Below, piece after piece: positions 1 through 64,000 of a stretch of 64,000 bases of DNA (within the stretch, counting starts at the first letter, position 1; each line of letters starts with the position of its first letter). The translations under genes and the position numbers were made by a program. Under the pieces are notes generated by a model. That model was not told where the DNA came from. It saw only the letters and a list, made by a program, of their open reading frames with translations, and ran no database searches. The stretch is from Chloranthus sessilifolius (lineage: Eukaryota; Streptophyta; Magnoliopsida; Chloranthales; Chloranthaceae): NCBI GenBank assembly GCA_021018995.1, contig CM037593.1:32997810-33061809 (forward strand). Reading direction: 5' to 3'.

Positions 1-37
1 ATATGAGAAAAGTCTCATTGGGGGGCCTACTAGGTGT

Positions 38-1124
38 TTGATGAAATTCCTGAAAGAACTTTTTGGTGACGAAAGTCTCCGAAAACTGCCGACTCAAAAC
101 ATCTTCAACGTGAAAGCATTCTCTCTTGGCCTTATCTCAGAAATCCTTTTCTTTACCAAGGGAGAGAGCTTCTCTTTGGCAATTTGCGATATTTTGGCTG
201 AGTTGGAGGCAGGCCGATCTATGATGCATTTGGTGCTTGCTGAACTTTTTCGGTGTCTTGATGCGTTCTCCCTCGGGAAGACCAAGAATCTTGGAGGTTG
301 CCCACTTTTGCTTCAGGTTTGGCTAGGAGAGCATCTGGCCATTTTGGGACCAATGCCCCACTTTTATCTTGCTCGAGGAGAGGTGGTCCGATGCTTTTTG
401 GGCAGGTGCCATATGATTCCCCAGGGAGATTTGTTAGAATTGAAGCTTTGGCTGACTGGAGCGGATCTTGTAAGGAAACTTCCTTGGCTAGAGCGGACCT
501 TCCCTGTGATTCGTTCCAGAGACCACGAGGGCATCACCCTTTTGCGGTTGACTGGCAGCACCTTCTACTTCCCATTTCAGGTGTTGCATCAGTTCGGTTG
601 CATTTAGCAGGTGCCTTGTGAGGTGAGACCCCCTCCCTCTGTGTGACTTGATATTTTCTAGAGGGTCCTCTAGGGACATGGATCGGATTGCCACTCTCTG
701 GGAGACGCGTCAGTCGACGCTGATGTGCGATATGGAGCAGGTTGATTTGGTTCAGTCTTCGCCTGAGTATGAGGCCTGGATATTGACTGAGCAGCCTGTT
801 GCTGATCGTCTGGATTCAGCTGAGGGTATTGACACTGGAGGCCCCTGGACAAAGAAAGAGACGACACTCCGAGCCCGCATCGAGCTACTAGTGGATGAGA
901 AGAGGGTCCTGCACAAGCTTTTGGCACAGGAAAAAGTTAAAGCAGAGATAGCGGAGAGTGAGGTCCTTCGTCTGAAGGGATCATTGTGTGTTGCCCTTGG
1001 AGCTACTGTTTCTTCTTGAAAGAGGTTTAAAAGCTTACATGGTCGCTGGTTGACCGAGCGGAATGCCCAGGAAGATGACTTTCGTGCCGAGATTAGCGCA
1101 TTGAAACGTGAGATAGGCCACTAA
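38..1124 (+). pseudogene. Antisense accessory ORF of element 1, DUF7745/plant-mobile-domain-like with coiled-coil tail
   Basis: The first block (38 to about 616) has the spacing of the plant DUF7745/mobile-domain family: an AILAETFRSL-like segment (LVLAELFRCLDAF), then GCPLLLQVWLGEHL, and a closing HQFG. A likely intron (GTGAGACC near 619, ending TTTCTAG at 659) leads to a second block (from 660) rich in Glu, Arg and Lys, probably a coiled coil. It runs to 1124 if one in-frame TGA (1017-1019) is read through. A TAG also follows HQFGCI. It lies on the strand opposite gag-pol, downstream of integrase, a position known for extra ORFs in plant Tat elements. Function is unknown. The true start lies at or beyond the window edge. 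Confidence 0.6.
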
Positions 1125-1741
1125 TTCCTCTCTGCACACAACTTTTTGCACATATCAAATACATAGAAAAGGGGCGTAAAAAAAAAAACCCTTTTACAGA
1201 TACACACATTTTTTGGTATACATATTTTCTTTATATATATATATATATTTTTGCTACATATATAAAAAAAGGGGGGAAAGAAAGAAAGCTAATCATTACA
1301 CCGATTATTTTTTGGGATGTGGTGTAAGCGGTGCATTTTGTAAAAGAAAGGCAGTTTATTATATACATTTACATAGACTTTTCTTTGTTTTTGTTTTGTG
1401 CATTTTTTTCTCTCTTTTTTTGGGTGCGGTGCCTTAATCACTGGGTGAAACCTTGTGAAACTCTGGGTCCTCTTTTGAGCATGGTCGAACCCCTCTTTGA
1501 ATGGCTGACTCAGAGAGAGTTTCAACAGTTTTTACCAAGGTCGGAATGTCAATCCCTTTGGATTGAGTCAAACCTTCCTCCTACCTTCAGTCATATGTTT
1601 GACAATGTAGTTTTACGAAAACAATTCCGGTCGGGACCCGATTTGAACTAGCATGAGTGGCCCAGAAAAAGGGGGTAGGGAGAGTAACCAAGAGGGCTCC
1701 TCAAACATTAATCTTCTCAATCAGTGTAAACCTTTCTTTTC

Positions 1742-1774
<33 letters not shown>

Positions 1775-2544
1775 AATCTCCTTTTTTACTCGTAGCGCCC
1801 TTTCAGGTTTTCACCTCGTCCATGGGTTTAGCTCTTTTACCCAAAGCGCCCTTTCGGGTTTTCACCTGGTCTGCATAAATTCGCTGTTTTTACCCGTAGC
1901 GCCCTTTCAGGTTTTCACCACGTCCATCTTGCTTTGAGCTTGTATTTTTATTTTATTTTTTCTTTTTATATTTTTTCATTTCTTTTTTCAATAGCCACGA
2001 CATAGATGTCGATTCCATCATAGCTGGCTGGATGGGATTCTGGTATCGTCTCACAACTCAGCTTGTGTTGACTTAACAGATATTATAACTGCTTGTAAAC
2101 CTAAAAGAGGGATTTCTTCAGGGTGTAGCTTGGCCATGGGTTAGGTTAGGATTTGAAGGTATGCTAGGCTAAAAGGGTTTCCTTGATACGGCTTCAGTTT
2201 TCTCAACATACTTTCTTCCTTGGGGGTTTTTACCGTACATGCCCCGTGATTCTTCTACATTTTTTTTTGTTCTTTTTGCTCCATTTTAGGTAATCTCTTT
2301 TTGAGGTTTTTCTTTTTCAATTTTTTTGGATTTAGATAGTAACTTTACTTCCCTTTTTTATATATGTACACACACATTTTTTGGGGAAGGGGGTTATTGA
2401 AAGAAAGGCCCAGGCTCAAATGGGATAGTAAGGATATCATCATTTTTAGGGATGCTTTTTGGCTACTGTGTTTGAAATGATGGCCTCTTTTGAGTGGTTC
2501 TTAAGCAGTCACGTATCTGTTTCACAAAAACTTACCTTATCACG
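1125..2544. other. Non-coding 3' region of element 1
   Basis: This stretch lies between the end of integrase on the minus strand and the end of the accessory ORF on the plus strand. It is AT-rich with homopolymer and TA runs (for example 1236-1250) and holds a three-copy short repeat at 1791-1920. I see no coding signal. The short ORFs here have no family resemblance. Confidence 0.6.
1791..1920. repeat. Three tandem copies of a GCGCCCTTTC-GGGTTTTCACC motif
   Basis: Three near-identical 25-base motifs begin near 1791, 1840 and 1896. Each reads as AGCGCCCTTTC followed by AGGTTTTCACC or GGGTTTTCACC, with spacers of about 25-30 bases. They lie in the 3' untranslated region of element 1. The role is unknown. 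Confidence 0.75.
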
Positions 2545-3740
2545 ATGTACTAAGAGTAGAACCGCCGGACATATCCAGCATTGATGGGCTCAGGAAGATG
2601 ATCTCCGTCCATGGTGGCAAGGCGGATCGCGTGTCTTAGTAGCACTTCTCGGATGATGTAAGGTCCTTCCCAATTCGTCTTGAACTTCCCTCTTAGATCG
2701 ACGTGGAGGGATGGGAAGATTTTCTTCAGTACAGTGTCTCCTACCTTCAGATCTCGACCGTAGGTACGTTTATTGTAAGCGCATGCGATTCACTCCTAAT
2801 AAACTAGAGTACGACATAAGTCTAGGAGTCTCTTCTCATCCAATAAGTTTAATTATTCGAAGCGGGATATCTCTCTCTTTGCTTCGGGTAAGCCTGATTC
2901 CATGAGAATTCAGAGCGAGGGTACTTCAACCTCAAATGATAGGACGACCTCAGTTCCATACACAAGGGAGAACGGTGTTGCCCCTGTAGCGGTACGGATC
3001 GATGTTCTGTAGGCCCATAAAGCAAACGACAACATTTTGCTCCAATCTCGGTAAGTGACGACCATTTTCTTGAGGATGTGGATGACTGTCTTGTTCGCAG
3101 CTTCCACGGCTCCAGTAGTTTGAGGCCGATAAGGTGACGAGTGATGGTGCTTGATTTTGTATTGCTCACAGAAGGCTCGGATGCGCTTATTTATAAAATT
3201 TGTGCCATTGTCCGTGATGATATCTTTGGGTACTCCAAATCGGCACACAATTTTATTCCTGAGAAACTTCTCGATGTGACTGGCAATGATGTTAGAATAA
3301 GATGCTACTTCTACCCACTTGGTGAAGTATTCAATGGCGACGACGATGAACTGATGTCCATTTGATGCTTTTGGATTAATCATTCCGACGATGTCAAGGC
3401 CCCAGGTAGCAAATGGCTAAGGAGTTGTCATGCAGTGAAGATCGATGGCAGGAACGTGTATCAGACTGGAGTGTTCATGATACTTGTAGCATTTCTGAAC
3501 ATGTTTGCAGCAATCCGATTCCATAGTGGTCCAAAAGTATCCCTACCGTAAATTTTCTTGGCGAGCATGTGACTGCTGACGTGGGCTCCGCATACTCCTT
3601 CATGGATCTCCTTCATGATATTGATTGCTTCACTTTTAGTAAGGCACCTGAGTAAGATGTTAATGTAAGATCGCTTGTAAAGGCACTCCCCGCAAATGAC
3701 GTAGCCTGCTGCTAGGCGTTGAATGGTTCGTCAGTCCGTC
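2545..3740 (-). pseudogene. Integrase of element 1 (H2C2, DDE core, C-terminal domain)
   Basis: The clearest piece, 2910-3383, contains the integrase core: FTKWVEVASYS, then TDNGTNFINKRI, then TGAVEAANK, followed by ALWAYRTSIRTATGATPFSLVYG, the usual plant gypsy signature. The C-terminal domain continues out of frame to about 2545, with a recognisable GDTVLKK-like and WEGPYII-like stretch. The residue that is usually the first catalytic Asp (AIDYFTKWVE in relatives) reads Glu here (AIEYFTKWVE). The zinc-binding region upstream (3390-3720) is recognisable only from its HEGVCGAH-like start, and its CxxC is lost. Several frameshifts make it non-functional. Confidence 0.8.
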
Positions 3741-3862
3741 CTGGACGTACCCTCAGGGAAAGTTAGTGTCTCAAGAAAATTCTTGATATCTATGAACCAA
3801 GGTGGCTCATCATCGGGCTTGGTAGGTTCCTCAATCTGGAGGCAGAAGGCCGGCTCATTCCT

Positions 3863-4440
3863 TTACTCGATCATGATCATGTTCATCTCAACACCATACG
3901 GGATTTCTATCATTGACGCCAAAGTGGCCAGTGCATCGGCAAAGCGATTCCTTATCTGGGGGACATATGAGAATGCCACATCTTTGAAGCAAGCTATCAA
4001 ATCCTCGAGGTGCTCATGGTAAGGGGTTAGTTTCTCATCTTTCGTCTTCCAATCACCGTTCGTCTGGCATATGATTAAATGCAAATCGCTAAACACTCAA
4101 AGGTGAGTTACATTTAGATTGAGAGCCGCTTGCCGACCAGCGGCACAAGCTTCGTATTCAGCCATTCTGTTAGTGCAAGGGAAGTTGAGCTTGATGGAGA
4201 TAGGTATATGGGATCCTTTCGGTGAAATCAGAATGGCGCCAACTCCATGACCTTCTGTATTAGCTGCCCCGTCAAAGTGCATTACCCATGATTCTTCTGC
4301 TTCCTCAGTATCGTCTTCCGTCATGAAAAGGATGCCCTCATAGAGGAACTCAATTCTTAAAGGTTCGTAATCTAGCAAAGGATTATCGATAAGATGATCA
4401 GTGAGTGCCTGCCCCTTAATTGACTTTTGAGTGACGTACG
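3863..4440 (-). pseudogene. Second (archaeal-like) RNase H of element 1
   Basis: The segment 4097-4378 encodes WVMHFDGAANTEGHGVGA, then TNRMAEYEACAAGRQAAL, the hallmark of the archaeal-type RNase H found after the first RNase H in Tat elements. The next frame (3863-4096) continues with a SDL motif and ends RFADALATLASM, giving the remaining acidic positions. One frameshift separates the two halves near 4096. In intact relatives this domain follows the ordinary gypsy RNase H and precedes integrase, as here. Confidence 0.8.
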
Positions 4441-5760
4441 TGATGTCGAATTCGGATAATAAAAGCTGCCATCATGCAGTTCATCCAGTGAAGGCTGGCT
4501 TCTCGAACAAGTATTTCAACTGGTCCATTTGAGCTAAAAGTAGAACGGCCTGAGATAGCAAGTAATGGCAGAGCGTCTGAGTATCCCATACAAGAGCTAG
4601 GCAAGCTTTCTCCATATGAGAATAGCGTGCCTCATAATCAGTAAACTTCTTGCTCAGCTAGTAAGTGGCCTGCTCTCTTCTTCTCGTCTCGTCATGCTGA
4701 CCTAAGACGCATCCCATCAAAACTTTCGTCATGGAGAGATACATCAAGAGTGGTCTCCCTAGCTCGGGTGGTACCAACACAGGTGGGTTAAGGAGGTAGC
4801 CTTTGATTTTATCGAACACTGCCTGGCAGTCGTCATTCCATTCAACGGGCAAGTTCTTCCTTAGTAGTTTGAAGATCGGTGTACAGCTTTGAGTTAGTTG
4901 TGCAATGAACCGACTGATATATTGTATTTTGCCTAAGAACCCTCTAACCTCTTTCTCAATAGATGGTGATAGCATTTCAGTGATATCTTTGACTTTGATT
5001 GGGTCAACCTCAATCCCTCTCCTACTGATGATGAATCCGAATAGTTTTTTGGACATAGCTCTAAATGTGCACTTTTGTATATTCAAGCATAATATGTACT
5101 TCCTCAATCTCTCGAACAGCTTCTGAAGGTTTACCAAGTGGTCCCCTCGCTCCGGTGACTTGGCTATCATATCATTGACATACACTTCAATTTCTCGGTG
5201 CATCATGTCATAAAGTAGTGTAGTCATAGCTCTCTGGTATGTTGCACCGGCGTTCTTCAGCCCAAATGGCATGTCTCGGAAGCAAAAGGTGCCCTAAGGC
5301 ATGATAAACACAGTCTTCCCTCGATCTGCCTCTGCCATCTTCATCTAATTATATCTAGAAAATCCATCCATAAAAGAAAGAATCCCGTGCTTGGCAGTAT
5401 TATCGACCAAGATGTCGATGTGCGGCAATGGGAAATCATCCTTTGGGCTCACCCTGTTCAAATTCCGGAAATCGATGCACATGTGGACCTTTCCATCTTC
5501 TTCGGCACAGGCACGATATTGGCTGGACACTACAGGAATTTAGATACCATGAGAAACCCAGCGTCATACTATTTGATGATCTCATCTTTGACTTTCAACA
5601 TCCACTCGGGTCGGAGACATCTCAGCTTCTGCTTAACCAGCTTCATATCGGGGTAGAGAGGCAACTCATGCTCAACCAAATATGTGTTCAGACTAGGCAT
5701 GTCCTTGTACGACCAGGTAAAAATGTCTTGGTATGACCGAAGGAAGTCGATCATGCCTTT
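4441..5760 (-). pseudogene. Reverse transcriptase and RNase H of element 1, active site mutated
   Basis: Blocks in order from the right: DIFTWSYKDMPSL (pre-RT), CIDFRNLNRVSPKDDFPLP, LSFMDGFSRYN, MPFGLKNAGATYQRAM, the catalytic loop, then GFIISRRGIEVDPIKV, GFLGKIQYISRFIA, and the RNase H start with a PLLMYLS strand. The catalytic tetrad, normally YVDD, reads YVND, so one metal-binding Asp is replaced. In-frame stops sit at 5345-5347 (where relatives have Gln after GYN) and 5294-5296 (where relatives have Trp), plus others in the RNase H. The enzyme cannot have been active in this form. Confidence 0.85.
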
Positions 5761-7600
5761 TCTTTCTTCGAGAGAGAGCGACGTTTCGATTTTAGTAATT
5801 CAGGGAATCTCCTCAGTCCCTTGATTAACGTCCTCGGTCTCTTTAACAATGGGGGTAGGGCCATGCTCAAATTTGGCAAACCGGTCAAGGAGCTCATTGG
5901 GGAGCTCCTCCAAAGGACTATCCTCATCCATACTTGTAACTCCTACCTCTTCTTATATTTCTATAGGAAAGGGGTCGATCTTATGTGGGACGGGTATCTT
6001 GATTAAGACATCTTTTCGTAGGATTTTATCTGGAATCTTAAACGACAATATGGTTGAGTTTTGTATTTTTTCAATGTTTTTGGGATTTTATATTTTTTCA
6101 ATGTTTTTAAGATTTATGTTTTCATCGGAAACGAACCCTTGGCAGTGCGAGTCTGTGTATATACAAGGTATTGCCTACCAAGGGCTTATCTCACTTTTTA
6201 TAAGTTATTTTTTTTAGAAATGGGTGCCAAATGTTAGGCCACTCCCCGCTTCTAGGGTTTGGAGCAAAGATGCCCAGTTGCGTACCTGAGGGGTCACTCC
6301 TTTACCTGATTGACGGAGGGGGTTGACTGATATGGCTTATTAGAGTCAGCTTCCATCATGTTGATCCCTATTTCGTCTGGGATGACATCCTCAAACATTA
6401 GCACTATTTTATGGTGATTTACCACAGGGGGAGTTTGTTCAGGTACTGACCGTCGTTCCTCAAAGAGGGATAAAGCGGCCAAATCTATCTCCAGGCTGGG
6501 AAGGGTGATGTAGGGATTGGTGGGGTGAACTGGTGCTGTCGGCTTGTGTGGGGTTAATTGGGTTTACCCATTCCGGTCAATCCTCACGATCCCGACACTT
6601 ATGAATGAATTTCTGATGTGAGGCCTAGGATGGGGTTTTTCTTCTATGTGGATCCCCCTAGTTTTTGCAGTTGGAGTGGCATGGGCTTTCCCCTTAGCCT
6701 CTCTTACTTCTTCTGTGGGCTTGTAACCTAGCCCAAACCTAACTTTCTGACCGTCCTTAGCTGTGACGAGCTCCTTCCTCCCTTGTAATCTGGGCCCCAA
6801 ACCCCTTCCTTTCTGATAGCCTCACTTTTGGAGCATAGCCACCGCAGCTACCATCCGCCTCCAGTTTTAGGCATGATGCCCTCAATGGGCTTCGAGAGTA
6901 TCACCGATACCTCATATTTGAAACTATGGAGGTCGACGTCCTCAGCGGTGTGCGGTACATCTAGCATATTGGGTTTCTCCATACTGTTGGCAGCCTTTTC
7001 TTTCTCACTGTGCCCTTCATCAATGATGGTGATAATCTTATGCCCAGATATAAACTTGAGTTTCTGGTGTAATGTGGAAGGTATGGCTCCAACTTTGTGC
7101 AGCCACGGGCGCCCCAACAATAGATTAAATGAGGATTTAATATCCATTACCTGAAACAATATGGAAAAGGTCATTGGCTCGATTAACAGCTGAAGATCAA
7201 CTTCTCTCATTATTTCCCTCCTAGTATTATCAAAACCTCTAGCGTTGGTTCTTGTGGGCCTTAGAATGCATGGATCGACCCCGATCTTGGTGACGGTTCT
7301 TAACGGGCATATATTCAATGCGCACCAATTATCAATTAGAACCAACGGGATTACCATATTTCATACTCAACTGTTATATTCAAAGATTTCGAGTGGCTAC
7401 CTCCTTCCTCTGGTAAGTCAGCATCAGAAAATGAAATGACATTCGGAGTCATCACTTGGCCAATTATCTGCCCGACTTCGTCTGGGCTAACTTGAAGTGA
7501 TACATGCACATTCTTTAACGCCCCCATTAATGCTTGAAAATGGAGTGGGGACGTCATCAACAGATCTCATACAATTATATGGTTAGGCATTCTTCTCAAC
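5761..7600 (-). pseudogene. Retropepsin-like protease and linker of element 1
   Basis: The segment 6848-7357 matches the plant gypsy retropepsin layout: PLVLIDNWCALNICPLRTV at the active-site position, FDNTRREIMREVDL, then FQVMDIKSSFNLLLGRPWLHKVGAIPSTLHQKLKF. The active-site triplet, usually DTG, DSG or DNG, reads DNW, so the flap Gly is gone. The linker (5761-6800) toward reverse transcriptase is broken into several frames. In relatives the enzyme cleaves the Gag-Pol precursor. Confidence 0.75.
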
Positions 7601-9182
7601 TGAGTCTCTAGTATATGCTCTCGACTCATTTTCTCGAATGGGTTCACTGCGCTATCTTTCTTCCCCTCTGGTTGGGCTTGTGCTGCTGTCGATACTTCTA
7701 GCTACTTTGATATCCTCCCAGATCGTGTGACAAAGTCCACTCCCCCTTCTCTGTGGCTGCCAGCATTGACATCTGTTTGTTCATAACTCAGCGGGACCTG
7801 GTGAGAATCATAGGTCGGTCTCGATATCTAAAATGGTATAGCTGTCGGTACCGGAGGCACTTGTACTACGAGTTCAGGAGGTATGGGTAACACTTGATTT
7901 ACCTTGGTAATTGCTGGTTGAGTGATCGAATTGGGCCAAATGGGGGTGATAAAGCTTGAGGGTGGTGGCACGGGGGAAAAAGGGGTGAAAGTAGGCCATT
8001 GGTAGCTGATGGGCGGTGGAGGATTGGGGGTTTAATGGGCCATTAGGTGATTGATGGGGGTGGTGGAGTTTGCAGGTGGTTGAACTGGGGGTAATGGGGT
8101 GGGCGCTGGCCATTAGTAGTTTATTAGCGGTGGAGGATTGGGGGCATGTTGGTTTATTGGGTAATTGATGGGGGTGGTGGTGTATGGTTGATATGCATTT
8201 ATGTGCACATAATTGATGGGTGTAGGTGATGGAAAGTATGCCCTGAGATCTAAGGGTTCAATTTGTGGAGTCAGGTTGGGGAAATATTCTGACAAATTTA
8301 GGGGTTCAATCACTCCGATATTCCTTTCTTCAACATTTATCGGCAATGGTGCTACATAGCTCTCCCGTTCACTGATGTAATCGGACGGGTCAAGCTCAAA
8401 TCCCTCCTCATATTCCTCTACGATCCCGATGGTGGGTCTGGGACCTGCTCCTCTTGTAGGATGTAGATGCAACGACACTTTATAGATGTTTGCGTGCTAG
8501 TTTGCTTAAGAAGGTGCTGGTGGAATTATTTTCTTGATGTCAATCAAATCTTGGATCGCGTGCTTCAATGGGAAGCAGCGATCAGTTGGGTGACCTGGAC
8601 CCTGATGAAAATTATAGTGGGTATTTGAGTCATAGTTTTTTGGGATCGAGTGAGGAGGAGGTTGCGGTTGATGAATAGTGACTAATTCCTTTTCTACTAA
8701 TAAGGTCAAAAGTACACTCAAAGGCATAAAAACTCGATCATAGCGGGCTCTCCTCTGCTCTAAAGTCATTTGCATTCCTTGCCTATTCCCTAGTCTCTAC
8801 ATCTACTTAGTTCTAACTGGTGCTAGCAGGGCTGCCTAAAATTAAAATAGGGTTGTATTATTATTGGGCCTATTATTAGCAATGTTCTGAACATCGACCC
8901 CTATTCTCTTCTCATTCCTTTGTTCTGAAAACCTCCTAACCCCACTGGCTCCACTCGGTACATTTTTGTTTAGGCGCCCCTCCCTGATGGCATACTCACA
9001 GCGATTGGCGTTTCTCACCAGATCAGTAAAACTAGACTACTGCTGATACACTAAAAAGTTAGAGATTACTGGCCGAGTATTCTTAGAAATGATCTCTATC
9101 TGCTCATCATCAAGTATTCTATTTCCGACTGAAGTGCCGGTTTCCAAAGGCCCTAGATAATCATCAAGGTTTCGTCGGTTAC
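7601..9182 (-). pseudogene. Gag C-terminal region of element 1 with degenerate zinc knuckle
   Basis: The segment 8506-8775 contains YNFHQGPGHPTDRCFPLKHAIQ. In relatives this is a zinc knuckle of the form CxFH..GH..(D)C; here the first Cys has become Asn. The segment 8113-8478 has the SERESYVAPLPI stretch and a proline-rich tail that runs into degenerate PINY/PPPP repeats down to about 7874. Frame changes separate the pieces. Normally this part of Gag binds the RNA genome during particle assembly. Confidence 0.65.
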
Positions 9183-11230
9183 TCACTCGCATCGGCTAAA
9201 AGGCTCAATGTCTATGTTGTAAACATATTGCTCTTGGGATAAGTGGGTTAGATCTTTCCATGTCTTCATCATGGAGGGTTCCAAGGATGTGAACCACCGC
9301 AGGGCCGGACCTGTAAGACTCTTCTGGAAGATTTTTATTAGCAGTCTCTCATCCCCCTCAAACTGGCACATGTCCCCACAATAAGACTTGAGGTGTGCGA
9401 TCGGGTTGCCCGTATCGTTGTATTTGTCGAAGGCCAGCATTTTAAATTTTTGGGGTAGGGGGACCTCGGCGAATAAACACAGATCTGTGAAGTCCGTGGT
9501 GTGGATTTCAGCACCACCCATTTTCATCAACTGCTTTTGTATCTTGTCCAACTGTTCTTTCAGCTGCTCTGACTCTTTCGATATAGGGGTTGCTTTCTCG
9601 GCCATTGGTTGGACTTCACTCTGGGCTACTAAGGGGTGGGCAATTATGGGAAGAGGGTTAAGGCTGGTCAATGTCCCAGCATAAGCTCCACTATTTCTAA
9701 TCCCGTCCTCCTCATACTGCTGGTTGGCATAGTGGGCAGCGAGGGCGGGATTCTCTTGTTGGCGTTGCATGGGTTGGACGGGAATGGCATGAGTGGGGGT
9801 TGGGTGAGCCCATTGGGGGTGAAGAAAAGTTTGTTGGATGATGGGATAAGTGGAAGTTTGGTTTTGGGGTGGGGCCTGGTGGGGCCATTGGGCATGGGGA
9901 ATGGTTTGGAGATAGTCTTGGGGTATGGGGCCATGAAAAAATTGGGTTTGGGGTATGACATGGGTTTGAACTGGGTGTGAAGGTTGGACGAAATGTTGGG
10001 GGTATTGTGGAGGGTATGAGCGTGGGGTTTGGGCTTGGGCCATGAAGCCTTGGTCATGATAAGTTTCAGCCATGGGCCATTGATGGGTTTGGGCCATGGA
10101 CCCTTGATGGGTCTGGCCCAATGGGACTTGATGGGTCTAGGCCATAGGCCCTTTGTGGGTCTGGGCCATGGGCCCTTGATGGGTTTGGCCCAATGGGCCT
10201 TGATGGGTCTGGTCCATGGACCTTGATGGGTATGGCCTAATGGACCTTGACGGCTCTAGCCCAATGGGCCTTGATGGGTCTGGGCCATGGGCCCTTGGTG
10301 GGCCTTGGATAGGCTTTGGTGGTAGGGTACTGGGCCATTGGGTCCTGAAAAAAGGGGTTTGGGCCAATGGGCCTTGGTGAATGGTAGGGTTTTGGGCCAA
10401 TGGGCCTTGGGGCATGTGGGTTTGGATGGTGTGGATTATGGGGGGTTGAGAGAGGTCATGGGGGAATGAGGCATGGAGATTGGCTAGGGTATGGGATGGG
10501 TCCATGGACGTAGGGTGTGGAGGCATTTTGGGAACCCTTTCATAAGGAGTAGGCTTGGAACATCTCCTCCATCATAGTCGTGGAAGGAGGGTCGGATGTG
10601 GATGGTGGATTTAAGGGATGATTGGGTATGGATGGGATGGATGTGAAAGGAAAATTGGGTATGGCCTTGGTATAATTGGGCATGACCATGGTATGTGATG
10701 GGATATGAGGTGGATTGGAGAGTTGAGGTGGGGCAAAGGATGGGGAAGGATTAGGGATGTTTGGGGATGATGATTGGTGGGGTGTGGATGTTTGGGAAAA
10801 ATCGGGCATGGCCCCGATAAAAATGGGCATAATCCGGGTAGATGGGGGGATTTGTGGGGGGTTGGATAGGGCGGAAGTGGTGTATGTGAATGTGGGTGGA
10901 TCGGGCCTATAGGGGGAAGATGGGAAATGGGGCATGGGGCATGGATGTCGATTGGGAGAATGAGTTTGGGTTTGTCATGAATGTGGATGGAAAAGGTGTC
11001 GAATTTGGCATGGGCATGGTTTGGGCAAAATATGGGGAGTTGGGGGTTGGACTTTGGATGTTTTGGGAGGTAGTGGTGGGGAAAATGGGGGCGCCAAACG
11101 GGCCGGTAACGGCAAAGGGTGATTGGGTGAGGGGCATGGTGGAAGAAACTTCTCCCGAATGAGAGTGGGTTGGAGAATGTGGTGGGGATGGGTCGGGATC
11201 GATGTAAGCTGGGTCCACTACCCACGACAT
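9183..11230 (-). pseudogene. Gag of element 1, long proline-rich N-terminus
   Basis: The conserved retrotransposon gag domain is at 9183-9600 (for example PLPQKFKMLAFDKYNDTGNP, CQFEGDERLLIKIFQKSL, ALRWFTSLEPS), with a stop after YNIDIEPF. Upstream the protein is very rich in Pro, Gln, His and Thr, passing through several frames. It includes an 8-residue repeat, and begins most plausibly at the ATG at 11230 (MSWVVDPAYIDPDPS). The frames 10540-10935 and 10137-10526 are pieces of the same region displaced by small indels. Gag forms the cytoplasmic virus-like particle. Confidence 0.75.
10040..10320. repeat. 24-bp tandem minisatellite inside gag
   Basis: About eleven units of 24 bp, of the type GGGTCTGGCCCAATGGGCCT plus TGAT, encode an 8-residue repeat (QGPMAQTH-like) on the minus strand. 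Alternate units carry GGCCATGGGCC or GGCCCAATGGGCC, themselves near-palindromes. The 24-bp period preserves the reading frame. Confidence 0.8.
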
Positions 11231-11744
11231 TCTACGGGAACAGGTTGGGTAAGGGTGCCTTGGATAAGGCCTTAAAATTCTCCTCCTTCTTCCCCTACGG
11301 GACAGTGGAGGGCAAGATGATGTTGTTGTGCCGGCAACACAAGTTATATATTTTATGGTTTTGATTTGATTTTTATATATTTTTTTTAGCTTTTAGTTTT
11401 TTTTTTTTATGTTTTTTTTGAGAAAATTTTGAAAAACAAAGATTTCAAGGCCTTAAAATTCCCTTCTCGGGTGGCCTTCGTACCCTGATTTGAGACCCGC
11501 AGTAATGATTTCTAAGCACTTCGGAAGAATCAAAGGAAACACTTTGATCTATTAAAGGCACAGAAATTGAGGCAAACAACCCGATCCCCCAGAATGAGCC
11601 AAAAAGAAGTTGCCTTCTTTTGACCGGTGGGGGCGTATTGGGTGTCGGAGATAGCGGGGCCCAAACAAAGGCACTAAGCACACTGATCGGGGGACTCAGG
11701 AGGTGAAAAAGCCACATATTTGGGCAGCTGCTGTGCAGGATAGG

Positions 11745-11915
11745 CCTGGTGCAACTAATACATGCGCCAAGGTAGCGGGACCCCTTTTTTACACTGGCGC
11801 AACTAATAGTTGCGCCAAGGTAAAAACTGAGGATTTAAAGCAAGCGTAACTAAATAGTTGCGCCAGTTAAAAATATGGGATTTTTGTACTGACGCAACTA
11901 GTACTTGCGCCAGTC
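11745..11915. promoter_or_regulatory. Internal array of TGGCGCAACTA palindromes, matching the LTR array
   Basis: Four copies of an inverted repeat with arms TGGCGCAACTA and TAGTTGCGCCA around one central base occur here. The copy at 11795-11817 is a perfect 23-bp palindrome. The others (near 11748, 11852 and 11900) differ at one to three bases, mostly at CpG sites. The same motif is arrayed in the LTR at 13728-13976. A regulatory role is inferred. Confidence 0.7.
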
Positions 11916-12412
11916 AAAAATGATACTCCAGACCTGATGATAGCAGGCAATAGCAGCCTGAAATGAGTCTCTTTTTTTGGTTTTTGTGGAGGCTAGGCTT
12001 CTGGCAACTGAGCTATTTTTTGGCGATCGGTTCTCTCCTCACCGCACCTAAAAGATTTGAGTCCGGTATAACTCGCTAGTGCGCTCCCCAAGGGTTTTAA
12101 GCTTTGGAATTGGAACCCACCTGATATACCTTCGGCGCAAGCGCTTTCTCAGATACTAGGTGGGCTGAGACTTTTCTGGATCATCACCACTAGAGGCTGC
12201 CACCATACTAAGACCCAGGTGGTTGTATGTTTGCCCAAACCCAACCCTTTAAAAATCTATCCCGTAAAAACAAATTAATTAAGCTCCCTATTCTTGATCC
12301 AATTTTAATTTTTCAAACCTCTTTTTATGGAAGTTTTCTTTAGTTCAAAGATCGGGGGTGATGACCCCGTGCCGCCACTACGGGTCGGCATCCACTATTG
12401 GGATATGAGCAT

Positions 12413-12600
12413 GAAAGTAGGCCCGCCAATTAGCTAAGGCACTTTAAATGACGGAAATTTAAAGGGAATTAAAAGATAAAGCGCAAGTAGGCTTGCCAAT
12501 CGGCTAAGGCACTAAAATGACGGAAAAGTAATGAAATAAAAAGACAATGCGCATGTAGGCCTGCCGATCGGCTAAGGCTCGTAAATGATGGGAAAGTAGG
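12413..12600. repeat. Three tandem copies of a 65-75 bp leader repeat
   Basis: Copies begin near 12413, 12485 and 12550. The shared core is GTAGGCNTGCCNATCGGCTA followed by AGGC and then AAATGACGGAAA. They lie just inside the primer binding site of element 1. The function is unknown. Confidence 0.7.
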
Positions 12601-12698
12601 GGTGAGAAAAAAACAAAAATAATACAAAAAAAATAGCAAAATGATTAGTAAAAATAAAAAATTAATGGGCAAATTTCAAGGAGAAGCTCTACAAGCTC

Positions 12699-12716
12699 TC
12701 CGCAGCAGAGTCGCCA
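12699..12716 (-). other. Primer binding site of element 1
   Basis: On the minus strand, TGGCGACTCTGCTGCGGA starts two bases after the LTR end. A TGG start two to three bases inside the LTR is the standard form of a tRNA primer site. The tRNA cannot be named from sequence alone. Confidence 0.8.
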
Positions 12717-13443
12717 TCTGTGCAATTGTGAGATTTTTTTACTATCCCGTCACGGCGATGCGCACTTTCATGAATATTTAGAATCACCACCCAGAGCTTT
12801 TTCTATCCCGGGAAATCTAAATCATTTTTATGAGCACCGAAGTGCTAAAAATATGACTCTGAATCCAGTTCACACCAAAGGCTCTTGGGTAGGGCTTCGA
12901 TTATCAATTGGGAAGGTGTTAGGCACCCGATCAACCCGCTTAATGCGCTCTTTACTAATGGCCAAAACTAAAATAAAATAAAAAAAAAAAAAAAATGTTT
13001 TCCTCTTACCCAAATGGGCCTTCAATCCTATTTGTGTCCCTCCATTCCTACCGAAAATTTGGCAGTGTAACCGCACAAATGGGAGGATAGGAAATTCCAA
13101 AAAGAGATATGAGAAGAAAGGGGAGAGTCGGAGCCCTCGGGCCCATGTAGCACCGTAGAAAAGCCTTGCGTGGCTTGCTTTTGATGAGCTCTTGAAGGTT
13201 TTCTATGGTGTGGAATAGGATTCTAACTCCTAAAGCTTAAAGCTAAGAGGTAGAGTGAGGGGTCTAGGGGGTGACACACACGTAGGCTAAGGGTTTTGGA
13301 TGCAAGAACAAGCTTGAAATGAGGTTGGGAGATTCTAGAATTTATGTGAAAATGGTGCACAAAAGGGAGGAAGAACTTCTCACTTTGAGCTCTTTCTCTC
13401 TTAAGCAAATTTCTCAACCCTTAAACCAAGGGGTGGGGGTTTT

Positions 13444-13451
13444 TATTTATA
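13444..13451 (-). promoter_or_regulatory. TATA box of element 1 LTR
   Basis: TATAAATA on the minus strand lies about 280 bases downstream of the LTR palindrome array, in a C-rich, otherwise non-coding context. Transcription of the element would start roughly 30 bases further left. The call is by motif and position. Confidence 0.6.
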
Positions 13452-13727
13452 GGAAATGGGTGGGTTAGGAGGGTGTTTAGATGCTAATCAAGATTAGGAA
13501 TTAGGTAATCTAACATCTAAGGTTTCCTAGGGTTTTTGAAGCCTTAAAATATGAGAGAAGGTCCTCCAATGGTGGATGATGGGTTGAGACTTCAGGCCAC
13601 TTAATGGGTTACAAATAGGGTGTAAAAGGGTGTAATAGAACTATCAAAATACACTCCAAAGGTGGTCAACAAGTCAAACCCCAATCATGAATTTTAGGGC
13701 AAAAAACTAGGGTTACTGTTCATATGC

Positions 13728-13976
13728 CTGGTGTAACTATTAGTTGCGCCAGGAAAATGTACAGTAAAATAGTTCTGTACAGTGTCAGGAAGTTGGCTTT
13801 GCGAGGTGGGGGCCCACACTGATACTGGCATAACTATTAGTTGCGCCAGGCTTAAATTCTGGGAAAAATGGCCTAACGCAACTAATAGTTGCACCAAGAA
13901 AAAAACAACTGGCGTAATAGTTGCGCCAAGCCATTTCTGGGGAGAAATAGCCTGGCACAACTATTAGTTGTGCCAA
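13728..13976. promoter_or_regulatory. LTR array of TGGCGCAACTA palindromes
   Basis: Five copies of the palindrome lie near 13729, 13828, 13872, 13909 and 13953. The copy at 13953-13975 is perfect with arms TGGCACAACTA and TAGTTGTGCCA, that is, with matching changes in both arms compared with the TGGCGC form at 11795. Other copies are truncated or mismatched. The array lies upstream of the LTR TATA box on the minus strand. Confidence 0.75.
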
Positions 13977-14355
13977 ATCCCCAGGAGGCTAACTCAAATT
14001 ACTCTTTTGCCCTCCGAGTTCAGGCTGGCATATCTTTTGGTGTATAACTCCGATTGGGGCGATTCTTGAATCATTGGAAAGCTGACAACTTTTACTTTTC
14101 AATAGCATGAGAGTTGATTATAGTAGAATGTCGTAGCTGGTCCTGGTGTACCACTCCTTTTCCAAGGCTCGGAAGGTTAGGTTTAGGTTCAGAATGGGTT
14201 CTAAGGGTGGGGATTGATTTCTAAAGGTTCGGGGAAGGTTTCTAAGGGATCTAGGGTGGTTCCTAAAGGTTCCATACATGTCATCAAAAGCTCTCAAGTG
14301 CACCTCTCTCGAAATGTGTTCCGATCAGGCCTTGGGCTAAATTTTGGTGTCTACA

Positions 14356-15290
14356 GTATGTATATCTTATCGTAATGGGACCAGGGGCGCAGTCAATGTT
14401 TCCTGTAAGGATACATGATGGGACATGAGAGAAGAATCTTGATCGAGATGGGATAAAAGGTGTGAGGATGTAGATTATGTCTAAATTTAGGTATTGTGCG
14501 CCTAGTACCTGTCGCTCAATCTAATTACACGCTTATTTTTGGCCGTGCGATTGGAAGTTTGAAGGGACTATTTACCCATTTGGATGTCTACGTGTGATTG
14601 GATTACACGCTCTGACCTAAGCGTGTAATTCAAACATCACCAGGTCACTATGCGGGCAACCTCTCATATTGTGCAGTGTAAGTGGATCGTGCAATAAGAT
14701 TGCACAGGTTATATTGGGCGCACAATCAGAGTGTCGCGCCACCTGTGCAGGCGATGATTTTATTGCGCACTCCATTTTGGGTGTGTGATTTAATTCATTT
14801 CTTGGCACGTGATTGAGTCCGTACTCTATATAAGCAGCAGAGTCTTTATTTCTTTTGCATCTCTCAGTTTAGTCTCGAGTTTTACCCTTTTCTGAATCCT
14901 TTATGCTCAGATATCCGTGTTTTTGTGATATTGGGTGATCCAATCATCTGATTGTGATGTTGTTTCTTTCGATATTCATCATTTTACGTGATCTTTGTCC
15001 TGAGGTGATGCTCGGGGATGATATTATTCTTAGAATGAGCGGTATTGGGAAAGAGGAGGCTAGCCTTCACATCGGTCCCTTTTAGGGAGCAGTGAAGGCA
15101 GCGTTGAGGAGGTGGCAGTGGAGGAGGTGAAGATAGCGGAAGAGAAGGTGTTATGAGTGGAGGGATGTATTCTCCAACCAATCCTTCACCTCTCCTTCTG
15201 AAGCCTCCAATTGGACGCTCTGCTTCTCGCTTTATGTCCCTTTCGGGTCTCCAATTTTCGTTTTGGGTTGTAGGTTAGGTTCTAGGTTTT
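14356..15290 (+). repeat. Direct repeat of 34060-35015
   Basis: This 930-base block matches 34060-35015 throughout in the same orientation, from GTATGTATATCTTATCG and GGGACCAGGGGCGC to the CGGGTCTCCAATTTT end. It holds the promoter and start of the plus-strand accessory unit of the element 2 family. The right-hand copy lacks element 1 at this point, so it shows the pre-insertion site. Confidence 0.85.
14515..14834 (+). promoter_or_regulatory. AATT/GCGC motif array and TATA box before an accessory unit
   Basis: At least nine sites of the type CTAATTACACGC, GCGTGTAATT, CGTGCGATTGG, GATTACACGC and GGCACGTGATTGAG occur in alternating orientation. They end at a TATATAAG box (14827-14834) in the context CTCTATATAAGCAGCAGAG. 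The same motif vocabulary fills the element 2 LTR at 31065-31520. The site GCACGTGATTGAGTC here closely matches GCACGTAATTGAGTC there. It faces the plus strand, opposite to gag-pol. Confidence 0.65.
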
Positions 15291-15360
15291 CATTTTGGGT
15301 TGTATATTCAGGAGGTATGCCTCCGGTGATATTGTGTAAAAATATTTATTAAATGAATAA
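14835..15360 (+). other. Truncated accessory transcription unit (mini-unit)
   Basis: Downstream of the TATA box there is an ATG at 15037 (MSGIGKEEASLHIGPF then a stop), a hairpin at 15311-15324, and an AATAAA sequence near 15354. The unit therefore has a promoter, a short start of coding sequence and a polyadenylation-like end within about 530 bases. It looks like a deleted copy of the larger accessory gene unit at 17157-22310, whose 3' end carries the same kind of hairpin. No function is assigned. Confidence 0.45.
15311..15324 (+). other. 3'-end hairpin, copy 1 (GGAGG-TATG-CCTCC)
   Basis: A five-pair stem with loop TATG, preceded by TGTATATTCA and followed by GGTG. Two more copies, at 16411 and 22276, keep the loop and change both stem strands together. 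It lies about 30 bases before AATAAA. Confidence 0.6.
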
Positions 15361-15794
15361 AAGGTGTTTGCTATTTGTTTTGGAATTTGGTTTGACTAGG
15401 TATTTATTTAAGTTTTGTTGTGTAACTTTGAGGAATTTTGATTTTATCATGGTAAGAGCATGAGTTCCAAGTTTAGGATTTTAAGGATTGTTTGTCTTAG
15501 TCTAATGTTTGGTGGCATTTGGTTAGAAATGTGTGAGTTTGAGTTTTATTTGTGAACATTCTAGATGGGATTAGGTGTTTTAATCCTATTGGTCCATCTA
15601 TTTTGGGAGGATTTATATTTTGGAGGGTAGGTGTTGTGCTTTGGTTGGTTGATCTAGGATTGTTCTAGATTATGGTTCTTTTCTAGGGGGTATGTGTTTG
15701 GTTTAGATTTAATTAGATTGAAAGAGTTTAAAATTGTGACACTTATCACTTTGTGGTTTAGGAGGTATAGTTTTATAAATACAAGCCAAAGGCT
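15361..15794. other. AT-rich stretch with nothing recognised
   Basis: T-rich, GTTT-rich sequence between the mini-unit and the inverted repeat. I see no coding, repeat or terminal motif. Confidence 0.5.
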
Positions 15795-16150
15795 TTGCGT
15801 TTTATTTTGAATTTTATTTCAAGCATAGGATTAAAAGTTTTGGATATTTTTTTATTTTGTTTGAGATCTAGGGCATTTTTTTTATTCATTAATGTATTTT
15901 CTTCCTTTCTATTTTGTATCCCGAGTATTGAACCCGAAGAATTATGATTATTAAGTGAATTATTGGGAATGGACGGGATTGGGAATTCGGGGTGGTGCTA
16001 GGTTTGGTGCTATCAATCCAACTCGAAGTGTCACCTTATTGGGAGAGGAGATGGAGGAGAAAAGGGCATTAGAAAGGAAATCTAAGGATAAGGCAGGGTC
16101 AGAGTTCTCGTGACCGACTCCTATTTTTCCTCGGTAGGCTTTACGGATTC
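15795..16150 (+). repeat. Inverted repeat partner of 35710-36065
   Basis: The reverse complement of 35710-36065 aligns along this block, including TATCCCGAGTATTGAACCCG, GACGGGATTGGGAAT, GAGATGGAGGAGAAAA, GGCAGGGTCAGAGTTCTCGT and CCTATTTTTCCTCGGTAGGC (variants in the partner). The plus-strand reading has a possible coding feel (ATGGAGGAGAAA...), but no family is recognised. It may be an exon of an accessory gene copied in both places. Confidence 0.7.
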
Positions 16151-16410
16151 AGTGTTAGTTGCTACTCCTTGTTATGCTTTCCAAGGTGAGCTTCCATAGG
16201 TGGATCTCGTAGGTTCTGGGTGGTTTTCTGTGAGCCACTCTTTCTTTTCTGTTGGCTCGGGGCGAGCAAAGGTTGTCATTGTTAAAATTCGTTCAGGGTG
16301 TACTCCTTCTTCGAGCTTCTCCGAGATCTCTTGTTTCCCAAATAAATCCGGACTCAGGCATTGCCTGAATGTGTTGATTTTAAATTTCTTATTTTAAGTT
16401 GTATATTCAT

Positions 16411-16422
16411 AGGGTATGCCTT
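16411..16422 (+). other. 3'-end hairpin, copy 2 (AGGG-TATG-CCTT)
   Basis: A four-pair stem (one G-T wobble) with the same TATG loop, the same GTATATTCA lead and the same CGGTG tail as at 15311 and 22276. It probably marks the end of a second truncated accessory unit that began left of it (about 16050-16400). Confidence 0.5.
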
Positions 16423-16784
16423 CGGTGTATTTTGTAATAATTTTATCTATTTATGAAGCGATCATATTTTTAATTTCATTTGTGGTTGCTTGTATTTGGT
16501 GAATTTTTGGCTTGGTTTACTTTATGGCTTACTTTACTTATTTTGAGTGTTATGTTTTTTTTTGGTTTAGTTCAGTTTGACTCAGTTTAGGTGTGTAAGT
16601 GATTTGCATTGGGGATGTTGGGGAGCACTTTTTTTTGGTTTTTGGAGTGTGTATTTTCTAAGTTTGGAATGTTTTCGGATTTGCCTTAGCAAGGGCGTGG
16701 TTTGGGTTGGTAATTAGTGTTTTCAATCTCCTAATTTTAGGCATTGGGTATGTTGTTTTGGGAAATTTATTTAGTGTTTCACCT

Positions 16785-17170
16785 AGGGAATTATGCGCTT
16801 TACGTCGGGCGCATAACTAAATTAAGCGTCAGCATGAGCGTGCGCGTTTGAGGGGTTCGAAGGGTCATTGCGCTCCACTGCGCCGTCGTTTAACCAAATT
16901 AAATGCGTTGTATGGGATGCGAGATTAGGGCGACACCTAGTCATTGTGCGGGTGACCTTTGGCATTTATGTGCTGTGGTGTAGGCACTTTATATAATTAC
17001 ATGTTTGGCCTGTAGTGCGCAATCGGGGCGTCGGGTTATTTTGAGCTGGCGACAATTTGTTTACGCGCTCAAGGTTGGGCGTGTAATTAGGATTATGCGC
17101 GAATCTTGTGGTGCATAATTTTATTGAGCACGTCACTCCAAGAACACGATTTGACCGCTCTTTATATTTA
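16785..17170 (+). promoter_or_regulatory. AATT/GCGC motif array before the plant-mobile-domain gene
   Basis: Repeated AATTATGCGC, GGGCGCATAACT, AATTAAGCG, GCGTGTAATTAGGATTATGC and GTGCATAATT sites run up to a weak TATATTTA box at 17163-17170. A T-rich leader then precedes the ATG at 17341. The whole arrangement resembles 14515-14834. The TATA assignment is less certain than there. Confidence 0.55.
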
Positions 17171-17340
17171 CTTAAAAATTCTTCATTCTTCCTGTGCTAT
17201 ATGTTTTTGTCTTCTCTTCTTTATTTCCTTGCTTCCTTGTGCTCTAATTCTCGTGTTTTCGTGATATCTTGCGATTCGGCCATCCGTTTCAGGTGCCATT
17301 TCTTCTGTTCTTTATAGTTTTTCGAGCTCTTTTTTCTGAT

Positions 17341-20300
17341 ATGGAGTCTGGGGGTAGTGATCAGTTCTACGAGACTATTTCAGAGGTCGAGCGGATGCTG
17401 GCAACAGAGATCAGTGAGTCTTTCGAGGCTCTGACTAGTGCTGTTGTCATGGAGGAGGATGTCAGGGCGATGGTTAGAGAGGAGGTACCAGAGGGTTACT
17501 AGGTGGTGGCCAGGGAGGAGGTATCCGAGATTGATCAGGGTGCAGCTGAGGATGAGGGCATTGAGGATGGGGATGAGAGAGGTGAAGATGAGGAGCGTAA
17601 GGGTGAGGAGCGTTAGGCTCGCGCACACTTCTTGCTGGAGGATTTCTTCGCCCGAGGCCAGATAGGTACTCGTGAGCAAGAGTTCCTTTAGGCATTTAGG
17701 TCATGACATAGACTTATTAGGATCTGGAAACCTTTTTAATTTATGTCAAACCTGCATCAATTATTGATTATGTGCTCATTCATGCATCATGACTGCATTT
17801 AATGATAAGTCATGTTTCTGTTTTATTATTCTTATCATGTTTTTTGTGCTCGTTATGAATTATTACTGTGTCTTTTAATATACCTTATTTGCTTTTAGCT
17901 CTAGGTCTACTTGTCTCTTGTTGTAGGTATGCTAGTCTTATTATATTTTTGCTTATTTTTCGTTCGGTAGGAGCCTCCGCAGCAAGCTATCAGCTTGGCA
18001 TGGACTGTCTCATACTTGGTATTGAGCCTTGCTAGAGTTTCAGTGGGCGCGATTGGTGTCTTTCGGCTTTGGGCCGATCGTGGAGTTGGAGCCTTTTTAG
18101 GTTGACCAGGGTCTGATCGTGGCAATTCTGGAGAGGTGGAGGGAGGAGCATCAGGAGCTTCTCTTTTCGGTTGGTATGTTGTCGTCGACTCCAAAGGATT
18201 GGGTCCGCATCATCGGTCTTCATTTTGAGGGTGAGCCGATTACGAGGCAAATAGTTGGAAATTATGTTAGGGTGCACGAGGAGATTTTGGGTGTCCTGTA
18301 TAAATCTAGTGGATCAGGGCTAGGGGTAGTTCGAGTCACTTGGTTCTTTGACACACTTTCTAGTGGCTTCGTCCCTCCGAGGTGTCATGCAGAGTCGAGG
18401 GCATCTTTCGAGGCGCGTTGCATGGCGACGGTGGGTCGAGAGCCCACGGTTGAGCCGAGGTTGGCTACAAATAGGGTGCTTCATGCATTCTTGATGCATT
18501 TATTTAGTGTGGTGCTCCTCTTCTTAGACTCAGGGCTGCATCACCGGGTTGTTTTTTATACTTCTCGAGGACTTGGATTGAGTCCCTACCAATGCTTGGG
18601 GTGCAGTTGCATTTGCGCATATCTATGAGCAGTTTTATCGTCAGGGGCGAGGTATCACAACGATCGAAGGCTTCCTTCCCTTCCTCTAGGTGAGTTTTAG
18701 TTCATTGGTGTCATAATGTCTTCGGCTTTTCCCCTTTTTTACTTTTTTACTCTTTTGGAGGTAGCAGCTATTCAACATTTTTTTTTTGCACTCCAGTTTT
18801 GGACATATAATCACTTTGCCTTTCTTCATCCATGGGTTCCACGGAGATTACGTTCAAGTTTTCGCGGATGCATGTGTGGAGGATGGCGTTGGGTCATCGT
18901 CGTTGGTCTTCGGATCTTCAGACCACACAAGATCTTTTTGAGGATATGCGTGCTAGGCAAGTAGGTGTTGTCAATATTGTCATTACATTTTCTCGATTTG
19001 GTGCTTTTTTTTCTCAGGTTTCAGCGTTTGCTGACAAGTTTACCTATTGGCTTACAAGTGATTTGGAGGCCCTATGCAGCTAGGGAGGATGTCAATGTGC
19101 TAGTGATTCAGTCTGGCCACGCTTTCTTTGATGTGGACATATGGGTCCATTGTTTTGAGAATGTGGAGAAGATCCACCTATCTCTAGTGGTATGGCAGCT
19201 GGGACTTGCTCAGGGAGTCCCTCCGGAGATTCGCCAGAGTGGCGAAGAGTAGGGCCGTGTAGAAACCAACTCGAACCGACCAAACTGACCAAAACCGACT
19301 CGAATTTTGATTCAATTTCAGTTTTGGGACATATTGGTTCGGTTTCGATTTTGAAAAATAGAAACCGATAGTTATCGGTTTTGTTTTGATTTTAATGTTA
19401 AAAAATTGAAATCGAACCGATAAGAAACCGATAGTGGTGCATGCTTGAGATTGGAGTTCTGTGAAGTTATTGGGATCTCGATATGATTTTTCTATTATCT
19501 GCATGCATGTATTTAGATGGATCTTGTTCATGCATTGCCTTCTGAATTGGTTTGTAGAAAATATGCTTCAATCATTTAGGTTCTCTGTTTTGATTTCTAT
19601 TTTCTCTTGTTATTCAAAAAATCTGAATATATATACAAGTTGTAATGTAATGAAAATATGAAATAACTATGAAGGGTCATGTGTCATGAATCTGGTCGAT
19701 TTGGGCAATACATGTTGGCAACCAATATCATGCATTTGAAAAATGCTCGACATTTCACAGATTAGAGGATTGCTAAATGGATGGTAGCAAATTTTATGAT
19801 CAACTGTCAAAAATTTGACATGCAATTGGATGGTTAGGGTTGTTTGACATTCTATTTTTGAGTTGTCTTCTATCGAATGGCGGCCTACCTGTGGATGATT
19901 GGACTGTAATACTGTATGGATTCATGCTGCCGAGACGTACCAGTGTGTACTAATAATCGGTGCATCTACCCATTGGTCTGGACTGTCCGATAGGTGCATT
20001 AATTTCTTAGAAATGTTGTTAGCCATCTGATCAATCACCTACTTTTGGATGGTTAATAGCAAATTAGCGATATAAGAAACAACCTACAGAGTCTTTAGTG
20101 ATCTAACTCTTATGAATTGGCAATGGCTTCCTAATAAAAAAAATTACAAAATTGAGGTTTAGAAATAGAAAACCGACCGAACCGATAACTATCGATTCAG
20201 TTTTGGTTTTGAACCTTATCGGTTCATTTTCGGTTTCATAAAATAGAAATCGATAGTTATCGGTTTGGTTTCAGTTTTGCCCTAAAATCAACTCGAACCG

Positions 20301-22240
20301 ACTCGATAACACCCCTAGCAAAGATGATGACTGGAACTTTGCGAAGAAGATGGTTGTTCAGATGGAGGATTTTAGGTCTGGGGGGACTAGGGTGGCTGGG
20401 GCACGCGATGAGGAGGATGCCTGAGAGTTCGTGAGATGGTTTAGGATGCTGGGTTGTGAACGCTTATTTATGCAACCCTTTCATGGGAGTGGTTCTTTCA
20501 CGGTCAACGGTCCTGAGTCAGCATTGATGTTGAGGGAGAGATTGGCCATGTTAGAGCAGGGTTATCTCACTGCGGGTGTCTGTGGAGCGTTGGATACCCA
20601 TCATAGGGCAATGGAGCAGACAGGGTGCGTTCCTCATCCTGATGAGGAGATGTTGCGTTCCCTAGCTAGCTCGGTTGCTCAGGCTAGGTTAGTAGAGGAT
20701 AAGCTGCGAGTTTAGCTGGCGGAGACATCGGCAGTCTCTGGTGAGTGTACTTGTTTGCGAGTTTGGTTTATTTCTATCTCTAGTCATCTTAGTTTAATGG
20801 TCTTGTTTGGTTCTTGTTTATCAGATTGAGAGGGAGAGCGAGATTGCCCATCAGGCGACATTGCTCGAGACCTACCGTAGTCAGCAGCTGGCTGATCGAG
20901 AGGCGGCTACTAGCCTATGTTCTGAGATTGATCGATTGGTGAATGTTGGTAATGTGTTTATTTTAGTGGTGGATTTTTTATTTGTTAGATTTGATGTGTT
21001 GCTTGGTACTTGCAAAGAGCGGAGCTGCCTACTGCTGGAGGTTCTACTCCGACCTTCGACCCGTCTTCGATTGCTTCTTCGAGGTGGGAGGATCCGGCGA
21101 TGGTTCAGCTTCGAGTCGAGCTAGAACATTGGGTACGATTTCTAGACTCTTAAGTTATAGGTTCCGTAGTTTACGGTTTGCTAATATCATGCGTCATGTC
21201 TTCTCAGCGTCGTCTTGCCGAGGATCTCCAGATGAGAAAGGCGACTGCTGCTTCTCTATGTCCGAAGAGTCAGGTATGATTTGTAGTGTGTTGGTGTTTT
21301 ATTTCATTCGTTTGTATCTATGTGGGACAAGCTTTGTATATGTCAATGTTATCTTTATGTAGGTCGTTCTTGACTCTGCTCCTGGGGCTCCTTCTCAGGC
21401 GTCTACTTCTGTTCCTACTCAAGTATGTTTTAGTTATTATGGTCGTAGCTACTGTATTACTCGTAATGTTTTCTAATGTATCTGCTTGCTTACGTTGCAA
21501 CTGCCCACATTTACTGTTCCTTCCGTGCCACCTGCTAATCCAGTGACCGCTGTGACGGTTGAGCGCCTTCTTGGAGAGAGGGTGGATCTGGTATGATTCT
21601 CTTCTTTTCAAAGTTTTTCCTCACAAATATTCATATATATATATTGGTTTTCTTTGACTTGGTGTGGTAACACAGGTTTGTCAGCTTGAGGGGATGCGCC
21701 TAGAGGCGGCGTGAGCGCGGGCCACTCTTGAGATGAGATGGATCCTTGGGGACACACAGAGCCGTGAGAACCTACTTGTCAAGATGATGGTTGCACAAGG
21801 GACTCAGACTGAGTCCTTGGAGATGGCGCGTCGAATGACGCGAGCAGAGATGCAGGTGACCATAGATCGGATGCGATATCGTCTGACGAGGAGTGAGCGG
21901 GATGGTTGGTTAGCTTGCTGGATCAGAGTCGAGGGCTACGGGTTCCTCGGTCGGGCAGCCTTGTCGTACGACACGTGATCGTGTCAGGGATTATGTTCGT
22001 GAGGATTCTATTATTCAGGAGTTTCTTGCTGGGTATCCTCCTCGTTCTCGATCGAGGAGGTCAGCTAGTTAGGAGAGTGAGGGGGGTTCAGTTGTGGGGC
22101 CTCCTCATCTATAGGTTCTGCTGACTCCAAGTGCCAAGATTGTATTTTTGGAGGATCAGTCTATAGACCTCCGAGCTGATGATACTAGGGATAGCGGTGA
22201 TCGGCCATCCTAGCGGCAACTTAGGGAGTAGGGGTGTATA
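17341..22240 (+). pseudogene. Plant mobile domain (PMD) protein gene with GT-AG introns, antisense to pol
   Basis: The first exon begins at 17341 (MESGGSDQFYETISEVERM), acidic and with stops. The PMD signature follows near 18090-18680: AILERWREEHQELLFSVG, LHFEGEPITRQIVG, and an AWGAVAFAHIYEQF-like segment. After introns it continues at about 18803 (WTYNHFAF) and 19020-19249 (VIWRPYAAREDVNVL, FENVEKIHLSLVVWQLGL), the PMD C-terminal block. Beyond the hAT-like insert, exons from 20326 to 22100 encode Glu/Arg-rich coiled coil, separated by short introns with GTGAG/GTATG donors and CAG acceptors. Stops include 17500-17502 and an internal TAG before VDQGL. The family occurs in plant chromosomal MAIN-like genes and in transposons. 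Exon limits are approximate. Confidence 0.7.
19250..20317. mobile_element. hAT-like non-autonomous element inside the PMD gene
   Basis: The insert starts TAGGGCCGTGT and ends ATAACACCCCTA, whose complement TAGGGGTGTTAT matches hAT-type ends. It is flanked by GCGAAGAG (19242-19249) and GCAAAGAT (20318-20325), an 8-bp target duplication with two changes. The interior carries GATAGTTATCGGTT sites and their complements near both ends, a typical subterminal repeat pattern. It has no transposase ORF. It splits the exon ending IRQSGEE from the sequence resuming DDDWNFAKKM. Confidence 0.6.
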
Positions 22241-22275
22241 GTTTTCCTTTCTTTTTGGTGTTCATTATATATACA

Positions 22276-22289
22276 GGGGGTATGCCCCC
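22276..22289 (+). other. 3'-end hairpin, copy 3 (GGGGG-TATG-CCCCC)
   Basis: A perfect five-pair GC stem with the TATG loop, at the end of the PMD gene unit, in the context TATATACA...GGTGACGG. Compared with copy 1 (GGAGG/CCTCC), both stem strands differ in a matched way. Confidence 0.6.
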
Positions 22290-22319
22290 GGTGACGGATG
22301 TCAAAGAAAATTTTGATAT

Positions 22320-23854
22320 ATACTGAGATTTTTGGTTTAGATGTACCTGATTCAGCTTTTTCCTTTTAGTTACCTCTCGCATTTGCCTTTCGTTTTTAGT
22401 TCTGCCAGTTGTCATTGGGACTTGGATGCTTCCTGCGCTGGCCCGATGGTGGTTGAAGGTTGCTTTGTATCTAGACGTGAAGGCAAGGCTATCAATAATT
22501 TTTATTCTCCTCCTTGCTAGTTGTCAAGGGGGGCGAGTGTCTCAGACTGGGGTCTGGTAATAAAAGATGGATATATGTTCCTTTTTTTTTCTTTTTTCAT
22601 CTTCTTTTTTTTCTTTTCTTTTTTTTCTTTTCTTTTTTTAGGAAATAAAAATAATGCAACAGGGAAAGCAAATAACTAAAATAATTAAAAAATAAAAATG
22701 CCCCAGTGTAGGAGCGTGCTAGGATCGGCAGTGTAGTATCTTTGGTAGCATTCTTCGGATGGTGAGTTCGTTATTCTGCCTCTTCTTTATGGGCAAGTCG
22801 GTGCTTCTAAGGTGATTCTCTTTCTAAAAAAAATGCCCCTAGTGACTAGATGCAATGGAGCTTTTTTTTAGGTTTTTTAGATGAGCACATTAGGTCTAGA
22901 AGAAGCCATGGGTATTTGGTGAGTTAGTTTTGAAGAAAAGTTTATCAGTACTATCATCGAACTAGGGGAGGTAATTTTGATTATGTCAATTGTATACCGG
23001 GGGTCTACCTTTGGGTGGTGGTCAACCTCTCCCGTGGTCATTATCATGGGGGTGTGATAGATATAGTAAGTGATTGCATTAGTCGTCATTCACTGGTTTT
23101 CAGTTTCATTCCTAAGAGTATCTTGAAAGGATCCTGATTCATCGTCCGAAAAGTAAAAAAGTGGAAGAGGGGTAAAGCTCAGTGATGTGGGGAGTAGTTT
23201 GTACCTAGCGCTTTCCAAAAGGGATGAGTAATAATCTTTTTCTCAGAGGGGATACGGGGTGCCATGTTTGAGCTCTTCGTCATATTTCGGTTCCATCAAA
23301 ATCTCACATTCTATGGTTAGCAGGAGTTTATCCTCCCCTTGCCAGCTTACGACGAGATTTAGAAGTATGGGATATCAGGGATGCCCTCACAACTTGCTTA
23401 TATATTTCTAGTAAAGTTATCAGAGACGTCCTCACGGCCTGCTTATGCTTCCCTGAGCTCATTGAGTTGTTCATTCGTCGTAATGCTCTCACTCAATTTC
23501 TTTTTACATATATGTATATATTTTCTTGAAAGCATCCTACTAGCGCAAGAATAATAAGTTTTGATTAAACCTAGCATCTTTATTTTTTTTCATGTTCTAA
23601 CGTCTCCTCCAATGGTAGGGAAAGGAAGAAGAGAGTTCGGTGTTACTTATGCTTTTGAAAGAGGTTAGGCATGTCACTAGTCCTTTGATCAATTCGCCCG
23701 AATAAGAAAGTGGGTGGTAAATTAGAGGTCTTAAGGATATTCTGAGAATTGAAGGTGTACGACCGACGAATGGGTCGTGACAACTACGAGGGTGGTAATT
23801 ATAAGTATCTAACCACGAGATGTGATGATCACAAGGCTAAGGGTAATATTTTCT
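22320..23854. other. Non-coding stretch between PMD gene and integrase of element 2
   Basis: AT-rich with pyrimidine runs (22580-22640). The part from about 23040 leftwards from integrase is shared with the relative at 49280-50290. It includes GGGATACGG (23248-23256), the empty target site of the MITE found at 49493-49707. No coding signal was seen. Confidence 0.6.
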
Positions 23855-25140
23855 AAGGTATATGGAGTTCCAAGGGCTAGGGATTTCTTTCCCATCTTGG
23901 TTCACCGGTTTGTATGCATTCTCAGGGTATGCGGCTGTTATAACATAAGGGCCTTCTCAGTTCGGTTTCAGTTTTCCTTTTGGATGGGCATGTTTGGAAG
24001 ACATGATTCTCTACAACACAAATTCTCCAATATTAAAGGTTTGTTTGAATACTTTCTTATTATAAGCCATGGCCACTCTCCTCTGATTATCCTGAGCGTG
24101 ATTAGCTGCCCTTCAACGTATTTCATCGAGTTGCTCTAGCTGCGCGAGTAGGGAAATTCTCCTCTTGTCTAATGATAGCTCATCATCGAGTTGAATTCAT
24201 AAGGATGGCACTTGTATCTCATATGGTAGGACTACCGCCATCCCGTAGGTAAGGACATAGGGAGTTTAGCCATTGACCATATAAATAGAGGTCCTATAGG
24301 CCCAGAGTGCTTCTGGTAGTCACTCAGGCCAGTCGGCTCCATTTCTCAACTCTACTGTGCCTTTGAGAATTCAAATCATTATTTTATTTGTAGCTTTCGC
24401 TTATCCGTTGCCTTGAGGGTAGAACGGTGATGAGTTGCATAGATTCATGCTAAACTTCTTGCATAACTTCTTCGTCTTCTCTGCGATGAACTATGGTCCA
24501 TTATCGGTGACAAACATCCTGGGTACTCCAAACTTGGTGATAATATTCTGAATGATGAACCTCATGAGTGTTGAAGTGGTGATTCTGACATATGATTCAG
24601 CTTCTGCCCATTTGGTGTAGTATTCAGTTGCCGTAAGTATGAACGCATGCTTGTGAGTGTTCCCAACTGTGCCTGTGAAAGGTCCGATGACCTAAAAAAT
24701 GGCCACAAAGAGGTCATAGTGTTCAATGCAACTAATGGAGCTTTGATGATACGACATGTTCTTGACATTATTTACAGAATTGGACGTAGAGGTGGCAGTC
24801 TCTTATCATCGTCGGCCAGAAATAACCTTATCATATGATTTGATCGGTGAATCTCTATTTATCGGTGTGGGCGTCGTAGGCACTGGCGTGCACTTCTCGG
24901 ATGATATATTGTCCTTCGACGGTTGTCATGCATCGTAGTAGTACCCCTTTGGTGAAGGCTTCTTTATATAATATCTCGTCAAGTATGCAGAATCGGGCGC
25001 ATCAGTTCCTTATAGTCTTCATTCGATCTTCTTGGCCTATGGAGGAACGTGTTGATACTTCAGGAAGTTTCAAATGTCGAAATACTATGGCTGTCCGTCA
25101 TTGGTTTATGATTTTTCAAACCTGAACATTGCGATTGTGG
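23855..25140 (-). pseudogene. Integrase of element 2, heavily decayed
   Basis: Minus-strand fragments in several frames include ALWAYRTSIYMVNG-like and TPYVLTYGMAVVLPYE-like blocks near 24220-24300, then an integrase C-terminal GKLKPN-EGPYVI-like block near 23900-24000. The upstream zinc-binding and core parts (24400-25100) are recognisable mainly by comparison with the copy at 50290-51500. There are many stops, and no frame is open for more than about 70 codons. Confidence 0.65.
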
Positions 25141-25900
25141 TTTCTGCATTGATTTGATTTTCTAGAGTGATTAGTTCATTTGGTCCCGTGCTTGTGGGGA
25201 GGACTGGTAATTCTCTCTTGACTATCCATGCTACCTTGTGGGCGAATACTGTCAGTTTTTTGACGAAGAAGGTCATGGTACTTTGTCTGATAGGTATTTA
25301 ATTGACCGAGGCTAACGTGGTAAGAGAGTCTGCGAGCTCATTTTCTAATCTAGGGATGTTCGTGAAAGAGATTCTTTCAAATTTCTTTAGCAAATATTGA
25401 GCGGTTTCTAAATATGCCATTAGTCTTCTTTTCTTAGTTTTCCATTCTCCTATAACTTATGAGATTATGAGCTTGGAATCACCGATAGTTTTTAATTGTT
25501 TAACGCCTAATTGTAGTGCTGCTCATAATCCGACTATGAATGCTTTGTATTCCGCGACATTGTTAGTGACAGGGAAGTCTAGTTGAAAAGCCTTAGGTAT
25601 GACAACTCCTTTCAGGGTTAGCAGGACTATCCTAATGCCTTTTCCTTTGTAATTTAGAGCACCATCGGAGTAAAGGGTCCATGACATCTTATCAGGCTCT
25701 TTGTTATAAATTATGAGTAGGTCTTCATCGGGGAAATCTGCGTGTATGGGCTCATTGCTCGAGAGTGGGAGATCTGTGAGGTAATCGGTGATTGCTTGTC
25801 CTTTGATTGACTTCTGCGTGGCGTAAGTGATTTCAAATTCTTGCAATAGCATATGCCCAATGAGCAATCCTTCCTGATGTTGCGAGCTTTTCGAATACAT
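25141..25900 (-). pseudogene. Archaeal-like RNase H of element 2
   Basis: The segment 25523-25900 contains EITYATQKSIKGQAITDYL, then MSWTLYSDGALNYKGKG and FPVTNNVAEYKAFIVGL, the second RNase H of Tat elements (acidic residues in YSDGA and AEYKA). The continuation to the left, after a stop, has a GDSKLIIS-like strand and an ELADSLTTLAS-like end, supplying the other active-site positions. It connects reverse transcriptase and integrase. Confidence 0.75.
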
Positions 25901-27010
25901 ACTTTAGAGGGTCCATTTGAGCTAGTACTAGGATCTTATGTGCTCCGAAGTAGTGCCATAATTTGGTTGAGGCCCACACTAATGTGAGGTAGGTCTTTTC
26001 CATTGAAGTGTATTTTCGTTCGTACTCGACCATCTTCCTACTAAGGTAGTAGATAGCCTTCTCTCTCTTATCATCTTCTTCATATTGTCCCAAAATTACC
26101 CCCATTGCTTTGTCGTTTGCTGAGAAGTAAAGGATTAGGGGTCTTCGAGGAACTGGTGGGGATAGTATTGGCGGGTTAAGGAGGTACTTCTTGATATTGT
26201 TGAAGGCCTGCTGACACTGGTCATCCCATTTGTACTCAGTTTCTCCTTTAAGTAGTATGTAGAAAGGATCACATCTGTCTGAATGTTGGGAGATAAATCT
26301 CCTGATGAATTGCAATCTTTCCATCAGGCCTCATAATTCTTTGATATTACTGGGAGGTGGCATCTCAAGGATGGCTCTAACTTTTGCAGGGTCGACTTTG
26401 ATTCCTCGCTTGCTGACTATAAAACTGAGTAATTTTTCAGAGCTGACTCTGAAGACACATTTCTTTGGGTTTATTTTCAGCTGATACTTCTCAGCTCTTT
26501 GTATCACCAGTCAGAGTGCTTCAACATGTCCTGCCCATGTTTGGTACTTCACTAATATGTCATTGGCGTATACTTCTACACATTAATGTATCATGTTATG
26601 AAAAATAGCCATCATGGAGCACTGATACGTGGCTCCAACGTTCTTGAGCCCGAAAGGCATGATGACATAGCAGTAAGTTCCCCGTGGTGTGGTGAAAGAA
26701 GTCTTCTCTTGGTCAGATTCTACTAATTTTATTTGATTATACTCGGAGAAACTGTCCATAAAAGATAACATCTCATGTCCAGCGGTGTTATTGACTAGAG
26801 TGTCAATGTGCAAAAGCGGAAAGTCATCTTTTGGGCATGCATGGTTGAGGTTTTGGAAGTCAATGCAAACCCGTACTTTGTCATCTTTCTTAGCGATAGG
26901 TACTATATTGGTGACCCATTTGGGGTAGAGGACGACTCGGATGACTTTGGCTTTGTGTAACTTGTCAACTTCCTCTTTAACTTAAAGGGTTGTTTGTTGG
27001 TGCATCCTTC
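25833..27010 (-). pseudogene. Reverse transcriptase and RNase H of element 2
   Basis: The segment 26583-26813 has LSFMDSFSEYNQIKL and MPFGLKNVGATYQCSM. The catalytic loop just left of it reads YAND instead of YVDD. The segment 25833-26324 continues with LQFIRRFISQHSDRCDPFY, a RPLILYFSANDKAMG strand, and the RNase H motifs AIYYLSRKMVEYERKY and LVWASTKLWHYF. A stop follows MIH before the catalytic loop. The sister copy at 51533-52480 keeps YVDD, so the loss is specific to this copy. Confidence 0.8.
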
Positions 27011-27540
27011 AGAGTTTCTGCTTAAAAGGCTTTGCATCAGGTTCCAAAATAAAATGGTGTTCTACCAAAATTGGGTCTAGACCAGGCATATCTTCATAGG
27101 AACATGTAAAGGAGTCAAGGTGTTCTTTTAGGACTCGCACGATTTGTTGACGTTCCTTAGAGTTGAGTGTTGCGCTAATTAGTAGCTTCTTGAGTTTCTC
27201 TTCAGTGCCAAAGTTGATTTCTTCTGTAGGTTCCGTGACAGCTTGGGTTTGCTCATCGAAACACTTGATGACCCGTTGGAAGTCCTGCACCTCCTCGGTG
27301 ATTGGTGTTCCTTCTTCATCCTCGGTAAGCTCATATACTGCAAAATTTCTACACTGGGGATTCGATTTTGCGAAAGGTAACCCTTCATCAGCACAATTTA
27401 TGACTGAGAGATGTTTGGTAAGGTGAAGGTCAAGGCTATTGATCCTTTTCTCAAAGTCACGAAGTATCTCATCTGATATGATCACTGGCTAGCTATTTTG
27501 CCTGGAAGCCTTACGTCTTCGTGCGAGAGAGGGGATAGAA
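27009..27540 (-). pseudogene. Pre-RT linker of element 2
   Basis: A 158-codon open segment (27009-27485) with KERQQIVRVLKEHLDSF, SYEDMPGLDPILVEHH and FILEPDAKPFKQKL, the conserved lead-in to plant gypsy reverse transcriptase. Upstream it carries an acidic region of unknown role. It joins directly to a gag-like N-terminus, so protease and most of gag have been lost. Confidence 0.7.
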
Positions 27541-27543
27541 GTC

Positions 27544-27963
27544 TTAGGAGAAAAGTCTCCTTGTTGGTCGTAAAATTGATTCGGGACGAAGGGTTCCCTT
27601 TCGTTCTTGTTCTTCTGAATCTTGTTGTGCCCTAACGATCTCGTATGCGGCAGCTAGTCCTCGAAGCAATTCCTTGATGTCATCATATCCTCTTTGTATC
27701 CTCTGAATACTGAGTTTGATGATTTGTTGAACAGCGAGGTTTTCTCCGGTGTTACTATCTCTCCTATTGTAGATATTACCGGTGTGCGAGGTAGAAAAGG
27801 AATTTTTTTGATCATCGGCCATGTTAATTTCAGGTTGTCGTAGGCTGGAATGGTAAGGTGATTATTCCTCGTATACGGGGTTGTCATGATATCTCCACAA
27901 TGGCGGGTCTTCTAAACTCAATCTTCGTATATCGGACATCTCGAGTCTTTGGCGAAGATTCAT
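27544..27963 (-). pseudogene. Gag N-terminal remnant of element 2
   Basis: The likely start is the ATG at 27963 (MNLRQRLEMSDIRRLSLEDP), about 90 bases inside the primer site. An in-frame TAA at 27862-27864 interrupts it, after which MADDQKNSFSTSHTGN continues. The latter part, IQRGYDDIKELLRGLAAAYE, is helical. The conserved gag core found in element 1 is absent, so this is an N-terminal piece fused to the pre-RT region by deletion. Confidence 0.55.
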
Positions 27964-28050
27964 ATATTCAAGGGAATTTGAAATGATGCGATGGAAAGAA
28001 AAGGAAAGAAAAATAAAAACTATCTAAATAAGGAAGATTTTGGCAAAAAA

Positions 28051-28071
28051 CATGTCCCATTGAGATCGCCA
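28051..28071 (-). other. Primer binding site of element 2
   Basis: On the minus strand it begins TGGCGATCTCAATGGG three bases inside the LTR end at 28075. Position and TGG start fit a tRNA primer site. It differs from that of element 1 after the first seven bases. Confidence 0.75.
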
Positions 28072-28439
28072 GTCTGTTGGTGCACCTTTTTTCTGGGTTC
28101 CTTTCGGTCCCCGGGAATCAGTGGTCCAATTCTATCCTGAGCAGACTCTGGCAATGCGGTATTTTGAATGTTGAAAATAAGGGAGGATTTCTAGGAAGGC
28201 CCTTAGTTTGTTGCGATCATCAGCTACAGATATTTAACGACGCTGTAACATGTTGGTGATCATGCTTTGGAGTAGGGGTGTGGGTTACTTCTTTACTAAA
28301 TTACCGGCCTACCAACGTCAGTAGCACTAGCTCTTCTTGAAGTTTAGATAGTTTAGGTTTCTTATTATTGTTGTAATTCTGATTGGCTTAAGTTTCCAAG
28401 TTCTACTATGAGTCTAACTATGTGAATCGGTTGTGGTGA

Positions 28440-28960
28440 ATTAATCTAATATTCTAGTGTCCTAATCCTAGTGTGATTCTACTTGGTTTAAATATTCTAA
28501 TACTATTAGAAATCCAACTAGTTAGGAATAATTAGTTTTGAGCGTCCTACCTTTATTAAGATTTTATTTTGATTAGGTGTTTTAATTCTACTGTGATTCT
28601 AAAAGGTCTCCTAATGCTATTAGAAGTTTAATTGATTTAGTATTTTAATGCTATTAGAACTCTAATTAATTAAGTCTCCTAATCCTACTAGAAGTCTCAT
28701 TAATTTAAATGTTTTAATCTTATTAGAAATCTAATTAATTAAGTTTCCTAATCCTAATTAGAGTCTAATTAATTGAAATATTTTAATCTTATTAGGAATC
28801 TAATTAATTAATTTTCCTAATCCAAGTAGAAGTCTAATTAATATTAGTCTCCTAATCGTACTAGGAATGCAACTATTCTAATTCTACTAAGACTGATTAG
28901 AATAAGTATACTAATTGTACTGAAATTCCAACTAAAGCAAGTATACTAATTTTATTGAAA
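28440..28960. repeat. 34-bp AT-rich tandem array, copy A
   Basis: Degenerate units of the form CCTAATCCTACTAGAAGTCT then AATTAATTAAGTTT, about 34 bp, roughly fifteen in number. They sit in the R/U5-like part of the LTR. Each holds the near-palindrome CTAATTAATTAAG. Confidence 0.7.
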
Positions 28961-29819
28961 TTCTGATTAAAGCAACAAAAAAATGGGGGGTTTGGGCCCG
29001 CTATGCTAAGGAGAATTGGCCTCGTTCCCGATTACCCTCCGTAAGCTCCCTTCGACAAATCAGGTGGCTGAGATTAAAGCAAATTGAACTTTGAATCATA
29101 AGATAATATTTCTTTTTAGATTTTTAAAGTCAATAATTTTAGATTATAATTATGAATTAAATCTTGAAACTAGAAATTAAGAGCTGAACTATAAGTAGGG
29201 ATTTTAAAAATCTCAAATTAAGAAATTAAGACTAAAATTTAAAATCTAAGGGCCGAATTCGGGACCGAAATCAAAAAATCTGACCGTATGATTAATGACT
29301 AGTTCTAGAAACTGAGAACTAGAACCAAAGATTAATAATAAGACTGTGGATTGAGATTTCAGAACAAAATTAAGGTTTAGGGTCCGGGATTAGGCGGTCT
29401 GATTAAGGACTGGCCCCAGATTCTGAGAACTAAAACTAGGTATTGGTGCTCACTTTTTCTGGGTTCCTTTCAGTCCCCGGGAATTAGTAGCCCAATTCTG
29501 TCCTGAGCGAACTCTATTAATGAAGTATTTGAATGCTGAAAATAAGGGAGATTTCTAGGAAGATCCCTAATTTGTTTCGATCGCCAGCAGCAGATATTTA
29601 ATGATGCTGTAACACGTCAGTGATCACGCTTTAGAGCGGGTGTGGGTTACTTCTTTACTGAATCGTCGGCCTGCCAACGTTAGTAGCACTGGCTCTTCTT
29701 AAGGTTTAGATAGTCTAGTTTTCTTATTATTGTTGTAATTCTAATTGGCTTATGTTTCTTAGTTCTATTATGAGTCTAACTATGTGAACCTGTTGTGGTG
29801 AATTAATCTAATATTCTAG

Positions 29820-30375
29820 TATCCTAATCCTAGTGTGAGTTTACTTGGTTTAAATATTCTATTACTATTAGAAATCTAACTTGCTAGGAATCTAATTACT
29901 TTTGAGTGTCCTACCTTTATTAGAGTTCTATTGCGATTAGGTGTCCTAAATTCTACTATGATTTTAAACGGTCTCCTAATGCTAGTAGAAGTCTAATTGA
30001 TTTAGTGTTTTAATCTTATTAGAACTCTAATTAATTAAGTTTCCTAATCCTACTAGAAATCTAATTAATTCAAATTTTTTAATTCTATCAGAAGTCTAAT
30101 TAACTAAGTCTCCTAATCCTACTAGGAGTCTAATTAATTCAAATGTTTTAATCTTACTAGAAATCTAATTAATTAAGTTTCCTAATCCTACTAGAAGTCT
30201 AATTAATATTAGTCTCCTAATTGTACTAGGAATTTAACTATTCTAATTCTATTAAGACTGATTAGAACAAGTATACTAATTGTACTGAAATTCCAATTAA
30301 AGCAAGTATACTAATTTTACTGAAATTCTAATTAAAGCAAGTATACTAATTTTACTGAAATTCTAATTAAAGCAA
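29820..30375. repeat. 34-bp AT-rich tandem array, copy B
   Basis: The second copy of the array at 28440, carried by the tandem duplication. It has its own local change: the unit GCAAGTATACTAATTTTACTG is present twice in succession near 30300-30350. Confidence 0.7.
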
Positions 30376-31043
30376 CCTATAAAAAAGGGGGTTTGGGCCC
30401 GCTATGCTAAAGAGGATTGGTCTCATTCCTAAGTACCCTCCGTAAGCTTCCTTGGGCAAATTGAGTGGCTGAGATTAAAGTAAATTGAACTTTGAATTAT
30501 AAGACAATATTTTAGGGATTTTTAAAGTCAATAATTTTGGATTTTAATTATGAATGAAATTTTGAAAGTAGAAATTAAGAACTGAACTACAAGTAGGGAT
30601 TTTAAAAATTGAGAAATTGAGTAATTAAGACTAAAATTTAAGGATTGAATTCGGGACCGAAATCAGAAAACCAGACCGTATGATTAAAGATTGGTTCTAG
30701 AAACTGAGAACTAGAACTAGAGATTAATAATAAGACTAGAGATTGAGATTTCAGAAAAAAATTAAGGTTTAGGGAAATTGAGGACTGGTCCGAGATTCTG
30801 AGAACTGGAACCAGATATTGAAAATTATGGTCTAAAAAAGGGGTGCTACGGTCTAATACTAAAAATTTAATGTTAATAGTTAAAACAGAAAAATCTAAAT
30901 CTAAGAATTAAAAACTAGGATCGAAGACTTAAAGCTAAAAGGAAAATTTTACCTAAGGTCGGGGCTGCAGAGTGGAATCTTGAAATCCTAAGCTTGGATG
31001 CCAAGGACTTGAAAATTTGATTGCTAGATGCCTCCTCTTTGTC

Positions 31044-31051
31044 TTTTTATA
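31044..31051 (-). promoter_or_regulatory. TATA box of element 2 LTR
   Basis: TATAAAAA on the minus strand in the context CCTATAAAAAGACAAAGAGG lies just downstream of the AATT/GCGC array. It would start the sense retrotransposon RNA. Confidence 0.65.
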
Positions 31052-31064
31052 GGTTTTTTCCTAA

Positions 31065-31520
31065 TTACGCGCCCTGTGGGGTGCACTTAACTTGCAATTA
31101 CACGCCTTGTTTCAGGCGTTTAATTGAATTGTGCACCGGTTAGCTGGCACTTATTCGCTTTGAGTTGGTCAGTGACTCAGTGAGCGACCGACTGACTGGC
31201 TCAGTCGGGCTTCCTAGTTCTAATCACGTTAGGACTAATTGTGCGCTTACTTTGGAGTGCACAACCCAATTAAGCGCTTCATTCAAAGTGCTTAATTATG
31301 GAATTATAGCAGTCAAGGATTGTGAGACTAGGTCAGGCATAGGCCAATTGCGCGCCTATAATATGGCGCTCAATCCGATCACGCGTGCCACGTGGAGCAC
31401 GTAATTGAGTCTTGAGGTGGTCTAAAGGGAGGAGGTTTGGTCTGGAAAGGGACCGGTTACATGTTTGTGAGTTGGCGTGCAATCGAATTGCGCACATGAT
31501 TTTAGGCACGTAATTCAGGG
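31065..31520. promoter_or_regulatory. AATT/GCGC motif array in the LTR of element 2
   Basis: At least ten sites in both orientations: CTAATTACGCGCC, GCAATTACACGCC, GGCGTTTAATTG, CTAATTGTGCGC, CCAATTAAGCGC, CCAATTGCGCGCC, GCACGTAATTGAG, CGTGCAATCGAATTGCGCAC and others. They end just before the LTR TATA box. The same set occurs upstream of the antisense accessory units (14515, 16785, 34195) and in the LTR pieces at 35260-35670 and 54560-54625. Confidence 0.7.
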
Positions 31521-31544
31521 TTGTCCGAGTCTGGGTCGGGTCTG

Positions 31545-31850
31545 AAATGCTAAACTATTATTTCAGTTGACATTTTGACTATATACTATTATTTCAGTAT
31601 ATAGTCTTCCTATGTTGGGATTTGAGCCACCGAGATATTATTTCAGCCTGTGTCCAGCCATATATTATTGTTTCAGTGTATGGTCCCGACGTTAGGGTTA
31701 GGGGTTTAAGCCACAAGGCTATTATTTCAGCCTGTGTTCATCCATATACTATTGTTTCAGTATATGGTTCCCACCTTAGGGTTAAAGGGGTCTAAGCCAT
31801 AGAGCTATTATTTCAGCCTGTGCTCAGCCATATACTATTATTTCAGCATA
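31545..31850. repeat. Hairpin array near the LTR end of element 2
   Basis: Eight inverted repeats share an eight-base centre ATTATTTC or ATTGTTTC but have different arms. Perfect examples are 31577-31606 (11-bp arms GACTATATACT/AGTATATAGTC) and 31742-31767 (9-bp arms CCATATACT/AGTATATGG). Others alternate with a CACAAGGCT/AGCCTGTG type. Spacing is about 30-60 bases. Confidence 0.8.
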
Positions 31851-31976
31851 TGATCCTCTCATTAGGGTTGTGAAGTTTTTAGAGAAGGTAAGTCCTTTCC
31901 GAAAAGTCACGAGCAAGGTCAAAGGTTGACTGAATGACTTTATATATTCTGAGAGGGCAAAATGGGGGTGTTTACA

Positions 31977-31990
31977 GATGCCCCTCTTCA
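31977..31990 (-). other. Polypurine tract at the right edge of the element 2 LTR
   Basis: The minus strand reads GAAGAGGGGCATC directly before TGTAAACACC. A purine-rich tract in this place primes plus-strand DNA synthesis and marks the following LTR as a 3' LTR of an element whose body lies to the right. Confidence 0.7.
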
Positions 31991-32164
31991 GCGCGCTCTT
32001 GAGAAGTAATAACATGTCGAAGAAGTAGACACCCCTCATTCAAGGTGTCTCCTCGTTTCTCTTGGGAAATCACAAATGTGAATTGGGGATGCTGACATGA
32101 CATGCTTGGCTTTCTTATTTATTAGCACAAGCTAAAATAGAGCATTCAGGGGCTCAGTGGTAGC

Positions 32165-32425
32165 TGTCAAAAAGCATATTCCATGCCGTGGATGTAAGTG
32201 GTCCCGTCGCATATCACGACCCGCTGTCGTAGACAGTCGACGGGGGAAGTTAGCACATCCTAATCTGCGGGTGCAAGGGGCATCCTGTCGCGTGTCACGA
32301 CTTACTACAAAGGGCAGTCAAACGAAAAAGAGAATCACCATATCCTAATCTGTGGGTACAAGGAGCATCCCGCTGCATGTCGCAACCTGCTACAAGGGGC
32401 AGTCAAATAGAGGGATATGGCACAG
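32165..32425. repeat. Three tandem copies of an 80-90 bp repeat
   Basis: The units share CCTAATCTGCGGGTGCAAGG, GGCATCC, CGTGTCACGACTTACTACAA and GGGCAGTCAAA, with the first copy more diverged. They lie in the 3' untranslated zone. Confidence 0.7.
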
Positions 32426-33149
32426 TCGAGGTACCGGGGGGCATCATACAGATGTCCATAAATAAGGTTCAGAGATTGAAGATAAAATATCATATAATGT
32501 CGAAGGCTTTTACAAGTCATATCAGACCGAACGCGTCATTGCTCACACCAATGCACGTCTGGCGTTCCTTTTCCAATAGGCATTTTTAAGTTCTTAGATT
32601 TAAATATACTTGTTGCTCGATTTCCTAGGGGAATGGCTGGTTTGGGTAAATGGTGAATGAGATAAATTTTGGTAGGTAAAAGGCCTCTTTGTTTATTATT
32701 ATTTTCATTTCTTCTTTTTTTGGTTTTGTTGTTTTGTTTTTTTTGTTTTTTTTTGGAAGTAAGGGATTTTGAAAATTCAAGATTTTTAACTTAAGATCAA
32801 TTTGTAGTAAATCTTTGGAAAGCATGGCTTCTGAGACGTCGTTGAGCATATCCACCGGTATGGGAATTATGAACCTGACCGTTTATGTCGTTGTTAAGAT
32901 GACACTTGGCATGTCGGATACTCTGTCTAACATTCTCGACGAATATTGATGATTGTCTCTTATGGGAGAACTACAGTGATTCGTGAGTCACGAGAGATGG
33001 GTTTTAAAAATATTTGACTTAATCATAGCTAACTATATGTATTTTAGAAGAAATATCAAGAGAAGAGAAGAGGGTAGTACTTACTTAGGGGTGATACTTA
33101 CCTAAATTGGTGATGCTTACCTGTGTAGCCTGTGATGGGATTGATTGGT

Positions 33150-34145
33150 TTTCATGATGTCATGATGGGACATGGTGGTCTTTCCCATTACGGTTGCATG
33201 CTAGGATGAATCCCGGTGGTTGCAGGTGCGATGGGATGTGAGAAAGTTTTTTCTCTTCCTTCCTGTCATAGTAGATTATAGACGTGATGGGACATTGGGG
33301 GTCTGCGTTTGGCTGCTGGGAGATTACTGGTCGTAGGTCTGATAGGGGAATTTGGATCCTAGTGAGATTTTTTTTTGTTTAAGATGCGATGGGACATGGG
33401 AGGAATCCCTCTTCTTCTGTTGGAGTCTAGCGACTACTGCATAGCTAGGGATTTGGGAGGTAGGTTCTCTGCTTTCGTGCTGGGACATTAGTTGAGCATA
33501 TTAGCGATGAGATTTTTAGAAGGTTTGACTCTATGCAAGGTTCCATAATGAAGATTTCGGGGAGGTGTGATTGGTGTTGGGGCTGTAAGACAAGATGAAG
33601 TTGTTGTGTCGCAATGGGACATGTTGGTGATGAGATCGAGTCATAGCTGCATCACAAGGGGATATATTCATGGATGTGTGGCGGGGTAGTGTCTGGATGT
33701 TTTGGGTAGTGGTGTTTGTGATGGAACGTTGATGGGATATTTGTGCGATAGGTGCGTCATATTTCTTTATTTGACTGATCTTGAGTTATATAAGATAACA
33801 TTGTGGTTGCGTCGTGGCTGGACTTGTCTTTGGCTTTGGTCATGTGCCTAAGTTTTGGGAAGGTTTGCTTTTGGCTTTTCAAGATGGGATGTGTGGTGAC
33901 ATAGCTGATTTAGGTCAATGAGCTTAGGTATTGGGATGGCATTGTATGTGTATATCTTATCGCAATGGGACATACACGATGAGGTTATGCGATGGGATTC
34001 TCCCTCTCCGGTCGGATCGTGATAGGATGAGGGAAGGTGACGGTGCCACAATAAGGCATGTATGTCTTGTCGCAATGGGACCAGGGGCGCGATCAATATT
34101 TCCTGTAAGGCCATGCGATGGGACATGGGAGAAGAATCTTGATCA
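33150..34145. repeat. Dispersed GATGGGACATGG motif array
   Basis: Ten or more copies of GATGGGACATGG or close variants (CAATGGGACATG, GATGGGATGTG, GCTGGGACATTAG) occur at irregular 60-150 base spacing on the plus strand. One more is just inside the repeat at 14420. No coding frame is maintained. Confidence 0.6.
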
Positions 34146-34194
34146 AGATGGGATAAAAGGTGTGATGATGTAGATTCTATCTAAAGTTGGGTAT

Positions 34195-34580
34195 TGCGCG
34201 CCTAGTACCGGTCGCTCAATCTAATTACGCGCCTATTTTCGAGCGTGCGATTGAAAGTTTGTAGGGGTTATTTACGCATTTGAACATATATGTGTGATTG
34301 GATTACACGCTTTGTCATAATCGTGTAATTTAAATGTCACCAGGTCACTGTACGGGCGACCTTTCGTATTGTGCGATGTAAGTGGATCGTGTAATGGGGT
34401 TAAGCGGTTTATATTGGGCACGTGACCTGAGCATCGCGCCGCCTGTGCAAGCAATGGTTTTATTGTGCGCTCCGTTTAGGGCATTTGATTTAATTTGCGT
34501 GTGGTTTCCTCTACGCGTGACTGAGTTGCTCGCCCATGTCCTGGCGCGTGATTGAGTCTGTACTCTAAATAAGCAGCAGA
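34195..34580 (+). promoter_or_regulatory. Accessory-unit promoter array, sister copy
   Basis: Homologous to 14515-14834. It carries AATTACGCGCC, GATTACACGC, CGTGTAATTT and GGCGCGTGATTGAG sites, and CTCTAAATAAGCAGCAGAG at the TATA position, where the box has decayed from TATATAAG to TAAATAAG. An ATG at 34775 (MGGSGKEEATLYISRF, then stop) follows, as in the other copy. Confidence 0.6.
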
Positions 34581-35015
34581 GTCTTCATTTCTTTTGCATC
34601 TCTCGGTCTAGTCTCAAGTTTTACCCTTTCTGAATCCTTTATGCTCGGGTATCCGTGTTTGTATGATATTGGGTGATCTGCTCGTCTGATTGCGATGTCG
34701 TTTCTTCTGATATTTGTGATTTTACGTGATCTTCATCCTGAGGTGATGCTCAAGGATGACATTATATTGATAATGGGCGGTAGTGGGAAAGAGGAGGCTA
34801 CCCTTTACATCAGTCGCTTTTAGGGAGCTGTGAAGGCAGTGTTGAGGGGGAGGCGGTGGAGGAGGTGAAGATGGCGAAGAGAAGGTGTTACAAGTGGAGG
34901 GATGGATCCCCCAACCAATCCTTCACCTCTCCTTCTGAAGCCTTCGATTGGATGCTTTGCACCTTGCTTTGTGTCTGTTTCGGGTCTCCAATTTTTATTT
35001 TGGATTGTAAGTTAG

Positions 35016-36073
35016 TGTAGACACCCACATTTTACCTTCTCGGAATATATTTTTTGTTCGGTCAACCTTTGACCATTAAAACCCTGATATGGGAACCATG
35101 TACTAAAACAATAGTACATGACTGAAAACAGGCTGAAATAATGGCTCTGTGGCTCAGATCCTGACATGAGGAGACTATATACTTAAACAATATTATATAG
35201 TCGGAATGCAGACTGAAACAATAGTCTTGCATTCATTCTAGAGACCAGACCTGGACAACCTCGAATTAAGCGCCTGAAACCCCGCACGTAATTCGATTAC
35301 ATGCCACACCACAAACTTGCAATCAGTCCCTCTTTCAGACCAAACTTCCATTCTCAAACCTATCCGAGACTCGATCACGCGCTCGAAATTAGACGCACGA
35401 TCGGATTGAGCACCATAAAATTAGTGCGCAATTGGCCTACGTCCGACCTAGTCTCACTACCCTTAACCCTTAAGTTTCCTTGATTAAGTGCTTTTGAAGA
35501 ACTGCTTAATCAGTGCGCACCTCCCATTACATGCGTAATTAGCCCTAATTTTGTTAGGACTGGGAAACTCGCTTAGCAAGTCAGTCGGTCGCTCACTGAG
35601 TCGGTGATCGACTCAAAGGGATTAAGCGCCAGGAAACTGACGCGTAATTCACTTAAACACCTGAAAAATGGCGCATAATTGAAGAAAAACCCTTAGCAGC
35701 CCGCCTTGGAAATAATAAAAAGGAGGAACAACTAACGTTGAATTCGCAGAGCCTACCGAGGAAAAATAGGCATCAGTCACGAGAACTCTGACCCTGCCTT
35801 TTCCTTGACTTTCCATTCTACCACCTTTTTCTCCTCCATCTCTTCCCTTAGCATGGCAGCAATTCGACCTCTCCCTTGCATTCCCAATCCCGTTCATTCT
35901 CAAGAGCTCACACAATAAACACAATTCTTCGGGTCCAATACCCGGGATACAAAAGAGAAGAGAAGAAAAGACATTAATTAATTTTTAAAAAAATGCCTCA
36001 AAAAAAGAAAGAATGCCTCAAAACTTTCAATCCTAAACTCAATATAAATTCAAAAAATAAGAGTCCAAAACTG
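35016..36073 (+). repeat. Plus-oriented LTR piece with attached inverted-repeat segment
   Basis: It starts TGTAGACACCCACATTTTAC, related to the element 2 LTR end. It contains four hairpin units (35097-35250; 35097-35120 is perfect with arms CATGTACT/AGTACATG) and an AATT/GCGC array (35260-35670), then AATAATAAAAAGG at the TATA position. From about 35710 it matches the reverse complement of 15795-16150. Element 3 begins at 36074. The family is related to, but not the same as, that of element 2. Confidence 0.7.
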
Positions 36074-38687
36074 TGATAGCCCGGATTTCGGCACCCCGAA
36101 ACCCGTGCCATCAGCACGATCATCTTGACCGTGCCCCTTAGCTAAGCACGGAACACTGGTATATCAAGCATTGCAATAAAATAATAAACGAAATTGCAGA
36201 ATTTGAATCTATATTAATTAACTCTCAGAAAGGCAGTTCTACCCTCATGCCTCTGCATGAATGGAGAACCGATCCGAACCATCGATGATAGCAATCATCA
36301 CGGATGGTTCGTCCCAAAAGAATAATCCAAAACCCCATATACATGGTTTTAAACAAGATCAAGGCTTGACATACCAAGCCGTACAAAATCTCTCCAAGAA
36401 CTCTCAAAGTGGCACAACGGAGTCCTCTAGAAGAAGTCCTCCGAGGTGGCTCCAACTCTTCGGCCGCAAGGTCCGACTCACGGGATCGGCGTCTCCGAAG
36501 CGGCAATGCTAGTAGTGGACCTGCGACGTATAGTCTATAGGGTGAGCTACATCCTAGCTCAATAGGGAACAAACACAGTTTGAACATATAAATTATAACT
36601 CACATGTATTCCATGATATGCCATGCATGATGTATCTATGCAGTTGTTAATGAAACAGATTAAAAGCATTTCGTTTTACTGTTGATTACTTATAGTTTCA
36701 TTTACTCATGAATGATGCTGAGAAGGCCTAAAGCAAAACTTAAACTTTCAACTTAAGTAATCCCCGAGCAATATAGCATCGAGCCCCGATGAGATACCCT
36801 TCATCGTCATCTATATAGACAGTTTCAATGTATTCCCTGGGAATACCATATAGTACCAAGCCCCTTTCCACGGGATTGGTGGCGGGTTTCACTTGTCTCA
36901 ATCAACACCCACGGGTGTGCTATGTGCGGATAAGCCTCCGCGACCGCCTTGATTTCGCGCCGTATCGGTCACGGATATCCTGCCGTGTCAGTCGTGGATA
37001 TCCCGCCACGTCGGTGGGGTAACCTATCAAACCTCAAATAACAAAAATATCGGTGCCTTACATATAGTTATTCACCGTGTAAGTGTGCTATCTTATATCA
37101 GTTAGGCCCTATCAAACATGATTCAATCTTTGGATACATCCCTGGGATGTATCCATTTACTTGCATCACACCTGATGCTCTTATCTCTTTACTTCTTCAT
37201 CCCCTGGGGATGGCTCATTAGTTTACTCTTATGAATATCACACACACACTTTTCACAATTCTTTAAGCAGTAAAAATATTTGAATGGAAATTTATATCAC
37301 TACATACATGCTCTTGTAAAATAAGGTACATGTTCAAGGTGTTCCCTACCTCAAGTCTTCATTTGTTCAATGCATCAAGGTCCCACGTGACTCTTTGTGC
37401 ACTTGTCCACACGTACCACCTATGGTACCACATCACAGGTGAAACACATCACAAAGGATGCAATAAAGAAGGTATAAGATCCCCCAAGAATCTTAAAGTC
37501 AAACCTAAAAGTCAACATAGTTTATCTCAGTCGATTAATCGAATTCCAAAATCGAATAATCGAATCTGATTCGATTAATCGATTTCCAAAATCGATTAAT
37601 CGAAGGTCAATATCGATTAATCGAATCAATTTCGATTAATCGAAATTCTCCTTTTCGCAAAGTCCATTCTCAGTTCGAACAGTCGAGTTTTCATTCGATT
37701 AATCGAATCCAATTTCGATTAATCAAATTCTTCTTCGCAAAGTAAATTCACCGTTGACGAATGAGTTTTCATTCGATTAATCGAATCCAATTTCGATTAA
37801 TCAAATCCTTCTTTTCGCAAAGGAGACACTCAACAAATGAGTTTCACAAGTTGATTAATCGATTCCAAATCGATTAATCGAAAACTAAATCGATTAATCA
37901 AATCCCATTTCGATTAGTCGATTTTCCTTAAGTCATTTCCTTCAACCCACGGGTCCATCGAGAGTTCTCGATCGATTAATCGATTCCCAAATCGATTAAT
38001 CGAAATCAAAGTCGATTAATCGAAATCCAATTGATTAATCGAAATCGTCCTCGACTTTTCAACTTCGCCAATTTCGATTAAAACTTTCGATTAATCGAAA
38101 TTGTCGACCCTTTCGAGTTGTTCTTCCCAATCTTTTTCCATACCTTTTTCCTCTATTTTCTAAGCCATTATCCTATGATTTAACCCACATTTAACTGCAA
38201 CTTAACCCCTATAATCTATGCATCTTATTTACAAAAATTTTACCTTGAATAGATCTCAAGTTGATTTCAAATCTAGGGTTGGAAGGCTAGGGTTCCAGCT
38301 TTGGTTTCTAACGGATTCCTTGCGTTGAATCAGCCTCTTTAATGCTTGAATCCTTCTTCCAATCACTCACAATAACTCTTGCTTGATCACCCTCTTTACT
38401 CCTCTCTCTCTCTTCTTTACTCCTCTCTCAACAACTCAAAACTCTTGATCTTAGGGTTATTAACTCTTTTTATCCTCTTCCTCACTTGTGTGTTGAGCAC
38501 ATACACCGCGGTAGGTGTATGCGACTATACCTTCGCAACACACACCACATAGGCATTCTATTTCTCACATCTCATCCGTTCATCACACTACATACTAACT
38601 GTTGGACTTCCATTTGGTCAAACCTATGACCGATCGGGCATGGATCCCGCGGTCATAGTTTAGTGTGATTTTTTTCGGGTTATTACA
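36074..38687 (-). repeat. 3' LTR of element 3 (2614 bp)
   Basis: On the minus strand it runs from TGTAATAACCCG (38687) to CCGGGCTATCA (36074). It is closely similar to 46630-49277, with scattered substitutions and small indels concentrated around 36900-37010 and in the palindrome array. A GGATAAAAAGAG box on the minus strand near 38468 is a candidate TATA. ORFs inside the LTR (for example 36225-36587) match no family and are probably chance. Confidence 0.9.
37530..38105. repeat. TCGATTAATCGA palindrome array in the 3' LTR of element 3
   Basis: More than twenty copies of TCGATTAATCGA or one-base variants are separated by 7-9 bases within clusters, so centres are 19-21 bp apart. Clusters are parted by TTTCGCAAAG-type spacers. 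Several copies have decayed (TTAATCAAA) compared with the 5' LTR. Confidence 0.85.
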
Positions 38688-38702
38688 TCCTCCCCACCTT
38701 GG
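38688..38702 (-). other. Polypurine tract of element 3
   Basis: The minus strand reads CCAAGGTGGGGAGGA directly before TGTAATAACC of the LTR. It fixes the 3' LTR boundary and the minus orientation of the element. The 400 bases between here and the accessory ORF show no other feature. Confidence 0.8.
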
Positions 38703-39099
38703 GAATTTTCGTCCTCGAAAATAATCCAAGGTTTGTGTCTTTGTGGGTCTCTCTCTCTCCCCACACCCTCAGGTGAGGTGATCCAATTTCGTTAGACGTA
38801 TTTAAGTATTTACACATTCTCATATATAAGCAAGGAAGTAAAATTTAAGAAGAATCAATTTCACAAAAAAATAATTTTGGATTTGTATTAACGAGTGAGT
38901 AATTTTTACAATGCCAATAAGTTGGCGTACACAAAAATACATAGGTATCCAGTAAAAATGCAAAATACATATAACTCAAACTGTCCCCTCGCCTGGCTGA
39001 TCGGGTGCTGGAGCGGGCTGCTCCCTCTGATCTGGCGGAGCTATGGGTGCGGGCAGGTCTGCAGGCCGGAGTCTGTGGTCGTGGTGGTGGCGATGCTGG

Positions 39100-40536
39100 T
39101 TAGCAGCATGGAGCAGACGTGGATGTAGAAGGAGCCGCGTCTGTGGTGGAATGGAAGACGGGTCCTCTATGGAAGGCGGTGCGTCCGGCCGTCCACTCCT
39201 CCTCCTGGGCGAGGTAGCGGCGGTAGTCGGTCGGGTAGATGTGGCGGAGGGTGTGGAACATCAAGAAGTCCATCCGTCGGTTCATCCGGTCGTTGTTGGC
39301 TTCCATACGAGCCAATACGTCCTCAATGGTAGGACCGGATGGAGCGGTGCGCCGGCGGTAGGATGAGGTGGGTGTCGCGGGCGCGGAGTGTGCAGGTGGT
39401 GTCGGTGAGGCTGCTGTGTGAGAGGTGGCCCTCTCTACTGAAGGCTCGGCTGCGGCAGGGTGTGCCCCACCCACGGGTGGGTCATGCTGAGGTGGTGGGG
39501 GTGGTGGCAGTGCTACTGCTGCTGCTGGGGCGGGAGCGGGACCCGGAGCGGGTAGGGTCCGCTTTAGAAGGTTGTAGCTACGGGTCCATGAAGACTTTGT
39601 AAATGTCTTCACGCGATCCGTAGCCCTCACCTCGTGAGGTGAGATGGTGTAGGATGGCTCGTTGGAGTAGCACTCCAACATGCTCGATATGAGACGAGCA
39701 TAGGGCATCTTTTCCTTGGGCCGCATGTTGCCCTTCATTAATTTGCCCTTGATGTACCTCATCCCTTCTAGGATGACCTTGGTAGCATCAAACCATCGGC
39801 CACAGAAGGCCGCGTAAAGTGCATGTTGTACTTTGTCGACGCGCTCAGTGTCGTGGCGCATCGGGTAAAGGTTGCATTTGATTATGGAGTCGAGCATCCA
39901 CATGTAGGGTGGAAGATCGACCCTCTTGATGGAAGTGCCCGACCCCTTCTTGCCATTTGTCATGCGGGTCATGACTTCCTCAAATCGAGGGTCCTCCTCG
40001 AAGGGTGGAAATAGGGTAGTCTCGGGGGTGAACTCGAGGTAGCACTCGAGCACCTCGTGAATGTGACGACGAGTGATCGTATAGAGACGACCCTCGATCT
40101 TGGTTATGATAGAGTCGTCGGTAGGGCCATTGGTTAACCCTTGGTAGAATAATCTCACCAATCTAGGGTAGTAGGAACCCCGGATTGGTTTGAGAAGATT
40201 GCCGAGACCGGCATTGTTTATGTAGTTTTGAGCCCATTGGGTCTCGCCCGGTACATTGGGATCGGTGAAAAGGGTAGGGTCAATGGTATATTCGACCTCA
40301 AAGGTCTTGGCAGCCCACCACTCGTTTGGTTGCTCTACGTTGGTGGGTGGTGGTGGCATGGGGGTGGATTCGGAAGACTACAGAGCGTGAAGCGCCGAAC
40401 CGGAGGTGGTCTCCGATTCCGACGGTGATGGAGTCCTCACCGGCGATGGGGTAGGTGGAGGTGGTGCGGCGTTCTTACGCCTAACCGGTAGCTTAGAAGT
40501 CGCCTTCTTCGAAGACAATCGGGTTTTGGGCGGCAT
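39100..40536 (-). pseudogene. Accessory ORF of element 3, putative plant transposon protein domain
   Basis: The ATG at 40536 (MPPKTRLSSKKATSKLPVRR, basic) gives 52 codons, an in-frame TAG at 40378-40380, then 425 open codons to 39100. Residues after the stop include RGSYYPRLVRLFYQGL, ITRRHIHEVLECYLEF, DLPPYMWMLDSIIKCNLYP and ALYAAFCGRWFDATKVIL, a layout like the putative plant transposon protein domain often seen beside gypsy pol genes. The C-terminal third is low-complexity Pro/Ala. It is in the same orientation as pol, after integrase, with its own TATA box and CT-rich leader. Apart from the single stop it is the best-preserved frame in the window. Function is unknown. Confidence 0.65.
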
Positions 40537-40741
40537 TTTCACTAAACTAGGGTTTATCTAACTTGAATTGAAGAAAAAACGGAAATCTAGGGTTTACCTT
40601 AGGTTTTGGAGATGAGTGCGGATGAGAATCGATCGAGAATGCAAACCCTAGGGTGCTCGGTTGGTTGGAGAAGAAGAAGAAGACGAAGCGCCCAAAAATC
40701 CCAAGCAATAAGATTTTCGAATGGGGAATAAAATCCCCAAT

Positions 40742-41420
40742 CTCATATATATAGCCCGCGGCTCGATTAATCGAAATTTAGAATCGATTAATCGAGATTC
40801 AAAACTAGGTTAAGCCGCGTAAAATCGATTAATCGATTTCCCAAATCGATTAATCGAAAGTCAAATTCGATTAATCGAAACCATTTCGATTAATCGAAAT
40901 CGCATCTATTTAAAATTTTAAAATTTTGAGCTCACTGGCGCGAGCCAGTCGATTAATCGAAATCCATTTCGATTAATCGAATTTCCACAATCGATTAATC
41001 AAATTTAATTTCGATTAATTGAAATCGTGCTGTAACTTCTAATTTTTCCAGAATTTGTTAAATTTTTTCGATTAATCGAATCCATTTCGATTAATCGAAT
41101 TTTCGAAATCGATTAATCGAAATCCACTTCGATTAATCGAAATCGTCCATTTGATTTCAATTTCTCGTAAGTCCCTTTAGTAAATCGATTAATCGAATTA
41201 TAGTTCGATTAATCGAAATTTCAAAATCGATTAGTCGATTCTAAATCGATTAATCGAGATTCCAATTCGATCAATCGAAATTGGTTTTCTATGTATATTC
41301 TAACTCTCCTTTGAATTTCCAGTCACTGGCACATGCCAGTCGACTAATCGAACAAAATCGATTAATCGAAATTCCAAATCGATTAATCAATTTGAAATTC
41401 GATTAATCGGTTTTGCCCTA
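40742..41420 (-). promoter_or_regulatory. Internal promoter of element 3: palindrome array and TATA box
   Basis: About twenty TCGATTAATCGA copies (40767-41410), again 19-21 bp apart in clusters, end at CTATATATATGAG (TATA core 40746-40753) on the minus strand. A leader of about 200 bases with CTTCTTCTTCTTC and AACCCTAG tracts then leads to the accessory ATG at 40536. CCTAAGGTAAAC near 40590 could be a splice donor. The array motif is the same as in both LTRs. Confidence 0.7.
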
Positions 41421-41553
41421 TTTCTACAGAATTTCAATCTCTTTCTTTCTTTTACTATTTTTGACAATTATGACAGATTGGATCAGAATTTCCATTGAAT
41501 TTCACAAATATAGTGGAGGTTTCACAAACATGTTTGTGGTTTACATTGAATTC

Positions 41554-42480
41554 TCACGTCGTTGGAAACAAGGCTGGATATTGTTCTCTCACATCGGCCT
41601 CTCGTTCCCAAGTAGCCTCTTCTTTTGGATGATTGTTCCACCGAACAAGCACTAAGGGAATTACTTTAGTGCGCAGTACTTGTTCTTTTCGATCCAAGAT
41701 CTCCACAGGTTCCTCTATCATGCTCATGTCCTCACACATCTCTATAGGTTGCTTCCCTAACACATGAGACGGATCATTCACGTACTTCCTGAGCATCGAT
41801 ATGTGGAAAACATTATGTACTCGATCAAATAGCGGTGGTAAACCAATGCGATATGCAACTTCACCTACGCGTCCCAAAATTTCAAATGGTCCAACATAAC
41901 GTGGACTTAACTTCCCTCTCTTGCCAAATCGCATTACACCTTTCATAGGTGACACTTTTACAAACACGTGCTCACCCACTTTGTAGTCAATACTAGTTCG
42001 CTTCATGTCGGCGTAACTTTTCTGTCTACTCTGTGCTGTCTTCAACCTTTCTCTAATTATTCGAACGACGGTAGCGTTATCTTCAAGTAGCTTTGGTCCT
42101 AATACAAATTTCTCACCTGTTTCCTCCCAATTGAGAGGTGACTTGCATCGTCGTCCATACAGAGCTTCATACGGTGCCATGCCAATGCTCGTTTGAAAAC
42201 TGTTATTATATGCGAACTCGAGCATCGGTAGGTACTCATCCCAGTATCCTTGCATATCAAGCATGCACGCTCTGAGCATGTCTTCTATTACTTGGTTCAC
42301 TCGCTCTGTCTGTCCATCAGTTTGAGGATGGAAAGCTGAACTAAAGTCTAGTCGTGTTCCCATTCCTTCTTGAAATTTCTTCCAAAACTTGGACGTATAT
42401 AGTGGATCACGATCTGAAACTATGCTGCTTGGAATACCATGTAATCTTACAATTTCCTTCATGTATAACCGCCAATCTTC
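41554..42480 (-). pseudogene. Integrase core end, C-terminal domain and chromodomain of element 3
   Basis: 302 open codons from 42462: IVRLHGIPSSIVSDRDPLYT (second catalytic Asp), HPQTDGQTERVNQ (catalytic Glu region), FAYNNSFQTSIGMAPYEALYG, then GPFEILGRVGEVAYRIGLPP. The last 60 residues, including VLVRWNNHPKEEATWERE, match the Tekay-type chromodomain, which is thought to steer integration toward marked heterochromatin. Upstream it is joined to the rest of integrase through two small frameshifts near 42480-42530. Confidence 0.85.
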
Positions 42481-42483
42481 CCG

Positions 42484-43692
42484 TCAGATACGTAGTGTTA
42501 TGCGGCAAAAAGTCTTTGATTTGGCCAATCGATCTCCGACGACCCAAATGGCATTGTGTCTCTTGGCAGTACGGGGTAATCCAACAATGAAATCCATCGA
42601 GATCGATTCCCACTTCCATTCTGGTATTGGTAAAGGTTGCAATAGTCCCGCAGGATGTCTATGATCAACCTTCACTTGCTGACAAGTCAAACATCGTGAC
42701 ACATACTCGGCCACGTCTTGTTTCAGTCCTCTCCACCAGTAATTCTTTTTCAAATCTTGGTACATTTTGGTGCTACCAGGGTGGATAGCATAATTTGACT
42801 TATGAGCCTCATCAAGAATTGTTCGTCTTAGGTCGGCATTGTCCGGAATGCATAGACGGCCTTTAAACAACAAAGAACCATCTTCTTTTACTGAGAAGTC
42901 CGACCTGATGCCTTCACTCGCGTCTTGATGGATCTTTGTTAATGCCGGATCTTTCATCTGTAGGTCGTGGATATGCTCAAATATCACTGGCTTTACTGAT
43001 ATGTTAGCCAAAAAGGATCCAGTGTCCTTTGACTCAATGTTCGCATCATAGGTTGCCAGGTCTTCCAATAATTTCCATCGGTGCATACCCAAAATCAAAG
43101 AAGCTATCTGAGCTGAACCTTTTCGACTCAATGCATCGGCCACTACATTTGCCTTGCCAGGATGGTATTGTATAGAGCAATTGTAATCCTTGAGGAATTC
43201 CATCCATCTGCGCTGTCTCATGTTGAGCTCTTTCTGTGTAAATAGATATCGGAGGCTCTTATGATCGGTGAAAATTTCAAAAGTCTCACCATACAAGTAA
43301 TGTCTCCAAATCTTTAGCGCAAAAATGACTGCTGCCAGTTCCAAGTCATGAGTCGGGTAATTTTTCTCGTGTTCTTTCAACTGTCTTGATCCGTAAGCTA
43401 TCACCTTCTTGTGTTGGTTGAGCACACAACCAAGGCCATTGTATGACGCGTCGCTGTACACGGCGTATCCTCCACTGCCTGAAGGAATCGCTAATACTGG
43501 AGCCGAAGTGAGTCTCGTTTTGAGTTCTTGAAAACTCTTCTCGCATGCCTCACTCCACTCAAACCTTGAATCTTTTCGTGTCAGCTTTGTGAGAGGTCCC
43601 GATATCTTTGAAAACCCCTCAACGAAACGTCGATAATAGCCTGCTAAGCCCAGAAAACTTCGGACATCGGCACTGTCTTTGGCTGCTCCCAT
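42484..43692 (-). pseudogene. RNase H and integrase N-terminal half of element 3
   Basis: A 402-codon frame. It begins at the RT thumb ([18 protein letters not shown]), then RNase H ([45 protein letters not shown]), [10 protein letters not shown], then the integrase zinc-binding [19 protein letters not shown] and CLTCQQVK. The integrase core starts at [11 protein letters not shown], with the first catalytic Asp. It breaks after DRLAKSKTF by frameshift. The RNase H looks intact. Confidence 0.85.
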
Positions 43693-44654
43693 TTGACTAC
43701 TGCTTCTATCTTTGCTGGATCTACAGTGACACCATGCTTTGAGACGACATGTCCCAAAAAGCTAACTTCTTCCAACCAAAACTCACACTTGCTGAGTTTG
43801 GCGTACAGTTGGTGTTCACGTAGCGTCTGTAGAGCAATCCTCAAATGTTCTTCGTGTTCCGTCTTGGATTTGGAGTATATTAGTATGTCATCAACAAACA
43901 CTACAACGCAGTAGTCCAAGTGTGGTTTAAACACTCGGTTCATCAGATCCATAAATGACGCTGGAGCATTCGTTAATCCAAACGGCATCACAAGGAATTC
44001 ATAGTGTCCATACCGTGTCCGGAAAGCTGTCTTCTGAATGTCCTCAGCTTTGACTCGCAACTGATGATACCCAGATCTCAGATCGATCTTAGAAAAATAC
44101 CTTGCTCCTTGCAGTTGATCGAATAGATCGTCTATTCTAGGCAAAGGGTAGCGGTTCTTCACAGTGAGTTTGTTCAATTGCCGATAGTCAATGCATAACC
44201 GCATTGACCCATCCTTCTTCTTGACAAACAAGACCGGTGCTCCCCATGGAGACACACTCGGTCTAACAAACCCCTTGTCCATAAGCTCTTATAGTTGTTC
44301 CTTCAATTCCTTTAACTCAGCGGGAGCCATTCTATAAGGTGCTTTCGAAATAGGCTCCGTTCCTGGTGCTAAGTCAATGGCGAATTCTACTTCTCTTTCT
44401 GGAGGTAATCCAGGCAATTCTTCTGGAAACACGTCAGCGAAGTCCCGCACAACTGCTATCTCAGAAATGACGTTCTTTTCTTCCTTGTCCTCCTTTAAGA
44501 AAGCTAAGTATCCACTGCAACCCTTTCTGATCATTTTCTGGCCCATCACGAGATCAATGGCACAGATGACGACCTCACTCCTTGAAACCGAAATGATCTT
44601 CTTGTGTTGGGTCTGAAAATAACTACCTTGTTCTTGCAATCGACGGTTGCACAA
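43644..44654 (-). pseudogene. Reverse transcriptase of element 3
   Basis: The lead-in FADVFPEELPGLPPEREVEF and AIDLAPGTEPISKAPYRMAP is followed by an in-frame TAA at 44289-44291, at a place where relatives have Gln. It then reads [71 protein letters not shown], and an intact catalytic [13 protein letters not shown] frameshift at about 43690 moves to the RNase H frame. Only these two lesions separate it from an open frame. Confidence 0.85.
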
Positions 44655-44985
44655 TGCTGCGCCAACCAGTCCATGCCAAGGATCACATCAAACCCTTGCA
44701 TGTCTAACAGTATCAACTTTGCTTCCAATTCATGCACTTCTAGGTCTCGAACTTCTACAATGATGGATTTGCAAGCTAACTCCGTGTCTACTAACTCTCC
44801 AGTCGGAATAGACACAGATAGGACGAAATCCAACGCCTCTGGTATAATCTTCATCTTCTTAGCGAAACGTGGAGTAACGAATGAGTGGGTAGACCCGGGG
44901 TCTATCAACACTCGAGCGTCATATCCACGGAAGCATCCTTTTTCATATATATTTAGAGTACCTATAGTATACATACACACACACA
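44546..44985 (-). pseudogene. Protease of element 3
   Basis: VLIDPGSTHSFVTPRFAKKM carries the D-P/S-G active-site triplet in the form usual for Tekay/Del elements (DPG). It is followed by DMQGFDVILGMDWLAQHCATV, the conserved second half. It overlaps the start of the RT frame by a frame change near 44650. The first residues listed from 45001 (MMCKLLCVCM) are probably not part of the protein. Confidence 0.8.
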
Positions 44986-45147
44986 ATAATTTACACATCA
45001 ATTTACACCCTCAATTTATACACCGCTTTTCGTATACAAAAGAAAATAATCTATTCAGTTCGTAATGTATGCTCCTTCTCTATCTAAAGTTTTTAATGAA
45101 ATGAAAATTTTTCTTTAATTTTAAAAGGAATCTCACCTTGGATGACG

Positions 45148-46536
45148 TCATGCACGTTCCCTGCTTCCTGAGCAAAGGATCGTGACATTTCTCCTCGAAC
45201 GATCGGGTTTCCTTGCTTGAATTGGTCGTGGTGCTGCAACTGAAACCGTCTTTCTTTTATCTGTCTCGGGGCAATCCTTGATCAAGTGGCCCACCTTGCC
45301 ACATCGGAAACAGCCCCTAGTTCCCAATCTACAGTCCACTGTTCTATGAGGCTTGCCACACTTTGCGCAAGTCTCCCGAGGTGCGGAAGAAACAGTACGA
45401 GAACCCTGTGTGATAGTGGCACCAGTAGACATGGCAGGGCTCTCATAGCGAATAGGTCTCCCCGACGCAAGTAATGGAAACCTCTGTTGATGTTGTTGCT
45501 GCTGTTGCGCCGGTCTTCCGAAACCCCCTTGAAACTGTGGTCTCTGATTCTGGCCCATGAACCTCGGCTTTTTGTTCACCGGTTCATAGTGCGCCGTTCT
45601 TCCTTGTTCGTTTCCTCCTCTCTGCTGCTCCCTCTGTCGATATCTGTTATTATTTTCCTCTTCTACAACTAACGCCTTGCTCATGACCTCTTCATAGGTC
45701 CTCAGTTGAAATGGAGCTACGCCTCCCCTAACCTCAGGCTTCAAACCTTGCTGAAACCTCTTGGACTTCATCACTTCAGAAGCGACGTAATCCGGAGCAA
45801 AACGGGCAAGTCGTAGAAACTCTACCCCGTATTCTCTCACTGTCATTCTCCCGTGTACTAACTATAAAAATTGTATCTCTAGTTGGTTTCTCACCACTTC
45901 TGGAAAATATTGTTTGTTGAACTCCTCAACAAACTCCTCCCAAGTCCAAGGCAACTCTGGAGTCTCCTGAGCCCGAGTCCGTATCACGGACTTCCACCAA
46001 GGCCCAGCCTCCCCATCCAACATGTAAGCTGCCCATCTTACACTCTCATCTTCCGTGCAAGTTAGCACGCTAAAGACTTTCTCCATTTCCATCAGCCAAT
46101 TCTCAGCGGCCATCGTGTCTGCCTGCCCAGAAAATGAAGGAGGTCTCATCCTCCTAAACTCTGTAAATGATGAGGGCACAGGCAACGCAGGTCCTACAGG
46201 TGGTGTAGGTGGCTGCTGTTCTCTCGACGCATGAGCTGCAAAGGATGCGGCTTGTTGTGCCATGCCAGCTGCCATAGTCTCCATAGTGTGCATCATCCTT
46301 TGTCGCTCCTCTCTATCTTCTTGTCTTTCTCTTACTCTTTCTTGCTCTCTTAGATCTTGATCCTGATGATCTCGATCCTCTTCCTCATGCTGTCTGCTAC
46401 TACTGCCCCCTGGGGCCTCAGCACCTCCTAAAGGCACTCTATTGGTAGGAGAGATGAAATCATCTCCACTACGCAAACTCCTTTGATGGCCTCCCCTTGG
46501 TCGGCCTCTCCCTCTAGCTGACATTTGCGGCTGCAT
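45148..46536 (-). pseudogene. Gag of element 3
   Basis: Starts at the ATG at 46536 (MQPQMSARGRGRPRGGHQRS, basic). A helical Glu/Arg stretch follows, then the gag core: FRRMRPPSFSGQADTMAAEN, WAAYMLDGEAGPWWKSV, FNKQYFPEVVRNQ. An in-frame TAG at 45862-45864 separates it from MTVREYGVEFLRLARFAPDY. Two zinc knuckles follow: CAKCGKPHRTVDC and CFRCGKVGHLIKDC. It forms the particle and packages RNA in intact relatives. Confidence 0.9.
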
Positions 46537-46610
46537 TTGAAACTAAAGTTTCGTTAGCAGAAGCCCCTATGTTCTGACGAAAGAACCCTTGTCAGAATTG
46601 CTAAAAGAAA

Positions 46611-46625
46611 ATGGTTTTGATACCA
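46611..46625 (-). other. Primer binding site of element 3
   Basis: The minus strand reads TGGTATCAAAACCAT four bases inside the LTR. Its start TGGTATCA is that of plant initiator tRNA-Met primer sites, the common primer of chromoviruses. Confidence 0.8.
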
Positions 46626-46629
46626 ACTA

Positions 46630-49277
46630 TGACAGCCCGGATTTCGGCACCCCGAAACCCGTGCCATCAGCACGATCATCTTGACCGTGCCCCTTAGCTA
46701 AGCACGGAACACTGGTATATCAAGCATTGCAATAAAATAATAAACGAAATTGCGGAATTTGAATCTATATTAATTAACTCTCAGAAAGACAGTTCTACCC
46801 TCATGCCTCTGCATGAATGGAGAACCGATCCGAACCATCGATGATAGCAATCATCACGGATGGTTCGTCCCAAAAGAATAATCCAAAACCCCATATACAT
46901 GGTTTTAAACAAGATCAAGGCTGGACATACCAAGCCGTACAAAATCTCTCCAAGAACTCTCAAAGTGGCACAACGGAGTCCTCTAGAAGAAGTCCTCTGG
47001 AGGTGGCTCCAACTCTTCACGCACAAGGTCCGACTCGAGGATCGATCTCCTGAAGGCGGCAAATGCTAGTAGTGGACCTGTGACGTATAGTCTATAGGGT
47101 GAGCTACATCCTAGCTCAATAGGAACAAACACAGTTTGAACATATAAATTATAACTCACATGTATTCCATGATATGCCATGCATGATGTATCTATGCTTG
47201 TTAATGAAAGCAGTATTAAAAGCATTTCGTTTCTTGTTGATTTCTTATAGTTTCATTTACCCATGAATGATGCTGAGAAGGCCTAAAGCAAAACTTAAAC
47301 TTTTAACTTAAGTAGTCCCCGAGCAATATAGCATCGAGCCCCGATGAGATACCCTTCATCGTCATCTATATAGACAGCTTTTAATGTATTCCCCGAATAC
47401 CATATAGTACCCAAGCCCCTTTCCCCGGGATTGGTGGCGGGTTTCACTTGTCTCAATCAACACCCCTGGGTGTGTTTTATTATGTAGCGGATAAGCCTCG
47501 ACCGGCCTACGGTTTCAGCCAGATCGGGTCACGGATTTCGCCGTGTCGGGCCGTGGATATCCCGCCACGCCGGTGGGGTAACCTATCAAACCTCAAATAA
47601 CAAAAATATCGGTGCCTTACATATAGTTATTCACCGTGTAAGTGTGCTATCTTATATCAGTTAGGCCCTATCAAACATGATTCAATCTTTGGATACATCC
47701 CTGGGATGTATCCATTTACTTGCATCACACCTGATGCTCTTATCTCTTTACTTCTTCATCCCCTGGGGATGGCTCATTAGTTTACTCTTATGAATATCAC
47801 ACACACACACTTTTCACAATTCTTTAAGCAGTAAAAATATTTGAATGGAAATTTATATCACTACATACATGCTCTTGTAAAATAAGGTACATGTTCAAGG
47901 TGTTCCCTACCTCAAGTCTTCATTTGTTCAATGCATCAAGGTCCCACGTGGCTCCTTGTGCACTAGTCCACACGTACCACCTATGGTACCACATATGAGT
48001 GAAACACATCACAAAGGATGCAATAAAGAAGGTATAAGATCCCCCAAGAATCTTAAAGTCAAACCTAAAAGTCAACATAGTTTATCTCAGTCGATTAATC
48101 GAATTCCAAAATCGATTAATCGAATCTGATTCGATTAATCGATTTCCAAAATCGATTAATCGAAGGTCAATATCGATTAATCGAATCAATTTCGATTAAT
48201 CGAAATTCTCCTTTTCGCAAAGTCCATTCTCAGTTCGAACAGTCGAGTTTTCATTCGATTAATCGAATCCAATTTCGATTAATCGAAATTCTTCTTTTCG
48301 CAAAGTAAATTCACTCAATAAATGAGTTTTCATTCGATTAATCGAATCCAATTTCGATTAATCAAATCCTTCTTTCGCAAAGGAGACACTCATCAATAAA
48401 TGAGTTTCACAAGTTGATTAATCGATTCCAAATCGATTAATCGAAAACTAAACTCGATTAATCCAAATCCCATTTCGATTAGTCGATTTTCATAAGTCAT
48501 TTCCTTCAACCTCGGGGTCCACTGAGAGTTCTCAGTCGATTAATCGATTCCCAAATCGATTAATCGAAATCCAAAGTCGATTAATCGAAATCCAATTCGA
48601 TTAATCGAAATCGGGGTCCTCTGACTTTTCAACTTCCTGGCCAATTTCGATTAATCGAAACCCAATTTCGATTAATCGAAATTGTCAGATTCAGCCCCTT
48701 TCGAGCTGTTCTTCCCAATCTTTTTCCATACCTTTTTCCTCTATTTTTCTAAGCCATTATCCTATGATTTAACCCACATTTAACTGCAACTTAACCCCTA
48801 TAATCTATGCATCTTATTTACAAAAATTTTACCTTGAATAGATCTCAAGTTGATTTCAAATCTAGGGTTGGAAGGCTAGGGTTCCAGCTTTGGTTTCTAA
48901 CGGATTCCTTGCGTTGAATCAGCCTCTTTAATGCTTGAATCCTTCTTCCAATCACTCACAATAACTCTTGCTTGATCACCCTCTTTACTCCTCTCTCTCT
49001 CTTCTTTACTCCTCTCTCAACAACTCAAAACTCTTGATCTTAGGGTTATTAACTCTTTTTATCCTCTTCCTCACTTGTGTGTTGAGCACATACACCGCGG
49101 TAGGTGTATGCGACTATACCTTCGCAACACACACCACATAGGCATTCTATTTCTCACATCTCATCCGTTCATCACACTACATACTAACTGTTGGACTTCC
49201 ATTTGGTCAAACCTATGACCGATCGGGCATGGATCCCGCGGTCATAGTTTAGTGTGATTTTTTTCGGGTTATTATCA
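46630..49277 (-). repeat. 5' LTR of element 3
   Basis: It ends GGGCTGTCA at 46630 on the minus strand. At its other end the expected GGGTTATTACA reads GGGTTATTATCA (49268-49277), so the terminal bases are altered. It has the same internal order as 36074-38687, with a better preserved palindrome array at 48091-48690. Confidence 0.9.
48091..48690. repeat. TCGATTAATCGA palindrome array in the 5' LTR of element 3
   Basis: The first six palindromes (48091-48205) have centre spacings of 21, 19, 21, 21 and 19 bp. Many are extended to TTCGATTAATCGAA. The palindromes are better preserved here than in the 3' LTR copy (37530-38105), as would be expected if loss is by random mutation after insertion. 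Confidence 0.85.
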
Positions 49278-49492
49278 GGGAGGGTGTGGTAGATATAGTA
49301 AGTGATTGCATCAGTCATCATTCACTGGTTTTTGATTTCATTCCTAGGAGTATCCTGAAAGGCTTCCTATTTATCGTTCAAAAAATTTTAAAAAAGTGGA
49401 AGAAGGGTAAGGCTTAGTGATGTGGGGAGTAGTTTGTACCTAACGCTTTGAAAAAGGGATGAGTAACAATCTTTTTCTTAGAGGGGATACGG

Positions 49493-49707
49493 CATGGATC
49501 AAAATTTCGTCTGATACCGATATGTATCGGACGATACATATCGATATCATAGCTGAACGATACGATGCATCTAATGTACCGTATCGTTTTGTTGTATGGT
49601 AGATATCGAATGTAACATTCAATGTATCATTCGGTATCGGACGATATCGATACGTATCATTTTGGAGCTCGGACGATACGTATCGGTAACCCAAGATTTT
49701 GACCCAT
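49493..49707. mobile_element. Mutator-like MITE (215 bp)
   Basis: The ends CATGGATCAAAAT and ATTTTGACCCAT are inverted repeats. It is flanked by GGGATACGG (49484-49492) and GGGATACGA (49708-49716), a 9-bp target duplication. Element 2 at 23248-23256 has a single GGGATACGG with no insert. The interior is built of GATACGTATCG-type palindromes, including a perfect 12-bp-arm hairpin at 49518-49543. It has no ORF. The 9-bp duplication suggests Mutator-type mobilisation. Confidence 0.8.
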
Positions 49708-50274
49708 GGGATACGAGGTGCCATGATCGAGCTCTTCGTCATATTTCGGTACCATCAAAATCTCATATTCTATGGTTAGCAAGAGTTTGTCCTCCTTCCG
49801 TCACCTTACAACGATATCTAGTAGTATAGGGACATCAGGGATGCCCTCACAGCTTGCGTTTACATTTCTAGAAAAGTTACTAGAGATATCCTCACGGCCT
49901 GCTTATGCTTCCCTGAGCTCATTGACTTGTTCATTCGTCGTATTGCTCTCACTCGATTTTTTTAATATATATATATATTTTGAAAGCATCCTGCTAGCGC
50001 AAGAATAATGAGTTTTGATTGAATCTAACATCTTTATTTTTTTTTGTTCTAACTTCTCTAATGGCAAGAGAAGGGAAATGAGGATCGAGTGTTACTTATG
50101 CTTTTGAATGAGGTTAGGTATGTCACTAATCCTTTGATCATATTGTCCGAATAAGAAAGTGGGCGATAAATTGGAGGTCTTAAGGATATTTTGAGAATTA
50201 AAGGTGTACGACCAAAGAACGAGTCATGGTGACCACGGGGGCGGTAAGTATAAGTATCTAACTAAGGGTAATAT

Positions 50275-51520
50275 TTTCTAAGGTACATGGCGTTCCAAGG
50301 GCTAGGGAGTTCTTTCCCGTCTTGGTTCGCCAGTTTGTATGCATTCCTAGGGTAGTTATAACATAAGGGCCTTTTCAGTTCGGTTTCAGTTTTCCTTTTA
50401 GATGGGAGTGCTTGGAAGGCATAATTTTCTTCAAGACTAATTCTCTAATATTAAAGGTTCGTTCAAAGACTTTCTTATCATTAGCCCTGGTCACTCTCCT
50501 CTGATATACCTAGAGTGATCAACTACCCTTAGACGTGTTTCATCGAGCTGCTCTAGCTACGTGAGTAGGGCAATTCTCCTCTTGTCTAAGGATAGCTCAT
50601 CATCGAGTTAAATCCGTAAGGATGGTACTTGTTTCTCATATGGTAGGACTACCTCCATCTCGTAGGTAAGGAGGTAGGGAGTTTGGCCAGTGGCCCTACG
50701 AATAGAGGTCCTATAGGCCCAGAGTGATTCTAGTAGTCGCTCGGGCCAGTCAGCTCCATTGCTTGTCTCTACTGTATGTTTCAGAATTCGAATCAGCATT
50801 TTGTTTATAGCTTCTGCTTATCTATTTCCTTGCAGGTAGTACGATGATGAGTGGCATAGATCGATGCCGAACTTCTTACATAACCTTTTCATCTTCGCTG
50901 CGATGAACTATGGTCCGTTGTCGGTGACAAACATCCTGGGTACTCTAAACCTGGAGATGATATTCATAACGATAAACCTCATGAGGGTTGAAGCAGTGAT
51001 TCTGATGTAAGATTTAGCTTCTGCCTATTTGGTGTATTTCGTTAGTATGAATGCGTGCTTGTGAGTGTTCCCAACTATGTTTGTGAAAGGTCCGATGACA
51101 TCGAAAGCCCACATCAAAAATGGCCATGATGAGGTCATATTGTTCAATGCAACTGATGGACCTTTGATGAGTGCGGCGTGTTCTTAGCATTGTTTGTAGA
51201 ATTGGATGTAAAGGTGGCAGTCTCTTATTATCGTTAGCCAGAAGTAGCCTTTTCATATGATTTGATCGGTGAGTCTGTCTACCGGTGTGGGCGCCACAAC
51301 CACTAGCGTTTGCTTCTCTGATGATGTATTATCCTTCGACGGCTGTGATGCATCGTAGCAGTACTCCTTTGGTGAAGGATTCTTTGTATAATATTTCACC
51401 AAGTATGTAGAATCGAGCGCATTAGTTCCTTATAGTCTTTTGTTCGATCTTTGTAGCATATGGAGGAACGTGTTGATGCTTCAGGAAGTTCTAGATGCCG
51501 AAATACCATGGCTGTCGAAA
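50275..51520 (-). pseudogene. Integrase of element 4, decayed
   Basis: The frame 50608-50799 gives SNGADWPERLLESLWAYRTS, IRRATGQTPYLLTY, the end of the integrase core. The part to its left resembles an integrase C-terminal domain (GKLKPN, GPYVI) in broken frames. The region 50880-51250 corresponds to the core and zinc-binding part. It is homologous to 23855-25100 in element 2 and slightly better preserved in the ALWAYRTS block. Confidence 0.65.
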
Positions 51521-51532
51521 TACTAGTGGCGA

Positions 51533-52480
51533 TAGTATTGATGGGTTAAGGAGGTACTTCTTGATATTATAGAAGGCTTGCTGACACTGGTCATCTCATT
51601 TGTACTCAGTTCCTCCTTTAAGTAGTATGTAGAAAGGATCGCATTTATCTGAATGATGGGAGATAAATCTCCTGATGAATTGTAATCTTCCTATCAGACC
51701 TCGTAATTCTTTGATGTTACTGGGAGGTGGCATCTCAAGGATGGCTCTGACTTTTTCAGGGTCTACTTCGATCCCTTCCTTGCTAACTATGAAATTGAGT
51801 AATTTTTCGGAGGTGACTCTGAAGACACATTTCTTTGGGTTCATTTTTAGCTGATACTTCTCAGCTTTTTATAACACCAGTCTGAGTGCTTCAACATGTC
51901 TTGCTCACATTTGGGATTTTACTAATATGTCATCGACATAGACTTCTACACATTTATACATCATGTCGTGAAAAATAGCCATCATGGCGTGTTGATACGT
52001 GGCTCCTGCGTTCTTGAGCGCAAAAGATATTGCCAACATAGTAGTAAGTTATCCATAGTGTGGTGAAAGAAATCATCTCTTGGTCGAACTCTTCTAATTT
52101 GATCTGATTATACCTAGAGAAATCATCCATAAAGGATAGCATCTCATGTCCAACGGTGTTGTCTACTGAAGTGTCAATGTACGAAAGTGGGAAGTTGTCT
52201 TTTAGGCATGCCTGGTTGAGGTTTCGAAAGTCAATGCAAACCCTTACTCTGTCATCTTTCTTAGAGACAGGTACAATATTGGCGACCCATTTGGGGTAGA
52301 GGATGACTCGGATGAATTTGGCTTTGTGTAACTTGTCAACTTTCTCTTTAACTTGAAGGGCTATTTGTGGGTGCATCCTTCAGAGTTTCTGATTAACAGG
52401 CTTTGCATTGGGTTCCAAGATAGGGTGATGTTCTACTAAACTTGGGTCTAGACCAGGCATATCTTCATAGGACCATGCAA
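51533..52480 (-). pseudogene. Reverse transcriptase of element 4
   Basis: MHPQIALQVKEKVDKLHKAK, IRVILYPKWVANIVPVSKKD, VCIDFRNLNQACLKDNFPL and LSFMDDFSRYNQIKLEEF are seen in 51954-52376. The catalytic loop, left of 51954, keeps YVDD. Then NPKKCVFRVTSEKLLNFIVS and LIGRLQFIRRFISHHSDKCD (51596-51844). It ends at a deletion that removes the RNase H domains and part of the connection to integrase. Confidence 0.8.
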
Positions 52481-52970
52481 AGGAGTCGTGGTGTTCTGGC
52501 AAAACTTGTACGATTTGTGAACGTTCCTTAGAGTTGAGCGTTGCACTAATTAGTAGCTTCTTGGGTTTCTCTTCAGTGCCAAAGTTGATTCCTTCTGTAG
52601 GTTATGCGGCAGCTTGGGTTTTCTCATCGAAATGCTTGATGACCCGTTGGAAGTCCTGCGCCTCCTCGGTGACATGTGTTCCTTCTTCATCCTCGGTACG
52701 CTCGTACACTGCAAAATTGCTACACTGGGGATTCGATTTTGTGAAAGGTAGCCCTTCATCGGTATAATTTATGACTAAGAGATCTTTGGTAAGGTGAAGG
52801 TTAAGGCTATTGATCCTTTTCTCAAAGTCGCGAAGTATCTTATCTGGTATGATCACTGGCTTGCTGTTTTGCCTAGATGCCTTGTGTCTTCGTGGGGGAG
52901 AGGGGATAGAAGTCTTAGGAGAAGAATCTCCTTGTTGGTCGCAAAATTGATTCGGGATGAAGGGTTCCTT
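52481..52970 (-). pseudogene. Pre-RT linker of element 4
   Basis: Homologous to 27009-27560. IIPDKILRDFEKRINSLNLH and TKSNPQCSNFAVYERTEDEE are shared with few changes. It runs leftwards into the reverse transcriptase lead-in. The similarity to element 2 ends at about 52970. Confidence 0.7.
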
Positions 52971-53149
52971 TCATTTATGAGGTTTTCTGATTTTTTTGGA
53001 TTTTGTATTTATGAATTTTTAGGGTTTTCTATTTTTTCTATTTTTTTAATTTTCGATAGTAGATATGGTACAAAGTCGGTCACCTGACGAGGTACCGAGA
53101 GAGTTACTTCATCTAACTGAGGGAGCGAGTCGGCTGCTAGAGCCGTTCA

Positions 53150-53977
53150 GATAATTCTTTGGAAAATGTGGACTTGTTCTGAATTTGGCATTTTTTTTTG
53201 AGTCCTCATCTGATGAGATCTTTTGAATAAGCGACACTGGCGATAGTGGCATTGACGTTCGGATTTCCTCTGCCACATTGATTGCCTCGTCTTCAAAGAG
53301 GCTCTGGAGATCGTAATCGGTCGAACTATCATCTTCTGAGTTATAATGCGATTGCTCTTGCTATCGAGGTGAACTCCTAAGGGAGCCTCAGGGGTAGTGA
53401 ACTCTCTCCCTTGAAATTCATAATATGTTAGGATGAATACGCACGTTCGGCAGTGAGGCTGGTAATGGTGAGAAATGCAGAGAGATTCCCAAGGGCATTC
53501 CCATCCTTCTGAGTCGGAGTCAAGGTTGGTATCGAACTCATCTTCCTGATCTAATAATGCCTGAAGTCCTTAGTTGGCATGCTCCATAAACTCGAGTGCA
53601 GGGAGGTCTATCCAGTAGTCCTCATCATCGCTCGGAGGGGGTTGCCACTCTTCTTTGAGAGATTTCTAGAATATTTGGAGTTGTGGCGCATCTGGGGATG
53701 GAGGAGTATCTAGTTCGAGTTCTTCCTTGACCTCGATAAGAGCGATGTGATCATTCTCCATGGTTGTGGTTTGCCGAATTTCTCGTAAGAGAGCCCTTTC
53801 GCACCGTATGAAGATAGATGCACACAAGTTACAGTACGACGTTTCTGGATAAGGGCATCGGCGAGGGCACTGCCAGTGATGGAGTATAGGTTGATAATTG
53901 AATTCACCATCAGAATTCGAATTGGTGTTCAAGGAGAGATTAACTTCTTCAAGCAATTTTAGATGTTCTGCCCTTAG
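53150..53977 (-). pseudogene. Cys-rich acidic frame of unknown family
   Basis: The minus strand from about 53977 to 53150 reads mostly open in one frame. It contains HWQCPRRCPYPETSYCNLC, then acidic ELELDTPPSPD and DDEDYWIDLPALEF, then WECPWESLCISHHYQPHCRT followed by C. The two Cys/His blocks have similar spacing (C-x3-C or C-x4-C, then C-x2-C) and look like a duplicated zinc-binding module. It sits where gag/protease would be expected in a Tat element. I do not recognise the family. Confidence 0.4.
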
Positions 53978-54628
53978 TGTAAACACCCCCATTTTGCCCT
54001 CTCGGAATATACAAATCTGTTCAGTCAATCTCCTTTGAGCCCTCAACCCTAATGTTGGGCCATATACTGAAAAAATAGTATGTGTCTGGACACAGGCTGA
54101 AAGAATAGCTCTGTGACTCAGGCCCCATGACCCTAATGAGGGAACCATGCACTGAAAGACTAGTATATTGCTAAACACAGGCTGAAACTATAGCTCTGTG
54201 GATCAGATCCCAACGTAGGGAGACTATATAATGAAACAATAGTATATAGTTGGAATGCAGACTGAAACAATAGTCTTACATTTCAAACCCCTTTGCCCTA
54301 ATGTGGGACTATATACTGAAACAATAGTATATGACTGGACACAGCCCGAAAACAATAGCTCTGTGGCTCAGACCCCATAACCCTAATGTGGGGACCATAC
54401 ACTAAAATAATAGTACATGGCTGAACACAGGCTGAAATAATAGCTCTGTGGCTTAGATCCCAATGTAGGGAGATTATATACTGAAATAATAGTATATAAT
54501 CAAAATGCAAACTGAAATAATAGTCTTGCATTTCATACCCGACCCAGACCCGGACAGCCCCAAATTATGCACCTGAAACAATGAGTGTAATTCGATCACA
54601 TGTTAAAACACACACGTGCAATCAGCCC
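53978..54628 (+). repeat. Plus-oriented LTR piece interrupted by the Athila element
   Basis: It starts TGTAAACACCCCCATTTTGC, the same end as the element 2 LTR, with a 12-unit hairpin array and the first AATT/GCGC sites (from 54560). It stops at 54628 where the Athila LTR begins. The related piece at 35016 reads through the corresponding site (near 35324) without an insert. A 5-bp AGCCC duplication is expected at the far end of the Athila element. Confidence 0.75.
54060..54535. repeat. Hairpin array with constant loop and variable arms (12 units)
   Basis: Every unit reads arm-CT-GAAACAAT-like centre-AG-complementary arm. Examples are 54472-54501 (11-bp perfect arms GATTATATACT/AGTATATAATC), 54091-54115 (CACAGGCT/AGCTCTGTG) and a unit with AATGCAGACT/AGTCTTACATT near 54255. 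The units come in a recurring order of arm types (CCATATACT type, CACAGGCT type, CTATATACT type, AATGCAGACT type). Confidence 0.85.
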
Positions 54629-56704
54629 TGTTGTGGAAATGGAGTGTGCTGATTTAGTGTGTAATGGTAAAAGCAAAATAAAATCAAATTAAACTAAAGG
54701 GTGGATTTAGCACAACTATAATCTCCTAGACCTACAAGATACAGGGCTGTTATAGTGAGTTTTGATAGGTAAGTAAGGGTATGTCCTTAGGGAAATGTGC
54801 ATAAACTATGGTAAATCTCCAGATCTGTAATAGATCTAGCACTCTATCCGAAATTAAGCTATACTAAAATAGGAAAGAGGAGAGGTTTTGGGTTTTTATC
54901 ACTACGAACTACATAAATTAAATGCAGTTGATCCAGATTTTAAGAAAATACAGAAGTGAAGGAAAATGGATTAAAAATCAAAGGATGGAGAGCAGTGGCT
55001 AGGAATTTGGTCTTTCACTGAGAATCAAATGAATCAAAGGCAATGCTTAGATCAGATCTGCAACAATCCTTCATCTGGCTACAAGCTCCCCAGGTTTAAC
55101 CCTGGCAGAGGCATGGTATAAGGATCTGATCTTAACTAGAGAATTAGAGCAATCCTAAGGCTATGACCTGCTCACTTGAATGGTAACAGATCATTCTAGA
55201 GATTTTTTTTAGCCAATAGTATTGATTCGAACAGGTTAACCATTATAGATGCTGTGAATGCCAGGCTACAAGCTCCCCATTTCTGGCTGGCCCACAGGAG
55301 TATCTAAACTAGGAAAATTAAATACAAATAAATAAAGTATAGCTCAGAATTCACTTTAAATTCTACAATTCCATTGCAATGTCACTACTTACAATGTTGT
55401 ACTTAGATCTACAACCTGTGCAGCATCCATTCCCCTACAAAGCCTTTAAAACTCTTGATTACAACTCATGACCTCACCCTAGCTACTGGAGAAGTTTTAG
55501 CCAACCATAATTGGCTAAAAGTGAGGAAGAAGAAGAGGGAAAAATTAGAGGGAAAAATGAATTCGAACTTGGCTCTGGCTCTCCCAATTTCTAGATAATT
55601 TTCAATGTGATTCTCCTCTATTTATACGTTTTTATCAGATCTATTTCAGCCAATCAGAACTCAAAGGAATAATGCAGTTATGATGATGTGACAGATCTCT
55701 CTTCTAGAATCTTTTCTCCTATTTGGTTCACAACTGACAAGTACATGTGAGGTAGTTAGAGTTCCCGCTCAAGCTCAGTTGAATACTAAAAATACCCCCA
55801 GGGGTCGCTGTCGCGCCTTGGATCATGTGCGCGAAATCCGGAAGTTGTAGATACCGAAGAAGGGCCATGACAAGTTCCCAAAATGAATGTTGAGAGGTTT
55901 AGGGAACTTCTCGACAGCTTCCTAGTCTGCTTGCTCTATATTTTGATAGGTTTGGAAAACCTCTCACTGAGTTGAAGTGCACAAGTCGATAGGATTGGCA
56001 TATCTCGACAGGATTGAAATGGCTCTTGATACCTTCTGTTCAGTTCTTTGTTCATCCTGTCGACAGGTTACAATCAACCTGTCGACTTGGTGAAGTGTTT
56101 GACAGGTTGGGGATCATCTCGACAGGTTCTGAAAGGTCCTATCGAAAGCTTCTCTCGATCTGCTCGATAGGTTCAGCTGAACCTCACGACTTCTCCTACA
56201 CCTTTAGGTAAGGTGTCAACAGGATTCTTTTACTGCAAGCACAACCTATTGACAGCAACTGAAACCTTGCAATAGCTTCATGGATCCTCTCGGCAGATCG
56301 GCATTTGAGCTTCAGAACTTCTTGACAGCTTCTGCCTTGAGTTTCTTCAGCTGGCACCTATCTTTGGTGTGTTGTCTTCCATCCGTTAGCACTCAACAAC
56401 CTCTTGGTGGGTTCAATCTATCTTCTTTGCAACTGTGCTTGGTCTCAAACATGCCTTGTTGATCCCATGACCTTTTCGTGAATTTATAAAGCTTTGTTTG
56501 CATGACTGACAGGCCTTTGGACTGTTGTGAACACATGATGAGGAGTAGATTGCTTCTTTGGCCTTTTTAGGTGGATATCTGGACTAAGGCTAGATTTTAT
56601 TACTTATCTACAAAACATACTTAAAACGCATTATTAGTTAGCTCAAGGATCCAACAAAGGTTAGGTTAAGAGGTAAAAAATGGTATTTTTCACTACTTAA
56701 CACA
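54629..56704 (-). repeat. 3' LTR of element 6 (2076 bp)
   Basis: On the minus strand it runs from TGTGTTAAGTAGTG (56704) to TTTCCACAACA (54629). The polypurine tract lies directly to its right. It contains CCTGTCGACAGG-type palindromes (55870-56330) upstream of a TATAAATA box (55619-55626). The rest, 54640-55600, is R/U5-like sequence with no coding signal. Confidence 0.85.
55619..56330 (-). promoter_or_regulatory. LTR promoter of element 6: palindrome array and TATAAATA
   Basis: Repeated CGACAGGTT, CCTGTCGAC, CTCGACAGG and CTCGATAGGTT sites, with the perfect palindrome CCTGTCGACAGG at 56056-56067, lie 240-700 bases upstream of TATAAATA (55619-55626, context CGTATAAATAGAGG on the minus strand). 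The same array type and the same TATA core recur at 59131-59440. Confidence 0.65.
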
Positions 56705-56718
56705 CCCCCAAACCTAAG
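56705..56718 (-). other. Polypurine tract of element 6
   Basis: The minus strand reads CTTAGGTTTGGGGG directly before TGTGTTAAG of the LTR. A second, similar tract (ATAGGTTTGGGGGTGTGG) lies at 58287-58306. Confidence 0.8.
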
Positions 56719-58651
56719 CTTTGCTAGTCCCGGACAAAGGAGAAAGTAAAAACAATTAACCTACAAAATTAGATGCCACTTTCATAGGGAACACGGGTGC
56801 ATTTAGCATATGCATAAAACCTTTTAAACCCCTAGGTGATCCCTATTGGAGGAGTGAAGTCTCAGTTAATGTTAACGCAACATGTTGAGAACAAAAATCA
56901 AGCCAAAATAAAATTCATTCCACATCTTGTTCCTTTAAACATAGCATTATTTTTTATTTATTATTATTTTTTTTTTAAATCTAAAAATATGCTGCAATTC
57001 CTTCACAATCAATCAGTTCATGTCAAGGCATTTTATCCAAAATTTAATACATAGCTAACTATTAAATTGAGAATTTTTTTTTTTTTTTATGATATAACCC
57101 CTAACAAACTTAATTTCAGATCCAAAGCCCACAAGGTTGTCACTCAGAGTGAAACTAGAAGGGTGCATCAGTTCACACAGCTCAAGAGCAGTTACAGTCC
57201 TCAAATAGGACTGCAAGCATGAGCATAGGCATTGCTCTAATTTCTGAAAATTTTCTAACTCTTTTACCATAGATCAGACAAATCTTTGTCTCCACATGAC
57301 AGCTCAATCCATTTCAGATCAGTGAGGTATTTTATTGGGTTGTAATGTGGCTTATGGGTGAAGTTTATGAAGAATAAAAGGATGGAATGGGATTCAAAAT
57401 TGAGAAATCGAAAAGGTAAGGAGGTGATTCATGACTTCACCTTCTTCTTTTCAGCACATCTTTATTTTCTTTTTGTACTTTCAGACATGAAGTGATCAGC
57501 TTCTTATCTTCTTGTAGATTTTCAAATGAAGTGACTTCTCTTTTCTTCAATTTTTTTTTTCATATGCCCTCCTTTTGTAATATATGTTTTTTTCTTTTTT
57601 ATGGGCGGGCATGCCACAATTACACATCACTCTTGCCTTCACATGTATTTTCTTCTTTTACCAAATTGTCAAACCTTGCTCCTCTAACCTCTTCAATTCC
57701 TTCTCCTTTACCTTCTGAAATCTCAGAGTGAGGGTCAGGCTGTATCAGGTCATAGAAGTTTTGGGTTCAAATTTTCTGATTTTTATCAAAGAAAAGCTTG
57801 GATTTCAAGGCTCAAATAGTGTGTATCAAGGGCAGTTCAAAGGTAAGGATATTTTAAGCTCAAACTGTCCAAGGAATGGCCTTACTTCATGTCCTCAATG
57901 TCAAGAATACTGTCAAGCTGTTTCAACTTGGATTTGCCTAACTTCTAGTGATTAAAGCTAGATCCAATCAGTCGTTAGAGCAGAAAAAATTTGCCAAGAC
58001 ACTCTTGAAGAAAAAAAAAATTTCTCAGGCCCAAATCTCACTAGGTATGGTCTGCCATCAAGTTTTCTGGGGAGTATCCTCACAGATCTTCTCTTACTTC
58101 AAGGTCACTAAGTGCTAATTTTTGAATAAAAATTCCTGACATTTGCTTCATAAAAGTGTTAGAACTGCAATATGAATATTAAAAGGTTTTTATTTTCCTT
58201 AAAAATTCAGGTGGGAATTTACTTTATTTTCTTAATTTCTATTGAACCTTGCTGCACTACTATTAACTATCCATTGGCATACCTTGCCACACCCCCAAAC
58301 CTATGAGGAGCAGTGTCCTCACTGTGTCAAAGATAAATGTGGGTGTGCAGCAGGGTAAAAACAGAGATATACAAAAGAAATAAAACAAACACTGTACATT
58401 CATATCAAAGAAACAAATCAGAACAAAACGAAATTACATTTAAATCCAAAGAATATATACAATGGAGAAAACCTAGACATATTTATAAGAAAACCTAGAC
58501 ACATTCTAACTTAGACATGACTCTAGCAGCAACCTCCACAGCCTCGAACAAAATATCTCCTCTAAAAAGAATTGTGCCCCTGGCTCAGGGATTTCCTCAA
58601 CCTGCTGCTGCTGGAAGAGGAACTGCAAGCCAGGGGTGGAGATGAGAGGGC
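56719..58651. other. Long 3' untranslated zone of element 6
   Basis: AT-rich sequence without recognisable coding. ORFs at 57492-57731 and 57728-57955 match nothing I know and are rich in Phe/Ser from T-rich DNA. A second polypurine-like tract at 58287-58306 is followed on the minus strand by sequence unlike the LTR. Athila elements are known for long regions after pol. Confidence 0.55.
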
Positions 58652-58900
58652 TTAGGAGGACTGAAGTAGCACAGGTGGTGGTGGGGGGGAGGAGGGTGGG
58701 GAGGGAGGTGCAGGTGGTTCTATCTTCCTTTTCTTTTTCTTTCTTCTATTCTTTTGCTTCTCCTCCTTGACCAAAATCCTTTAGACTTCCTCATATTCGT
58801 CCCACAGGAATTGTAAAGGGTCTGGTTTTGGTGATGGTGGTGGAGTCCCCCCAACTGGTTCAAATTTTATTGAAACCTCAATGGGTTTGTCGTCTGCCAT
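58652..58900 (-). pseudogene. Small accessory ORF of element 6
   Basis: The ATG at 58900 (MADDKPIEVSIKFEPVGGTP) leads, through one in-frame TAA at 58781-58783, to a stop at 58652, about 82 residues. It has a Pro-rich part, a basic NRRKKKKRKIEPP stretch that could act as a nuclear signal, and a Pro/Ser tail. It is preceded by a leader of about 230 bases and a TATAAATA box. No family is recognised. It is not the envelope-like ORF of some Athila elements as far as I can see. Confidence 0.4.
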
Positions 58901-59130
58901 GGTTGTGGATAGGGAACTGAGGAGGTTAAACGCGAACGACTATGAAGGAGGTGAACTAGGCTAGTATTTAAAACATAGGAGGTGGGATGCGTATCGTTAT
59001 ATTAAAATTTCTCATCTTCCCAAGTCATAATTGCTAAAATGGTATTGGTGGTGGGTGGCAAGTCGGTTACGGAAAGTGTGGAACGTTGTGCGATAATATG
59101 GGGATTGGTACTGCGGAGTGCATGGTGGTT

Positions 59131-59440
59131 TATTTATAGAAATGGGAGTTAATGTAGGGAGACAAGAGGAAATAATGTTCAGACACGGAGGAAAAGGAGC
59201 TTCGACAGGATTGGGGGAGCAGTTCGTCGACAGGTTGGTACAACTTGTCGATGAGTGAAATACTGGTGAACCTCTCGAGAGGTTCACACAATCCTGTCAA
59301 TGGGTCTAGGTTACCAACTGTGTTATTTCGAGAAGTTCACCCATCCCCTCGATAGGTTCTATGAACCTAGCGAGAATTACAACCAAAAACCCTTATAAGC
59401 GATCGATAGACAACTTCAGCGATCCTATCGACAGACAATT
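59131..59440 (-). promoter_or_regulatory. Internal promoter of element 6: palindrome array and TATAAATA
   Basis: CGACAGGATT, GTCGACAGGTT, CTTGTCGATG, CCTCGATAGGTT, CCTATCGACAG sites and a perfect 22-bp palindrome at 59266-59287 (arms GTGAACCTCTC/GAGAGGTTCAC) precede TATAAATA at 59131-59138 (context CTATAAATAAACC on the minus strand). The array motifs and the TATA core match those of the LTR (55619-56330), although this region is not part of the LTR. Confidence 0.6.
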
Positions 59441-59528
59441 ATACATTAGTAGAACCTTAATGACTCTGCTAAACAAGAATTAAAACACCAAAACAACAAC
59501 TATGGTACATACTATACATTGTTGAGAA

Positions 59529-60100
59529 TCAGTCAAGTAATAGAGGTTCTTGAAGGGAAGTGGTCATCATGGGCTCCTTAGTATCAACAACAATTTTGAG
59601 CCTCTGACCATTTACTTTCATAATCCTGCCATCGTTAGGATCCTTAATTTCAACTGCTCCAGATGGGGATACATGCTCAACTATGTAGGGTCCCTCCCAT
59701 CTGGATCTCAATTTTCCTGAGAAAATTTTCAGCTTAGAGTTGAAAAGTCATACCTTGCTGCCAACAATGAACTCATTTCTTAACAACTGCTTATCAAAGA
59801 AGGCCTTAGTTTTCTCCTTGTAGATTCTCACATTGGAATAAGCATCCAACCTCAGCTCTTCCAGCTCGGACAGCTGAAGTTTCCTCTGACTGCCTGTAGA
59901 AGTTAAGTCAATATTTAATACTTTAATAGCCCAAAATGCCCTGTGCTGAAGCTCCACTAGTAAATGGCATGCGTTACCATATACCAGCCTGAAAGGAGAC
60001 ATCCCAATGGGAGTCTTATAGGCAGTCCTATAAGCCCACAGGGCATCAGATAGCTTCAGAAACCAATCCTTCAGATCCGCTCTCACTATTTTCTCTAAAA
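59529..60100 (-). pseudogene. Integrase C-terminal half of element 6
   Basis: The frame 59748-60086 contains [38 protein letters not shown] and [19 protein letters not shown], the Athila integrase end. After a TGA just past 59748 it continues as [20 protein letters not shown] to the stop at 59529. Apart from that stop the block is well preserved. Confidence 0.85.
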
Positions 60101-60641
60101 TATGTTTGATCTCTCTGTTAGAAATCTCAACCTACCTGCTGGTTTGTGGGTGGTATGGGGTGGCAACTCTGTGTGTCACAGAGTTCTTTCTAAGGAGGTT
60201 CTCAAACTATTTGTTACAGAAATGGCTCCCCCCATCACTGATGATGGCTCTGGGGGTGCCAAACCTGGAGAAAATGTTATCCTTCAAAAAGTTGAGGACA
60301 ACCTTGTGATCATTAGTTCTTGTGGCTATGGCCTCAACCCATTTGGACACATAGTCCATAGCCACAAGAATATAATTATAATCATGGGAAGGAGGGAAAG
60401 GGCCCATAAAGTCTATCCCCAAAATATCAAAAAGCTCAACCATAAGAATGGGCTGCAGAGGCATGGAGTTTTGTGTGGAAATACTCCCCATTTGCCGGCA
60501 TCTAGTATAGGCTTTGCAATGCTGAAAGGCATCCTTGAAAAGAGTGGACCAATAGAAGCCACTTTGAAGCACCTTTGTAGTAGTGTTGTTGTCACTGAAA
60601 CGGCCTCCACAAGCCTGTTCATGGCACATGGTCAGAATGCT
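60101..60641 (-). pseudogene. Integrase zinc-binding and core region of element 6
   Basis: The frame 60207-60629 has [20 protein letters not shown], then [20 protein letters not shown] (first catalytic Asp), [37 protein letters not shown] (second Asp). A stop follows CNK, where relatives continue with a residue before FE. The zinc-binding Cys pair is partly lost ([11 protein letters not shown]). The Glu-containing part lies in broken frame at 60100-60200. Confidence 0.8.
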
Positions 60642-62519
60642 TTATTCAGTTTCAGGAACACATCTTCTTACCACCTGGTCCACATAATACTTAAAAAGGT
60701 AAGGGTCGTCCCACATGTAATAATGAATGTGTGAGAAAAACATATTCCTATCATCCTTATTCCAATGTGGGAGAATTATGCTTGCAGCTAGATAGTTTAC
60801 TATGTTGGCAAACCAGGGCACACTCATCTCTACAGTAAAGAGTTGCTCATCTGGGAAGGAATCATTAATGGGCAAGCTCTCTTGTTTAGTAGTTGGGATC
60901 CTAGATAGGTAGTTTGCTACCACATTCTCAACCCCCTTCTTGTCCTTGATCTCTAAATCAAATTTCTGTAAAAGCAAAACCCATCTTATTAGTCTAGCTT
61001 TAGCACCCTTTTTGGATAAATGATATTTTAAGGCTGAGTGGTCAGTAAACACAATGATCTTAGATCCCAGTACATATGATCTGAATTTCTCTAAAGAAAA
61101 TATAATGGCCAACAATTCCTTTTCAGTTGTTATATAATTCAGCTGAGCATCAGCTATTGATTTGCTTACATAAGCTACTACAATTGGTGCTTTGTCCTTT
61201 CTTTGTCTCAGGATTGCACCAATAGTAAAGTCTGATGCATCACACATCAGCTTGAATGGCAAGGAGAAATCAGGAGCCTGTAAAATGGGAGCAGTAGTCA
61301 AACATGTCTTCAGCAATTCAAAGGCAGCCAGGCATGCATCACTGAATTCAAATGGAACCTCTTGGCATAGCAGGTGGCAAAGATGTTTAGAGATTTTGCT
61401 AAAATCTTTGATGAACCTTCGATAGAAACCAGCATGTCCCAAGAATAACCTGACTTGCTTGACAGTTTTGGGTGGGGGTAGATGTGTAATTAAATTGATT
61501 TTATCTTGATCAACCTCTATTCCTTTGAAGGAGACAACATGTCCTAAGACAGTGCCTGTCACCATGAAGTGACTCTTCTCCCAACTCAAGACTAGGTTGG
61601 TGTCTTCACATCTTTGCAACACCAAGCTAAGGTGATGCAAGCATTGGCTAAAATCATCCCCATAAATGAAAAAATCATCCATAAAAATCTCCAAGAACTG
61701 ATCAATCATGTCAAAGAAAATAGAATACATACATCTTTAAAAGGTGGCAGATGCATTACATAATCCAAATGGAATCCTTCTGTATGCAAATGTTCCAAAG
61801 GGGCATGTAAAGGTAGTTTTCTCTTGACCTTGTGGGTATACAGAGATCTGATTGTACCCTGAAAAACCATTAAGAAAATAATAAAATGCCTTGCCTGCCA
61901 ACTTATTTAAGATTTGATCAATAAAGGACAATGGGAAATGGTCTTTGCTGGTTTTCTCATTGAGTTTCCTGTAATCTATACACACCCTCCAACCAGTGGT
62001 CTGTCTGGTTGGGATCAACTCTCCTGAGTCTGTTTGAACTACAGTGATCTCGAATTTCTTAGGCACCACTTGGGTAGGTGCCACCCATTGAGAATCTGAG
62101 ATGGGGTAAATGACCCCAGCATCTAACAGTTTGACAACTTCTTTCATGACAACCTCCTGCATGTGTGGGTTCAATTTCATTTGCATCTCTCTAGAGGGTT
62201 TGGAGTCCTCCTCAAAATGAATCTTGTGCATGCATACAGTAGGATTTATACCTCCAAGATCTGCAATAGTCCACCCTATTATTCTCTTATGCTTCCTTAG
62301 TACACAAAGCAGCTCTTCCTCTTGCTGAAGAGTGAGGGAAGAAGAAATTATGACTGACAATTTCTTATTAGCTGCTAGGAAGGCATACTTTAAAGATTTT
62401 GGGAACTGCTTTAGCTCCACATCTGGGGGACTGATGAGTGAAGGCAATAGGGATGCCTTAGAAGGTGGTGGAAGAGATAACAAAGCTGGTTTCCCTGGGT
62501 GATGCTTTGTTGGTCCCAT
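60642..62519 (-). pseudogene. Reverse transcriptase and RNase H of element 6
   Basis: The right part (61737-62519) has VCMHKIHFEEDSKPSREMQM, VCIDYRKLNEKTSKDHFPLS, FSGYNQISVYPQGQEKTTFT and IPFGLCNASATF, then a TAA where relatives have Gln before RCM. The left part (60642-61730) continues with [20 protein letters not shown] (catalytic MDD form of Athila), [56 protein letters not shown] and [11 protein letters not shown] of the RNase H. One nonsense change separates the two long frames. Confidence 0.9.
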
Positions 62520-62702
62520 TTCAGATTTTACAGTTTACACTTGCTCAAACTCAGATGTGGAGGCTTTCTCTTCCATTGTTTCATTCTAAACTTCATCAAA
62601 AACAACTAACAAATTATTACTATACAGCAACTAGGGCAGAGTTTCTTCCACCACCTCATCCAGCAGCTCAATGAAAAAACAATCCTCATTATCTAAATGG
62701 GG

Positions 62703-63371
62703 CTAATGAGCTGTATTGTACACATTTAATTTGACCTTCATATTTCCAAAAGTTACTTCCATGACCCCTAATCTACATTGTATGCATGCATTAGCAGTGG
62801 CCAAAAATGGCCTGCCCAAAATTATAGGGGTGGAAGTAGTACACTTGCTTGGCTCCATATCCAGCACCAGAAAATCAGCAAGATAAAAGAATTTGTCGAC
62901 TCCAACCAAGACATCTTCTATGATTCCCACAGGCTTCCTCTCAGATCTGTCAGCTAGTTGTAAGACCACATGTGTGGGTTTCAACTCACCTAAGCCAAGC
63001 TTCTCATAAACTTAGTATGAAAGCAAATTCACACTAGCTCCCAGATCTAATAAGGCTTTTTCAATGGTATGATCCCCTATGATGCAAGGGATAGTGAGAA
63101 TTCCAGGGTCTTGGAGCTTTGGTGGAGTTGTTATAGTCAAGACTTGGTTCAATTTTTCTCTTGAAGAGACTTTCTTGGATAGATGTATCCTCCATTGTCT
63201 TTTATGGGTGCAAAGGTCCTTTAAAAACTTGGCATAGAACGGCACTTGTTTGATGGCATTAAGTAAAGGCAAGTTGATCTTTACTTGGTTAAAGATTTTT
63301 ATCATTTCCCCTACTTTGGCATTCCCTTTATCAAAAGGAGAAGTTGCCTTCAAAGCATTGGGAAATGACAA
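62703..63371 (-). pseudogene. Protease of element 6
   Basis: PFYAKFLKDLCTHKRQW leads to IEKALLDLGASVNLLSY with the Athila active-site DLGAS. A TAG follows at about 63013. The continuation from 62984, LKPTHVVLQLADRSERKPVG and IIEDVLVGVDKFFYLADFLV, then TPIILGRPFLATANA, completes the fold. A region 62520-62700 between protease and RT holds only broken sequence. Confidence 0.85.
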
Positions 63372-63480
63372 ATGGGGAGTTGGACTCCCATTGTAGCCTT
63401 AGCTAACTCATCAATTTTTTCTTTATTTTTATTTTTCATTTTTTCAATTTTCTGTTGGGGAGCATTAACATCCCCCTTAT

Positions 63481-64000
63481 TCAAAATGAGCTGCTCCTGT
63501 TGTACATTCTTTGGAACTGTTGCATTTCTTTCTCTGAATTTTTCAAAGGCCCACAGCCTACTTGATTGTCCACCAACCTTCCACTTCTTAATGTGGTGAT
63601 AGATTTTGCTTCCTCATGGGAAGAAGAGACTTCACCTACCACATATTGTCTCTTTGGATTATCCATGGGCTGACTAGGCAGCCTACCTTCCTCCCTCTTT
63701 GTCAATGCATTAAATAGTTGACCAAGATGGTCTTCTATCTTTTTGATGCTTTGACTATGAGAGTGGACTGTTTCGAACAACGAACCCAAGTTCTGCAATA
63801 AAGTCGGAACTTGTTCTTCAAAAAAGGGTGTTCTAGAAGTTGAAATTGGGGCATTCTGTTGCACAGGCTGAATCATAGGCTGAGCCATAGGTTGCTGGTA
63901 TTGGGTCCTTGGACCAAAATTCTGTTGATAAGTATGGGGAGCAGGTTTAAAAGGCATTAGTTATGGTTACTGATAGAACTGAGGTTGGAAGTACTGTTGC
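63481..64000 (-). pseudogene. Gag C-terminal part of element 6
   Basis: The 158-codon frame 63481-63957 is Gln/Pro-rich (QQPMAQPMIQPVQQNAP). A helical KKIEDHLGQLFNAL segment and KSITTLRSGRLVDNQ follow, the usual C-terminal layout of Athila Gag (NQIGQLA...ITLRSG). It ends in a stop at 63481. The N-terminal gag domain lies beyond the right edge of the window. Confidence 0.75.

Follow-up and report, generated by a model that had tools for sequence, protein, structure and literature searches.

Described systems closest to the arrays

The overall layout considered here, in which the same palindromes stand in the LTR and ahead of an extra gene, has been known since 2010 in the Sireviruses; what is new is its occurrence in Ty3/gypsy elements and its geometry. 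In the sections of Bousios et al. 2010 (BMC Genomics 11:89, PMC2829016) that deal with these repeats, family-specific palindromes lie in the Sirevirus LTR before the TATA box and again before env, with extra copies ahead of the env-like gene in nine of 13 motif-bearing elements, those with env, and no linker copies in the four motif-bearing elements without it. The same sections support an internal promoter, and they also record six env-bearing Sireviruses without boxes (PMC2829016). The motif is there called Sirevirus-specific, with Ty1/copia elements as the comparison, whereas we find the plan in Ty3/gypsy elements (PMC2829016). These also differ from the Sirevirus description in the helical spacing of element 3 and in a near-constant distance to the TATA box.

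A second parallel is the VANC/VANDAL system of Arabidopsis, in which an element-encoded protein goes with short, dense, non-coding motif arrays that differ between related families (PMC5735166, PMC10398659). Element-specific non-coding arrays with family turnover are likewise found here. The VANDALs, however, are DNA transposons, and the VANC21 motif, as given in the relevant parts of these papers, is 9 bp long, in one orientation and not palindromic; binding and demethylation were demonstrated there, whereas for our elements they would be predictions (PMC5735166, PMC10398659). The domains differ too, VANC having DUF1985/DUF287 (PMC5735166, PMC10398659): Pfam found neither in the accessory ORFs that we scanned, but PF20167 or PMD instead.

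Accessory genes of a comparable kind are described in other retrotransposons. In Grande, gene23 has a promoter of its own and is situated between pol and the 3' LTR (PMC7264820), and Retand has antisense ORFs with predicted DNA binding (PMC11963269); the portions of these two papers that concern the accessory genes do not mention LTR-matched palindromes (PMC7264820, PMC11963269), and the domain in element 2 is PMD, not TRP28. For the PF20167 accessory ORF of sunflower Athila and the Tekay 5' aORF, the features in common with our case are PF20167, a nuclear localisation signal and the after-pol position, as far as the sections on these ORFs go; element 3 differs in joining a chromovirus-type integrase end to a PF20167 gene after pol, and the string "palindrom" has no occurrence in the main text of that paper (PMC11728184).

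Paired arrays in one window of Chloranthus

The window is a stretch of 64,000 nt from Chloranthus sessilifolius (GCA_021018995.1, CM037593.1:32,997,810-33,061,809, forward strand). An initial annotation proposed that four unrelated retrotransposons in it each repeat the palindromes of their LTR in an internal region. The pairing withstood blind window tests in all four (elements 1, 2, 3 and 6): with words or half-sites learned from the LTR alone, the densest match outside the LTRs fell on the proposed internal places. Their unrelatedness did not hold for elements 1 and 2, which share pol at 44% amino acid identity (best stretch 50%); the corresponding values are 34% for elements 1 and 6 and 29% for 1 and 3. 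Element 3 is chromovirus-like, element 2 Tat-like with an antisense gene, and element 6 Athila-like, a label that we assume from the resemblance of its integrase end. The motifs do differ between elements as proposed, and with the families described below we count six different palindromes in this one host genome.

Element 3

Element 3 lies on the minus strand between a 5' LTR at 46630..49272, with 20 TCGATTAATCGA-like sites at 48091-48679, and a 3' LTR at 36072..38685, with 19 sites at 37531-38098. Its gag and pol pieces (41554..46536) give Retrotrans_gag, zf-CCHC, RVT_1, RT_RNaseH, H2C2 and SH3_Tf2-1. The pol is of gypsy type, with RVT_1 and without a Ty1/copia reverse transcriptase, and the integrase end reaches 87.6 bits for SH3_Tf2-1, well above the cut-off, and 24.1 bits for Chromo (cut-off 25.1). 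Between pol and the accessory gene stands an internal array of 23 sites (40763..41410), followed by the TATA box TATATATATGA (40743..40753), whose first T comes 21 bp after the last palindrome begins. The accessory gene (39100..40536, ATG at 40536) encodes a basic N-terminus and scores 39.3 bits for PF20167 (cut-off 45); in the window copy it has a stop after 52 codons and is then open over 40377-39100. Allowing up to two mismatches, the window holds 62 sites, none of them outside the two LTRs and 40763-41410, against about 2.6 expected, and exact TCGATTAATCGA occurs 241,617 times genome-wide against 55 for the reversed string. We rejected the idea that the internal array is a missed LTR, since a pair at 95% identity fixes where the LTRs end, and the array is not within them. 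The LTR array has no clear TATA box behind it, so that element 3 has both arrays of the Sirevirus plan but an unclear LTR TATA.

Both arrays recur in 20 of 20 fetched copies besides that of the window and, once other loci are added, in all 44 distinct copies, with 16-29 internal sites and 13-24 in the LTR stretch covered; relatives lacking internal copies of the LTR motif, which would have told against the proposal, did not turn up in this sample. The sample comprises 50 records drawn from the 100 best matches, six of them second records of the same loci, with L025 left outside for want of the start anchor; the 44 copies are relatives, not independent cases. The internal TATA box keeps its offset of 21 bp from the start of the last palindrome in 43 of the 44 and stands at 20 bp in one. 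L055 was retained in this count but excluded from the ORF and divergence counts (n=43). The proposed order of internal array, TATA box and accessory ORF is therefore borne out for this element.

The sites are phased. Their spacing peaks at 19-22 bp, about 41 and about 63 (steps of about two helical turns), and a 10-11 bp period as strong as the observed one arose in none of 1000 random placements for the internal and 5' LTR arrays and in two of 1000 for the 3' LTR; sites more than about 250 bp from the TATA box are out of register. Phased repeats of this kind can also arise when a 20-21 bp unit is duplicated in tandem, and spacer similarity is 0.63-0.64 in the LTR against 0.47-0.48 when shuffled, and 0.53 against 0.49 internally. 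Between copies, sites diverge by 2.7-3.1% and spacers by 14% (at most two mismatches), or by 4.2% for LTR sites when three mismatches are allowed, so that sites are about five times less changed than spacers despite their CpGs, a difference to be read with the reserve that array alignment may favour pairing of site with site and lower the apparent site divergence.

The accessory ORF is under purifying selection: 31 of the 43 copies keep it open for 490 aa or more, synonymous differences amount to 27%, and the pooled dN/dS is 0.17. An envelope function was rejected, since none of the three proteins checked has a transmembrane-like stretch (hydropathy over 19 residues peaks at 1.00-1.10). A search of a 5.8-billion protein set with the accessory protein brought none of 8000 scored candidates to E 0.001, and sequence searches of the PDB with the accessory ORFs of elements 3 and 2 gave no match up to E 1. 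Among viral contigs, the paired palindrome was seen as one pair in one contig, and the pol piece gave two pattern matches and no relative.

Elements 2 and 1

Element 2 is represented by several nested, decayed copies, and not every LTR end can be paired. One LTR array (31065..31520, minus strand) consists of half-sites AATTACGCGC in inverted pairs 20 bp apart, start to start, with a TATA box in CCTATAAAAA at 31053; another lies at 35260..35690 (plus strand) in an LTR that starts TGTAGACACC at 35016. A test with 7-base words found nothing in the window because the sites are too degenerate, and we therefore used a 10-bp half-site matrix of AATTACGCGC trained on the two LTRs only. Its best 300-bp bins outside these LTRs are those at 16851 (11 sites), 14501 (nine) and 34201 (eight), the next-best being one at 54551 with six. 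Genome-wide, AATTACGCGC-N4..30-GCGCGTAATT has 61 exact occurrences against none for the reversed string, and among the 50 places listed the gap measures exactly 10 in 48, with variable letters inside it, a constancy that points to protein binding.

All three non-LTR arrays are on the plus strand. That at 14490..14820 is followed by TATATAAG at 14827 and then by a leader homologous to that of the PMD gene, its paralog at 34190..34560 has TAAATAAG as TATA-like box, and the third (16785..17140) lies upstream of the antisense PMD accessory gene itself, with an ATG at about 17340 and a PMD domain ORF at 18101-18628 (plus strand; PF10536 35.6 bits, cut-off 34.9). The blocks 34058-35015 and 14358-15278 are 81% identical. 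Both are homologous to the PMD gene leader at 17.2-17.35 kb (64%, E 3e-10, for the 14.5 kb block; 63%, E 6e-9, for that at 34.2 kb), which supports their non-LTR assignment; that they are missed LTRs was rejected, as outside the arrays they match the LTRs in no more than a single 25-bp stretch (E 0.009). Two of the element 2 arrays have a TATA-like box that begins 21-22 bp from the proximal half-site. The box of the 34-kb block is altered; at 16.8-17.1 kb, and in the 35-kb LTR, no box stands at that distance.

Element 1, on the minus strand, has a 5' LTR (12719..14355, ends set by eye) that also starts TGTAGACACC, a TATA-like CTATAAATA at 13444-13452 and a primer-site-like CCGCAGCAGAGTCGCCA at 12700-12716 (plus strand), which we take to match tRNA-Arg. 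Its palindrome TGGCGCAACTA-W-TAGTTGCGCCA, matched with at most seven mismatches of 23, occurs four times in the LTR array (13728..13976) and three times internally (11747, 11795 and 11890, within 11745..11915), within the leader, some 0.8 kb beyond the primer-site-like sequence and ahead of gag. When the internal region was shuffled by dinucleotides, the mean was 0.01 palindromes and none of 1000 shuffles reached three; none of 543 other windows had a match. A missed LTR was rejected here too, the LTR ending (by eye) at the primer-site-like sequence. The palindromes are 48, 79, 95 and 97 bp apart, without the 20-21 bp spacing, and the TATA distance of the best cases is likewise absent. No clear TATA box and no accessory ORF follow the internal array, so the idea that it is an accessory promoter is not supported for this element. 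A PMD ORF does lie antisense at 2-607 (plus strand, pol on minus; 33.0 bits, just below the cut-off of 34.9), and the promoter forecast for it yielded no such palindrome in the 1,101 bp left of the window. Elements 1 and 2 thus resemble Tat/Retand in having an antisense ORF after pol and ahead of the 3' LTR (PMD ORFs plus, pol minus), with the 3' LTRs not both located. These two elements have pol in common and different motifs, yet within each the motif of the LTR matches that of the interior, as expected if the two change together.

Element 6 and families recovered by protein domain

The LTR array of element 6 (55870..56330, minus strand) is made of CCTGTCGACAGG and variants, with a TATA box in CGTATAAATAG (55618-55628). 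After pol, the internal array (59185..59440) has six sites against 0.11 expected (none of 1000 shuffles as many), a TATA box in TCTATAAATA at 59140 and broken accessory ORF pieces at 58506..58939, one rich in lysine and arginine, all on the minus strand; exact CCTGTCGACAGG occurs 989 times genome-wide against 29 for the reversed string. With the ORF broken and the TATA box off the usual distance, the internal promoter finds weak support in this element.

Further families were picked by the accessory domain PF20167, without reference to motif, five loci (L060-L064) being read of 150 matches. In L061 and L062, ACGGACGTCCGT precedes the PF20167 gene and also a TATAAA within an apparent 3' LTR, one LTR being seen per locus and recognised by its PPT and TG start rather than by an LTR pair; the motif has 9,483 genome copies (14 for the control). 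In L063 and L064, GCCTCGCGAGGC (704 copies, control 5) stands before TATAAA and the PF20167 gene, the comparison covering the internal side, with sites 22 to 100 bp apart instead of 20-21. Both palindromes are 12 bp long and differ from that of element 3, and across L060-L064 a TATA-like box lies 22-25 bp from the last site (23-25 bp in these two families), altered in L062. The same plan with other motifs thus appears in two independent families, one of which was also checked on the LTR side. L061 and L062 fit the Sireviruses as characterised in the pertinent sections, with palindromes before the LTR TATA box and the accessory gene, a CGG...CCG core and several AGGGGGAG before the LTR (PMC2829016); RVT_2 (Ty1/copia) was shown only by their relative L060. 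The core is confined to ACGGACGTCCGT, being absent from TCGATTAATCGA, CCTGTCGACAGG, GCCTCGCGAGGC and the motifs of elements 1 and 2.

A proposed shared promoter module and its possible reader

Very probably these arrays represent an internal promoter that has its sites in common with the LTR. Arrays before the extra gene that match the set at the main promoter suggest that both are switched on by a single DNA-binding protein, which the element itself may encode. In the fuller version of this reading, which we rate as evenly balanced, each element would carry two copies of one cis module, an element-specific palindromic array that stops, in the best cases, 20-25 bp short of a TATA box and whose sites, in several families, follow one another at 20-21 bp or multiples of it. 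The LTR copy would drive the genomic RNA. The internal copy would drive the accessory gene, which lies after pol and ahead of the 3' LTR and is in sense orientation in element 3 and the Sirevirus-type relatives; in element 2 it is the antisense PMD gene. Both transcripts would be turned on by a nuclear protein dimer that recognises the sites by sequence and is seated on one face of the DNA. The likeliest binder is the accessory protein itself, of PF20167 or PMD type, at somewhat short of even odds; the resulting self-recognition loop might in addition protect against silencing, the part that VANC plays for VANDAL transposons. More tentatively, the accessory proteins of both superfamilies (PF20167, PMD and kin) may each bind the palindromes of their own LTR and gene promoter and activate or de-silence their own family only, in which case each protein would evolve together with its palindrome, as in the VANC system. 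Promoter activity, binding, the binder's identity and anti-silencing are all inferred here from the DNA.

It is possible, if rather unlikely, that the arrays are bound by transcription factors of the host, with a different host site captured by each family and the accessory gene reusing the promoter type. Arrays before TATA boxes resemble ordinary promoters, and the palindromes, as we presume, loosely resemble ACGT-core, CGCG and auxin-type sites. A database comparison of Sirevirus motifs also mainly recovered stress-related factor sites, according to the section reporting it (PMC2829016). Against host factors, though not decisively, the six palindromes occur in a single genome, three of them precede genes of the same domain family with the TATA box at a like distance, and related families differ in motif.

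It is improbable that the internal array is a functionless by-product of partial LTR duplication or satellite-like spread: the LTR and internal arrays of element 3 do have a like spacing order near the TATA end, which suggests common descent, and tandem repeats are frequent in Retand 3' regions in the part of that study concerned with them (PMC11963269), but the sites resist divergence and CpG decay while spacers drift, the array directly precedes a TATA box in 44 of 44 copies and a gene under purifying selection, and other families show an array in the same position, made of different motifs. Equally doubtful is a role as hairpins, cruciforms or small-RNA targets, for although maize Sirevirus LTR palindromes are reported to be small-RNA mapping hot spots (PMC5311732), the 12-bp palindromes have no loop, the element 2 gap is constant with varying letters, and element 3 spacing is helical and in register with the TATA box.

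The role of antisense additional ORFs in plant LTR retrotransposons is posed as an open question in the part of the literature that raises it (PMC7264820), as is whether additional ORFs shape the epigenetic state (PMC12844716). An accessory gene with an array of palindromes recurring in the LTR offers a direct and cheap route to testing the function of such ORFs. If accessory proteins bind their own palindromes and not those of other families, a family-specific loop of activation or anti-silencing would reach from Mutator-type DNA transposons to the abundant LTR retrotransposons, and would provide a set of naturally diversified 12-bp specificities. Self-recognition, if true, would explain both the retention of the accessory genes and the role of the long-unexplained additional ORFs.

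Recurrence of LTR palindromes in the element interiors

The window (C10:32997810-33061809 of a 2.17-Gb genome in 32 contigs) contains nested Ty3/gypsy elements. The lineage labels Tat, Athila and Sirevirus used for elements in this analysis are provisional and based on domains and characteristic marks, not a tree. The initial annotation held that four unrelated retrotransposons (elements 1, 2, 3 and 6) each reuse their own LTR palindromes in a non-LTR interior region. The recurrence itself is confirmed by blind scans, in which words were taken from each LTR alone and the rest of the window was then scanned in 300-bp bins, and by controls with dinucleotide-shuffled internal regions (elements 1, 3 and 6), none of which reached the observed site number in 1000 trials each. 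With such LTR-learned words, the top non-LTR bin in the window for element 1 is that at 11751 (33 marked positions; runner-up 6), that at 40951 holds 113 marked positions for element 3 (6 outside its arrays), and that at 59201 holds 7 for element 6 (runner-up 3). Element 2 has degenerate sites, for which a 10-bp half-site matrix was built from two LTRs; outside these LTRs, it ranked the bins at 16851, 14501 and 34201 highest. The description of the elements as unrelated does not hold for elements 1 and 2, which are 44% alike at the amino-acid level in pol.

The LTRs of the element 2 type have other repeats nearby. A 1.37-kb unit occurs twice in tandem at 28077-30820 (83% identity, with shorter repeats within) and adjoins one such LTR. 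A second LTR repeat, ~80 to 250 bp long and containing CTATTATTTCAG-like words, lies in variable copy number upstream of the palindromes at 31555-31869, 35080-35233 and 54030-54632.

For element 1, the palindromes were expected upstream of its antisense PMD-type accessory ORF, and this prediction failed, none being present in the 1.1 kb left of the window. By eye, the DNA there (L065) shows plus-strand exon-like blocks with intron-like borders that run to a stop; they suggest that a further antisense gene of the accessory type, also spliced, precedes the PMD ORF at 2-607 of the window.

Element 3 and its accessory gene across the genome

Read on the minus strand, element 3 consists of the 5' LTR, gag, a zinc knuckle, RT, RNase H, an integrase zinc finger and an SH3/chromodomain-like end, followed past pol by the array (41410-40763), a TATA box, a leader, the ATG at 40536, the accessory ORF and the 3' LTR. 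The LTR pair is 95% alike. The accessory ORF combines a basic N-terminus with a PF20167 domain, and in the window it is interrupted by a stop after 52 codons. The 12-mer palindrome TCGATTAATCGA has 241,617 exact occurrences genome-wide, about one per 9 kb, versus 55 for the reversed string; hence, a large part of the genome probably consists of element 3 family copies. Among viral contigs, the only one found with two TCGATTAATCGA sites 4-30 bp apart is the IMG/VR contig IMGVR_UViG_3300027861_000195 (5021-5057).

Of 54,993 first-look candidates for the accessory protein, the best 100 were scored; leaving aside the window copy itself, the other 99 showed 90-97% identity. Both arrays are present in 20/20 loci sampled across this ranking, with 18-28 internal and 15-24 LTR sites. 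We assembled 44 distinct copies, including that of the window, from the best matches; these copies are relatives and no independent proof of function. The ORF is open for at least 490 aa in 31 of the 43 copies with a start anchor. Synonymous differences amount to 27% and nonsynonymous ones to 5%, with a pooled dN/dS of 0.17 and a pair median of 0.16. The C-terminal region (alignment columns 480-609), which also varies in length, has a pN/pS of 0.53-0.96 versus 0.06-0.35 elsewhere, and may be a fast-evolving specificity or linker region.

Between copies, the internal sites diverge by 2.7% and the LTR sites by 3.1% (at most 2 mismatches per site), against 14% for the spacers. Within the internal array of the window, similarity is 95% among sites and 53% among spacers, versus 49% for shuffled letters, and the spacers of the window LTRs are 63-64% alike. 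Thus, the sites stay conserved as the spacers diverge, and the LTR shows some hint of duplication.

Further families with a PF20167 gene

Searching the same genome for members of Pfam family PF20167 yielded 13,856 candidates, of which 150 were scored as matches; five of these 150 (L060-L064) were examined. L061 and L062 belong to one family, with ten ACGGACGTCCGT sites (≤3 mismatches) before the ATG, mostly in steps of 20-22 bp or multiples thereof, steps of 75 and 81 being exceptions or approximate. TATAAA follows at 23 bp in L061, and an altered box occupies the corresponding place in L062. ACGGACGTCCGT recurs in the apparent 3' LTR, recognized by a polypurine tract and then TGTAAG (2 sites in L061, 4 in L062), where it stands 23-24 bp before TATAAA. 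L060 belongs to this family by its protein (79-86% identity) and has two decayed LTR sites; on its reverse strand (563-2484), a Ty1/copia RT is fused directly to the PF20167 ORF and the promoter array is absent, as if pol and the accessory gene had been joined by a template switch. L063 and L064 form another family, with 7 and 8 GCCTCGCGAGGC sites (≤3 mismatches) in irregular steps, the last one 25 bp before a TATAAA that precedes the PF20167 gene.

Hence, all four loci with a promoter region present, from these two families, have an array of a new palindrome. The LTR motif matched the internal one in L061/L062, the one family whose LTR was examined, L063/L064 being known from the interior only. 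Exact genome counts versus control are 9,483 versus 14 for ACGGACGTCCGT and 704 versus 5 for GCCTCGCGAGGC. Over 169 residues, the L063 protein shares 27% identity with the element 3 protein; those of L060-L062 gave no BLAST match to the latter and have the PF20167 domain in common with it. On chromosome C1, listed occurrences start at 69 and 76 Mb for CCTGTCGACAGG and GCCTCGCGAGGC, and inside the initial 0.4 Mb for TCGATTAATCGA and ACGGACGTCCGT; judged by these places, the CCTGTCGACAGG and GCCTCGCGAGGC families look restricted to one part of the chromosome.

Geometry of sites and TATA boxes

Among the 44 element 3 copies, the distance from the start of the last palindrome to the start of the TATA box is 21 bp in 43 and 20 bp in one. 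The commonest site offsets upstream of that palindrome are 21, 62, 83, 104, 123, 186, 206, 228 and 248 bp, which fall near multiples of 20.7 bp with some rungs vacant; farther out (302-304, 323-324, 344, 442, 462) the register is lost. The paired half-sites of element 2 are inverted and 20 bp apart from start to start, with a gap of exactly 10 in 48 of 50 places listed genome-wide (4 to 30 allowed) and varying letters within it. In element 6, steps of 19-23 bp between sites are frequent but not the only ones, while the steps of element 1 differ (48, 79, 95 and 97 bp) and the L063/L064 spacing also deviates from the 20-bp pattern. Counted from the first base of the nearest site or half-site, the TATA box lies at 21 bp in element 3, at 21 bp in the element 2 LTR at 31.05 kb, at 22 bp in the block at 14.8 kb and at 22-25 bp in L060-L064. 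A distance of 21-25 bp was not seen in elements 1 and 6, the array at 16.8-17.1 kb, the 35-kb LTR or element 3's own LTR.

Earlier reports and the putative binding protein

Bousios et al. 2010 (PMC2829016) describe 13 Sirevirus elements with family-specific LTR palindromes, of which nine have env together with additional copies (77 out of 79 located before env), as well as six other env-bearing Sireviruses without the boxes; they call the feature Sirevirus-specific and support an internal promoter. Our finding is therefore an extension of the Sirevirus layout, not its first sighting. Among the matches listed from open-licence literature, we found no report of a comparable layout in Ty3/gypsy elements.

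The dyad symmetry, the fixed gap with free letters, the helical spacing in element 3 and the TATA distance point to a dimeric DNA-binding protein that would act beside the core promoter on the palindromic sites. This could be a host factor or the element's accessory protein. In Arabidopsis, a link between host PMD proteins and a promoter motif is reported, with direct binding untested (PMC7156037). That the accessory protein binds the palindromes is a tentative proposal, falling a little short of probable: three different palindromes stand at a similar TATA distance before genes of one domain family, the motif differs between elements 1 and 2, which are related, with LTR and interior changing jointly, and the N-termini are basic. 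A binder of this kind would have a precedent in VANC of the VANDAL DNA transposons, an element-encoded protein that binds dense arrays of short motifs, with motif turnover between families (PMC5735166).
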